Shown in pieces: positions 1-43,720 of a stretch of DNA of 43,720 nucleotides. This DNA is from Paludibacteraceae bacterium (GTDB taxonomy: Bacteria; Bacteroidota; Bacteroidia; Bacteroidales; Paludibacteraceae). The notes beneath the pieces were generated by a model. It saw only the letters and a program-made list of their open reading frames with translations. It was not told the origin of the DNA and did not search any database. Each line of letters opens with the position of its first letter. Within the stretch, counting starts at the first letter, position 1. The stretch spans positions 1-43,720 of the forward strand of contig JAGBZD010000011.1 of NCBI GenBank assembly GCA_017628395.1, given 5' to 3'. A program made the position numbers and the translations under genes.

Positions 1-89
1 CAAGTCTTACAATACCATCGTTTTTTGCCATGACTAAGACCTTTTCTGATCGTTTTTTGACCACCACAAATAGGGCATTTTTTTATCAT
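1..89 (-). CDS. Transposase N-terminal fragment (zinc-ribbon type), runs off the window edge
   Basis: Reading the minus strand from the ATG at 89 gives 29 open codons up to the window edge. The translation has paired CPIC and WYC motifs around a basic KKCPICGGQ...GKKRW segment, typical of the small zinc ribbon at the N-terminus of several IS transposases (IS1595, IS1 and related groups). The catalytic domain lies outside the window, so the family cannot be fixed, nor whether the gene is intact. The AT-rich DNA at 90-180 probably holds the IS end, but no inverted repeat can be confirmed without the other end. The identification rests only on these few motif residues. Confidence 0.5.
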   Translation of the reverse strand, partial: MIKKCPICGGQKTIRKGLSHGKKRWYCKT

Positions 90-213
90 AAAGCAGCTAA
101 AAATTTATTTTTTGCCGCTAAGATAATCATTTATAATCACTAAAGTCACTTTTATGTACCCAAAATGTTACATAAGCCAATAAAAAGCACATTTTTGTGG
201 TAGGGAGTTCTTA

Positions 214-246
214 GGTTCATCCTTGGTTCGTCCTTGGTTCTTCCTT
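214..246. repeat. Triplicate 11-bp tandem repeat
   Basis: Three head-to-tail units read GGTTCATCCTT, GGTTCGTCCTT and GGTTCTTCCTT, differing only at one position in each unit. It is one of four intergenic loci in the window with the same 11-bp period but a different unit sequence. Confidence 0.85.
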
Positions 247-471
247 GGTCTTTAGCCCGAGAGAATTTGGGTAGGTACAAAGGTAAGGAATATTAATAAA
301 AGTACTTTTTTATCAAAAGCACTCGAATGAGATTCGTCAAGCTCCCCATAACACCTCAAGCGAGCGTTATCGAGGACCCCGCGGAATCAATTGACAAAGA
401 ATGTGAGGCGACAAAAATACGATTTAATAATTTCTTAATATTTTCTTCACACCTATATAATAATATAGCAG

Positions 472-479
472 TACTTTTG
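472..479 (+). promoter_or_regulatory. Possible -7 box for the Na/Pi cotransporter gene
   Basis: TACTTTTG fits the Bacteroidota -7 pattern TAnnTTTG, but no TTTG or TTG lies about 20 bp upstream (CACA is there instead). If used, it would give a leader of about 230 nt containing the repeat at 515-648. Confidence 0.3.
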
Positions 480-514
480 CACAGGATTTGAAAGAACGAT
501 GTTAGAATATATAA

Positions 515-648
515 CTCCTTCTCGCCCAAAGGGCTCGAGAAATCTTATAAATCTTATTACGCTGGGCACCATCCATAACAAGGTACTCCGTAATAAATTG
601 CAACCGCTAGCACTCGCTTACGCTCGTCCGCTGAATCTTAAGTGAATG
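515..648 (+). repeat. Modular dispersed repeat, copy 1
   Basis: Shares conserved blocks with copies at 2458-2600 (same strand) and 21393-21535 (opposite strand). In order they are: a small GC hairpin (GCCC...GGGC here), GAAATCTtATAAATCTT, a variable segment, GTACTCCGTAATAAATTGC, a second GC-rich hairpin-like segment, and CTGAATCTTAAGTgAATG. There is no ORF. Confidence 0.8.
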
Positions 649-717
649 TGGATGTATAAAGGAAGTCAATAAGTAGATAACCAAAAAATGATTATAGTAC
701 AAAACAAAAGATAACTT

Positions 718-2445
718 ATGGGAATTTTACAGATCTTTACGCTCCTGGGAGCGCTCGGAATGTTCCTCTACGGAATGAACCTTATGTCCTCTGGACTGCA
801 AAAAGCCGCAGGCGATAAACTGCGTAGTTTCCTGTCTGCGATGACCTCTAACCCAGCCAAAGGTGTGCTGACTGGTCTTGGCGTGACCACTGTTATCCAA
901 TCATCATCCGCCACGACCGTCATGGTGGTGAGCTTCGTGAATGCGGGTCTGCTGACCTTGGCTCAAGCCATCAGCGTGATCATGGGTGCGAATATCGGTA
1001 CGACCGTTACCGCATGGCTCGTTGCATGGTTGGGATTCAAAGCAGATATCTCTATCTTGGCAGTGCCAATGATGCTCTTCGGTTTCCTCTTCTCAAACTC
1101 GAAGAAGAACCAACGCCAGAACATCGGCGAGCTGATTGTCGGTTTCTCGCTTTTGTTCCTCGGATTGTCGTTCATGAAGAACTCTGTACCTGACTTGCGT
1201 GAGACGCCACAAGTGCTGGAGTTCGTGACTACTTGGGCAAGCCACGGCTTTGGTTCGGTGCTGCTTTTCTTGGCATTTGGTACGGTATTGACCTTGGTGT
1301 TGCAATCGTCTTCTGCGACGATGGCTATCACGCTGATTATGCTCAGCATGGGTTGGATACCTTTCCACATGGCATGTGCGATGGTGTTGGGCGAGAACAT
1401 TGGTACAACCATCACAGCGAATATCGCGGCATCTGTGGGTAATACCCAAGCGAAACGCGCGGCGATGTCACACACGATCTTTAATGTGTTTGGTGTGATT
1501 TGGGCGCTGATCTTGTTCAAACCATTTACCGCTCTCGTGGGTAAGATTATTGAGTTATTTGGTTTGCCAAATCCTGCGGCAGAAGGATTTGCAGTCGTAG
1601 ATGGCGATATGAGTAGCAGTACAGCGGCTTTGTACGGACTGAGTATGTTGCACACGCTGTTTAACACCATCAATACGCTGATACTCATTTGGTTTATCAA
1701 GCTGATTGAGAAGGCTGTAGTATGGATGATCAAACCTAAGACCCAAGACAAGGAGCCATTCCGCTTGAAGTATATCTCTGCGGGCCCATTGGCTACGCCA
1801 GAGTTGGCTGCGGAGCAAGCATTTAATGAGATTATTCACTTTGCGAATATCTCCCGCAACGGTTTGGGTTATGCTAAGCAAGCTATCTCTGCTGATACTA
1901 AACATTTTGACGAGCTGCGTGAGAAACTGGTGAAATACGAGGAGATTAGCGACCGCATTGAGTACGAGATTGCTGCCTTCCTCAACGGCGTATCTGCTGG
2001 CGATATTAGCGAGGCAACGAGCATGAAGATCAAGGCGATGTACAAGATTATCGGCGAGTTGGAGTCCCTGGGCGATTCGGGCGAAGCTATCAGCCGTATG
2101 CTCAGCCGTCGCAACGAGCATAAGAAGACCTTTAGCGCGGAAACGATTGATAATATCAACCTGATGTTGGAGAAAGTGGATGGCGCTTACGAGGTGATGA
2201 TTGCCAACCTGACTGCGGCGCACGAGGGGACATTGAGCACTATTGCGAATGCGTATCAAGCAGAGGAGCAAATCAATGTGCTACGCAATGAGCTGCGTGA
2301 GGCAGAGATTGAGGCGCTGGAGGATAACGACAAGAACTACCAAACGAGCGTGTACTATATCGATATCATCAACGAGCTCGAGCATATGGGCGACTATATG
2401 ATCAATATCTCGCAGAGCTTGGAGAGAGCATTTGTGGGGAAGTAA
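718..2445 (+). CDS. Na/Pi cotransporter family protein with PhoU-like C-terminal domain
   Basis: This 575-residue inner-membrane protein belongs to the Na+/phosphate cotransporter (NptA/YjbB) family, which moves phosphate using the sodium gradient. It shows the two inverted-repeat signature motifs, QSSSATT near residue 61 and QSSSAT near 195, in a hydrophobic N-terminal region of about 340 residues. Residues from about 380 to 560 are predicted helical and charged, matching the PhoU-like domain fused to many bacterial members. The start ATG at 718 gives MGILQIFTLLGALGMFLYGM, a typical N-terminus. It appears monocistronic, followed by a dispersed repeat and a hairpin terminator (2608-2643). Family assignment is firm; transport direction is inferred, because YjbB-type members can export phosphate. 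Confidence 0.93.
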   Translation: MGILQIFTLLGALGMFLYGMNLMSSGLQKAAGDKLRSFLSAMTSNPAKGVLTGLGVTTVIQSSSATTVMVVSFVNAGLLTLAQAISVIMGANIGTTVTAWLVAWLGFKADISILAVPMMLFGFLFSNSKKNQRQNIGELIVGFSLLFLGLSFMKNSVPDLRETPQVLEFVTTWASHGFGSVLLFLAFGTVLTLVLQSSSATMAITLIMLSMGWIPFHMACAMVLGENIGTTITANIAASVGNTQAKRAAMSHTIFNVFGVIWALILFKPFTALVGKIIELFGLPNPAAEGFAVVDGDMSSSTAALYGLSMLHTLFNTINTLILIWFIKLIEKAVVWMIKPKTQDKEPFRLKYISAGPLATPELAAEQAFNEIIHFANISRNGLGYAKQAISADTKHFDELREKLVKYEEISDRIEYEIAAFLNGVSAGDISEATSMKIKAMYKIIGELESLGDSGEAISRMLSRRNEHKKTFSAETIDNINLMLEKVDGAYEVMIANLTAAHEGTLSTIANAYQAEEQINVLRNELREAEIEALEDNDKNYQTSVYYIDIINELEHMGDYMINISQSLERAFVGK

Positions 2446-2457
2446 CGAGCGATTGAG

Positions 2458-2600
2458 AAGCCCCTACGCCTAACGGCGAGAAATCTAAATAAATCTTGGA
2501 CCCTCCAAACCTCCCTATGAAGGGAGGCTATAGAAGTACTCCGTAATAAATTGCCACCGCTAGCACTCACTTCGTTCGTCCGCTGAATCTTAAGTAAATA
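2458..2600 (+). repeat. Modular dispersed repeat, copy 2
   Basis: Lies between the cotransporter stop and its terminator, in the same orientation as copy 1. Conserved blocks are GAAATCTAAATAAATCTT, GTACTCCGTAATAAATTGC and CGCTGAATCTTAAGTAAAT. The variable middle here contains a CCTCCC...GGGAGG hairpin that is absent from copy 1. Confidence 0.8.
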
Positions 2601-2607
2601 AAGCAAA

Positions 2608-2643
2608 CAATGCATAAGCTTTGGGCTTGTGCATTGTTGTTTT
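2608..2643. terminator. Hairpin terminator between convergent genes, probably bidirectional
   Basis: The 12-bp stem (2608-2619 with 2625-2636, one G-T pair) has a 5-nt loop and is followed by TTGTTTT. An A-rich run precedes it, so it may also end the minus-strand dehydrogenase transcript. Confidence 0.75.
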
Positions 2644-2661
2644 GATATGAAAGGGGGCAGA

Positions 2662-3828
2662 TTAGTAGCAGGCTTTGAGGATAGCTAAGATGTCTTCTGC
2701 GTTGAGTTGTTTGTAACCGCCACCAGGGATGGTGGAGTGGGCAATGAGTGGTAGCATCTCTTCGGTGGCACCTACTTCGCGCAAAGTAGCAGGAATGCCC
2801 AATTCGGCGATAAATGCCTCTAAGCGGTTGATACCCTCCAACGCAATTGCCTCGTCGCCTTGACCGTGGTCTTCTACGCCCCAAACCACTTTGGCATAGC
2901 GCACGAAACGATGCAAGCCGTCGCGGTAGATATAGCGGTAGTAGGCAGGTGAGATAATAGCAAGACCAATGCCGTGTGCGCAGTCGGTGTAAGCGCCCAA
3001 TTGGTGCTCAATCATATGCACTTCCCAGTCTTGGGTTTTGCTCAGACCAAGGATCTTGTTCAATCCCATCGTAGCGCACCACATGATATTGCTTCGTGCC
3101 TCGTAATCTTCTTGATTGACAATTGCCTTGCGCGAAGCAGAGATGAGCGACAGCATTAGTCCCTCTAAGAGGTAGTCGCTGGTGCAGTCGTCATCGCCCG
3201 AGAAGTATTGCTCCATGAGGTGAGAGAAGATATCAAAGATGCCGCTAATCATCTGATACTTAGGAACGGAGTAGGTATATTCTGGATTGAGAATAGAGAA
3301 CTTAGGGCTGGCAATCTCCAATGGATAGACGCGACCTATCTTCTCTTTGGTTTCCTCGTTGGTGATGACCGAACCGCCGTTCATTTCGCTACCTGTACCA
3401 GCCATGGTAAGGATACTAGCCACAGGCACTACAGGGTTATTCACACGCTCTTGATTCACATAGTAGCGTTGCCATACATCGCCTTCGGCGTACGCACCGC
3501 AAGCGATACCCTTGGCGCAGTCGATGACCGAACCACCGCCTACAGCGAGGATAAGGTTGATGTTGTGCTCGCGCACAAGGCGAGCGCCTTCGAGGAGTTG
3601 GGTATAGCGAGGATTGGCATTAATGCCTGCCAGTTCCACGACATGCTTGCCTTCGGCTTGCAGGATGTTGATGACTTGGTCGTAGAGACCGATCTTCTTG
3701 ATGGACGCTTTGCCATAAACGAGCAGGATATTCTCTCCGTAGGCTTTGAGTTCGTTAGCGAGCTTGTTGATGGCATTTTTGCCAAAATGAATCCGCGTAG
3801 GATTTTGATAACTGAAGTCGTATAACAT
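2662..3828 (-). CDS. Iron-containing (group III) alcohol dehydrogenase, butanol-dehydrogenase type
   Basis: This 388-residue cytosolic NAD(P)H-dependent alcohol/aldehyde oxidoreductase of the BDH/YqhD group reduces aldehydes to alcohols. The N-terminus (MLYDFSYQNPTRIHFGKNAI) is characteristic. The nucleotide-binding GGGSVIDCAKG motif lies near residue 100. Metal-ligand residues sit in DIFSHLMEQYF and in EHQLGAYTDCAHGIG. A longer reading frame extends upstream to 3879, but a perfect promoter occupies 3853-3884, so I place the start at 3828, giving an 18-25 nt leader. The gene is divergent from the glycosyltransferase. Substrate is unknown; a role in aldehyde detoxification or fermentation is inferred from family. 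Confidence 0.93.
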   Translation of the reverse strand: MLYDFSYQNPTRIHFGKNAINKLANELKAYGENILLVYGKASIKKIGLYDQVINILQAEGKHVVELAGINANPRYTQLLEGARLVREHNINLILAVGGGSVIDCAKGIACGAYAEGDVWQRYYVNQERVNNPVVPVASILTMAGTGSEMNGGSVITNEETKEKIGRVYPLEIASPKFSILNPEYTYSVPKYQMISGIFDIFSHLMEQYFSGDDDCTSDYLLEGLMLSLISASRKAIVNQEDYEARSNIMWCATMGLNKILGLSKTQDWEVHMIEHQLGAYTDCAHGIGLAIISPAYYRYIYRDGLHRFVRYAKVVWGVEDHGQGDEAIALEGINRLEAFIAELGIPATLREVGATEEMLPLIAHSTIPGGGYKQLNAEDILAILKACY

Positions 3829-3852
3829 ATGTTTGGTATTATTTTGGTGCGA

Positions 3853-3884
3853 CAAAGGTACAAAAATATTTGCAGACATGCAAA
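3853..3884 (-). promoter_or_regulatory. Bacteroidota-type promoter for the alcohol dehydrogenase
   Basis: On the minus strand, -33 TTTG (3884-3881), a 20-bp spacer and -7 TACCTTTG (3860-3853) match the phylum consensus exactly. It decides the start of the downstream gene at 3828. Confidence 0.85.
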
Positions 3885-3959
3885 TGTAATAGTTTTTTTT
3901 GTATGATTTTTAATCCGATGTAGTAGTAGGCGAAAAAAATGAAAAAAAAGTCCAGTATG

Positions 3960-3991
3960 TTTGTGTATATGAGATTTTTTGTTTACCTTTG
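3960..3991 (+). promoter_or_regulatory. Bacteroidota-type promoter for the glycosyltransferase operon
   Basis: -33 TTTG (3960-3963), a 20-bp spacer and -7 TACCTTTG (3984-3991). It lies upstream of the ATG at 4030 and argues against the TTG start at 3979, which falls inside the promoter. Confidence 0.85.
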
Positions 3992-4029
3992 CAGTCTTAA
4001 ACGATACACTGACCATCATCAAGCATATT

Positions 4030-5202
4030 ATGATAGGCATTTTTAATGACAATTTTCCTCCTGTTTTGGACGGAGTAGGAATAACGGCGCAGAATTACGC
4101 CCATTGGTTAAAAGAGATAGGGCACGATGTGTCGGTCGTTACTCCATATGCCCCTAATATGCAAGAGGTGTTAGCAACTGCTTCATATCCGATTCATCGC
4201 TATATTTCTGTTCCAATTCCTTTTCGATCGCCTTATCGATATGGTCTGCCATATTTGGATATTTCATTTATGCGCCAATGGAATAAAATGAAGTTCGACT
4301 TGGTGCATGCGCATTGTCCATTCACGACAGGTAGATTAGCTCATAAGATAGCTCAAAAGCAACAAATACCACTTGTGGCTACTTTCCATAGTAAATACCG
4401 CCAAGACTTTGAACACAATGTGCGTTGTAAACCGATTGTGGATTGGATGGTGAAGCATATTATTCAGTTTTATGAAAAAGCAGACGAAGTTTGGATACCC
4501 CTGCCAGCAGTAGAGGAGACATTGCGCGAATATGGCTTCAAGGGGCATGTGGAGGTGGTAGAGAATGGTAATGATTTCTATACAAGCAAGGCGAAAATAG
4601 CAATCATGCGTGAGGCAATGCGTAATGAATTGGGTATAGCGCCAAACGAGACCATGCTTCTCTTTGTAGGGCAGCATACATGGGAAAAGAACATTAGTTT
4701 TATTCTCGAATCATTAGCATTAATGAAAGATCAACCATTCTACTTCTTTATGGTTGGTACTGGTTACGCAGTACACGCTATTCGTACGCTTATAGCGCAG
4801 TTGGGACTATCGCATCGTGTGACACTATTAGGCTGTATACATGACCGCGAACGACTCAAACGCATATATGCAGCAGCAGATATATTCTTATTTCCATCCT
4901 TGTACGATACATGTGGATTGGTGGTGCGCGAGGCAGCAGCTATGCATACACCATCGCTCTTGCTGCGCGAATCCACAGCAGCTACCGCGATTACAGATGG
5001 TGTCAATGGCTTCTTAACGCATAATAATCCTATGGACTTCTCGCAACAGATTATCTATCTGATGGAACATAAAGAGGAAATGAGGCGCGTAGGAGAAAGA
5101 GCTTCGAAAACGATTTCCCGTTCATGGGAAAGTGTTATGGAAGAGGTGGTTTTGCGCTATCGAGATTTGCAAGAATCGTACCGTTTCAAACACGGCAAGT
5201 GA
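4030..5202 (+). CDS. GT4-family glycosyltransferase
   Basis: This 390-residue retaining GT-B enzyme of family GT4 resembles diacylglycerol glucosyltransferases and mannosyltransferases. The N-terminal acceptor-side motif FNDNFPPVLDGVG lies at residues 4-16. The C-terminal nucleotide-sugar region carries FPSLYDTCGLVVREAAA near residue 290. There the usual EX7E pair appears as D-X7-E, a common variant. No membrane segment is visible. It leads an operon with the SMR-like protein 30 bp downstream and the sulfatase-fold enzyme, so the acceptor may be a membrane lipid. That is inference; the sugar and acceptor cannot be read from the sequence. Confidence 0.9.
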   Translation: MIGIFNDNFPPVLDGVGITAQNYAHWLKEIGHDVSVVTPYAPNMQEVLATASYPIHRYISVPIPFRSPYRYGLPYLDISFMRQWNKMKFDLVHAHCPFTTGRLAHKIAQKQQIPLVATFHSKYRQDFEHNVRCKPIVDWMVKHIIQFYEKADEVWIPLPAVEETLREYGFKGHVEVVENGNDFYTSKAKIAIMREAMRNELGIAPNETMLLFVGQHTWEKNISFILESLALMKDQPFYFFMVGTGYAVHAIRTLIAQLGLSHRVTLLGCIHDRERLKRIYAAADIFLFPSLYDTCGLVVREAAAMHTPSLLLRESTAATAITDGVNGFLTHNNPMDFSQQIIYLMEHKEEMRRVGERASKTISRSWESVMEEVVLRYRDLQESYRFKHGK

Positions 5203-5232
5203 AATAAAATAGAACAGAAGAATTAGAAATAA

Positions 5233-5595
5233 ATGAAAACATCGTATTTACTGCTTTTTATGCTTGTACAGCAAGCAATGTCCGTAGTAGGACAACTGCT
5301 CCTTAAAATGGGTATGGCAGCGGAAAGTCCCTTCACATGGACTTGGCGCAATGTAGGACACTTGTTTATTAACCTCTACTTGCAATTTGGACTATGGTTG
5401 TTAATTGGTGCCAATGTATTTTGGTTGTGGTTGCTCAATAAATATGCATTTTCGTTGCTCTATCCTCTAACAAGTTTGGGATTTGTTTTCAGCGTATTGA
5501 CAGGTATGATTATTTTGCGTGAGCATGTATCGCCTATACATTGGGTTGGATTAGCATTGATTATGGCGGGCTGCTATTGTATAGCTAAGGTATGA
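5233..5595 (+). CDS. Small EamA/SMR-like four-helix membrane protein
   Basis: This 120-residue protein has four predicted transmembrane helices and a C-terminal half (LLYPLTSLGFVFSVLTGMII...WVGLALIMAGCY) like the DMT superfamily, including EmrE and the ArnE/ArnF undecaprenyl-phosphate-sugar flippase subunits. It lies 30 bp after a lipid-type glycosyltransferase, and its stop overlaps the next start in an ATGA junction. A role in flipping or exporting a lipid-linked sugar is therefore more likely than drug efflux. It is a half-size transporter that would act as a dimer. The family is fairly clear; the substrate is inferred. Confidence 0.75.
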   Translation: MKTSYLLLFMLVQQAMSVVGQLLLKMGMAAESPFTWTWRNVGHLFINLYLQFGLWLLIGANVFWLWLLNKYAFSLLYPLTSLGFVFSVLTGMIILREHVSPIHWVGLALIMAGCYCIAKV

Positions 5596-7283
5596 GAGAG
5601 CGTATAAAACAGTGGTTAGCCATCGGCAATCGGGCTAACTGGTGCGTGTTTGTCCTGTTTGCCTTGTTTATCTTTGGCAAGACATTACTTTTTGATTATT
5701 TTGCTTTTCGTGAGCTGGCATTGCAACCATCTTTCTTGGTGCGTATATCCCAATTGGTTGTTAAGATTGCAGCAGCCTTGCTCTTTGCTTCGTTCACATT
5801 CTTATTGCGTGATAAACGCTGGCTAATTCTTCTCTCATTCATTATAGATACATGGTTTATTGCCAACCTCATTTATATGCGCAATAACCATATTTTGTTG
5901 GACGCAGAGGCGTTTAACATGTCCAGTAATCTACAAGGTTATTTTTGGTCAGTACTCATTTACATAGAGTGGGGAATCGATTTGCTGTTTTATGGGTTGA
6001 CAGCCGTTTTTTGTATTGTTTATCGCTATACGACCAAGAGTACACGCAGTTGGCGCGCATGGATAGTGGTGGTGATAGCTTCCGTAGGGCTTAGGTTGGC
6101 AGGTGAATCGCTCTATGTGGTTGACCAAAAGACGGAATTTAATATATGGCCTTTCGTGCGTGAGCGCAGAGAACCTGTCTATGGTATGCATTTTCCGACA
6201 ACGGTGGCTAATACCAGTTTGCTCTATTCGCCAGCCTACATCTTGTCCGACTACTTCCTTATGATTAATGGCATTTTGCCAGAGCGCCCGCTGAATGAGC
6301 ATGATTTGCAGCAAATGGCTGTACTTGATCATGGGCAGCCTACCGACACCTTAGATTCGCCTCTTATTATCATTATCTTAGAGAGTTTGGAGAATTGGGT
6401 ACTGACACCTCAAATCATGCCAAACCTCTATCGCTTGACAGAGAATGACCATGTATTCTACGCCAATCGTATTCATACGCAAATAGTAGGCGCCCCATCG
6501 GCTGACGGGCAAATGATTATCAATACAGGCTTGCTACCAATCAATGCGGGTGGCACATGCCTCTATTATGGCAAACACACTTATCCCGCTATCATGTCGT
6601 TTGCGCCTGACTCTGCTGTGTGTTTGTTGCCCCACGATTTGCGCGTATGGAATCAAACCGAAATGTCGCCTGCATATGGCTATGACACCACTATTTGTTA
6701 TTGCGATATTGATACAATTCTTTTTCAGAAATTGAACTCCTTGGTGGAAGAAGGAAAGCAGTATATACAATGTATCACACAATCCACGCATGCTCCTTTT
6801 GTCAGCGAAGCGTATTCGCACTTGCCATTGTCAAAAGATATGCCGTGGGTGATGTATAATTTCATTCGTGCTTTCAACGCATTGGATGATGGGTTAGGGT
6901 ATTTTGTGCGCAAATTGGAAACGGACTCTGTACTGCAACAATACACCATTGTTATCACCGCAGATCACAATATCTTGCATTACGAGAAACGCTGCCAAAT
7001 GCAGCAGTATGCCAATGCGCATAACATGAACTTGCAGCCAATGGACAATAGTTTGCCTTTCATCATTTATTCGCCCAAAATACAAGGCAATCCGCGTTAT
7101 ACGGACGATGCGTATCAAATGGACATCTATCCCACTTGTTTATCGCTGTTGGGCGTAAGCGATTATCGCTGGAAAGGATTTGGCATCAATCTCTTAGATA
7201 AAAATGCCAAACGCCTCATCTCAGAGAAAGAGGCGTTTGTGCTATCGGATAAGTTGATAAGAAACAACTATTTTTCGGAGTGA
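5592..7283 (+). CDS. LTA-synthase-like membrane sulfatase-fold enzyme
   Basis: This 563-residue protein has about five N-terminal transmembrane helices and an extracytoplasmic alkaline-phosphatase/sulfatase domain from about residue 250. That domain has LESLENW (metal-binding Glu), a GAPSADGQMI segment where the nucleophile should sit (Ser instead of the Thr of LtaS), and VITADHN near the C-terminus (metal-binding Asp-His). Relatives transfer phosphoglycerol or phosphoethanolamine from phospholipid onto surface glycans. A Gram-negative envelope has no lipoteichoic acid, so a headgroup-transferase role on a glycolipid or lipid A is inferred. The gene overlaps its upstream neighbour by 4 bp. 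A 10-bp inverted repeat (7208-7217 with 7230-7239) lies within its last codons. Confidence 0.85.
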   Translation: MRERIKQWLAIGNRANWCVFVLFALFIFGKTLLFDYFAFRELALQPSFLVRISQLVVKIAAALLFASFTFLLRDKRWLILLSFIIDTWFIANLIYMRNNHILLDAEAFNMSSNLQGYFWSVLIYIEWGIDLLFYGLTAVFCIVYRYTTKSTRSWRAWIVVVIASVGLRLAGESLYVVDQKTEFNIWPFVRERREPVYGMHFPTTVANTSLLYSPAYILSDYFLMINGILPERPLNEHDLQQMAVLDHGQPTDTLDSPLIIIILESLENWVLTPQIMPNLYRLTENDHVFYANRIHTQIVGAPSADGQMIINTGLLPINAGGTCLYYGKHTYPAIMSFAPDSAVCLLPHDLRVWNQTEMSPAYGYDTTICYCDIDTILFQKLNSLVEEGKQYIQCITQSTHAPFVSEAYSHLPLSKDMPWVMYNFIRAFNALDDGLGYFVRKLETDSVLQQYTIVITADHNILHYEKRCQMQQYANAHNMNLQPMDNSLPFIIYSPKIQGNPRYTDDAYQMDIYPTCLSLLGVSDYRWKGFGINLLDKNAKRLISEKEAFVLSDKLIRNNYFSE

Positions 7284-7321
7284 TTTTTTACGAATAGAGT
7301 AGGGGGTAATCTCTGTTGGAC

Positions 7322-10168
7322 TTAGAATGAGAAGCGGACAGTGAGTTTGACTCCGTTTCTTCCCCATGCTCCCATTTTACGGCGTGCATTCATCATAACT
7401 GGTTCGCCATTCTCATCCAAGACCGCATTACCCGCATTGTCTAATTGTGGCACTTTATAGGGCAGTTCGTAGTCGTTGTAGGTAAGACGACGAATATAGT
7501 CAATGCGTATGAATTTCAGAATGTTTTCAAGTCCAACGGTCAATTCCATATAAGGCAATTGTCCCATAGGCGAAGAGGTGCGGAAGTCTTCGTTTATATA
7601 TGGTACACCATCAACATAATTCACATCTCCCTGTGCATTATGCCCGTTGGTGAAAGTAGCATGTGGAAAATCATACAAACCCGTGTTATTCTCGGTGGCA
7701 TGATATGGATTATTCTTGTTGGTTAGACCACCATAAATGGCAGAGAAACTGATAACCTCGCGCAGTTTGAGTTTGTTGATTCCTGGAATACGGTTTAGAA
7801 TCAGTCCCTTAAGGTAGTAAGTAGCGTATAATCCAACATAATAGTCCATAAGAAATTCCATAGGCTTCATTAGGTTGAAAGCGCGTTGTGCCAAGAAAAT
7901 ACTGGTACTGCTCTGTGGTATATACAACTTGGTGAAAGGAACCTGCTGCCAGATATATCCACCTTGCAAACGCAAATCGAACATACCAAACGCAGAGAAC
8001 CAAAAACGCTTGTCTATCAATGCTTCGGTGCGGTTGTAAACATAGCCCTTGCCTCCATAACTACGGTCGTCCAAGTAACCCACATAGTGGGTGAGTTTGA
8101 AAGTAGGTGCGTCCTTATCCATAGCAAATGGACTCTCTATACCCATGCGGTCAATGAAGATACGCGTACCTGGAGAATACTTGAACTCCATCATCGCTTC
8201 GTAGTTTCGATACTGTTTGACGGATGAGAGAGAGGAAGAGAAACCATTGTCGGTTGGCGTATATAGAATACGATTGTATTGCAATGCACCAGCAGCTTCG
8301 TTGTTGCTGAAATCAAAGGCTGCTTTGATGGTGAAATTGTTTTTCCATTCTTTCATGTACTCCAATTTAGCATGGAATACATATTGGTTGAAGCCCAGCG
8401 TAGGCGTACCTGTAGGAATGGACATAAGAATATTATCCCTTCGAATCACATCGGTTATTTGTCCCGGTTCTTCTACATCGTATTGCGCACTCAATTGTAT
8501 ATGGTGGCGCAAGCCATCATAGGGTTGGCTCTTGTGCTTGTCGAAGGTGTAAATCAGTGTGGCGTTGTACTTGGGGCGCAAGTCGTTGGTACCAAAAGCA
8601 GCGTATCCACGGAAGAAGAATTGCTCGTGCAACTTCGCCGTAGAAGCACCACCAAAACGCAAACGAACCCCCTCTAACTTGTTCCAACTGACAAAGTTAT
8701 ATATAGGACCAATGTCAAACTTAGTGAGGTCTAAGTCTCTGGCAGGTGTTGTGGCAATAAACTCCGTTGTTATGGCATTGACGGCAGCAATGGCACTTGC
8801 TAACTTCGGTACGGCAGTTACCTCCTGCACCAATTCATACACAGAACTCTCATACTTGGTGAGTGGCTCGGGGCGTAAGGTGTCCCATGCCGCTGCACCA
8901 TAGTGAACAGCCATAGAGTCGTTGATCTCAGTTTCTTCTTCTGCATGCATAGTATTGGAGAATAGGTCAGAAGGCAGAGAACTCTCTAAATCCCAATGCG
9001 TATATATCTTAGTCTGTCGCGCTACCATACCGCGCTTCTTATTGAAGATATAGAACTTAGCATAGGTGGTTGTTCGGTCGGGAGCCCACAAGCCATTCTC
9101 TAACTGTACATAATTATGCTCGATGGAGTAGTTGCTTGCGAAATTAAGGTTGATATTTGGCGGTACATTGATGGCATACTTCTTGATACGGTAAGTAGAA
9201 TCGTTCACCACATATAGGTGTCCTGTAAATCCGTAACTCTCAGAATTGACAGGAACGAAAGCCAAGTCAATACACTGATAGCCGTCCACCATGATGGTAT
9301 CCATAATGTAGTACTGATAGAAACTGACAGCTACACTGGAAGATAGTGGGGAAACGAAACGGTTGTACAGCAGGTTCATGCTGTTGTGATTGATGTCTAT
9401 ATCCTTGAATAGTGCTTTGATGTTTTCGTGAAACGAACCGTAACTGATTAAGTCTTCCACACCGAAAATGCGTTCTTTTTGCAGTACTTTCTTCTCTCTG
9501 AGCGGTGTGTGTTGATAATACTCGTCGTTGAGGTTTTCACGAATACTGATAGTCACATTGGGGTACACACCCGTAGTATCGATGTACTTATCCAAAAATG
9601 CGAAACTCTTCCAAAATGGCTTATTCCAATCTATATTGATGTTATCCAATGCGAATGACATGCGTGAATAGGACTGAGCCGTATAATGGTCAAGCGATTT
9701 AACACAATGCTTGTTTTTGTTAGCAATGACATTTTTGATGAGTTCCACCGCAGGATTTCCACGACGACGGTAGTCCTTTTTCTTGTTTTTCGGAGTAACG
9801 ATAATGTCCTGCAAACCATATACATCGGGCGTAAGTAGTATCTTAACATTGCTCTTGTCTTGTCCCTTGCTCAATGTGATGGTTTCCGTTTTATATCCCA
9901 CCATCTGAAAATTAACCAATGTATATCCCAGCGTGTTGCTCACTGCAAAATTACCATCTAAATCTGTGGTAGAACCAACACCCGATGGTACCATACCTTT
10001 GTTGGTGGTCGGCTTTAGGAAATACACTTGCACGAAGGGCAATGTTTCGCCCGTTTCTGCATCTACAACAACACCGCTGATGGCAGTGTGCGATGTGTTT
10101 TGCGCAAAAGCAGACATAGCCATTGCAAGAAAAATATAGAGTATCAGTTGTTTCGTCCTTGTCTTCAT
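7322..10168 (-). CDS. DUF5686 outer-membrane protein with carboxypeptidase-regulatory-like N-terminal domain
   Basis: This 948-residue protein starts with a Sec signal peptide (MKTRTKQLILYIFLAMAMSA, then FAQ). A CarboxypepD_reg-like beta-sandwich follows at about residues 28-112 (ISGVVVDAETGETLPFVQVY...GSTTDLDGNFAV). The rest resembles the DUF5686 family: a periplasmic segment, then a predicted beta-barrel ending in the aromatic C-terminus VKLTVRFSF typical of outer-membrane proteins. The function is not known. No plug or TonB box is evident, so it is not called a TonB-dependent receptor. It is transcribed alone, divergent from the polysaccharide export cluster. Confidence 0.87.
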   Translation of the reverse strand: MKTRTKQLILYIFLAMAMSAFAQNTSHTAISGVVVDAETGETLPFVQVYFLKPTTNKGMVPSGVGSTTDLDGNFAVSNTLGYTLVNFQMVGYKTETITLSKGQDKSNVKILLTPDVYGLQDIIVTPKNKKKDYRRRGNPAVELIKNVIANKNKHCVKSLDHYTAQSYSRMSFALDNINIDWNKPFWKSFAFLDKYIDTTGVYPNVTISIRENLNDEYYQHTPLREKKVLQKERIFGVEDLISYGSFHENIKALFKDIDINHNSMNLLYNRFVSPLSSSVAVSFYQYYIMDTIMVDGYQCIDLAFVPVNSESYGFTGHLYVVNDSTYRIKKYAINVPPNINLNFASNYSIEHNYVQLENGLWAPDRTTTYAKFYIFNKKRGMVARQTKIYTHWDLESSLPSDLFSNTMHAEEETEINDSMAVHYGAAAWDTLRPEPLTKYESSVYELVQEVTAVPKLASAIAAVNAITTEFIATTPARDLDLTKFDIGPIYNFVSWNKLEGVRLRFGGASTAKLHEQFFFRGYAAFGTNDLRPKYNATLIYTFDKHKSQPYDGLRHHIQLSAQYDVEEPGQITDVIRRDNILMSIPTGTPTLGFNQYVFHAKLEYMKEWKNNFTIKAAFDFSNNEAAGALQYNRILYTPTDNGFSSSLSSVKQYRNYEAMMEFKYSPGTRIFIDRMGIESPFAMDKDAPTFKLTHYVGYLDDRSYGGKGYVYNRTEALIDKRFWFSAFGMFDLRLQGGYIWQQVPFTKLYIPQSSTSIFLAQRAFNLMKPMEFLMDYYVGLYATYYLKGLILNRIPGINKLKLREVISFSAIYGGLTNKNNPYHATENNTGLYDFPHATFTNGHNAQGDVNYVDGVPYINEDFRTSSPMGQLPYMELTVGLENILKFIRIDYIRRLTYNDYELPYKVPQLDNAGNAVLDENGEPVMMNARRKMGAWGRNGVKLTVRFSF

Positions 10169-10214
10169 TGTTTGTTGATTGGCATAAAAATCCTAATTTA
10201 CATAAATTACGCTG

Positions 10215-10246
10215 CAAAGGTACAACATTTTTTTGACATGTGCAAC
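10215..10246 (-). promoter_or_regulatory. Promoter of the DUF5686 gene
   Basis: On the minus strand: -33 GTTG (10246-10243), a 20-bp spacer containing CACATGTCAAAAAAA, and -7 TACCTTTG (10222-10215). It is nearly identical to the divergent promoter at 10337-10368. Confidence 0.8.
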
Positions 10247-10264
10247 TTTCGACACATTTTTAAC

Positions 10265-10297
10265 TATCTTCGGCTTATCTTCGGCTTATCTTCGGCT
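10265..10297. repeat. Triplicate 11-bp tandem repeat
   Basis: Three identical copies of TATCTTCGGCT lie between two divergent promoters. Same period and copy number as 214-246 and 25406-25438, but an unrelated unit sequence. Confidence 0.88.
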
Positions 10298-10336
10298 GAT
10301 TGGAGAGGTGGAGAAAGTAAAAAAAATGCCTTGAGA

Positions 10337-10368
10337 GTTGCATATGTCAAAAAAAAGTTGTACCTTTG
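10337..10368 (+). promoter_or_regulatory. Promoter of the polysaccharide export cluster
   Basis: -33 GTTG (10337-10340), spacer CATATGTCAAAAAAAAGTTG (20 bp), -7 TACCTTTG (10361-10368). The first gene starts at 10419, about 45 nt downstream of the expected transcription start. Confidence 0.82.
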
Positions 10369-10418
10369 CCGCGAAAATGCTATGCCCATATAAAATCGTA
10401 ATAAAAATCAATAAAAAT

Positions 10419-11435
10419 ATGCAAAAAAACATTACCGTACAAAACGAAAATCATTTACCACAACATTTCGCGTTGATAGGTGCTGCTGGATATATCGCAC
10501 CACGCCACATAAAAGCTATTAGTGATACAGGGAACAACCTGATGGTGGCTTATGATAAGTTCGATTCGGTGGGACGCTTGGACTCCAGTTTCCCTGATTG
10601 CTCGTTTTTTACTGAGCATGAGCAGTTTGATCGATTTTGCTCTAAACAAATGCGTACAAACAATCCTCTGTCGTGGGTGAGTATTTGTACGCCAAACTAT
10701 ACGCACGACGCTTTTATTCGATATGGCTTGCGCTTGGGCTGCAATGTGATTTGCGAAAAACCATTGGTGTTAAACCCTTATAACATTGACAACCTCGTAG
10801 AACTGGAACAAGAAACAGGTTGCAGTGCTTATACTATTCTTCAATTGCGTTTGCATGATCGTATTGCAGCATTGAAAAAGAAAATCGAAGAAGGACCAAA
10901 AGATAAAATCTACGATGTGGATTTGACCTATATCACCAGCCGTGGCAAATGGTATTATAGTTCATGGAAAGGTGATGTGCATAAAGCTGGTGGTATAGCA
11001 ACCAATATTGGTGTGCATTTCTACGATATGCTGCAATGGATTTTTGGTCCTGTAGAGCAGAATATCGTGCATGTGATGTCGTTTGACCGTGTGGCAGGAT
11101 TCCTCCAACTCAAACGAGCGCGTGTTCGCTATTTCCTCAGCATAAATGCAGCTTGCTTGCCAGATAATGCGGTACAAGGCGAAAAGAAAACCTATCGTAC
11201 ATTAGCCATTGATGGCGAGGAGTTCGAATTTAGCCAAGGATTTACCGAATTGCACACAGAGAGCTATCGCCAAATATTAGCAGGCAATGGTTTCCGTATT
11301 TCGGAAGCAAGACCCAGCATTGAGATTGTTAGCACCATACGCACATCACAGCCTATTGGCTTAGTGGGAGATTATCACCCATTGGCAAAACTGCCTTTAG
11401 CTGAACACCCATTTGGTTGGGATGAGAAGAGATGA
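10419..11435 (+). CDS. Gfo/Idh/MocA oxidoreductase, WlbA/WbpB-like UDP-sugar-acid 3-dehydrogenase
   Basis: This 338-residue NAD-dependent enzyme has a Rossmann motif (FALIGAAGYIAPRHIKA), the EKPL motif near residue 113 carrying the conserved Lys, and GGIATNIGVHFYDML near residue 190 with the conserved His/Asp. The segment SRGKWYYSSWKGD is typical of WlbA/WbpB. These enzymes oxidise C3 of UDP-GlcNAc-uronic acid on the way to 2,3-diamino-mannuronic-type sugars of surface polysaccharides. Position at the head of an export cluster supports that role. I chose the ATG at 10419 because the longer frame begins in the -33 element of the promoter. The partner aminotransferase, acetyltransferase and epimerase are not in the window. 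Confidence 0.85.
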   Translation: MQKNITVQNENHLPQHFALIGAAGYIAPRHIKAISDTGNNLMVAYDKFDSVGRLDSSFPDCSFFTEHEQFDRFCSKQMRTNNPLSWVSICTPNYTHDAFIRYGLRLGCNVICEKPLVLNPYNIDNLVELEQETGCSAYTILQLRLHDRIAALKKKIEEGPKDKIYDVDLTYITSRGKWYYSSWKGDVHKAGGIATNIGVHFYDMLQWIFGPVEQNIVHVMSFDRVAGFLQLKRARVRYFLSINAACLPDNAVQGEKKTYRTLAIDGEEFEFSQGFTELHTESYRQILAGNGFRISEARPSIEIVSTIRTSQPIGLVGDYHPLAKLPLAEHPFGWDEKR

Positions 11436-11465
11436 TGGGAATGTAAGATTTAAGAATTTAGAGTT

Positions 11466-12302
11466 ATGAGTTTGAAAAGAATATTGATTGTTCTCTTGCC
11501 CTTGCTGATGGCATCTTGCGTGACCAGTAAGCGTGTGAACCTCATGCAAGAGCCTGGCAAAAATGGCATTCCTCAATATGCAGATACACTTTCGTATGAG
11601 GATTATGAGTTGCGAATAGGCGATCGCTTGTATATCTATGTATATTCGGTGGATGAGCGCATCGACAAAATGTTCAATCCATCGGGTGGCGGTGTGTCCA
11701 GTGCACAGATGCGTCAAGGTGCGGGTGGTGCAGGTGGCTATGACCTATACACTTATTTGGTGCAAGAGGATGGTACTATAGACTTTCCTATGGTAGGACA
11801 TATTCCAGTGCGAGGCAAGACTACACGCGATGTGAAACGCCTCTTGGAAGATGAGCTGAGTAGTTTTATCAAGGGATATGGCGACTATCAAATGATGTCG
11901 GTGGAGGTGAATATCGTGCGTCGTTCATTTAGCGTGATTAGTGATCGAGGAAGCGGTACATTCAATATCCAAAAGGAGAAAGTCACAATCTTCGAAGCCT
12001 TGGCTATGGCTGGCGATATTGGCGATTTCGGCGATAGAAGCAAAGTGCGCATAGTTCGCGAAAAAGAGGGAATAACGCAAGTGAAAGAATTTGATGTGCG
12101 TTCGGAAGATATTATCAATTCGGAGTTTTATTACATAGAACCCAATGATGTGATTTATATTCAACGCATTAAAGGACAAAGCTTTGGTATCAATTCTGTG
12201 ACGACCACAATCAGTGTTGTAGCAACTACATTAGCGTTTGGTGGTTTTGTATATGGTTTGGTTGTTAGAACCATTAATGCGGTAAACGCAAATGGGAAGT
12301 AG
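11466..12302 (+). CDS. Wza-like polysaccharide export lipoprotein (OPX), first of two
   Basis: This 278-residue lipoprotein has lipobox LMASC with Cys18. It contains the polysaccharide export (Poly_export) domain (YELRIGDRLYIYVYSVDE...DGTIDFPMVGHIPVRGKT) and an SLBB-like segment (VISDRGSGTFNI...IFEALAMAGDIGDFGDR). A hydrophobic C-terminal helix follows, consistent with an outer-membrane OPX ring. It starts 30 bp after the sugar dehydrogenase and is followed 30 bp later by a paralogue. It would form the outer-membrane exit for a polysaccharide together with the kinase at 13137. Confidence 0.9.
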   Translation: MSLKRILIVLLPLLMASCVTSKRVNLMQEPGKNGIPQYADTLSYEDYELRIGDRLYIYVYSVDERIDKMFNPSGGGVSSAQMRQGAGGAGGYDLYTYLVQEDGTIDFPMVGHIPVRGKTTRDVKRLLEDELSSFIKGYGDYQMMSVEVNIVRRSFSVISDRGSGTFNIQKEKVTIFEALAMAGDIGDFGDRSKVRIVREKEGITQVKEFDVRSEDIINSEFYYIEPNDVIYIQRIKGQSFGINSVTTTISVVATTLAFGGFVYGLVVRTINAVNANGK

Positions 12303-12332
12303 TATATAGATGAAAATTAGCACTGAAAATAT

Positions 12333-13097
12333 ATGAAAGAAAGATATAACATATTGAATATAGCATTGATGATGACTTTAGCCGTATTGATGACAGGCTG
12401 CTATGGTTATCGTCAAGTGGGTATCTTGCAAGAACGCGAGGATTTACCACAATATGATTCTGTGGCATACGAGCCATATCGCTTGCAAGTGAATGACGAG
12501 GTAATCTATCGTGTCATTACCATGGATGAGACGATTGCCAAGACATTGTCTGCCAATACAAGCGTAGGTGGTCAATACGCCAACTCGTATCGCATCTATT
12601 CCGATGGAACTGTGGATATTCCTTTCCTCTCACCGATAAAATTGGAGGGGTTAACCGAGTTGGAGGCACAGGACACTTTGCGCAAAGCGATGCGTGAAAT
12701 TATACCAGATGCCGATGTGAAATTGGCGATGTACAACAAGACTTTCACCGTTTTAGGTGATGCTAACTCTGGTACATATAATATATATAAGGAGCGTCTT
12801 ACCATTTTCCAAGCATTGGCAATGACGGGTGACTTGATGAATTCAGGTGATAGACGCCATGTGCGCATCATTCGTCCTCATGGGAACGATGAGCCAGAGG
12901 TATTGGAGTTTGACATTCGTACCAATACCATTATAGATTCTAAATACTATTATGTGTATCCCAACGACTTGATTTATGTTAGTCGCGACAAAGGTAGTTT
13001 CTATAAACAACCAAGTTATAGCGGTTTCCTCGGTTTAATCACCAGTTCCGTATCCTTATTGATAACAGTACTGAACTATATACCCGGAATATGGTAA
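12333..13097 (+). CDS. Wza-like polysaccharide export lipoprotein (OPX), second paralogue
   Basis: This 254-residue lipoprotein has lipobox LMTGC with Cys23. It keeps the order of the preceding gene: Poly_export domain (YRLQVNDEVIYRVITMDE...DGTVDIPFLSPI), SLBB-like segment (VLGDANSGTYNI...IFQALAMTGDLMNSGDR) and a C-terminal hydrophobic helix. The shared ALAM-GD--DR segment and layout indicate a tandem duplication followed by divergence. Whether the two make a mixed ring or serve different steps is unknown. The next gene starts 40 bp downstream. Confidence 0.88.
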   Translation: MKERYNILNIALMMTLAVLMTGCYGYRQVGILQEREDLPQYDSVAYEPYRLQVNDEVIYRVITMDETIAKTLSANTSVGGQYANSYRIYSDGTVDIPFLSPIKLEGLTELEAQDTLRKAMREIIPDADVKLAMYNKTFTVLGDANSGTYNIYKERLTIFQALAMTGDLMNSGDRRHVRIIRPHGNDEPEVLEFDIRTNTIIDSKYYYVYPNDLIYVSRDKGSFYKQPSYSGFLGLITSSVSLLITVLNYIPGIW

Positions 13098-13136
13098 TGT
13101 AGTTCCAACTATAATGTAATAAATAAGTATAATCAT

Positions 13137-15677
13137 ATGACACAAGAAGAACAATTCCAGCACCAACAAGTGCAATCATCACAACCAGTTGCTCAAACGC
13201 CTGCGCCATTTATGGAAGAGGAGAGTTCAGGTATTGACATATTGGAGTGGGTTTTTAAGATTATTAATCACTGGTATCTCTTTGTGATTGCTGCTATCAT
13301 AGCATTTTCTTTGGCATATCTTAAAAACCGAAAAGTCATGGAAACTTACCTCACTACGGGTACGATGATTATTCAAGAGTCCAGCGGTGGAGGTGGTTAT
13401 GGCAATTCAGCTTTGATGCAAGGCTTCGGTATGGAGGCTGGTTATCGTAATGTGAATAACCAGTTAATCATTTTGGGTAGTTACGATTTGATTTCTCGTA
13501 CTGTGGATTCATTGCCTTTTATGAATGTTGAATACATTACCAAAGGGCGATTCAAAACACGCAATATCTACAGAAATACGCCTATCTTGGTAGAATATAC
13601 GCATTTGGAGCCAATGGCGTACAACTTTATGTATAAGTGTACAGTACAAGACGATGGCTCCTTGTTAATCACAGTGGAGGACAACGATGAGATGAATTTC
13701 TCCTATGAGACTCGATACGGTCAGCTACTACAAACCCCATTGTTTGAGGCTACAATCATTCCTACGGATATGATGATGAGAGCGGGACAACATGTGTATT
13801 TCCGTTTTCGTAGTCGTGACGGCTTGACCAATGAGTTTTCAAGCCGCTTGCAACTCAACTTCGTTACAGATAGAAGTACCATCTTGGGTATTCAACTTGT
13901 GGGTGTGACACCAGAGCGCGACCGTGATTTTATCAATAAACTGTCGGAGATATATCTCTTGCACAGCGTCGAACGAAAGAACATGGTTGCAGACAAGACG
14001 ATAGAATTTATCAACCAACAATTAGGCGTACTGCAATTGAGTTTGAGCCAAAGCGAAAGCGCAATGACAGATTTCCGTCAAGAGAACAAGTTTGTTGATG
14101 TATCTTCTTATGCGGGTGGACTGATGGCTAAAGTCAACCAGTACGACCAACAGAAAATGGCTTTGCGATTGAAGGAAACATACCTTAACTATTTGACCAA
14201 CTATCTGGAACAGAAGATAGAGCAGGGAACAGTGGTTGCACCAGTGTCTGTAGGCGTTAATGAACCAATGTTGATGACTTTGGTACAACAATTGAACGAC
14301 TTGCATATTCAGCGTGGCGAACTCAGCGAACGCAATGTCTATTATGCTAAATATACCAATGACATCAATAATGTGAAAACGGCTATTGCAGAATTGGTAC
14401 AATCCATGCAAGCGTCTTTGGAGATTGAAAAGCAAGACCTTGCTAATCGTTTGCGTGAGGTGGAGCGTGATATTCAAAACTTGCCTGAGAAAGAGTTGCA
14501 AATGGTTGCTATTGAGCGTAACTATCGTATTGATGACAACTACTATACTTTCTTCTTGCAAAAACGCGCTGAGGCAGAAATACAAAAAGCACGCAACACG
14601 CCAGATAGTGAAATAATGGATCGCGCGCGCACAACACGCTCAATGAATAGCAAGGAGAAACGCAAAAATATGGTGGCATATATGGCTATTGGATTGGTCA
14701 TTCCTTTGCTCATATTGATTTTGTCGGAATTGCTCAACAACAAAGTGCGTAATCCGAAAGAAGCAGAGAAACTTGGTGATTTCAAACTGATTGGTACATT
14801 GCGACGCGTGAAATCGCAAAATCCGTTGCATGCCAAGAAACACCCGCGTTCTGGATATGCGGAGATGATGCGTAGTATTCGTTTGCGCATTGAATTTATT
14901 GTTCAGCGTAAGACCAATATTGCCATTACGATTACTTCTACGCAGTCGGGTGATGGTAAGACATTCATTAGTACCAACTTAGCTGCACAATATGCAATGA
15001 CAGGACACCCAACCATATTGCTTGATATGGATATTCGCAAACCAAATGTACACGACAAGTTGGGTATGGAGGCACAAATGGGTGTGACAAACTATTTGAT
15101 TGGTGACTGCGAGTTGGAGGATATTATTCTGTCACACGAAGAGTTAGGTTTTGATGTTATTCCTGCGGGTACTATTCCGCCTAACCCAGGTGAACTTGTG
15201 CGTAGTGATAAATTGGCTGAATTGATGCAAATCTTGCGTCAGCGTTACGAATATATCATCGTGGACTCTTCGCCAGTAGGTATGGTACCAGATGCGTTGT
15301 CGCTGATTGAGAAGACAGATATTACGCTGTTTGTGATTCGTTGTATGGAAACAAGCAAGAAGTTTGCAGAACAAACACTGCAGGCATTGGCGCTCAATCA
15401 TAAAGATAAGATTAACCTCGTATTGTCTGATGTCGTGGTAGGTAGAACATTGGGCGGCTATGGTTATGGCTACGGCTATGGTTACGGTTATGGCTATGGC
15501 GGTTATGGCTACGGACATGGTTATGGCTACGGCTATGGTTACGGCTACGGAAAGCAGAAACGCTATGGCTATGGTGGTAAATATGGTAAATATGCCGACT
15601 ATTATCGCTATAAGTTTACAAAGAAGAAAGCAGAAGATTCACATTACTATATTGATGATAGTGATGATGTGGATTGA
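13137..15677 (+). CDS. Wzz/Wzc-like chain-length regulator and bacterial tyrosine kinase
   Basis: This 846-residue inner-membrane protein has an N-terminal Wzz-type domain (transmembrane helix near residues 45-62, second near 515-535) with a long periplasmic coiled coil. The cytosolic BY-kinase domain has Walker A SGDGKT near residue 606, Walker A' ILLDMDIRKP near 630 and Walker B YIIVDSSP near 705. It controls polymer length and export through cycles of tyrosine autophosphorylation of its C-terminal tyrosine cluster. Here that cluster is greatly expanded: a 33-codon Gly-Tyr run (15453-15551) with 14 tyrosines and about 23 in all before the stop. It partners with the two OPX lipoproteins just upstream. 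Confidence 0.93.
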   Translation: MTQEEQFQHQQVQSSQPVAQTPAPFMEEESSGIDILEWVFKIINHWYLFVIAAIIAFSLAYLKNRKVMETYLTTGTMIIQESSGGGGYGNSALMQGFGMEAGYRNVNNQLIILGSYDLISRTVDSLPFMNVEYITKGRFKTRNIYRNTPILVEYTHLEPMAYNFMYKCTVQDDGSLLITVEDNDEMNFSYETRYGQLLQTPLFEATIIPTDMMMRAGQHVYFRFRSRDGLTNEFSSRLQLNFVTDRSTILGIQLVGVTPERDRDFINKLSEIYLLHSVERKNMVADKTIEFINQQLGVLQLSLSQSESAMTDFRQENKFVDVSSYAGGLMAKVNQYDQQKMALRLKETYLNYLTNYLEQKIEQGTVVAPVSVGVNEPMLMTLVQQLNDLHIQRGELSERNVYYAKYTNDINNVKTAIAELVQSMQASLEIEKQDLANRLREVERDIQNLPEKELQMVAIERNYRIDDNYYTFFLQKRAEAEIQKARNTPDSEIMDRARTTRSMNSKEKRKNMVAYMAIGLVIPLLILILSELLNNKVRNPKEAEKLGDFKLIGTLRRVKSQNPLHAKKHPRSGYAEMMRSIRLRIEFIVQRKTNIAITITSTQSGDGKTFISTNLAAQYAMTGHPTILLDMDIRKPNVHDKLGMEAQMGVTNYLIGDCELEDIILSHEELGFDVIPAGTIPPNPGELVRSDKLAELMQILRQRYEYIIVDSSPVGMVPDALSLIEKTDITLFVIRCMETSKKFAEQTLQALALNHKDKINLVLSDVVVGRTLGGYGYGYGYGYGYGYGGYGYGHGYGYGYGYGYGKQKRYGYGGKYGKYADYYRYKFTKKKAEDSHYYIDDSDDVD
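15453..15551 (+). repeat. Gly-Tyr codon repeat in the tyrosine-kinase tail
   Basis: Alternating GGN-TAY codons (GGTTATGGCTACGG type), 33 codons long, broken once by a GG step and once by His. Synonymous GGC/GGT and TAT/TAC alternation makes a 6-bp and partly 12-bp repeat that could slip in whole-codon steps. Confidence 0.9.
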
Positions 15678-15716
15678 TAAATAAAATGTATAATGAAATA
15701 AATAGAAAACAGAAAG

Positions 15717-18700
15717 ATGAAAAAAGGTATTAGATTTGTTTGCATATTGTTATGTGCAACAATATGTTTAAATTTAGAGGTGCATGCTGCGTCCTTTGCT
15801 TCAGCAGCTAATGCTGTGGCAACCGAGTCAATCATTGGTCCTGTGGATAACTATGGCTTCCTCAATGCTCCTGATGGCTCAACATGGACATATACCGCAT
15901 CCTTTGAGAAAAAATACAACCTCTATACGAAGGTTACACTTAGTGTGTATGATAGTCAGAAAGAATTGGTCGGAACGATTGTTGATTCACTAAAACTTGA
16001 TGATCCAAATATGACGGGTATCAATCAAGCTGAAATCAATCCATTAGTAACACAAAAATTCTTTAATTCGGACAATAAGTACGAGGTCATGCTCTTCTTG
16101 CATGCGCAGACTAAAAATTATGAAGGACATAACTTCAATCATGTCTTCTCTATTGCAGATGGTGAGACTGTTACCACTCCTATTGCTTCGGTAGATGGAC
16201 GCCAAGTGTATGCACAAAATGTGGGTGATTATAGCGAAAATTATGTGATGATTTTTGCTCGTGATAGTGCTTCTACCACCAAGAACTACACCCTTTGCTT
16301 CGATGTGCGTCGTAAATCTGTATATGGAGGTGGAGTGCAACATACTTTCCGTATCCCATATGCTAATGTAGCAGCACTGAATGATTTGCAGCCAATCTTT
16401 ATGTTCAAGAAAGGCACAATGCTCTATTATGTAACCCAACAGTATGAGAAGCCATACTTTGATCCTAATACGCCATTGGATCAAGATCCTGTGGTGACAC
16501 CCAATAACAACTTGGTAATCACCTATATGAATCAAAGTTATAAGGCTGTTCATACAACCAAGATTCCAGTGGTGCAGGATGAGAACCAAAAACTGCTTTA
16601 TACTTTCCCTATGCTTGGAGGATTGAATGGTATGAAAGATATCGTCTTGGACTTTGATGGTGAGGCACCTGCATACATCATTACGCATGAGAAATATAAT
16701 TTGGAGTCTGACGGATCAGTCAATTCATACTATCTCTATGATGTGAATGGCAATAAGTTGAAAACGATAGCAGAGAATACGCTTGGTCGTGTAATGATGA
16801 GTCCTATCGCTGGTCAAGAGGATCAGTGGTTGTTTATGAAAGAAGAGTACGATGGTGAGTTCTTCTTTGTGGATCTCCCTTCTTGCGAAACTCGTGCAGA
16901 GATTTCTGTCTATTTGGAGGACGGACGCACAATTTCTTCGCAAGTTGATCGCTATCCTAAGGGCGATAGCTATGAATATGCAGTGGCTATGCTCCAAGGT
17001 AACAACGAACCAGATGGAACTATTAGCCAAGATATCGCATGGCTCAATGCTGATGGTACTTTCAATCGCTATGAGAAGATTAATCTCGGCAAGTATATTG
17101 AAGCCGCTCAAGTAAATATTGTTGCAGAGGCTCTCAATCCTTGGGTAATGAACACCGATGATGCGCGTGAGTATATGGTGCTTGTAAAACGCTATAACCC
17201 TAAGAATACTTCTGATAAAGAGACTGCATTCCTAATTTGCAACACGAAGGGCGAAATCCTTTTGGATTATGGCAAAGATGCTGAAAAAGGTGATCTAAAT
17301 ATGGTTTATCTCTTCGATAAGGGGGCTACTCCTATGATTTTGTGCGTATATGCGAAGGGTAATGCACTTACTATGCACTATACACCACTTCCTTTGAATG
17401 CAACAACGCTCAATGGTAGCGGTACTGCACAGGATCCGTATAAACTCACATGTGCGTATGATTTCTGCCTTATAGATAATAATCCAGCGGCTTACTATGA
17501 AGTAGTAAACGATATTGATTTCTTGGGTGAACCATTTGATGGTCCTAAAAAAGCATTCTTGGGTTCTTTGGAGGGTAATGACTATGCATTGGAGAACCTT
17601 TGTCTTGTAGGCGGCGGTTTGTTTGGTTCGATGAAGGATAGTGTCAAGGTGCGCAACTTGCAATTCAAAGATCCTGTCATGGTTCTTTCTGCTAAGAATC
17701 TCGATCCTGCTGGTATCCTGGCTAATTACATGCAAGGTGGTGTAACCGATGAGGGTGTGAATGTCTTTGCAGAATTGAGTAATGTACATGTGTTTAATCC
17801 AACAATCAAGGGTGTTGGTTACGAGCAGATTGTAGGTACCTTGGTGGGTGAAGCTGCACTTAATTTAGATGTCAATACATGTTCTGTGAATGATGCTGTT
17901 ATTTCAGCTCCATCTGCTCATGTGGGTGGTGTCATTGGTAAATCACAAACCTTTACTAATATCCATGCTTGTCTCTTTACAGGTGAAGCGGAGGGTCGAG
18001 TAGTCGGTGGTATCACCAGCGCGATTAGCGGTAGCGAACCTGTATATAACTGTCGTGTAGATGCGGATCTCTATAGCCACAACACCGTGGGTGGTGTCGT
18101 AGGTTTTAGTGGTCGTTCTTTGATTAGCAATTGCGTTGTTGAGGGTACTCTTACACTTGATGCCAACGCTATAGAAGGTAAAGTAGGTGGTATCGTAGGC
18201 GAAGTAGAAACTGATGCTACTGGTTCTTCTACTGCTACTTTGGTGGAGAACTGCTTGGTTGGTGTTTCTGCGATCACGGTACCAGAGGGAAAAGATGTGA
18301 TAGCGCACCGTGTAGTAGGTTTTTCCAGTGGTGATAACTACGAGTACGATTGGGACCATGTGGATTGGAGCAAGCCACAAAGCGAGTGGCCACGCCTCTA
18401 TTTCTCTGCAGAGAAAGGATTCAAGAACAACTATGTGTTCTCTAAATTAGCAGCTGTAGATGCTACTATTGCTCTTACCGACACCACCACAGAAGGTGCT
18501 ACGATAGCAGAAAGCGAATTGACTACGGAATGGTTGAGTGCGCATGCTTTTGCTTTCGGCAATAATGCTGCTAATCCTTGGATTCTTGATGACATGGGCT
18601 TGGCATTGTGGTTTGAGAGTGAATCTGTTGGCAGTGGTGTAGATAATCTGATTAACCAATCTGGTATTTCAATAGAAAATGGAAGTATAGTGGCTAATGG

Positions 18701-18845
18701 TGCTATTCAAGTATATAACTTGCATGGTATGTTGGTGGCACAGGGCGTTGGTAATGCTTCGGCTTCTCACTTGAGTACTGGTGTATATATCGTTTCTGTT
18801 ACCAGTGCGGATGGTAATGCAGTGCAAAAACTATTGATTCCATAA
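15717..18845 (+). CDS. Large secreted protein with GLUG-like repeats and T9SS sorting domain
   Basis: This 1042-residue protein has an N-terminal signal peptide (hydrophobic RFVCILLCATICLNL then HAAS). Its long middle part is not recognised. At about residues 720-860 there are GLUG-like repeats with VGGVIGKS, VVGGITSA, VGGVVGFSG and VGGIVGEV, as seen in bacterial adhesins. The last 70 residues look like a type A T9SS C-terminal domain (VYNLHGMLVAQGVG...STGVYIVSV...GNAVQKLLI), so it should be secreted through the outer membrane. It begins 40 bp after the tyrosine kinase and may be co-transcribed. A role as surface adhesin or matrix protein is inferred. A strong terminator follows. Confidence 0.8.
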   Translation: MKKGIRFVCILLCATICLNLEVHAASFASAANAVATESIIGPVDNYGFLNAPDGSTWTYTASFEKKYNLYTKVTLSVYDSQKELVGTIVDSLKLDDPNMTGINQAEINPLVTQKFFNSDNKYEVMLFLHAQTKNYEGHNFNHVFSIADGETVTTPIASVDGRQVYAQNVGDYSENYVMIFARDSASTTKNYTLCFDVRRKSVYGGGVQHTFRIPYANVAALNDLQPIFMFKKGTMLYYVTQQYEKPYFDPNTPLDQDPVVTPNNNLVITYMNQSYKAVHTTKIPVVQDENQKLLYTFPMLGGLNGMKDIVLDFDGEAPAYIITHEKYNLESDGSVNSYYLYDVNGNKLKTIAENTLGRVMMSPIAGQEDQWLFMKEEYDGEFFFVDLPSCETRAEISVYLEDGRTISSQVDRYPKGDSYEYAVAMLQGNNEPDGTISQDIAWLNADGTFNRYEKINLGKYIEAAQVNIVAEALNPWVMNTDDAREYMVLVKRYNPKNTSDKETAFLICNTKGEILLDYGKDAEKGDLNMVYLFDKGATPMILCVYAKGNALTMHYTPLPLNATTLNGSGTAQDPYKLTCAYDFCLIDNNPAAYYEVVNDIDFLGEPFDGPKKAFLGSLEGNDYALENLCLVGGGLFGSMKDSVKVRNLQFKDPVMVLSAKNLDPAGILANYMQGGVTDEGVNVFAELSNVHVFNPTIKGVGYEQIVGTLVGEAALNLDVNTCSVNDAVISAPSAHVGGVIGKSQTFTNIHACLFTGEAEGRVVGGITSAISGSEPVYNCRVDADLYSHNTVGGVVGFSGRSLISNCVVEGTLTLDANAIEGKVGGIVGEVETDATGSSTATLVENCLVGVSAITVPEGKDVIAHRVVGFSSGDNYEYDWDHVDWSKPQSEWPRLYFSAEKGFKNNYVFSKLAAVDATIALTDTTTEGATIAESELTTEWLSAHAFAFGNNAANPWILDDMGLALWFESESVGSGVDNLINQSGISIENGSIVANGAIQVYNLHGMLVAQGVGNASASHLSTGVYIVSVTSADGNAVQKLLIP

Positions 18846-18864
18846 TTAGGTAACGCTGTTTTTT

Positions 18865-18902
18865 AATTGCCATTTGTGCCCATTGCACAAATGGCAATTT
18901 TT
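18865..18902 (+). terminator. Rho-independent terminator after the T9SS cargo gene
   Basis: Perfect 14-bp stem (18865-18878 with 18886-18899), loop CCCATTG, then a T-run. The longer reading frame of the next gene would begin inside it, which supports the later start at 18949. Confidence 0.88.
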
Positions 18903-18948
18903 CTCTTTAACCCCAACTATAGGCAATATTATCCTCTACATTCGGCTC

Positions 18949-20985
18949 ATGAATGCATACGAATTAGCATATAACTATGTGTTGCAGACCAACCGCTGTA
19001 TTTTTCTTACAGGCAAGGCAGGAACGGGGAAGACTACATTCTTGCGCCGTCTTAAACAGGAATGTTCTAAGCAAATGACAGTTGTGGCACCTACGGGTGT
19101 AGCCGCTATCAATGCAGAGGGAGTGACTATTCACTCACTTTTTCAGCTTCCACCACAACTATTTCTGCCTACGGATGAAGCGCGGCGTTGGTTATTCAGC
19201 GAGATGCAGATGCGTGCAGCAAAGCAACGCGTTTTGCGTAATCTGGAATTGCTTGTTATAGATGAGGTGAGTATGGTGCGTGCTGATTTGTTAGATACGA
19301 TAGATGCAGTACTTCGCCATTTCAAGCACCGACCTAATCTGCCTTTTGGTGGAGTGCAAGTATTGTTTATAGGCGATTTGTTTCAACTATCGCCTGTTGC
19401 ACGCGAGGAGGAATGGCGTTTGTTGCAGGATCACTACGAAGGACCGTATTTTTTTCAAGCGCGCGTCTTTCGCGAACTGCGACCTATATATATCGAACTG
19501 GACCATGTTTTTCGCCAAACCAATAGCGACTTCGTGGAAATACTTAATCAGGTGCGCAATAATGCTTTGACGCCCGAGTCCCTTGCTGTGCTTAATTCCC
19601 GTGTCATATCCGACAAGTTCGACATCTCCGACTTGTTAGATAAAGGAATCATTCTCTCTACTCACAATGCCAAAGTGGATGCCATAAACCAACGCGAAAT
19701 GAATAGGTTGGATGGTAAGATATATAGTTATCAAGCTACAATCAAGGATACTTTTCCTGAGTCCATGTTCCCTATGGATCAGACGCTTTCGCTGAAAGTT
19801 GGTGCTCGTGTAATGTTTGTTAAAAATGATTCTTCGGCTGAAAAATGCTACTACAATGGCAAACTGGGCATTGTTACATCGCTTTCCCAAGAGGCTATTA
19901 ATGTTACCTGCGAGGATGGCACCGTGGTAGATGTGCATAAAGAGACTTGGGAGAATATTCGCTATACATCCGAAACAGGTTCGGACAAAGTAGAGAGTGA
20001 AGTCATCGGCTCATTTACGCATTATCCTTTGCGTTTAGCATGGGCGATTACTATTCATAAGGCACAGGGATTAACTTTTGATAATGTGGTTATTGATGCA
20101 GCAGATGCTTTTGCAGCAGGACAAGTATATGTTGCATTGTCTCGTTGTCGTACATTGGAGGGTATTACATTGCTCACGCCTATACCATCTCATGCTCTTA
20201 CCAATGCGCGCGATGTGTTGTCTTTTACTCAGCAACAACTTACTCTTGATGCTGCACAACAACAATTGCCAATAGCACAAAGCGAGTATTTTAGTATTTT
20301 GCTATGTTCGTTGTATGACTTTCGCGAACTGATTAACTATTGCTATGCGCTCAATCGCATGTTGCAGAAGATGACATCGGTTCAGAATAATAACGATGAT
20401 TATCTTCCTTCTATTGTTTCCATGCTGGAAGAATTGCATGGGGTAGGAGAGCGTTTCCAGCAACAATTACGCTTGTTGATTTATCAATCGGACTTCGCCA
20501 AACTTCAAGAGCGATTGCATGCTGCTAATGGTTATTATTCGCCTAAGTTAAAGGAGATTATAGGTAAATTATTGAATTGCTCTGTACGCAGCAACGATAA
20601 AGCAGATGCTACGACGATTAAGCAGAGTCTTACGGATATGTATGCACTTCTTATGCGCACTGCGCACATGCAATCTGCCCTTGCTTCTTTGCCCACTGAT
20701 TGCTCAAATGCATTATCGCCTGAGACCTTCTTTACTGTTCGCCAATCGTTTCGATTGAAGGAACCTAATTTCACTATTTATACTACGCAGCGCAAGGTGC
20801 GTGTTTCGTCAGCAGCTTTTCAGTCTATGGTATTGCTCCAACAAGGGCATCGCATAAGTGAGATTGCTAAACTGCGTGGTATCACCCAGAAGACTGTCAT
20901 TAAGCATTTGCGCTCTTTCCTTGAAGATGGTGTTATCGTCCTTTCCGACTTTCATCCAGCTGACCGCTTTTGGATTAAATTGTAA
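18949..20985 (+). CDS. PIF1-like superfamily 1B DNA helicase with C-terminal HTH
   Basis: This 678-residue helicase has Walker A GKAGTGKTT near residue 21, Walker B LVIDEVSM near 101 and the late motif WAITIHKAQGLTFD...YVALSRCRTLEGI near 365-410, matching PIF1/RecD2-type 5'-3' helicases. The C-terminal part includes a winged/helix-turn-helix segment (GHRISEIAKLRGITQKTVIK) near 630-650, as in the RecQ/PIF1-associated HTH domain common in Bacteroidota. It probably unwinds G-quadruplexes or stalled forks, from family knowledge. ATG 18949 is chosen because the longer frame begins in the upstream terminator. It appears monocistronic. Confidence 0.9.
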   Translation: MNAYELAYNYVLQTNRCIFLTGKAGTGKTTFLRRLKQECSKQMTVVAPTGVAAINAEGVTIHSLFQLPPQLFLPTDEARRWLFSEMQMRAAKQRVLRNLELLVIDEVSMVRADLLDTIDAVLRHFKHRPNLPFGGVQVLFIGDLFQLSPVAREEEWRLLQDHYEGPYFFQARVFRELRPIYIELDHVFRQTNSDFVEILNQVRNNALTPESLAVLNSRVISDKFDISDLLDKGIILSTHNAKVDAINQREMNRLDGKIYSYQATIKDTFPESMFPMDQTLSLKVGARVMFVKNDSSAEKCYYNGKLGIVTSLSQEAINVTCEDGTVVDVHKETWENIRYTSETGSDKVESEVIGSFTHYPLRLAWAITIHKAQGLTFDNVVIDAADAFAAGQVYVALSRCRTLEGITLLTPIPSHALTNARDVLSFTQQQLTLDAAQQQLPIAQSEYFSILLCSLYDFRELINYCYALNRMLQKMTSVQNNNDDYLPSIVSMLEELHGVGERFQQQLRLLIYQSDFAKLQERLHAANGYYSPKLKEIIGKLLNCSVRSNDKADATTIKQSLTDMYALLMRTAHMQSALASLPTDCSNALSPETFFTVRQSFRLKEPNFTIYTTQRKVRVSSAAFQSMVLLQQGHRISEIAKLRGITQKTVIKHLRSFLEDGVIVLSDFHPADRFWIKL

Positions 20986-20997
20986 TATAAACAATAT

Positions 20998-21028
20998 AAA
21001 CTGCTTGCTCAAATAAACTTGGACAGAC
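20998..21028 (+). repeat. 31-bp direct repeat, copy 1
   Basis: AAACTGCTTGCTCAAATAAA followed by CTTGGACAGAC, 12 nt after the helicase stop. It matches 21130-21160 with a single mismatch. The flanks form an imperfect hairpin around the conserved core. Confidence 0.8.
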
Positions 21029-21113
21029 TATTTCTATATCGGTAGGGATTCGAGGACACCGACCTCGCTTTGCTCGCCCACCTCGAATACCCAAGTCTGC
21101 CGACGGCATCCTT

Positions 21114-21181
21114 GCATTAAAACAATAAGAAACTGCTTGCTCAAGTAAACTTGGACAGACAGTTTCTTATTGTTTTAATGC
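21114..21181 (-). terminator. 22-bp perfect inverted repeat abutting tRNA-Ser, probable terminator
   Basis: Arms 21114-21135 and 21160-21181 are perfect complements around a 24-nt loop holding the repeat core. On the minus strand it directly follows the tRNA 3' end (arm includes the discriminator base) and contains TTTTAAT on the far side. A 22-bp perfect stem is longer than a normal terminator needs. Confidence 0.65.
21130..21160 (+). repeat. 31-bp direct repeat, copy 2
   Basis: Same core as 20998-21028 with A to G at one position. Here it lies in the loop and inner stem of the perfect inverted repeat. The two copies are 132 bp apart. Confidence 0.8.
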
Positions 21182-21269
21182 GGAAAGTGAGGGATTCGAA
21201 CCCCCGGTACAACGCAATGTGTACACCGCATTTCGAGTGCGGCTCTTTCGACCACTCAGACAACTTTCC
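21181..21269 (-). tRNA. tRNA-Ser(CGA)
   Basis: The minus strand folds as a class II tRNA of 89 nt. It has acceptor GGAAAGT/ACTTTCC with discriminator G, a D-arm, an anticodon stem CCGCA/TGCGG with loop CTCGAAA (anticodon CGA), a long variable arm, and a T-arm with GGTTCGAATCC. CCA is not encoded. A promoter lies 15 nt upstream. Confidence 0.95.
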
Positions 21270-21283
21270 TTCAAACGCGGCTG

Positions 21284-21315
21284 CAAAGGTACTGCTTTTT
21301 TTTGAAATATGCAAC
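21284..21315 (-). promoter_or_regulatory. Promoter of tRNA-Ser
   Basis: On the minus strand: -33 GTTG (21315-21312), 20-bp spacer CATATTTCAAAAAAAAGCAG, -7 TACCTTTG (21291-21284). The expected transcription start lies about 8 nt before the mature 5' end. Confidence 0.82.
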
Positions 21316-21392
21316 TTTCGATACATTTTTTTTGAAAGTTGATTGAATAATAGGCATTTATATACTTCTTGACACTTCGTGTTGTCTTCTCC

Positions 21393-21535
21393 GCATTTAC
21401 TTAAGATTTAGTCGCACGATCATCGCTCAAGGCGATGTGAGGAGACGGCTGCAATTCATTACGGAGTACCTCGTAAAAGCGCGGCTATAGTGTGGCAAAA
21501 AGATTTATTTAGATTTCTGCCCGTGAGGGCAAGGA
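21393..21535 (-). repeat. Modular dispersed repeat, copy 3
   Basis: Reverse complement of the family at 515 and 2458. It contains the blocks GAAATCTAAATAAATCTT, GGTACTCCGTAATGAATTGC and AATCTTAAGTAAATG, a first hairpin GCCCTCACGGGC, and a second hairpin CATCGCCTTGAGCGATG that differs from the other copies. Confidence 0.8.
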
Positions 21536-21674
21536 GATATTAAGTTCCTACTCGTATATAGTTCTCATTTTTTTTGTTGGTATGCCACACTTTATCATTC
21601 TATTCGGTTAGCACTCTGATGTTTGCGGTAGTCCCTTCGTTCCCCCTTTTTCTCAACATCTTCCAGCGGTTTTA

Positions 21675-21718
21675 CCCGTTAGCATCCCGTTAGCATTCCG
21701 TTAGCATTTCGTTACTAT
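21675..21718. repeat. Four-unit 11-bp tandem repeat
   Basis: Units read CCCGTTAGCAT, CCCGTTAGCAT, TCCGTTAGCAT and TTCGTTACTAT, decaying towards one end. Member of the same 11-bp-period class as three other loci in the window. Confidence 0.88.
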
Positions 21719-21828
21719 CCTGTACTTTCCTAATAGTTTGCAGGAAGGTTCTTTAACCCAAATCGGTCATTAGAAATGGATGAAATGAATAAAAGTTGAT
21801 ACGGTTGTTTTGATTTTTTTATTATTTT

Positions 21829-21860
21829 CTTGCATTATTCAAAGAAATGTTGTAATTTTG
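21829..21860 (+). promoter_or_regulatory. Promoter of the candidate leader RNA
   Basis: -33 CTTG (21829-21832), 20-bp spacer, -7 TAATTTTG (21853-21860). No open reading frame of note follows for about 525 nt. No other good promoter is seen before the lipoprotein start at 22389. Confidence 0.72.
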
Positions 21861-22193
21861 CAGTCGAAAGTCCAACGCTGGGTTTAGAGGGTGGGAGATG
21901 TCCCCTCTCGGAAAGCCAAAAAATATCACCAAATTTCGGTAATAGATTTGACCAAAGACCCCAGTCGTGGCTTTCAGGACATATTAAAAAGGCGTCATAA
22001 CGCGCTATGTGATTGGCTATTCGAAATCTCGCAAATTTCAATATAGTATCCAACACATTGCAGCATTTTGATGTCCTCGGGATATGTATATCCATATCCG
22101 TACACACCATAAATAGGTGTGTGCGTGCGTACATATCAGCGTGGGCTTCGGTGTTGCTTGTTCGGATACAAAGGCAATGCGAGAGCCTCGAAT

Positions 22194-22228
22194 AGCGGAA
22201 CAGCAACAGTGCAGTCCCGCTTTTTTTG
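22194..22228 (+). terminator. First tandem terminator-like hairpin of the leader
   Basis: AGCGG (22194-22198) pairs with CCGCT (22217-22221), followed by a T-run ending in TTTGTA. The stem is short but GC-rich. The sequence CGGAACAGCA recurs, slightly changed, in the second hairpin. Confidence 0.5.
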
Positions 22229-22252
22229 TACAAATGCAACGCGTTTGTATTG

Positions 22253-22290
22253 AAAGCGGAGCAGCAGTTAAGCTGACAACCGCTTTTTTT
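22253..22290 (+). terminator. Second tandem terminator of the leader
   Basis: AAAGCGG (22253-22259) pairs with CCGCTTT (22280-22286), with an inner CAGC/GCTG stem, then a T-run. Similarity to the first hairpin suggests duplication. Confidence 0.65.
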
Positions 22291-22388
22291 GTATGCATAT
22301 TCAAAAATAAATAAACTATAAATCAAATAATTAACCAACGGAGCAAGCCGAAAATCCGATAAAGAGTAGGCGAAAAAGATAAAAAGTT

Positions 22389-25076
22389 ATGAAAAGAATT
22401 AATTTTTTATGGCTACTATTTAGCGTAGTATGCTGTTTTGGATTAATGTCATGTAAAGATGTAAATGAACCTGACAATCCAAATGCAAACAAAGATTTTG
22501 TATATACAAAAACTGGTATGTATGTAGGCATTACTGGTTTTAGTAACGCAATTAAATTTTATGGTAGTGATGACGGGCGTTATCAAATATTGAGCAATTC
22601 GAAACCTTATGAATCATTTATTAATGGACTATCTATGGGCGATGCTACCGTATTGTATTATGCTGTAGATAATAATCTTTCTTACTTGGAAAAATGCGCT
22701 TTCCCAGAAGATGTATCCAGTGTTTCCATTATTACTTTTACGGATGGATTAGACCAAGGTTCTCGTGCGTTAGACAAACAAGATCAAAATAATAGTTATA
22801 CTGCTAATAGTAAATCCTATGTTGAAGCAATTGCTGAAAAACTACAACGCATAAAAGTAAATAATCTTCCTATCAATGCTTATGCCATTGGTGTTCGTGG
22901 TAGTGATATAGAAAGTGATGCTGTTGCAACTTTTGAAAATAACTTGTTAAAACTTTCGAGCAGTAAAGAGAATGCAATGCAGGTTTCCAATATGGATGAA
23001 GTAAATGCTAAATTTGAAGCTATTGCCAAATCGCTATATTCCAAGACGGAAACGCATTCTTTGACAATAACAATCCCTATGCCATCGGAAAAGGAAAAAG
23101 AGCGTTTTACATTTGATGATGTGACAGATCCTACAAAATCCAAATGTTATTTGGAGGGCGTGTATGCAAATGGTGCATTGAATGGTATTAAATATGTTGG
23201 TTGTCAGAGTTCAAGTGGAGAAAAGGTGTTAGAAACTAATGCAGGAGGTGTTAAGATACAATTTCTGTTCGAGAACTTTACCGACTTAAAAGGAAATGCA
23301 ATATCTACTACCAAGATGCAGCAATGGCATATGGAAGAAAGTGTTGCTACTTGGACACGAAACTCCGAGTTTAAACCGACAGAATCAATTAATGTAGAAG
23401 AGAAGCGTACCAGTGCTGTAGTTATGTTGATTTTGGACTGTTCATCTTCTCTTGGAGCATCCGATTTTGCAAAAGTTAAATCGGCAGCTGTAAACTTTGT
23501 AAAAACTCTTGCTGGAGAAGTAACTTCAAAAGAACCCGACACTCCAGATAATCCTGACACTCCTGACACTCCAGATAATCCTGACACTCCTGATACTCCA
23601 GATAATCCTAACAATCCTGATAATCCGAATCCTAATACAGGTTTAACATATAATGTGACCGTTCCAGCGGGAACGAATGCATGCTATATTGCAGGTGAAA
23701 TGACTACTTGGACACAACAAGAAATGACAAAAGTGGATGACACTCACTACACTATTACTTTCGCAGATGCTACTACTGATATGCAGTATAAGTATTGTTC
23801 AGGTCCGAGTTGGGAGTATGTAGAAATAATAGATAGAAATCGTGTTTATTCTGAAAATGATGTTGTTGAAGCATGGAGAGCGATTTACAATCCTAATGAA
23901 ATACCTACTGATATAACATATAATGTAACTGTACCAAATGGAACTTATACATGCTATATTGTCGGTGAGATGACCAATTGGGACTTTCGAGAAATGGTTA
24001 AAGTGGATGAACTTCACTATACTTTAACAATCGAAAATGCCACAACAAATATGAAATATAGATACTTGTCAGGTCCAAATTGGGATTATGTCGAAACTGG
24101 ATATGATCGCGTTTATTCTGCAAGTGATATTGTTGAGGCATGGACGGCTTTGTATAATCCTAATGATTTACCTAATCAAGGAGAGGCTAAGGATATTATT
24201 ATAAAGGCAAAAGTTCCTGCGGAGTGGACAGATGAGATTACAGCATGGGTATGGCCTACTGGTGGAGAGGGGCATATAGTTGTTCCTACTAAAGAAGGTG
24301 ATTGGTATGTATATTCACAATACAGCGTTGAATTGAACATCATTTTTAGGAATGGCGCAGACTGGAATGGTGATAAAAACCAGACTGTGGATATCACTTT
24401 GACCGAAAGTGCATGTATAGAAATTACAGCTGGTTTGGATAAGGCAACCTATACACAAGTTGATTGTGAGGGAGATAGTGGTAATATTGGTAATGAAAAT
24501 GGACACAGCTGGGTAGATTTGGGGCTAAGTGTTAAATGGGCAACTTGCAATGTAGGTGCTAATAACCCAGAGGAGTATGGCGGTTATTTCGCATGGGGCG
24601 AAACAACAACCAAAACATATTATTATTGGGATACCTATAAGCATTCTATCTCCAATTGGTTAGATATAACAAAGTACTGCACAAATAGCAGCTATGGTAC
24701 CGTAGATAATAAAACCACTCTTGAATTATCAGACGATGCTGCTCGTGCTAATTGGGGTGGTCGTTGGCGCATGCCAACCAGTGCTGAGATAACAGAATTG
24801 CACGAACAATGTACTTGGTCATGGACCACTCAAAATGGAGTAAGTGGTTACAAGGTGACAAGTAGAATAAATGGACAGTACATTTTTCTTCCTGCAACGG
24901 GATGTAGCACCTTCGAATCAATTGTAGAAGTAGGAAGACAGGGACACTATTGGGCAAGCTCTCTTGATGAAGAATATACCCCTAAAGCGCATTGCATATT
25001 TTTCAATGATAGTTATGTAAATGTTACTACAGACAATCGCGATGCAGGACGAGCCGTGCGTCCTGTATGCCTTTAG
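22389..25076 (+). CDS. Mosaic surface lipoprotein: vWA-like, Pro-rich linker, starch-binding-like repeats, FISUMP domain
   Basis: This 895-residue lipoprotein has lipobox GLMSC with Cys22. Residues 45-215 contain vWA-like elements (VSIITFTDGLDQ), while a typical vWA first strand with DCSSS (VVMLILDCSSSLGASDF) appears only near residue 350. A PDTPDNP-repeat linker follows (about 380-418). Two tandem repeats of about 90 residues come next (TYNVTVPAGTNACYIAGEMT and TYNVTVPNGTYTCYIVGEMT), resembling starch-binding-type modules. A third carbohydrate-binding-like module (IIIKAKVPAEWTDEITAWVW) precedes the C-terminal FISUMP/TIGR02145-type domain (WVDLGLSVKWATCNVGA...RAVRPV). It is probably surface-exposed and involved in binding glycans or host or food particles. 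No enzyme motif is visible. Confidence 0.8.
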   Translation: MKRINFLWLLFSVVCCFGLMSCKDVNEPDNPNANKDFVYTKTGMYVGITGFSNAIKFYGSDDGRYQILSNSKPYESFINGLSMGDATVLYYAVDNNLSYLEKCAFPEDVSSVSIITFTDGLDQGSRALDKQDQNNSYTANSKSYVEAIAEKLQRIKVNNLPINAYAIGVRGSDIESDAVATFENNLLKLSSSKENAMQVSNMDEVNAKFEAIAKSLYSKTETHSLTITIPMPSEKEKERFTFDDVTDPTKSKCYLEGVYANGALNGIKYVGCQSSSGEKVLETNAGGVKIQFLFENFTDLKGNAISTTKMQQWHMEESVATWTRNSEFKPTESINVEEKRTSAVVMLILDCSSSLGASDFAKVKSAAVNFVKTLAGEVTSKEPDTPDNPDTPDTPDNPDTPDTPDNPNNPDNPNPNTGLTYNVTVPAGTNACYIAGEMTTWTQQEMTKVDDTHYTITFADATTDMQYKYCSGPSWEYVEIIDRNRVYSENDVVEAWRAIYNPNEIPTDITYNVTVPNGTYTCYIVGEMTNWDFREMVKVDELHYTLTIENATTNMKYRYLSGPNWDYVETGYDRVYSASDIVEAWTALYNPNDLPNQGEAKDIIIKAKVPAEWTDEITAWVWPTGGEGHIVVPTKEGDWYVYSQYSVELNIIFRNGADWNGDKNQTVDITLTESACIEITAGLDKATYTQVDCEGDSGNIGNENGHSWVDLGLSVKWATCNVGANNPEEYGGYFAWGETTTKTYYYWDTYKHSISNWLDITKYCTNSSYGTVDNKTTLELSDDAARANWGGRWRMPTSAEITELHEQCTWSWTTQNGVSGYKVTSRINGQYIFLPATGCSTFESIVEVGRQGHYWASSLDEEYTPKAHCIFFNDSYVNVTTDNRDAGRAVRPVCL
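23536..23640 (+). repeat. Pro/Asp/Asn-rich tandem repeat linker
   Basis: Imperfect tandem repeats of CCAGATAATCCTGACACTCC-like units encode PDNPDTPDTP. They join the vWA-like half to the starch-binding-like half. Length variation by recombination is plausible. Confidence 0.85.
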
Positions 25077-25104
25077 TAGACCTTGCTATGCGGATTAATA
25101 GCCC

Positions 25105-25150
25105 AAAAAAGAGGAGGGTGTGTCAATATGCTGACACACTCTCTTTAGTT
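25105..25150 (+). terminator. Terminator after the FISUMP lipoprotein gene
   Basis: GTGTGTCA (25118-25125) pairs with TGACACAC (25132-25139), extended by A/G-rich against CTCTTT flanks. A short T-rich tail follows. Confidence 0.7.
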
Positions 25151-25454
25151 TATATTGATATGATATTAATCAAATCCTCGATTCCGTTTGCAAATATCTT
25201 TATTGTTTGTTTTGTTGCCATTATAAATAGTTCTATATCTTTTATTCCGCTGTGATAATCAAAGAAAGTGTAAAATATGTATGTTAGAAAATTTAGAATC
25301 TTTAGAATTCTAAGTTTCACTACTGGTTTCTTCGTTTTGGAAAAAGAAATGATGTAAAGAATGAGTTATAAATCTGCCATTGATTGGCTTACGATGTGCT
25401 ACAATGAACCCGTCATAAACCCGTCATGAACCCGTAATTAGTGGGATATTTGAC
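25151..25454. other. Convergent intergenic region before mfd
   Basis: AT-rich, with no credible gene. It contains a palindromic patch around 25290-25315 (AGAATCTTTAGAATTCTAAG) and the 11-mer array at 25406-25438. No obvious terminator for mfd is seen. Confidence 0.55.
25406..25438. repeat. Triplicate 11-bp tandem repeat
   Basis: Units read GAACCCGTCAT, AAACCCGTCAT and GAACCCGTAAT. It lies 17 bp beyond the mfd stop in the convergent spacer. Confidence 0.87.
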
Positions 25455-28400
25455 CTATATTTTATCTCCACTGATCTTGCTGAGTAAATGCAGTGCTCCA
25501 CCAATGGTCTTCACTTGTTGCACCACCATATAGCGTTTGCCTGTGGGCTTTCCTTCGCGATTCTTATCTTCTACCAGGCGGCAACGCTCTGCACGCGAAC
25601 ATGCATATTGTACTAACTTTCCAAAAATCTCAGATTGGAAATACTTAGGATTATGATTCACGAAATACATGGACATGCGTTCCTGTTTCAAAATCACTTT
25701 CTCTATACCCATTTTGCAGCACAACCATCTCAACCGCACCACATTCAGCAACTGCTCTGCCTCCTCTGGCAACGGACCAAAACGGTCAATCAATCGCTTC
25801 TGATATTCGAGAAGAGCATCTTCGCCGCTCAGACTATCCAATTCGCGATACAGAGTGATGCGTTCGGAGATATTTTCGACATATGTAGGCGGGAACGAGA
25901 GGGGTAGGTCGCTTTCCAGCAAACTATCACTGCACCAGGTCTTGCGAGGTGTAGAATTGTTTAGAGTCGTGTAGAGTGGTGTAGCATTGTCCGAAAGGGA
26001 TGATTCCATCATTTCCTCACGGATTTCTTCTACGGCTTCGTTGAGTATGCGCTGATAGGTGTCATAGCCCAAGTCTGAAATGAATCCACTTTGTTCTGCA
26101 CCCAGCATATTTCCCGCACCGCGGATGTCTAAGTCTTGCATTGCCAGTTGGAAACCAGAACCCAACTCCGCAAAAGTGGTCAGTGCGTCTAGTCGGCGGC
26201 GTGCATCGCTGGTGAGCAGTTCCTTGTCTGGTGTAACCAAATAGCAATACGCTTTGCGGTTGGAGCGACCTACGCGTCCGCGCAGTTGGTGCAAGTCAGA
26301 CAAACCATAGTGCTGTGCCGAATGGATGATAATCGTATTCACATTCGGAATATCCACACCCGATTCGATGATGGTGGTGGAGATGAGAATATCGTAGTCG
26401 TAGTTGATAAATGCCTCTAATCGCTCTTCCATCTCGCCCGCGGGCATCTGTCCGTGTGCAATCACAGTGCGTGCTTCGGGACACAGGCGCAGGATACGAT
26501 TCTCTATGCGGGGCAACATCTCAATGCGGTTGCAAACCACATATACTTGTCCGTTGCGCTGCATCTCCAACTGAATAGCCTCTTTGATGATGTCTTCATC
26601 ATCGAGCGTAATGCACTCTGTCATAACGGGATAGCGATTGGGCGGTGGGGTGTTGATGATGCTCAAGTCGCGTGCACCAAGCAATGAGAACTGCAAGGTA
26701 CGCGGTATAGGTGTGGCGGTCAGTGTCAGTACATCTACATTGGTGCGCAGCGATTTGAGTTTCTCTTTGACAGCCACGCCAAACTTCTGCTCTTCGTCAA
26801 TAATGAGCAGTCCGAGGTCTTTCCACAATACCTGTTTGCCCACCAGCTTGTGTGTACCCACCAGTATGTCTATTTTTCCGTCTTTGAGGTCGGCAAGCAG
26901 TTCTTTCACTTGCTTTGGCGATTTGCTTCGGCTGAGGTATTCAATCCGCACAGGGAAATCGCGGAAGCGTTCGCGGAAGGTGTTGTAGTGCTGCATGGCG
27001 AGTACGGTGGTAGGCACCAGTACTGCCACTTGCTTGCCGTCGGTAGCCGCTTTGAAGGCTGCGCGCATCGCCACTTCAGTCTTACCAAAACCCACATCGC
27101 CGCAGACCAATCGATCCATAGGCATGGGGCTTTCCATATCGTGCTTGATGTCCAAGGTGGCTTTCGCTTGGTCGGGGGTGTCTTCGTAGAAGAAGGACGC
27201 TTCCAACTCGTGCTGCATATAGCCGTCTGGCGAGTAGGCAAAGCCCTGTTGCTGCTTGCGGGTGGCGTATAGACGGATGAGGTCGCGGGCGATGTCTTTC
27301 ACCTTGTCCTTGGTGCGCTCTTTCATGCGCTCCCATGCGCCTGAACCCAAACGCGAGATGGTAGGTTCGCTGCCTTCGCGCCCCTTGTATTTGGAGATGC
27401 GGTGTAGGTTGTGAATGCTAACAAAGATGGTATCGCCACCGCGATAGGTAAGTTTGATACTCTCTTGTGGGCGACCATAGAAATTGGTGGTTACCAGTCC
27501 CGCAAACTGACCAATACCGTGGTCCACATGTACTACATAATCACCCACTTGAAGTTGGTTGATTTCTTTGAGCGTGATGATGGCTTTGCCTCGTCTGGCG
27601 TTCTCCGAACGGAGTGTGACGCGGTGGTAGCGTTCGAATATCTGATGATCGGTGTAGCAACATATCTTGGCTGCGTTGTCCACAAAGCCTGCGTGCAAGG
27701 TCTGGTTGATAGGTATGAATGTGATGCCCGATTCTTTATCCTCGAAGATGGCTCGCAGACGGTCGGTTTGCTTCACTTGTTCGGCGAGGATATATACCTT
27801 ATAGCCATCGCGTATGCGCGCGATGAGGTCATCCGTGAGAATATCGAAGTTCTTATTGAAGGTGGGTTGAGGCTGCGTGTCAAAATCCAGCGTGTCGTAG
27901 GTGGGGAAACTGCTTTTTTGCCCCAACTCGATGGTGGTGTAGCATGGTGAAGCGTTGGTTAGCGTGGTGGAGAGTGGTGTAGCGTTGTTTAGTTTGTATT
28001 GTACGAGGTTAAAGTCGTTGCTTACCCACAGGGTTTTGTCGGACAGATATTCCGTGATGTATGTGGATTCCTCTTGGGTGTTAGCGCCTACAATATCAAT
28101 GGACGAGAGGCGCGTCTGCGAGAGTTGTGTTTCGATGTCAAACTCGCGAATAGAGTCCACCTCGTCGCCAAAGAAATCCACGCGATAGGGATTGTCGTGC
28201 GCAAAGCTGTATATATCCACTATTCCTCCTCGTACGGCGAACTGCCCTGGCTCATAAACAAAATCCACGCGTTGGAAATGCAGTTCGAGCAGCTGTTTGA
28301 TGAGTAGGGATTGTGCTATCTCTTGTTCGGTGCGCAGGCTAATCGTTTGTTGCTGTAGCGTGTTAGGGTGGGGAACCGATTCGGCTAATGCTTCAGGATA

Positions 28401-28808
28401 GGTGACAATGATTACCCTATATCCATTACCCATTAGCTCATTAGAGCGTCCCTTACCTGCTACCAGTGCGCTCAGCACTTCGGTGCGTTGCACGAGCATG
28501 GCTTCGTCGGTTTTTTGGCGTCGGCGATGGGAAGAAGGAAAGAAATACACACCTTGATCGCCACTTAGCGTGCGGAAATCGGCATACATATATTGTGCGT
28601 CATCGGCGTTGTCTAATACAACGAGGATGGGACGACATTGCTTGGCTGCTACCAACTGCTGGTGCACCGCATGGAGTAATAAACTTTGGGATGAGGCAAA
28701 GAGATTCCTGAGTAAAAAATGTTTTTCGCACTTTTTACTTAATTCTTTTGCCAATACATTCACCTCTGGATGTAGGGCAAATAATTGCTCTAACTCCCCA
28801 ATTTGCAT
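25455..28808 (-). CDS. mfd: Transcription-repair coupling factor Mfd
   Basis: This 1117-residue ATPase removes RNA polymerase stalled at DNA lesions and recruits UvrA. The N-terminal UvrB-like region is followed by the CarD-like RNAP-interaction domain (LQVGDYVVHVDHGIGQFAGL). The RecG-like motor has Walker A GFGKTEVAMRA near residue 570, DEEQKFG near 670 and QLRGRVGRS near 843. The C-terminal D7 domain completes normal full length. The ATG at 28808 (MQIGELEQLFALHPEV) matches the family; the longer frame starts inside the promoter. Two in-frame decamer-repeat insertions encode NNATPLSTTLTNASP-type and NATPLYTTLNNSTP segments near residues 272-290 and 940-953. Confidence 0.95.
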   Translation of the reverse strand: MQIGELEQLFALHPEVNVLAKELSKKCEKHFLLRNLFASSQSLLLHAVHQQLVAAKQCRPILVVLDNADDAQYMYADFRTLSGDQGVYFFPSSHRRRQKTDEAMLVQRTEVLSALVAGKGRSNELMGNGYRVIIVTYPEALAESVPHPNTLQQQTISLRTEQEIAQSLLIKQLLELHFQRVDFVYEPGQFAVRGGIVDIYSFAHDNPYRVDFFGDEVDSIREFDIETQLSQTRLSSIDIVGANTQEESTYITEYLSDKTLWVSNDFNLVQYKLNNATPLSTTLTNASPCYTTIELGQKSSFPTYDTLDFDTQPQPTFNKNFDILTDDLIARIRDGYKVYILAEQVKQTDRLRAIFEDKESGITFIPINQTLHAGFVDNAAKICCYTDHQIFERYHRVTLRSENARRGKAIITLKEINQLQVGDYVVHVDHGIGQFAGLVTTNFYGRPQESIKLTYRGGDTIFVSIHNLHRISKYKGREGSEPTISRLGSGAWERMKERTKDKVKDIARDLIRLYATRKQQQGFAYSPDGYMQHELEASFFYEDTPDQAKATLDIKHDMESPMPMDRLVCGDVGFGKTEVAMRAAFKAATDGKQVAVLVPTTVLAMQHYNTFRERFRDFPVRIEYLSRSKSPKQVKELLADLKDGKIDILVGTHKLVGKQVLWKDLGLLIIDEEQKFGVAVKEKLKSLRTNVDVLTLTATPIPRTLQFSLLGARDLSIINTPPPNRYPVMTECITLDDEDIIKEAIQLEMQRNGQVYVVCNRIEMLPRIENRILRLCPEARTVIAHGQMPAGEMEERLEAFINYDYDILISTTIIESGVDIPNVNTIIIHSAQHYGLSDLHQLRGRVGRSNRKAYCYLVTPDKELLTSDARRRLDALTTFAELGSGFQLAMQDLDIRGAGNMLGAEQSGFISDLGYDTYQRILNEAVEEIREEMMESSLSDNATPLYTTLNNSTPRKTWCSDSLLESDLPLSFPPTYVENISERITLYRELDSLSGEDALLEYQKRLIDRFGPLPEEAEQLLNVVRLRWLCCKMGIEKVILKQERMSMYFVNHNPKYFQSEIFGKLVQYACSRAERCRLVEDKNREGKPTGKRYMVVQQVKTIGGALHLLSKISGDKI
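25949..25990. repeat. Decamer (GTGTAGNNTN) repeat inside mfd, 3' copy
   Basis: Units GTGTAGAATT, GTTTAGAGTC, GTGTAGAGTG and GTGTAGCATT plus GT. On the coding (minus) strand it stays open and encodes NATPLYTTLNNSTP, in the linker before the D7 domain. Confidence 0.85.
27937..27992. repeat. Decamer (GTGTAGNNTN) repeat inside mfd, 5' copy
   Basis: Units GTGTAGCATG, GTGAAGCGTT, GGTTAGCGTG, GTGGAGAGTG and GTGTAGCGTT plus GTTTAG. It encodes KLNNATPLSTTLTNASPCYT in the N-terminal region. It is more diverged than the intergenic copy, as expected for an older insertion. Confidence 0.82.
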
Positions 28809-28818
28809 AAATCGGCTG

Positions 28819-28826
28819 CAAAGGTA
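28819..28826 (-). promoter_or_regulatory. -7 box of mfd
   Basis: TACCTTTG on the minus strand ends 10 nt before the ATG at 28808, leaving only a few nucleotides of leader. No TTTG stands at the -33 position (GGTA there). Confidence 0.6.
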
Positions 28827-28865
28827 CAAAAATAAATTGAAATATTTACCATAAATTGCAAAAAT

Positions 28866-28897
28866 CTTGCTCAATTCAAAATATTTCTGTAATTTTG
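28866..28897 (+). promoter_or_regulatory. Promoter of the pseudouridine synthase gene
   Basis: -33 CTTG (28866-28869), a 20-bp spacer, -7 TAATTTTG (28890-28897). It is divergent from mfd; the gene starts at 28967. Confidence 0.72.
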
Positions 28898-28966
28898 CAC
28901 GGAATTCGAAATGATAGGATATATACGAAAGTGTAAAATCATAAAATTGTCACATTGCAAATCAAC

Positions 28967-29686
28967 ATGACTGTACTATACGAAGATAATCATATAATAG
29001 CTGTCAGCAAGACTTGCCACGAGATTGTACAAGGCGATAAGACAGGCGATACGCCGCTCTCTGAGATGGTGAAAGCGTATATCAAAGAGAAATACCAAAA
29101 GCCGGGGGAAGTTTTTCTGGGTGTTACGCATCGTCTTGACCGTCCTACTACGGGTGTGGTACTCTTTGCGCGCACCAGCAAAGCATTGACGCGTCTCAAT
29201 GCTATGTTTCAGTCGCACGAACAGATACGCAAGACCTATTGGGCGATTGTGGAGAGAACGGAAAACGGAAAGGTGAAAACGGAAAACGGAGAGGTGAAAA
29301 CGGAAAACGGAGAGGCAATAAAGCTCGAACACTATCTATGGCGCAATGAGAAACAGAATAAGTCCTTTATTGTTAAGCAAGGAACGAAGGATGCCAAGCG
29401 TGCTGTTCTCTCCTATAGAGCTATTGCTCAAAGCGACCGCTATACGTTGTTGGAAGTAAATCTTGAGACAGGTCGCCATCATCAGATTCGTTGCCAACTA
29501 TCAGCCATAGGTTCTCCTATCAAGGGAGACCTCAAATATGGAGCTAAACGCAGTAACCCAGATGGTGGAATAGCATTGCATGCCAGAAAAATCGAATTTA
29601 TTCACCCTGTCAGCAAACAGCCAATTTCGATTACTGCTCCTGTGCCTGAAGATACGCTGTGGAAACTGTTGGAAGAACAAATATAA
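28967..29686 (+). CDS. RluA-family RNA pseudouridine synthase
   Basis: This 239-residue enzyme converts uridine to pseudouridine in rRNA or tRNA. Motif I HRLDRPTTG near residue 54 carries the catalytic Asp. LLEVNLETGRHHQIRCQLS and GDLKYGAKR are the downstream family motifs. It has no S4 domain, so it is a short RluA/RluC-like form and the target site cannot be told. I start at ATG 28967; an in-frame TTG at 28955 is less likely. A 21-bp-period repeat (29256-29313) inserts ENGKVKTENGEVKTENGEA in a loop before EHYLWRNEKQNKS, where homologues are normally short. Confidence 0.9.
   Translation: MTVLYEDNHIIAVSKTCHEIVQGDKTGDTPLSEMVKAYIKEKYQKPGEVFLGVTHRLDRPTTGVVLFARTSKALTRLNAMFQSHEQIRKTYWAIVERTENGKVKTENGEVKTENGEAIKLEHYLWRNEKQNKSFIVKQGTKDAKRAVLSYRAIAQSDRYTLLEVNLETGRHHQIRCQLSAIGSPIKGDLKYGAKRSNPDGGIALHARKIEFIHPVSKQPISITAPVPEDTLWKLLEEQI
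29256..29313 (+). repeat. 21-bp-period in-frame repeat in the pseudouridine synthase
   Basis: Nearly three copies of a 21-bp unit built on GGTGAAAACGGAAAACGG encode repeated VKTENGE. The period is a multiple of three, so the frame is kept. Confidence 0.88.
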
Positions 29687-29710
29687 ATGTTTTACAACAT
29701 ATATAGACCC

Positions 29711-29749
29711 AAAATCGCACTTTGCATTTGCATAAGTGCGATTTTTTTT
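29711..29749 (+). terminator. Terminator overlapping the iorA promoter
   Basis: Perfect 12-bp stem (29711-29722 with 29734-29745), 11-nt loop, then a T-run to 29749. The loop contains the -33 TTTG of the next promoter, and the T-run is its spacer. Confidence 0.85.
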
Positions 29750-29758
29750 GTAACTTTG
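29727..29758 (+). promoter_or_regulatory. Promoter of the iorAB operon
   Basis: -33 TTTG (29727-29730), a 20-bp spacer, -7 TAACTTTG (29751-29758). It is embedded in the upstream terminator; the gene starts at 29818. Confidence 0.82.
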
Positions 29759-29817
29759 CACCATAAAAATTTAACCTTAAAAAAATATTAACTATTCATT
29801 GTTAATTACTCACTACC

Positions 29818-31473
29818 ATGAAGCACCTTCTTTTAGGCGATGAAGCCATAGCGCAGGGCGCTATTGATGCAGGACTGAGTGGCGTATATGCCTATCCAGG
29901 CACGCCATCTACTGAGATTACAGAGTATATACAATTGAGCGAAAAGCGCAGAGCACTTTCCGCTGGTTTAGAGGTGAAAGGCAAGATTTTTTGCCAATGG
30001 GCTACCAACGAGAAGACCGCTATGGAGGGGGCTTTGGGTATGTCCTATATGGGCAAGCGCGCGCTCGTTTGCATGAAGCATGTGGGAATGAATGTCTGCG
30101 CCGATGCATTTATGAATGCCGCTATCACGGGCGTGAATGGCGGATTAGTGGTGGTCGCCGCCGATGACCCATCCATGCACTCCTCGCAAAACGAACAAGA
30201 CTCGCGCTTCTATGCTAAGTTCGCCATGATTCCTTGCCTTGAGCCAAGCAACCAGCAGGAGGCATACGACATGATGCATTATGCGTTCGACCTCTCGGAG
30301 TCGTTGCGTACACCTATCCTGTTTCGCGTGACTACACGCATGGCGCACTCGCGCGCCGTAGTGGAAACGATAGATACCCCTCGTGAGCAAAATGCGCTGT
30401 CCGTGCCTGAGAATACCAATCACTTTATTCTTCTACCTGCATTCGCGCGTAAGAACTACGCCGAACTAGTAGAAGCGCAAGCCGACTTCGTGCAAACCAG
30501 CGAGGAGTCGCAATACAACACCTATACCAAAGGTACACAACCAACCAAGGCGATTGTGACCACAGGTATTGCGTATAACTACCTGATGGAGTGTTTAGAG
30601 AACGGCGCAGAAAGTGCCTACAGTTTAGCGTTTAGAGAGGCGAGTATTTTGAAGGTAACTCAATACCCATTGCCAAAAGCATTGATTGACCAGATGGTAG
30701 CCGATGGCGCAGAGGAGATTCTTGTCATGGAAGAGGGACAACCCGTAGTGGAAGAACTGCTGCGCGGTATGGTACCATCAACCGTATCCGTGAAAGGTCG
30801 TCTGACGGGCGACCTCCCTCGCATGGGCGAACTGACCCCCGACTGCGTAGCGCAAGCGTTAGTGGGTGACCAGATGCCGGTTCACGGATGCCAGATTCCT
30901 GAAATCGTTGTCGGTCGTCCACCCGCACTCTGTCAAGGTTGTGGTCACCGCGATATGTACGCGGCACTTAACGAAGTGGCAGCAGAGCATGAGGGAGCGA
31001 AAATCTTCGGCGATATAGGTTGCTACACACTGGGGGCATTGTCGCCATTCCATGCTATCCACGCGTGTGTAGAGATGGGCGCGAGTATCACGATGGCAAA
31101 AGGGGCTGCTGATGCAGGGCAGTTCCCATCGTTTGCAGTGATTGGCGATTCTACTTTCACTCACTCGGGTATGACTGGACTATTGGACTGTGTGAATAGC
31201 AAAGCAAATGTAGTGGTGCTTATCTCCGACAACCTCACCACAGGTATGACTGGTGGACAAGACTCGGCGGGTACGGGTCGCTTGGAGGCAATCTGCCTTG
31301 GTTTGGGTGTAGAGCCTGAGCATGTGCGCGTGGTAGTGCCATTGCCAAAGCATATGGAGGAGATCAAACAAGTGCTTCGCGAGGAGGTAGCATACAACGG
31401 TACTTCTGTTGTCATCGCTCGCCGCGAGTGCATCCAAACACTCAAACGCCACCTCAAGCAAAACAAAAAATGA
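29818..31473 (+). CDS. iorA: Indolepyruvate:ferredoxin oxidoreductase alpha subunit, lacking C-terminal ferredoxin domain
   Basis: This 551-residue TPP enzyme interconverts aryl pyruvates (indolepyruvate, phenylpyruvate) and aryl-acetyl-CoA with ferredoxin. The N-terminal pyrimidine-binding domain has YAYPGTPSTEITEYI. The C-terminal TPP domain has CQGCGHRDM near residue 371, GDIGCYTLGA near 398 and GDSTFTHSGMTGLLDCVNSK near 442. Classical IorA of about 600-650 residues ends in a two-[4Fe-4S] ferredoxin domain. Here the protein stops at CIQTLKRHLKQNKK with no cysteine cluster. A separate ferredoxin must take the electrons, or the alpha subunit belongs to a short subfamily. The beta subunit follows after two hairpin repeats. 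Confidence 0.9.
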   Translation: MKHLLLGDEAIAQGAIDAGLSGVYAYPGTPSTEITEYIQLSEKRRALSAGLEVKGKIFCQWATNEKTAMEGALGMSYMGKRALVCMKHVGMNVCADAFMNAAITGVNGGLVVVAADDPSMHSSQNEQDSRFYAKFAMIPCLEPSNQQEAYDMMHYAFDLSESLRTPILFRVTTRMAHSRAVVETIDTPREQNALSVPENTNHFILLPAFARKNYAELVEAQADFVQTSEESQYNTYTKGTQPTKAIVTTGIAYNYLMECLENGAESAYSLAFREASILKVTQYPLPKALIDQMVADGAEEILVMEEGQPVVEELLRGMVPSTVSVKGRLTGDLPRMGELTPDCVAQALVGDQMPVHGCQIPEIVVGRPPALCQGCGHRDMYAALNEVAAEHEGAKIFGDIGCYTLGALSPFHAIHACVEMGASITMAKGAADAGQFPSFAVIGDSTFTHSGMTGLLDCVNSKANVVVLISDNLTTGMTGGQDSAGTGRLEAICLGLGVEPEHVRVVVPLPKHMEEIKQVLREEVAYNGTSVVIARRECIQTLKRHLKQNKK

Positions 31474-31478
31474 TTAAT

Positions 31479-31553
31479 CTCCCACGGATTACACGGATGT
31501 ACACGGATACACCTAACATCAGTGCAAATCAGTGTTATCAGTGGGAAATAAAA
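31479..31553 (+). repeat. CACGGAT hairpin repeat, unit 1
   Basis: CTCCCACGGATTACACGGAT at the start can pair imperfectly with ATCAGTGTTATCAGTGGGA at the end around a variable centre. It begins 5 nt after the iorA stop. Confidence 0.87.
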
Positions 31554-31556
31554 TAA

Positions 31557-31631
31557 CTCCCACGGATTACACGGAGCAACACGGATACACCTAACATCAG
31601 TGCAAATCAGTGCAATCAGTGGGAAATAAAA
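31557..31631 (+). repeat. CACGGAT hairpin repeat, unit 2
   Basis: Direct tandem neighbour of unit 1 with a near-identical centre (ACACCTAACATCAGTGCAAA). It ends AGTGGGAAATAAA 10 nt before the iorB start. Confidence 0.87.
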
Positions 31632-31641
31632 AACACATACG

Positions 31642-32217
31642 ATGAAACGCGATATTATTTTAGCAGGCGTAGGTGGACAAGGTATCCTCTCTATTGCCAC
31701 TGTCATAGGTGATGCAGCCCTCAACGAGGGACTTTATCTCAAGCAAGCCGAAGTACACGGTATGAGCCAACGAGGCGGCGATGTGCAATCCAACCTCCGT
31801 TTGTCTTCTGCCCCCATTTACTCGGATCTTATCCCCAAGGGTGGGGCAGATATTATTATCTCACTCGAACCAATGGAGGCGCTCCGTTATCTGCCTTATT
31901 TGAAAGAAGATGGCTGGATTGTCACCAGCAGCAAACCCTTTGTGAATATCCCTAATTATCCTGATATAGAGGAGGTAATCAAGCATGTTGAGGCTATTCC
32001 TCATCATGTGCTATTGGATGTGGAGACATTGGCAAAAGAAGCAGGCGCACCACTGCAAGCAGCCAACATGGTGCTGCTTGGAGCTGCTATTCCAATGTTA
32101 GGCATTGACCATGACAAGATTGTAGAGGGCGTGAAGCGCATCTTTGCTCGCAAAGGCGAAGCCATTGTCGCTGCCAACCTCGCCGCCATTGAAGCAGGCT
32201 ACAACCATTCCCACTAA
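31642..32217 (+). CDS. iorB: Indolepyruvate oxidoreductase beta subunit
   Basis: This 191-residue protein is the gamma-domain-like partner of IorA. The N-terminus DIILAGVGGQGILSIATVIG is the diagnostic glycine-rich motif, and HGMSQRGGDVQSNLRLS follows. Length and order are normal for iorB. It is separated from iorA by two hairpin repeats over 168 bp, rather than the tight junction usual in other genomes. It should be co-transcribed from the promoter at 29727. Confidence 0.92.
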   Translation: MKRDIILAGVGGQGILSIATVIGDAALNEGLYLKQAEVHGMSQRGGDVQSNLRLSSAPIYSDLIPKGGADIIISLEPMEALRYLPYLKEDGWIVTSSKPFVNIPNYPDIEEVIKHVEAIPHHVLLDVETLAKEAGAPLQAANMVLLGAAIPMLGIDHDKIVEGVKRIFARKGEAIVAANLAAIEAGYNHSH

Positions 32218-32242
32218 TTGTGTGGATTTTGAAGATAAATAC

Positions 32243-32306
32243 CTCCCACAGAGTTCACGGATGTACACGGATACCCGATACATCAGTGCAATCAGTGGGA
32301 AATAAA
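32243..32306 (+). repeat. CACGGAT hairpin repeat, unit 3
   Basis: Shorter unit with CTCCCACAGAGTTCACGGAT and ATCAGTGCAATCAGTGGGA arms. Confidence 0.83.
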
Positions 32307-32309
32307 CCC

Positions 32310-32387
32310 CTCCCACGGATTACACGGATCAACACGGATACACCTAACATCAGTGTAAATCAGTGTTATCAGTGGGAAATAAAAAAA
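32310..32387 (+). repeat. CACGGAT hairpin repeat, unit 4
   Basis: CTCCCACGGATTACACGGAT start, ATCAGTGTTATCAGTGGGA end. The centre is shared with unit 1. Confidence 0.86.
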
Positions 32388-32390
32388 TAC

Positions 32391-32467
32391 CTCCCACGGA
32401 TTACACGGATGCCCACGGATTCCAAGATACCTCAGTGTAAATCAGTGTTATCAGTGGGAAATAAAAA
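32391..32467 (+). repeat. CACGGAT hairpin repeat, unit 5
   Basis: Same arms as unit 4. The centre differs (GCCCACGGATTCCAAGATAC). Confidence 0.85.
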
Positions 32468-32472
32468 AACAC

Positions 32473-32566
32473 CTCCCACAGATCTCACGGATGTACACGG
32501 ATACGCCGAATCCATTTGTTCTGATTAGTTCCAATCAGTGAAAATCAGTGAGATTAGTGGGAAATA
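32473..32566 (+). repeat. CACGGAT hairpin repeat, unit 6
   Basis: Longer, more diverged unit with CTCCCACAGATCTCACGGAT and ATCAGTGAGATTAGTGGGA arms. The arm changes are matched: GATCTCAC on the left corresponds to GTGAGATT on the right. It ends 11 nt before the aminotransferase start. Confidence 0.83.
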
Positions 32567-32576
32567 CAGAAAAATT

Positions 32577-33908
32577 ATGAGCTTTCCTTTGAACAAACAA
32601 CTCGTGGACCAAACATGTATTGATTTTGGTCTGCGCAACGCCAAAGAACTCGGTGCATCGTCTATTCGCCAACTCGTGGGCGTAGTCAAGGATATTGAAC
32701 GCGCGACAGGCGTGGAGTTTATCCATATGGAATTGGGCGAACCCGGACTACCTGCCGAGCAAATCGGTATAGCTGCCGAGCACAAGGCGCTCAAGGCGGG
32801 CATGGGCTCCAAATATCCCCTTATCACAGGTATCACCGAAGTCAAGCACTGGGGTAGCGAGTTTGTGCGTGCGTTCATGAACCTAGATATCCCTACCGAG
32901 TGCATCGTGCCTACGGTGGGCAGCATGCAAGCGGCATTTGCTATCAATATGCTGGTATCGCAATTGGACGAGAAGCGCGATACGATTCTCTTCCTCGACC
33001 CTTGCTTCCCTGTGCAGAAACAGCAATGCAAGGTGATTGGCGTGCGTGTGGACTCGTTTGATGTGGCAGATTTCCGTGGCGAAGCGTTAGCCGAAGAACT
33101 CGAACGCCATTTCAAGTCGGGTAGGATAGCAGCCATGCTGTTCTCTAACCCCAATAACCCTTCATGGATGTGCCTCACGGAGCGTGAATTGGAGATTATC
33201 GGTCGTTTGGCTTCGTTGTATAATGTGCTGGTAATTGAGGACTTGGCATACTTGAATATGGACTTCCGCGATGCCGAGCGTGGTACGCCTTACGAGCCGC
33301 CGTATCAACCTACAGTGGGGCGCTATACCAACAACTGCTTGCATATGATCTCTTGCTCCAAGATGTTCTCCTATGCAGGTCAGCGTGCGGCGATTATTGC
33401 TATCAACCCGTATCTGGCACACCGCCGATTTGCCACATTGGCAGAGCGTTATCAGAACGATGGCGAGTTCCTGCGCAACTTTATTTATAATGTCCTTTAT
33501 AGTTTGTCGTCGGGTGTGACGCATAGTGTGCAGTTTGCTATGGCGGCAATGTTTAAGGCGGCATGCCAAGGTAAGATTGACTTTGTCACCACCACTCGCG
33601 AATATGCGCGAAGGGCTAAGTTGGTTAAGGAAATCATGCTTCGCAATGGTTTCCATATCGTTTATGACGAAGATGCGGATGAACAGGAGGTGGGCGATGG
33701 ATTCTTCTTTACCTTTGGCTACAAGGACTGGACGGGTGAGAAGATGGTGAATAAACTGATTTATTATGGTATATCGGCTATCTCACTCGCCAGCACAGGT
33801 GCCAAGCGCGAAGGTATGCGTGGTTGCGTGTCGTGTATCCGTGAGGAGCAATACGAACTCCTCGACCAACGCCTCGCGCTTTTCAATCGCGACTTCCACG
33901 ATAAATAA
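32577..33908 (+). CDS. PLP-dependent class I/II aminotransferase
   Basis: This 443-residue fold-type I aminotransferase has a substrate-side motif VEFIHMELGEPGLP, the PLP-pocket motifs SNPNNPSWMCLTERE and VIEDLAYLNMDFR (Asp), and the Schiff-base lysine in SCSKMFSYAGQRAA. It is co-directional with iorAB and separated only by hairpin repeats. A role in making or using aromatic 2-oxoacids (indole-, phenyl- or hydroxyphenylpyruvate) is the natural reading, but substrate specificity is inferred from context. The ATG at 32577 is used; an upstream GTG frame lies in repeat unit 6. The converging TonB receptor gene ends 7 bp downstream. Confidence 0.87.
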   Translation: MSFPLNKQLVDQTCIDFGLRNAKELGASSIRQLVGVVKDIERATGVEFIHMELGEPGLPAEQIGIAAEHKALKAGMGSKYPLITGITEVKHWGSEFVRAFMNLDIPTECIVPTVGSMQAAFAINMLVSQLDEKRDTILFLDPCFPVQKQQCKVIGVRVDSFDVADFRGEALAEELERHFKSGRIAAMLFSNPNNPSWMCLTERELEIIGRLASLYNVLVIEDLAYLNMDFRDAERGTPYEPPYQPTVGRYTNNCLHMISCSKMFSYAGQRAAIIAINPYLAHRRFATLAERYQNDGEFLRNFIYNVLYSLSSGVTHSVQFAMAAMFKAACQGKIDFVTTTREYARRAKLVKEIMLRNGFHIVYDEDADEQEVGDGFFFTFGYKDWTGEKMVNKLIYYGISAISLASTGAKREGMRGCVSCIREEQYELLDQRLALFNRDFHDK

Positions 33909-33914
33909 ATCAAA

Positions 33915-36431
33915 CTACTTGAGCATCACATCAAATTTCAGATTGATCATTCTGCCCGTCAGGTAGTTTGGACTTGCCCATTGCATGCCATTGGCGGCTG
34001 TCACCCAATAGTAACTATTCACATTCTTCCATCCAATGAGGTTGAAAATATCCAGTTGTATGCTCCAACTATCCACATGTTTCGACTTCTTCATCCATTT
34101 GTCGGTAGCCGCACTAAAAGTACGCGTTGCACCAATATCAATGCGGCGGTAGTCGCTCATATGACCTAAATAGCGCATGTCCTCTCTGCGTGGATAGCCG
34201 AACGGAAGACCCTCGCTCCAAATAAACTTGAGGTGAATCTTGTATTGTGGGAAGCGTGGTACATAGTCTTGAAAATACATAGTTAGGTTGTAGCGTTGCT
34301 CTTGTGGGGTGGGAATCCAATCGGTGTTGTGTAGCGTGGTTGGGTGTTGTGTGGCGTTGTCCACAAATCGCATACGGCTGCGCATGGTGGAGAAACTAAT
34401 CCACGAGTCAGCACCTGGCACCAGTTCGCCCATGAGTTTCAAATCCAGTCCGATGGTGTAGCCCTCGCTGTCATTGATACCCGAGTAGCGCACGCGCACA
34501 TTGTCCACTGTGTAACTCTCCATGCGGTCGATGAGTTTGCCATATGCTTCGGCAGTGAACTTGAATGGGCGTCCCCAAGCACGGAAATAGTAGTCGGTAC
34601 CCAATACCAGTTGCCACGAGCGTTGTGCGCGCAAACGGTCGTTGAGGTGAATACGATTCACGCCTCCTTCATCTGCTATCACTTGTCTGAGTTCCTTATA
34701 GAACGGTGCTTGATAGTATAGTCCAGTAGCCACGCGGAAAGTGAAGTCGCGTTTCCAGCCAGGCATCCACACAACGCTCACGCGTGGCGAAGGCAATACC
34801 TCATTGGTATAGCTCCACCAGTTGAGGCGCATGCCCGCCGTCAGCAATACATCGCCTTGTGCGGTTGTCCAACGATAGGTGTCTTGTGCGTATGCCTGAA
34901 CGCGACCGTTAATCATATGCGATGTACCCTTCAGCGCGTAGTAGAGCGCCATCTCTTGGCTCAGGTTAGGCAGACTATAGCCCATCGAATCACGCCATTC
35001 CCATTCGTTGATGCGGTCGTTGATCATTTCCACTTGTCCGCTCACGCCCCATTGTAGGGTGTTCTCGCCTTTTTTCCATTCGCCCTTATGCGCCAGCGTC
35101 AGCATGCCAGCTTGCAGGGTGTTGCGTGCGTGTTCGTGGAACTTGCCCGTACCTAACACACTACCATTGGGTACATTGCCATTGATGGTTTCGCCGTTGG
35201 GGGTGTTAGACGAACTGCCGTCAGCAGGTTTCTCGCTCAGCACATATTCGCTGCTGATGTCAAAAGTCTCTTGTTCGTGGGTATAGAAACCGCTCAGGTC
35301 GAAACCCAAACGGATGTTTTTGCGGAGTTGATGGGTCGCACTCAGTGCCACAAAAGCGGTGCGGAACATGTCTTTCTCTTGTCCCTCGTACCAAATGGTT
35401 TTGTTCAGTGCTTGCTGCATCGTACCAAAACTGCTACTTACCGAGTCTGGCACAAACTCGTAGCTGTTTTGCGAGAAGTTACCCAGCAGCGTTATCTCCC
35501 ATGCCTTTCGCCTTCTCACCTCATCGCCTAAATTCCAAGTCATCTGTGTCTGATAGTCGATGAAGTTGGGTTTGTAGTTGCCCGCTGTTTCGAGTGCGCC
35601 CAGCAGATAGCGCGAAGTCTTGTATCGGATGCTATGCATTTGGCTTTGTGTGCCATTGCCCCAACCGATATAAGCACTTGCACCCAGCAAACTCATGTTG
35701 AGGCGCGATTCCAATCGGGTAGGGCGCTTGTAGCGGATATCCAGTACGGACGACATCTTGTCGCCATACTTAGCGTCGAAGCCGCCTGCGGAGAAATCCA
35801 CATTCTCCACCATGTCGGTATTCACGAAACTCAGTCCCTCCTGTTGTCCGCTGCGAATGAGTAGTGGGCGGTGTACCTCTATGCCATTGACATACACCGA
35901 GTTCTCATCAAAACTACCACCGCGCACATTGTACTGGCTACTCATCTCATTATTTTGTCTTACGCCCGCAAAAGTGATGAGCAGGTTCTCAATACCGCCA
36001 CCCGTAGCGTCAGGCATCAGTCGTGCGGCACCAATGTCCACACGGTCCATGGTGTTGGTCTGCCGCTGAATGGCGCGCACGGTGATTTCGCCCAATAGTT
36101 CTTCGTTGGTGGGGAGAATGACATTTATGCCAATCACTTCTCGCTCGGTATATACTTGTTGGCGAATTGTTTCGTAGCCAATCATCGAATATACGAGTGT
36201 AAGTGTATCTTGTAAATCTACAAACAACTCATAGTAGCCGTTTTGATTAGTCGTTGTGCCAATTGTAGTGTTTTCTTCGATATATACATTGGCTAATTCT
36301 ATACTGCGATTGTCAGAATCCAGTACATAGCCAAAGACTCGTACTTCTTTTCCATACAAGTTACTGGTCAGCAATAGACATGCCAACACGCCCCATAGGC
36401 GTTTTATAATATGTTGTAGGGTATTTTGCAT
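33915..36431 (-). CDS. TonB-dependent receptor with carboxypeptidase-regulatory-like domain
   Basis: This 838-residue outer-membrane protein has a signal peptide (LWGVLACLLLTSNLYG), a CarboxypepD_reg-like domain at about residues 25-110 (VFGYVLDSDNRSIELANVYI) and a plug domain (ARLMPDATGGGIENLLITFAGVR...QYNVRGGSFDENSVYVNGIE). A 22-strand-type barrel follows, ending NLKFDVMLK. It imports an unknown substrate with TonB energy; no SusD partner is adjacent, so it need not be a glycan receptor. ATG 36431 lies only about 11 nt after the promoter's -7 box. A decamer repeat is inserted in frame (34329-34360), and a low-complexity stretch SSNTPNGETINGNVPNGS lies near 35160-35220. Confidence 0.9.
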   Translation of the reverse strand: MQNTLQHIIKRLWGVLACLLLTSNLYGKEVRVFGYVLDSDNRSIELANVYIEENTTIGTTTNQNGYYELFVDLQDTLTLVYSMIGYETIRQQVYTEREVIGINVILPTNEELLGEITVRAIQRQTNTMDRVDIGAARLMPDATGGGIENLLITFAGVRQNNEMSSQYNVRGGSFDENSVYVNGIEVHRPLLIRSGQQEGLSFVNTDMVENVDFSAGGFDAKYGDKMSSVLDIRYKRPTRLESRLNMSLLGASAYIGWGNGTQSQMHSIRYKTSRYLLGALETAGNYKPNFIDYQTQMTWNLGDEVRRRKAWEITLLGNFSQNSYEFVPDSVSSSFGTMQQALNKTIWYEGQEKDMFRTAFVALSATHQLRKNIRLGFDLSGFYTHEQETFDISSEYVLSEKPADGSSSNTPNGETINGNVPNGSVLGTGKFHEHARNTLQAGMLTLAHKGEWKKGENTLQWGVSGQVEMINDRINEWEWRDSMGYSLPNLSQEMALYYALKGTSHMINGRVQAYAQDTYRWTTAQGDVLLTAGMRLNWWSYTNEVLPSPRVSVVWMPGWKRDFTFRVATGLYYQAPFYKELRQVIADEGGVNRIHLNDRLRAQRSWQLVLGTDYYFRAWGRPFKFTAEAYGKLIDRMESYTVDNVRVRYSGINDSEGYTIGLDLKLMGELVPGADSWISFSTMRSRMRFVDNATQHPTTLHNTDWIPTPQEQRYNLTMYFQDYVPRFPQYKIHLKFIWSEGLPFGYPRREDMRYLGHMSDYRRIDIGATRTFSAATDKWMKKSKHVDSWSIQLDIFNLIGWKNVNSYYWVTAANGMQWASPNYLTGRMINLKFDVMLK
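34329..34360. repeat. Decamer (GTGTAGNNTN) repeat inside the TonB receptor gene
   Basis: Units GTGTAGCGTG, GTTGGGTGTT and GTGTGGCGTT plus GT. On the coding strand it encodes DNATQHPTTLHNT, near residue 690-700 of the barrel, probably a loop. It is diverged. Confidence 0.72.
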
Positions 36432-36441
36432 AATCAACTCG

Positions 36442-36473
36442 CAAAGGTAGTGCTTTTTTTTGAAATATACAAA
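36442..36473 (-). promoter_or_regulatory. Promoter of the TonB receptor gene
   Basis: On the minus strand: -33 TTTG (36473-36470), 20-bp spacer TATATTTCAAAAAAAAGCAC, -7 TACCTTTG (36449-36442). The start codon at 36431 leaves a leader of only about 5 nt. Confidence 0.83.
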
Positions 36474-36532
36474 TTTTGCTTAAAAATATATCTATGATGT
36501 TGTCATTACGAATAGGTTTGATGAGCCGATTC

Positions 36533-36548
36533 GCGCGCCAGTGCGCGC
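36533..36548. other. GC hairpin between the TonB receptor and gyrA promoters
   Basis: GCGCGC-CAGT-GCGCGC in otherwise AT-rich DNA, with no T-run. Its function is unknown; it could block read-through between divergent units or bind a protein. Confidence 0.5.
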
Positions 36549-36664
36549 ATGTATAGTATTTATGGTAAAAGCCATATTGTGGCTTTATTTGCGATTTAAG
36601 ACATTTTATATTCAAATTCGATATTCCCTAAGAATAAAGAAAAATGCAAAAAAAAACGCAAAAA

Positions 36665-36696
36665 TTTGCATATGTCGAAAAATTGTAGTAATTTTG
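36665..36696 (+). promoter_or_regulatory. Promoter of gyrA
   Basis: -33 TTTG (36665-36668), 20-bp spacer CATATGTCGAAAAATTGTAG, -7 TAATTTTG (36689-36696). gyrA starts at 36750. Confidence 0.83.
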
Positions 36697-36749
36697 CAGC
36701 GTGGAAAAATGGGGACTAAAACTTTGAAACTTTTAAAACTTTTATATAG

Positions 36750-39308
36750 ATGATTGATAACGACAGAATTATTCCTGTAAAGATTGACGAGGAAATGCGA
36801 ACCTCGTACATCGACTATTCGATGAGTGTAATCGTGGCGCGTGCGTTGCCTGATGTGCGCGATGGTTTTAAGCCAGTGCACCGCCGTGTGCTCTTCGGAA
36901 TGAACGAGCTGGGAAACACCAGCGATAAGCCAACCAAGAAATCCGCTCGTATCGTGGGTGAGGTAATGGGTAAGTACCACCCTCACGGTGATAGCAGTAT
37001 CTATGGCACATTGGTGCGTATGGCACAGCCATGGAATATGCGTGGCGTGTTGGTAGATGGTCAAGGTAACTTTGGCTCTATTGACGGTGATGGCGCAGCT
37101 GCTATGCGTTACACCGAGGCACGCCTCTCTAAACTCGCCGAGGAGATGCTCCGCGATATAGAGAAAGATACCGTGGATATGCAACTAAACTTCGACGACT
37201 CGCTGCGCGAGCCTGTGGTGTTGCCTTGCCGTTTCCCCAATTTGTTGGTGAATGGTGCCAGCGGTATTGCGGTAGGTATGGCTACGAATATGCCAACCCA
37301 CAACTTGGGCGAAGTGATTGATGGTTGTGTTGCCTATGTGAAGAATGCTGTAGCACGCGTGGAGAACCCAGAAGTGGAGCCAATCACCGTGGCAGAACTG
37401 ATGGAGCATATCAAGGCACCAGATTTCCCAACAGGTGGTACAATCTATGGCTACCAAGGCGTGCGTGATGCCTACGAGACTGGTCGCGGTCGTATTATTA
37501 TTCGTTCCAAAGCGGAGATTGAGACCGAGGATAACGGTCGCGAGCGCATTGTGATTGGCGAGTTGCCATACGGCGTGGTGAAGTCTGACCTCGTGAAGAA
37601 TATCGCAGACCTTGTGAACGACAAGAAGATTGAGGGTATCTCGGGTATTAGCGACCAATCGAAACGCGATGTGCGCATTATTATTGAGATTAAGCGCGAC
37701 GCGAATGCGCAAGTAGTATTGAATAAACTCTACAAATATACCGCGTTGCAATCCAGCTTCTCTGTGAATAGTATTGCATTGGTGAAAGGTCGTCCACAAC
37801 TGCTGAATTTGCACGATATGGTGGCAAACTTTATTGAGCACCGTATGGAAGTGGTGGTTCGCCGCACGAAGTATGAGTTGAAGAAGGCTGAGGAGCGTGC
37901 ACATATCTTGGAGGGATTGATCATTGCCGTAGATAATATCGACGAGGTGGTGAAGATTATCCGTGCAAGCCGCACTCCTGCCGAAGCACAGTCCAATTTG
38001 GAAGCACGCTTCAACCTCGATAACTTGCAATCAAAAGCTATTGTAGATATGCGCTTGTCGCAACTCACTGGCTTGCGTATCGACGAGTTGAAAGAGGAAT
38101 ATGCGAAGTTGCAAGAGCTTATCCAACACCTCAACGCTTTGCTCGCCAGCGAGGTGATGCGCTACGAAGTGATTGAGAACGAACTCGTTGAAATCAAAGA
38201 GAAATATGCCGATGAGCGTCGCACACGCATCATCAAGATGGCTACCGAGTTCAACCCAGAGGATATGTATGCCGACGACGATATGGTCATCACCATCTCT
38301 CACCTTGGATATATCAAGCGTACCCCATTGGCTGATTTCCGTCAGCAAGGTCGTGGTGGCGTAGGTGCAAAAGCCAGCGCTGCGCGCGATGAGGACTTCA
38401 TTGAGTATGTTCACCAAGCGAACATGCACTCTACGATGATGTTCTTCACCGAGCAAGGTCGCCTTTATTGGACCAAGGTATATGAATTGCCAGAGGGTAA
38501 CCGCCAATCAAAGGGTCGTGCGTTGCAAAACATGATCAATATCCAAAAGGGTGACAAGGTTTGCGCGTTTATCCATGTGAAGAACCTCAACGATATGGAG
38601 TATGTGCAAAACCACTACCTCATCTTTGCTACCAAGGATGGTTTGATGAAGAAGACTACACTCGAATCCTACAGCCGTCCACGCGCCAACGGTATCATTG
38701 CTCTTGGTCTGCGTGAGGGGGATCGCCTGATTCGCGTGACGCTCACCGATGGCAATAGCCAAATGTTGGTAGCTTCCTACAATGGTAAGGTGGTTCGCTT
38801 CCCAGAGGATACCGTTCGCCCAATGGGTCGTACAGCTACAGGTGTGCGTGCTATCAAACTGGATGAGGACGGTCAAGATCGCGTGATTGGCATGATTTGT
38901 GTGGAGGAGGGTAGCAAGGAGTCTGTTCTCGTGATTTCGGAGAAGGGCTTCGGTAAGCGTACCGACCTCGACGACGAGAATGGTGAGCCAATCTATCGTA
39001 TCACTAACCGCGGCGGTAAGGGTGTGAAGACTATGAACCTCACCGATAAGACAGGTAATCTGATTGGTCTTGAGGCAGTTACAGACGAGCAAGATCTCAT
39101 GCTTATCACCAAGTCGGGTACCGCTATCCGTATGGCAATGGATACTATCCGCGTGATGGGTCGTGCTACCCAAGGTGTGAAACTCATCGAACTCCAAAAG
39201 CGCAACGATACGCTCATGTTCGGCTGCGTAGTTCCAAAAGAGGAAGTAGAAGAGGCTACTGAAGCACCCGAGGCAACCGCAGAGGAGGCAACTACCGCAG
39301 AAGAGTAA
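36750..39308 (+). CDS. gyrA: DNA gyrase subunit A
   Basis: This 852-residue breakage-reunion subunit introduces negative supercoils with GyrB. The N-terminus has YIDYSMSVIVARALPDVRDG. The catalytic tyrosine lies in AAAMRYTEARL near residue 119. A GyrA-box-like QGRGGVG near residue 531 supports gyrase rather than topoisomerase IV. The quinolone-region residues before it (HPHGDSSIYGTLVRMAQPWN) are wild-type-like with Ser and Ile. The C-terminal beta-pinwheel ends in an acidic tail rich in EEATEAPEATAEE. It is probably co-transcribed with the TPR protein, from which it is separated by one CACGGAT hairpin repeat. Confidence 0.97.
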   Translation: MIDNDRIIPVKIDEEMRTSYIDYSMSVIVARALPDVRDGFKPVHRRVLFGMNELGNTSDKPTKKSARIVGEVMGKYHPHGDSSIYGTLVRMAQPWNMRGVLVDGQGNFGSIDGDGAAAMRYTEARLSKLAEEMLRDIEKDTVDMQLNFDDSLREPVVLPCRFPNLLVNGASGIAVGMATNMPTHNLGEVIDGCVAYVKNAVARVENPEVEPITVAELMEHIKAPDFPTGGTIYGYQGVRDAYETGRGRIIIRSKAEIETEDNGRERIVIGELPYGVVKSDLVKNIADLVNDKKIEGISGISDQSKRDVRIIIEIKRDANAQVVLNKLYKYTALQSSFSVNSIALVKGRPQLLNLHDMVANFIEHRMEVVVRRTKYELKKAEERAHILEGLIIAVDNIDEVVKIIRASRTPAEAQSNLEARFNLDNLQSKAIVDMRLSQLTGLRIDELKEEYAKLQELIQHLNALLASEVMRYEVIENELVEIKEKYADERRTRIIKMATEFNPEDMYADDDMVITISHLGYIKRTPLADFRQQGRGGVGAKASAARDEDFIEYVHQANMHSTMMFFTEQGRLYWTKVYELPEGNRQSKGRALQNMINIQKGDKVCAFIHVKNLNDMEYVQNHYLIFATKDGLMKKTTLESYSRPRANGIIALGLREGDRLIRVTLTDGNSQMLVASYNGKVVRFPEDTVRPMGRTATGVRAIKLDEDGQDRVIGMICVEEGSKESVLVISEKGFGKRTDLDDENGEPIYRITNRGGKGVKTMNLTDKTGNLIGLEAVTDEQDLMLITKSGTAIRMAMDTIRVMGRATQGVKLIELQKRNDTLMFGCVVPKEEVEEATEAPEATAEEATTAEE

Positions 39309-39316
39309 CCAATAAA

Positions 39317-39384
39317 CTCCCACTGTGCTCACGGATGAATACGGATAATAATCGGTGGAAATCAGTGTAATCAGTGGGAAATAA
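39317..39384 (+). repeat. CACGGAT hairpin repeat, unit 7
   Basis: CTCCCACTGTGCTCACGGAT and ATCAGTGTAATCAGTGGGA arms. It begins 8 nt after the gyrA stop and ends AATAATAAG before the TPR gene. Isolated from the 31-32 kb cluster by about 7 kb. Confidence 0.83.
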
Positions 39385-39419
39385 TAAGAATGTATAGAAC
39401 TTTTAAAACTGTTACAAAT

Positions 39420-40670
39420 ATGAAAAAATCAATTTTTCTTGCAGCCCTTGTGCTGATAAGCGCAGGCTGCTTTGCACAAAAAGCGAATGTGAGTAAAGCG
39501 CGTGGTTTGGCTGATGCAGAGACTCCAGATTATGCAGGTGCTCGCGCTGCTATCGAAGAGGCATTGCAAAACGATGAAACCAAAGATCAGGCCAATACTT
39601 GGTATGTGGCAGGTTTGATTGGATATAAGGAGTTTTCTGCAAATAACTTGAAGCGCCAAATGGGACAAAATATTGATATTGACCAATGGGGTGCTGCTGT
39701 ATTTGAATCGCTTAAGTATTGGGATAAAGCATTTGAGTTGTCGCAAATACCTACTTATGACAAAAAAGGTAAAGCAAAATACGATACTCGTACTCCAAAG
39801 AATATTCTTCCTAAAGTAGTTGAGTATTTCCAATTCCAACCATTGATTGCTGCGGGTTTCAATGCTTATGAGGCAAATAATCCAGCATTGGCATACGAAA
39901 TGTTTATCGCTCATGTCAATATTCCTGAGCTGCAAGTATTGCAAGAGAATCCTGCAGAGTTAGAGAAATTGCTCCGTGATACCAGTTATTACACATGTTT
40001 GTACTACGCAGGTCGTTTTGCATATGAGGCAAAAATGTACGATGAGGCAATAGCCGCACTTGATCGTATGAATAGCGAGCATGCGAACGCAAATGCTTTG
40101 CGAAAAGAAGTGATCTTCGCGAACGAGTACATCTATCAAATCTATATCGAGCAACAAGATACAGCCAAAGCAGTGGATTTTATTCAAAACTGTATTCAAT
40201 TGTTCCCAGAGGAAGCTTGGTTTATGCAAAACCTGATAAATCTCTATATCAATTCTGGTCAAGAAGAGAAAGCTATTGAGTATTTGGATTTGGCTATTGC
40301 TCGCGAACCAAATGTAGGTCAATACTACAATTCTAAGGGTTCTATTCTTGCTCGTATTGGTCGTTTTGAGGAATCGTTCAAGGCATTTGAGCAAGCTATT
40401 GCTATTGAGCCAAATAATGCGCTTTTCTTGGAGACATTGGGCTTTGCGTATGTAGATCTTGGTAACAAACTCAATGATGATGCTGCGTATTTGGATAACA
40501 AGGCATATGCTAAAGCAAAGGTTGAGATTGATGCTGCTTTCCAAAAGGCCTTGCCATACTTCGAAAAGGCATACGAGTTGGAGCCAGACAACAATGATTA
40601 CAAGCGCTCACTTCGTTCGCTCTATTACCGTCTTGGTATGAACGACAAGTACGAAGCTCTCGCAGACTAA
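39420..40670 (+). CDS. Secreted or periplasmic tetratricopeptide-repeat protein
   Basis: This 416-residue protein has a signal peptide (MKKSIFLAALVLISAGCFAQ). At least four TPR-like helix pairs are visible, the clearest being EKAIEYLDLAIAREP, YYNSKGSILARIGRFEESFK and AFEQAIAIEPNN. TPRs are protein-binding scaffolds; no catalytic motif is seen. An in-frame ATG at 39390 exists, but the signal peptide begins at 39420. The Cys in SAGCFAQ could be read as a weak lipobox, though signal peptidase I cleavage after FAQ-type Ala is more likely. Its stop overlaps the ruvX start (TAATG). Confidence 0.8.
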   Translation: MKKSIFLAALVLISAGCFAQKANVSKARGLADAETPDYAGARAAIEEALQNDETKDQANTWYVAGLIGYKEFSANNLKRQMGQNIDIDQWGAAVFESLKYWDKAFELSQIPTYDKKGKAKYDTRTPKNILPKVVEYFQFQPLIAAGFNAYEANNPALAYEMFIAHVNIPELQVLQENPAELEKLLRDTSYYTCLYYAGRFAYEAKMYDEAIAALDRMNSEHANANALRKEVIFANEYIYQIYIEQQDTAKAVDFIQNCIQLFPEEAWFMQNLINLYINSGQEEKAIEYLDLAIAREPNVGQYYNSKGSILARIGRFEESFKAFEQAIAIEPNNALFLETLGFAYVDLGNKLNDDAAYLDNKAYAKAKVEIDAAFQKALPYFEKAYELEPDNNDYKRSLRSLYYRLGMNDKYEALAD

Positions 40671-41083
40671 TGGGAAGAATACTTGCGATAGACTTTGGTC
40701 GCAAACGAACAGGATTAGCCGTTACGGACATGCTCCGTATAACGGCTAATCCGCTTGTTACTATCCCTACACATACGCTTGAAAACTGGCTCAAAGACTA
40801 CTTCGCAAAGGAACAAGTGGATGAGGTAGTGATAGGTCATCCTTATCAAATGAATGGCGAGGACTCCGAATCCATGCAATACATCCAACCTTTTATCAAT
40901 CGCTTTCGCAAAGTATTCCCGAATATGCCGCTAAAGGAGTATGACGAGCGTTTCACTTCGGTGATGGCTCACCAAGCTATGATTGCAGGGGGAATGAAGA
41001 AGAGCCAACGACAAGACAAATCGGTGGTGGATAAATTGGCTGCGTGTATCATATTGGAAGGTTATTTGGATAGTATTCGTTAG
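40670..41083 (+). CDS. ruvX: RuvX/YqgF family Holliday-junction resolvase-like protein
   Basis: This 137-residue RNase H-fold protein has the N-terminal Asp motif ILAIDFGRKRTGLAVTD, then VIGHPYQMNGEDS, YDERFTSVMAHQAM and DKSVVDKLAACIILEGYL (C-terminal acidic residues). The family acts in 16S rRNA 5'-end maturation and may resolve Holliday junctions. It overlaps the TPR gene by one base and precedes def by 65 bp. Confidence 0.93.
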   Translation: MGRILAIDFGRKRTGLAVTDMLRITANPLVTIPTHTLENWLKDYFAKEQVDEVVIGHPYQMNGEDSESMQYIQPFINRFRKVFPNMPLKEYDERFTSVMAHQAMIAGGMKKSQRQDKSVVDKLAACIILEGYLDSIR

Positions 41084-41148
41084 CGGATATACGCACGAAT
41101 CCTTATCCTTTACGCTATAAATAGTAAATTGTCAAATAGTAAATTACA

Positions 41149-41697
41149 ATGATTTTACCTATATATTTATATGGTCAACCTGTGTTGCGAAAGCCCACAG
41201 AAGATATTACCCCTGACTCTTTGGATCTCAAGCAGTTGCTCACGGATATGTGGGAAACACTTGCTGTTGCCGAAGGTTGTGGATTAGCTGCTCCGCAGAT
41301 TGGCAAGGCAATCCGTCTCTTTATCGTGGATGGTACCGAACTGGCAGAGGATTATCCTGAGTGTCAGGATTTTAAGAAGGTGTTTATCAATCCTGAGATT
41401 ATTGAAGAGAGCGAGGAAGATGTAACATTCTCGGAGGGTTGTCTCTCGCTTCCTGGTATCTCAGAGAATGTGATTCGTCCAGCCAGCATCACTATTCGCT
41501 ATATGGATGAGAACTTCACCGAACATACAGAGACCTACGATGGCTTTGCGGCACGCATCATCCAGCATGAGTATGACCACTTGGAAGGACATGTGTTCAC
41601 GGATCGAATCTCGCCTATTCGCCGTCAGTTCGTGAAGACTAAACTCACCAATATTGCCAAAGGCAAAGTGGCTGCCCGCTATCGTACAAAACGATGA
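41149..41697 (+). CDS. def: Peptide deformylase
   Basis: This 182-residue metalloenzyme removes the N-formyl group from nascent proteins. All three motifs are present: GCGLAAPQIG near residue 43, EGCLSLPG near 95 (metal-binding Cys) and QHEYDHLEG near 140 (two His and the catalytic Glu). It overlaps mntP by 4 bp (ATGA). Confidence 0.96.
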   Translation: MILPIYLYGQPVLRKPTEDITPDSLDLKQLLTDMWETLAVAEGCGLAAPQIGKAIRLFIVDGTELAEDYPECQDFKKVFINPEIIEESEEDVTFSEGCLSLPGISENVIRPASITIRYMDENFTEHTETYDGFAARIIQHEYDHLEGHVFTDRISPIRRQFVKTKLTNIAKGKVAARYRTKR

Positions 41698-42269
41698 GTA
41701 TCATCACGATAATATTGCTCGCTATTGGCTTAGCCATGGATTGTTTTGCGGTGTCGGTCTGCAAGGGATTGACTTCGCCTCATGGCTATGTGCCTCGGTA
41801 TGTCAAGCCTATGCTGATGGCATTGCTGTTTGGCGTATTTCATGCGGGCATGCCTTTGATTGGCTATTTCGCGGGTAGTTTGTTTGCTGCGTTCTTCGAG
41901 CGTTTTGCCCCATGGATAGCCCTTGCATTACTTGGATTTATAGGTGGGAAAATGATTTACGACTCGCTCAAAGGCGATGATGATAATGCGCACTTAGCCG
42001 ATTTTTCTGTTCTTGGTTTACTATCGTTGGCGTTTGCTACTTCAATGGATACATTGGCTACGGGCGTAATTTTTATTCCTCATCCAGAGGTGCTTTGGAT
42101 TGCAGTGGGAGTGATTGCAGCGACCTGTTTCCTGTTTTCCATGACGGGCTTTGTAATCGGTCATCTGGTTGGTACTCGCCTACGATGGAATGTAACCCTT
42201 CTTGGAGGGGTGATTCTTATTCTGATAGGTGTGAAAATTTTCCTCGAAGGAGTTATCTTGCACAATTAG
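41694..42269 (+). CDS. mntP: Manganese efflux pump MntP
   Basis: This 191-residue inner-membrane protein has six predicted helices, AIGLAMDCFAVSVCKGL (conserved Asp) in helix 1 and ATSMDTLATGV in the second half, the inverted-repeat signature of MntP. It exports Mn2+. In many bacteria mntP is controlled by a Mn riboswitch or MntR. Here it is translationally coupled to def with no room for its own leader, so that control seems absent. A terminator follows at 42341. Confidence 0.92.
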   Translation: MSIITIILLAIGLAMDCFAVSVCKGLTSPHGYVPRYVKPMLMALLFGVFHAGMPLIGYFAGSLFAAFFERFAPWIALALLGFIGGKMIYDSLKGDDDNAHLADFSVLGLLSLAFATSMDTLATGVIFIPHPEVLWIAVGVIAATCFLFSMTGFVIGHLVGTRLRWNVTLLGGVILILIGVKIFLEGVILHN

Positions 42270-42340
42270 TGTATTGAAATTATTAAAAACAATTATTGTC
42301 AATTTAGGGGGCAATTATCGTTCATTCAAGGATATCACAC

Positions 42341-42373
42341 AAACCGAGCGGCATGGAAATACCGCTCGGTTTT
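42341..42373 (+). terminator. Terminator after mntP
   Basis: Perfect 11-bp stem AAACCGAGCGG / CCGCTCGGTTT with a 10-nt loop and a following T-run. Confidence 0.88.
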
Positions 42374-42507
42374 GGTTTGCTATATGGGGTTGCGATTAGT
42401 GGATTTCTGCACCCATGACGGACAACCATGGAGAGGGGGCTATTGAATGGGCAAATCACGATTGGATAATAGGAAAATAAGCGAAAAACAATAATTTTCA
42501 ATTATTA

Positions 42508-42539
42508 TTTGCGTATGTCAAAAAAAAGCAGTACCTTTG
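42508..42539 (+). promoter_or_regulatory. Promoter of the V-type ATPase operon
   Basis: -33 TTTG (42508-42511), 20-bp spacer CGTATGTCAAAAAAAAGCAG, -7 TACCTTTG (42532-42539). Leader of about 75 nt to the subunit E start. Confidence 0.85.
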
Positions 42540-42619
42540 TAGCGATTATGGGCTTTTGCGTGCAAAAGATCTGAAAAAGGCAAAAAAGAAGCGAATAAAT
42601 AATAAAAAAGATATACAAA

Positions 42620-43204
42620 ATGAATCTATCAGAATTGACCAACAAGATCTACGCAGAAGGCGTAGAGAAAGGTAATGCCGAGGCAGCAGCTATTGTAGCG
42701 AAAGCACAAGAGCAAGCAGCTGCTATCGTGGCTAAAGCCGAGAAAGAGGCAGCTGAGAAATTAGCTGCTGCAGAAGCAAAATTGGCAGAGATGGACAAGA
42801 ACACTCGTGCCGAGTTGAAACTCTTTGCAGAGCAAAGCGTAAGCGCACTCAAAACAGAGGTAACCAACCTCCTGACCGAGCAGGTGGCTGCTGACAGCGT
42901 GAAAGCTGCTACCGCTGACGCAAAATTCATGCAAGGCGTAATCGCTAAGCTCGCTGAGCAAATGGCGAAAGATGGCGATGTAACTATTGAGGCAAAAGAT
43001 GCAGAAGCACTGAAGAAATACTTTGCTGCTAACGCAAAAGGTTTGCTCGAGAAAGGTGTGAAGATCAACGAGGTGAAGGGTATCAAGACCGACTTCGCTA
43101 TCGTACCTGAGAAAGGTGGCTACAAGTTGAACTTCGGCGAGAAGGAGTTTGTAGAGTACTTTAAAGAGTTCTTGCGTCCACAATTGATCGAAGTGCTGTT
43201 TTAA
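42620..43204 (+). CDS. V-type ATP synthase/ATPase subunit E
   Basis: This 194-residue peripheral-stalk subunit has a long charged alanine-rich coiled coil in residues 1-70 (EAAAIVAKAQEQAAAIVAKA) and a compact C-terminal domain, as in V/A-type subunit E. It links the catalytic head to the membrane sector. In Bacteroidota this operon usually runs E, a DUF2764 protein, A, B, D, I, K; the next gene fits that order. V-type enzymes in these bacteria are often Na+-coupled, but that cannot be judged here. Confidence 0.88.
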   Translation: MNLSELTNKIYAEGVEKGNAEAAAIVAKAQEQAAAIVAKAEKEAAEKLAAAEAKLAEMDKNTRAELKLFAEQSVSALKTEVTNLLTEQVAADSVKAATADAKFMQGVIAKLAEQMAKDGDVTIEAKDAEALKKYFAANAKGLLEKGVKINEVKGIKTDFAIVPEKGGYKLNFGEKEFVEYFKEFLRPQLIEVLF

Positions 43205-43206
43205 TT

Positions 43207-43287
43207 GTGTAGAATGGTGTAGAATTGTGTAGAGTAGTGTAGAATTGTTACACAACGCTAAACAACACTACACAACGCTAAACAATG
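43207..43287. repeat. Palindromic decamer (GTGTAGNNTN) repeat between V-ATPase genes
   Basis: Four direct decamers (GTGTAGAATG, GTGTAGAATT, GTGTAGAGTA, GTGTAGAATT) are followed by four in the opposite orientation (TACACAACGC, TAAACAACAC, TACACAACGC, TAAACAATG). The whole can fold as an imperfect hairpin of about 40 bp. It fills the spacer to the next start codon. Confidence 0.9.
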
Positions 43288-43292
43288 TAATT

Positions 43293-43720
43293 ATGGGATA
43301 CGAATGTTTATTAGCTGGTTTGCCTGACTTGAAAGCGGGTGGGGAAGCGCCTATGTCAATGGACGCTCTGCTGGAGCTTTTTGGTGAGACACTCACCGAG
43401 AAGGACCTGCAACTGCTTTCTGTGTTGCGTATGCCATCTGATGCGCAGGAAGTGCTGGATAAGATTGCCGAGTATGACGAGACAATCTTGAATCAGCCAA
43501 CATGGTGGGAAGACGCACGCGAAGTGCTATCTGAAACCGACTTGCGCACGCAGGTGCTATACGAAATGGGTCTTGCGAGCAAAAACGCGTTCGTTCGCAA
43601 ATGGTTTGCGTTCAACCAAGACATGAACAATGTGTTGGCAGCAACTATTTGTCGTCGTCACGGTTTTGATGTGCGTAAGGCAATCGTTGGGCATAACCCT
43701 GTGGCTGAGATCTTGCGTAA
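43293..43720 (+). CDS. DUF2764 family protein, V-ATPase operon (5' part)
   Basis: The frame from ATG 43293 stays open for 142 codons to the window edge. It starts MGYECLLAGLPDLKAGGEAP and includes WWEDAREVLSE and FVRKWFAFNQDMNNVLAA. These resemble the DUF2764 proteins located between subunits E and A in Bacteroidota V-ATPase operons. The function is unknown, presumably an accessory or assembly factor or a subunit-C-like stalk part. The C-terminus lies outside the window. Confidence 0.8.
   Translation, partial: MGYECLLAGLPDLKAGGEAPMSMDALLELFGETLTEKDLQLLSVLRMPSDAQEVLDKIAEYDETILNQPTWWEDAREVLSETDLRTQVLYEMGLASKNAFVRKWFAFNQDMNNVLAATICRRHGFDVRKAIVGHNPVAEILR

What the first reader, a model, noticed from the sequence alone, without database searches (positions are those of the whole stretch)
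25949..43287. A 10-bp-period repeat family invades coding sequence in frame (mfd twice, TonB receptor) as well as a V-ATPase spacer
Seen directly: the decamer GTGTAGNNTN runs in tandem at 25949-25990 and 27937-27992 (mfd), 34329-34360 (TonB receptor) and 43207-43287 (intergenic, with an inverted half). In all three genes the coding strand reads the complement, giving related peptides (NATPLYTTLNNSTP, NNATPLSTTLTNASP, DNATQHPTTLHNT). Ten is not a multiple of three, so persistence of an open, Thr/Asn-rich frame implies selection on orientation and phase. It recalls the Rickettsia palindromic elements that insert in protein linkers, but the unit and phylum differ. Mechanism and mobility are inference.
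Basis: partly seen in the sequence, partly recalled or inferred. Interest (0 to 1): 0.8.

Follow-up and report, generated by a model that had tools for sequence, protein, structure and literature searches.

The report
Ten-base repeats invading gut-bacterium genes
A group of uncultured gut bacteria carries dozens of copies of a ten-base DNA repeat that sits not only between genes but also in frame inside loops of housekeeping proteins, which suggests that working enzymes can absorb a surprising amount of stray repeat DNA.

Summary
The window's genome (by its relatives a Paludibacteraceae-type Bacteroidales) has 66 exact GTGTAGNNTNGTGTAG pairs against 0 for the reversed control; 15 of 178 genus genomes hold 4 or more. 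I called 144 arrays in 93 loci: 72 inside predicted genes, with mfd, ispE, rsmH, ileS, folC and mtaB among the hosts. In genes the stop-free strand (CTACAC) is nearly always the coding one (57 of 61 stand-alone arrays). Length differences between orthologous genic sites are multiples of three in 55 of 58 unique pairs, against 7 of 24 in spacers. The receptor insert is in G000 only, of 10 genomes. Fourteen pairs of arrays form 76-115-bp palindromes, always GTGTAG arm first; one such element sits in unrelated genes at 88/101 identity. Phase is not selected: the CTACAC strand is open in at least two frames for 123 of 144 arrays. Other species of the genus carry other short-period repeats in the same Mfd loops. 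It works like Rickettsia palindromic elements and TAACTGA heptamer arrays, but is neither. How it spreads is unproven.

The parts
25455..28874 (-). mfd (transcription-repair coupling factor), host gene of two arrays
   Evidence: NCBIfam TIGR00580 949.9 bits, cut-off 800; Pfam TRCF, CarD_TRCF_RID, UvrB_inter
25949..25990 (+). 4-unit GTGTAG array; coding strand reads CTACAC, peptide NATPLYTTLNNSTP; lies at gaps in the alignment to E. coli Mfd (6x26), just before the TRCF domain
   Evidence: array also in G025 and CALZHO, a related shorter one in G014, other sequence in G078, G063, G082
27937..27992 (+). 6-unit degenerate array (2 exact units); peptide NNATPLSTTLTNASP; in a loop that is variable among the 30 genus Mfds aligned
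33915..36437 (-). TonB-dependent receptor (CarboxypepD_reg-like and Plug domains), host gene of the third array
   Evidence: Pfam
34329..34360 (+). degenerate 3-unit array, species-specific insert (net +21 bp; by eye about 37 bp in place of 16)
   Evidence: absent from 9 of 9 relatives, among them G131 with a 90% identical protein
43207..43246 (+). left (GTGTAG) arm of the palindromic element, 4 units, begins 2 nt after the stop codon of the subunit E-like gene
43248..43287 (-). right (CTACAC/CTAAAC) arm, 4 units called, last unit ends 9 nt before the ATG at 43293
   Evidence: 89-bp difference from G025 and G063, which read TAATGGG here; one unit (10 bp) shorter than in JAFVTU
29257..29315 (.). 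AACGGAA heptamer / 21-bp array inside a pseudouridine synthase ORF: another short-period array of the same general kind
   Evidence: TRF; PseudoU_synth_2
31479..31631 (.). two tandem copies of a second palindromic element type (CACGGATNN)n...(NNATCAGTG)n upstream of a POR gene
32235..32562 (.). further copies of the CACGGAT/ATCAGTG element downstream of the same gene

Best explanation
The GTGTAG arrays are a dispersed, apparently non-autonomous repeat family that expanded in one clade of a Paludibacteraceae-type Bacteroidales genus. They exist as single arrays of 3-13 ten-base units (some steps of 11) and as 76-115-bp palindromes of two facing arrays. Shown: the unit recurs at dozens of loci, one composite element occurs in unrelated genes, orthologous sites are empty in some relatives, arrays differ by whole units between relatives, and coding copies keep the frame. 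Inferred: short pieces are copied into new sites by a replacement-type event (template switching or gap repair, since some inserts take the place of target bases), then grow or shrink by slippage. Most insertions die; survivors lie in spacers, often just before a start codon, or in tolerant loops. In loops they survive almost only on the stop-free strand, with a net length change divisible by three. No benefit to the host proteins is needed. The family is one of many short-period array types in this genus.
For: Abundance: 66 against 0 control. Mobility: an element of about 100 bp is 88/101 identical between a VapE-like gene (C21) and an unrelated gene (C97), and 86/104 between C21 and its VapE-like paralogue C78; 97-bp elements 91.8% identical in two different spacers of JAFYWK. 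Empty sites: receptor array in 1 of 10 genomes; spacer element absent from G025 and G063; first ispE site 36 bp shorter in both relatives compared. Unit-wise change: 10 bp between G000 and JAFVTU at 43206, 40 bp between CALZHO and JAFYWK. Selection for an open frame: 55 of 58 unique genic pairs with a length difference differ by a multiple of three, against 7 of 24 in spacers, Fisher p 1.8e-9; CTAAAC in the stop phase 0 of 56 units, other phases 18 of 187, spacers 43 of 208; 57 CTACAC-coding against 4 GTGTAG-coding stand-alone genic arrays, and 3 of those 4 have 11-bp steps. Six of 7 array-bearing proteins scanned reach a curated NCBIfam cut-off: mfd, ispE, rsmH, ileS, mtaB, folC.
Against: No mobilising enzyme was identified; only Y1 transposases were sought. 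The non-repeat core shared by C21, C78 and C97 was found at these 3 places only, of 93 loci scanned, so most copies share nothing but the repeat. No target-site duplication was evident by eye in the 24 alignments printed; no systematic search was made. Some sites look like replacement, so the first step could be local conversion. Three of 58 genic pairs break the rule of three; one of these is probably a leader (3 nt from a predicted start), two are unexplained. The 144 arrays include orthologues and the pairs share ancestry, so the p values are descriptive. Gene calls are from my own codon-score script, and a few 'genic' arrays lie within a few nt of a predicted gene end.
Confidence: 0.72

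Rival explanations
1. They are REP/MITE-type elements moved in trans by a transposase, for example a RAYT (Y1 transposase) that recognises GTAG next to a hairpin.
For: GTAG lies in every exact unit; palindromes of about 100 bp; intragenic GTAG REPs, also in DNA-repair genes, are known (PMC3733652, section 15 read).
Against: PF01797 finds nothing in G000. Of the 15 genomes with 4 or more pairs, 3 have any Y1 match and 2 reach the cut-off, against 68 and 48 of 178 overall; drafts may lack the gene. GTAG is repeated in each unit instead of tagging one end. Other transposases were not sought.
Confidence: 0.2
2. They are regulatory elements: CTACAC arrays before start codons tune translation in a phylum without Shine-Dalgarno pairing, and copies in genes are by-products.
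For: 28 of 72 non-genic arrays have a predicted start within 60 nt downstream on the CTACAC strand, 8 on the other strand (p 0.0012), often 1-11 nt away; Bacteroidetes mRNAs lack SD sequences and initiation is tuned by structure and certain bases (PMC6847099, start of abstract seen in the listing); TAACTGA arrays sit likewise (PMC4679880).
Against: Half of the arrays are inside genes; G025 and G063 do without the element at 43203, and other repeats fill the same spacer in G078 and G082.
Confidence: 0.25
3. Each array arose locally by slippage from chance GTGTAG-like sequence; nothing moves.
For: The genus is rich in short arrays of many units (375 in 1,224 kb sampled), so a general array-making process exists; most GTGTAG copies share only the repeat.
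Against: The same unit with the same variable positions recurs at dozens of loci in one clade; a 100-bp element with a non-repeat core (CTTCCRCAGAAAA) is shared by unrelated genes.
Confidence: 0.12
4. The arrays bind a DNA protein once per helical turn (10/11-bp steps average near 10.5).
For: Steps of 10 with some of 11, but my caller allowed only 9, 10 and 11, so this is weak.
Against: Pure 10-bp arrays of 7 to 12 units occur (for example L160, L189), and other array types of the genus have 7- or 8-bp units; not tested biochemically.
Confidence: 0.07

Closest known systems
Rickettsia palindromic elements (RPE; as reviewed in PMC2229807, passages read)
   Same: 100-bp-scale palindromes found in spacers and in frame inside conserved protein genes, tolerated by the proteins
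   Different: RPE are 105-146-bp stem-loop elements, not described there with a ten-base tandem unit; other phylum; here most inserts are single arrays, not whole palindromes
GTAG REPs / REPtrons (PMC3733652, section 15 and passages read)
   Same: short palindromic repeats with GTAG, also inside genes of DNA repair, tRNA synthetases and others
   Different: REPs are 20-40-bp hairpins tagged at one end by GTAG and often linked to RAYT transposases; here GTAG is in each unit and no Y1 link is seen
TAACTGA heptamer direct repeats (Beggiatoaceae, cyanobacteria, five Bacteroidetes including Paludibacter; PMC4679880, abstract, sections 12, 15, 25 and passages read)
   Same: short tandem arrays just upstream of start codons; stop-rich strand excluded from the inside of ORFs; indels in whole units; dispersal unknown
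   Different: 7-bp unit of another sequence; there mostly intergenic (24 sets in or overlapping ORFs, 13 of them over a stop codon), here half of the arrays called are inside genes; palindromes here
Cyanobacterial STRR heptanucleotide repeats (recalled; papers only listed, not read)
   Same: dispersed short tandem arrays of unknown function
   Different: 7-bp units; I recall no coding invasion of this kind
PARCEL (PMC2996958, abstract read)
   Same: palindromic repeats that are coding and dispersed
   Different: a 25-residue coding unit, often in membrane-targeted ORFs without assigned function

Membership tests
Rickettsia palindromic element | in-frame inserts in conserved protein genes | tested here: met
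   6 of 7 array-bearing proteins scanned reach a curated NCBIfam cut-off; 55 of 58 frame-preserving length differences
Rickettsia palindromic element | palindrome of about 105-146 bp as the inserted unit | tested here: not met
   14 palindrome pairs of 76-115 bp among 144 arrays; 116 arrays stand alone
GTAG REP | 20-40-bp stem-loop tagged at one end by GTAG | tested here: not met
   GTAG recurs in every exact 10-bp unit
GTAG REP | association with a RAYT (Y1) transposase | tested here: not met
   no PF01797 match in G000; 2 of 15 array-rich genomes over cut-off against 48 of 178 overall; draft genomes
TAACTGA heptamer arrays | unit TAACTGA in tandem | tested here: not met
   two-unit TAACTGA in 35 of 178 genus genomes, at most 4 matches per genome, 1 in G000
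TAACTGA heptamer arrays | array shortly upstream of start codons, one orientation | tested here: met
   28 against 8 of 72 non-genic arrays within 60 nt of a predicted start
MITE | terminal inverted repeats of a parent transposon and target-site duplication | tested here: inconclusive
   some copies palindromic; no duplication evident by eye in 24 alignments; parent element not sought beyond Y1
Known structured RNA | match to an Rfam family at the window's arrays | tested here: not met
   only a tRNA and DUF805b, elsewhere in the window, reach gathering scores

The most novel reading that the evidence does not exclude
The whole genus runs a still-active process that makes and spreads many different short-period arrays (7-11-bp units) into the same tolerant spots: leaders and the hypervariable loops of housekeeping proteins. 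Loops such as those of Mfd act as docking sites where one species carries GTGTAG decamers, another heptamers, another something else, so that a sizeable part of proteome loop sequence is recycled repeat DNA read in whatever frame it lands.
Probability: 0.4. Interest if true: 0.85.

Novelty: new variant of a known kind. Interest (0 to 1): 0.7.

Why it matters
Short repeats with units that are not multiples of three are usually thought to be kept out of bacterial housekeeping genes. Here a gut clade, and with other units its whole genus, tolerates such arrays inside conserved enzymes and seems to keep gaining them. That makes testable how proteins acquire new loops from non-coding DNA, why the stop-free strand alone survives, and what machinery copies short arrays, a question left open for the TAACTGA repeats (PMC4679880).

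Tried and rejected
Y1/RAYT transposase as mobiliser: not supported. TAACTGA membership: rejected. Rfam family: none at the window's arrays. Helical-phasing reading: considered, weak. Selection on phase: rejected. Structure prediction was not run: loci from the genome search and the fetch from genomes, which would give the alignment depth, are not named among the tool's allowed inputs. Literature: Paludibacteraceae with 'tandem repeat' found 0 papers; the listings (9 of 9; 15 of 41; 5 of 5; 6 of 6; 5 of 5; 6 of 6; 8 of 705) showed no report of this family by title and start of abstract. The library is open-access only, so this is weak evidence of novelty. Dropped rows: of 96 stretches found by the genome-contig scan, 80 were loaded and 62 used; 11 non-Bacteroidales and 7 other Bacteroidales loci were set aside (all 18 were looked at). 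Of 61 genus genomes with Mfd matches, 30 loci were fetched and aligned.
Full report
Observation. The receptor array is degenerate in sequence but real by comparison with homologues. The two-unit pattern GTGTAGNNTNGTGTAG occurs 66 times in the window's own genome (2.41 Mb, 129 contigs, 81% complete) and 0 times when read backwards. In the window, 13 near matches stand against 0.63 expected; one of the 13 lies outside the arrays.

Distribution. Of 178 genomes of the genus, 23 have at least one exact pair; 15 have four or more and account for nearly all (G126 107, G131 84, G000 66, G182 39, G103 38, G119 35 lead). Of 24 genomes from other families of the order, 2 have a match, one each. The one genome-contig scan (three exact units) found 96 stretches; most of the 80 loaded are MAGs titled Paludibacteraceae or Bacteroidales bacterium, many from ruminant hindgut, with single hits scattered over other phyla. 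Equal contig lengths suggest G126 = RGIG5388, G131 = RGIG7483, G103 = SIG114, G119 = RGIG3996, G014 = RGIG7219. That the window's genome belongs to this group is inferred from the shared genus and from DNA similarity.

Anatomy. I called 144 arrays of three or more units in 93 loci, 952 kb in all. Orthologues in different species are counted separately, so these are not independent events. My caller allowed steps of 9, 10 and 11 bp; 10 dominates, with some 11. Fourteen pairs of arrays face each other within 80 bp; all 14 have the order GTGTAG arm, then CTACAC arm. They span 76 to 115 bp. By eye the unit varies mainly at positions 3, 7, 8 and 10.

Genes. By my codon-score gene calls, 72 arrays are inside genes, 19 overlap gene edges and 53 lie in spacers, in loci that are 86.5% coding. 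So spacers are enriched, but half the arrays are genic; a few of these lie within a few nt of a predicted gene end. Of 20 ORFs that hold or adjoin arrays in G000, 18 have a Pfam domain at E up to 1e-5. NCBIfam puts mfd, ispE, rsmH, ileS and mtaB over equivalog cut-offs and folC over its subfamily cut-off; the MurC/Mpl-like protein stays below its cut-offs. Against solved structures, the rsmH arrays lie in a stretch of 65 residues where 1wg8 has 26. The first ispE array meets a 7-residue gap in 1uek; the second lies at or past the end of that alignment. The distal mfd array meets gaps in 6x26 just before the TRCF domain; the other mfd site lies in a part that did not align.

Frame and strand. 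GTGTAG on the coding strand brings TAG into nearly every frame: 115 of 144 arrays have no open frame on that strand, and 29 have one. The CTACAC strand is open in three frames for 77, two for 46, one for 14 and none for 7. Stand-alone genic arrays are CTACAC-coding in 57 of 61; of the 4 others, 3 contain 11-bp steps, and a 10+11 period of 21 bp can avoid the stops. The unit CTAAAC would put TAA in frame in one phase: it is found there in 0 of 56 units, in 16 of 84 and 2 of 103 in the other phases, and in 43 of 208 spacer units. Thus strand and frame are under purifying selection, but phase of entry is free.

Orthologous sites. For 79 of the 144 arrays a relative's site could be placed by its flanks. 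After removing reciprocal comparisons there are 104 site pairs; of genic pairs with a length difference 55 of 58 differ by a multiple of three, of spacer pairs 7 of 24, of edge pairs 4 of 4. Alignments (24 of 152 comparisons printed, chosen by me) show a whole-element difference (43203-43287, 89 bp, absent from G025 and G063), gain or loss of whole units (10 bp; 40 bp), and many sites where the array stands in place of other sequence, including other repeats, in the relative. The receptor insert is in G000 only, of 10 genomes, and by eye puts about 37 bp in place of 16.

Mobility. An element of about 100 bp with the non-repeat core CTTCCRCAGAAAA is shared by two VapE-like genes (C21, C78, paralogues) and an unrelated gene (C97): 88 of 101 positions identical between C21 and C97. 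C97 has no Pfam hit; that it looks like a membrane flippase is my reading. The core was found at these 3 places only in the 93 loci. Two spacers in JAFYWK hold 97-bp elements 91.8% identical.

Leaders. Of 72 non-genic arrays, 28 have a predicted start within 60 nt downstream on the CTACAC strand, often at 1-11 nt, and 8 on the other strand. This recalls the TAACTGA arrays of Beggiatoaceae (PMC4679880).

Wider picture. Both Mfd sites are variable loops in the 30 genus Mfds that I aligned. By eye several carry other periodic DNA there: heptamers of CTAAAC/CTCAAC type in G076 (also found by TRF), TTGGCTATTAGAGA in G078, CTATGGCTC in G035. TRF finds 375 arrays with 6-24-bp units in 1,224 kb of 16 genus genomes (30.6 per 100 kb; part of this sample was chosen around GTGTAG arrays) and 26 in 323 kb of 11 genomes of other families (8.0 per 100 kb; single genomes range from 0 to 29.5); one Markov-shuffled replicate gave 6 and 5. 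In the seven genomes sampled without regard to GTGTAG (98 arrays in 373 kb), 20 arrays lie inside genes and have a unit that is not a multiple of three, against 2 in the 323 kb outside the genus (the G076 contigs were chosen because earlier searches had hit them, and one holds mfd).

Mechanism. Shown: recurrence at unrelated loci, unit-wise change, strand and frame selection. Inferred: copying of short pieces by template switching or gap repair, then slippage. A Y1 transposase is not linked; other enzymes were not searched. I hold the general account at 0.72 and the template-switching step alone at about 0.35.

Comparison. The behaviour is that of Rickettsia palindromic elements and intragenic REPs, with the array form of the TAACTGA repeats, but a defining feature of each fails (see membership test). 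I file it as a new variant of a known kind: small dispersed repeats tolerated inside genes.

Noticed in passing
window 31479-31631 and 32235-32562: Several tandem palindromic elements of about 70-80 bp, (CACGGATNN)n facing (NNATCAGTG)n, flank a POR gene; same architecture as the GTGTAG element in another sequence.
   Followed up: partly
window 214-249, 10265-10297, 21676-21714, 25407-25435: Four 11-bp-period arrays with different units; units AGCCGAAGATA and CCGTTAGCATT recur elsewhere in the genome.
   Followed up: partly
L031:8047, L032:12546, L036:12114, L053:7349: Nearly identical 54-bp arrays of the 11-mer CCGATACATAA at four loci, perhaps part of a mobile element.
   Followed up: no
L148 (JAGBVG010000066.1, titled Alistipes sp.): Carries the array of G000 contig C33 letter for letter over the stretch compared by eye; perhaps a misbinned contig.
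   Followed up: no
L165 (CALZHO010000184.1) 2537-2573: A third array in mfd of a close relative, at a place where the window's mfd has none.
   Followed up: partly
window 22338-22372: Rfam RF02914 (DUF805b) cis-regulatory motif, E 4.1e-9.
   Followed up: no
L264:10240-10562 (genome of another family, G060): A cluster of five 10-bp-period arrays (GGAATGAGTC and AGAGGAAATT types) close together; unrelated in sequence.
   Followed up: no
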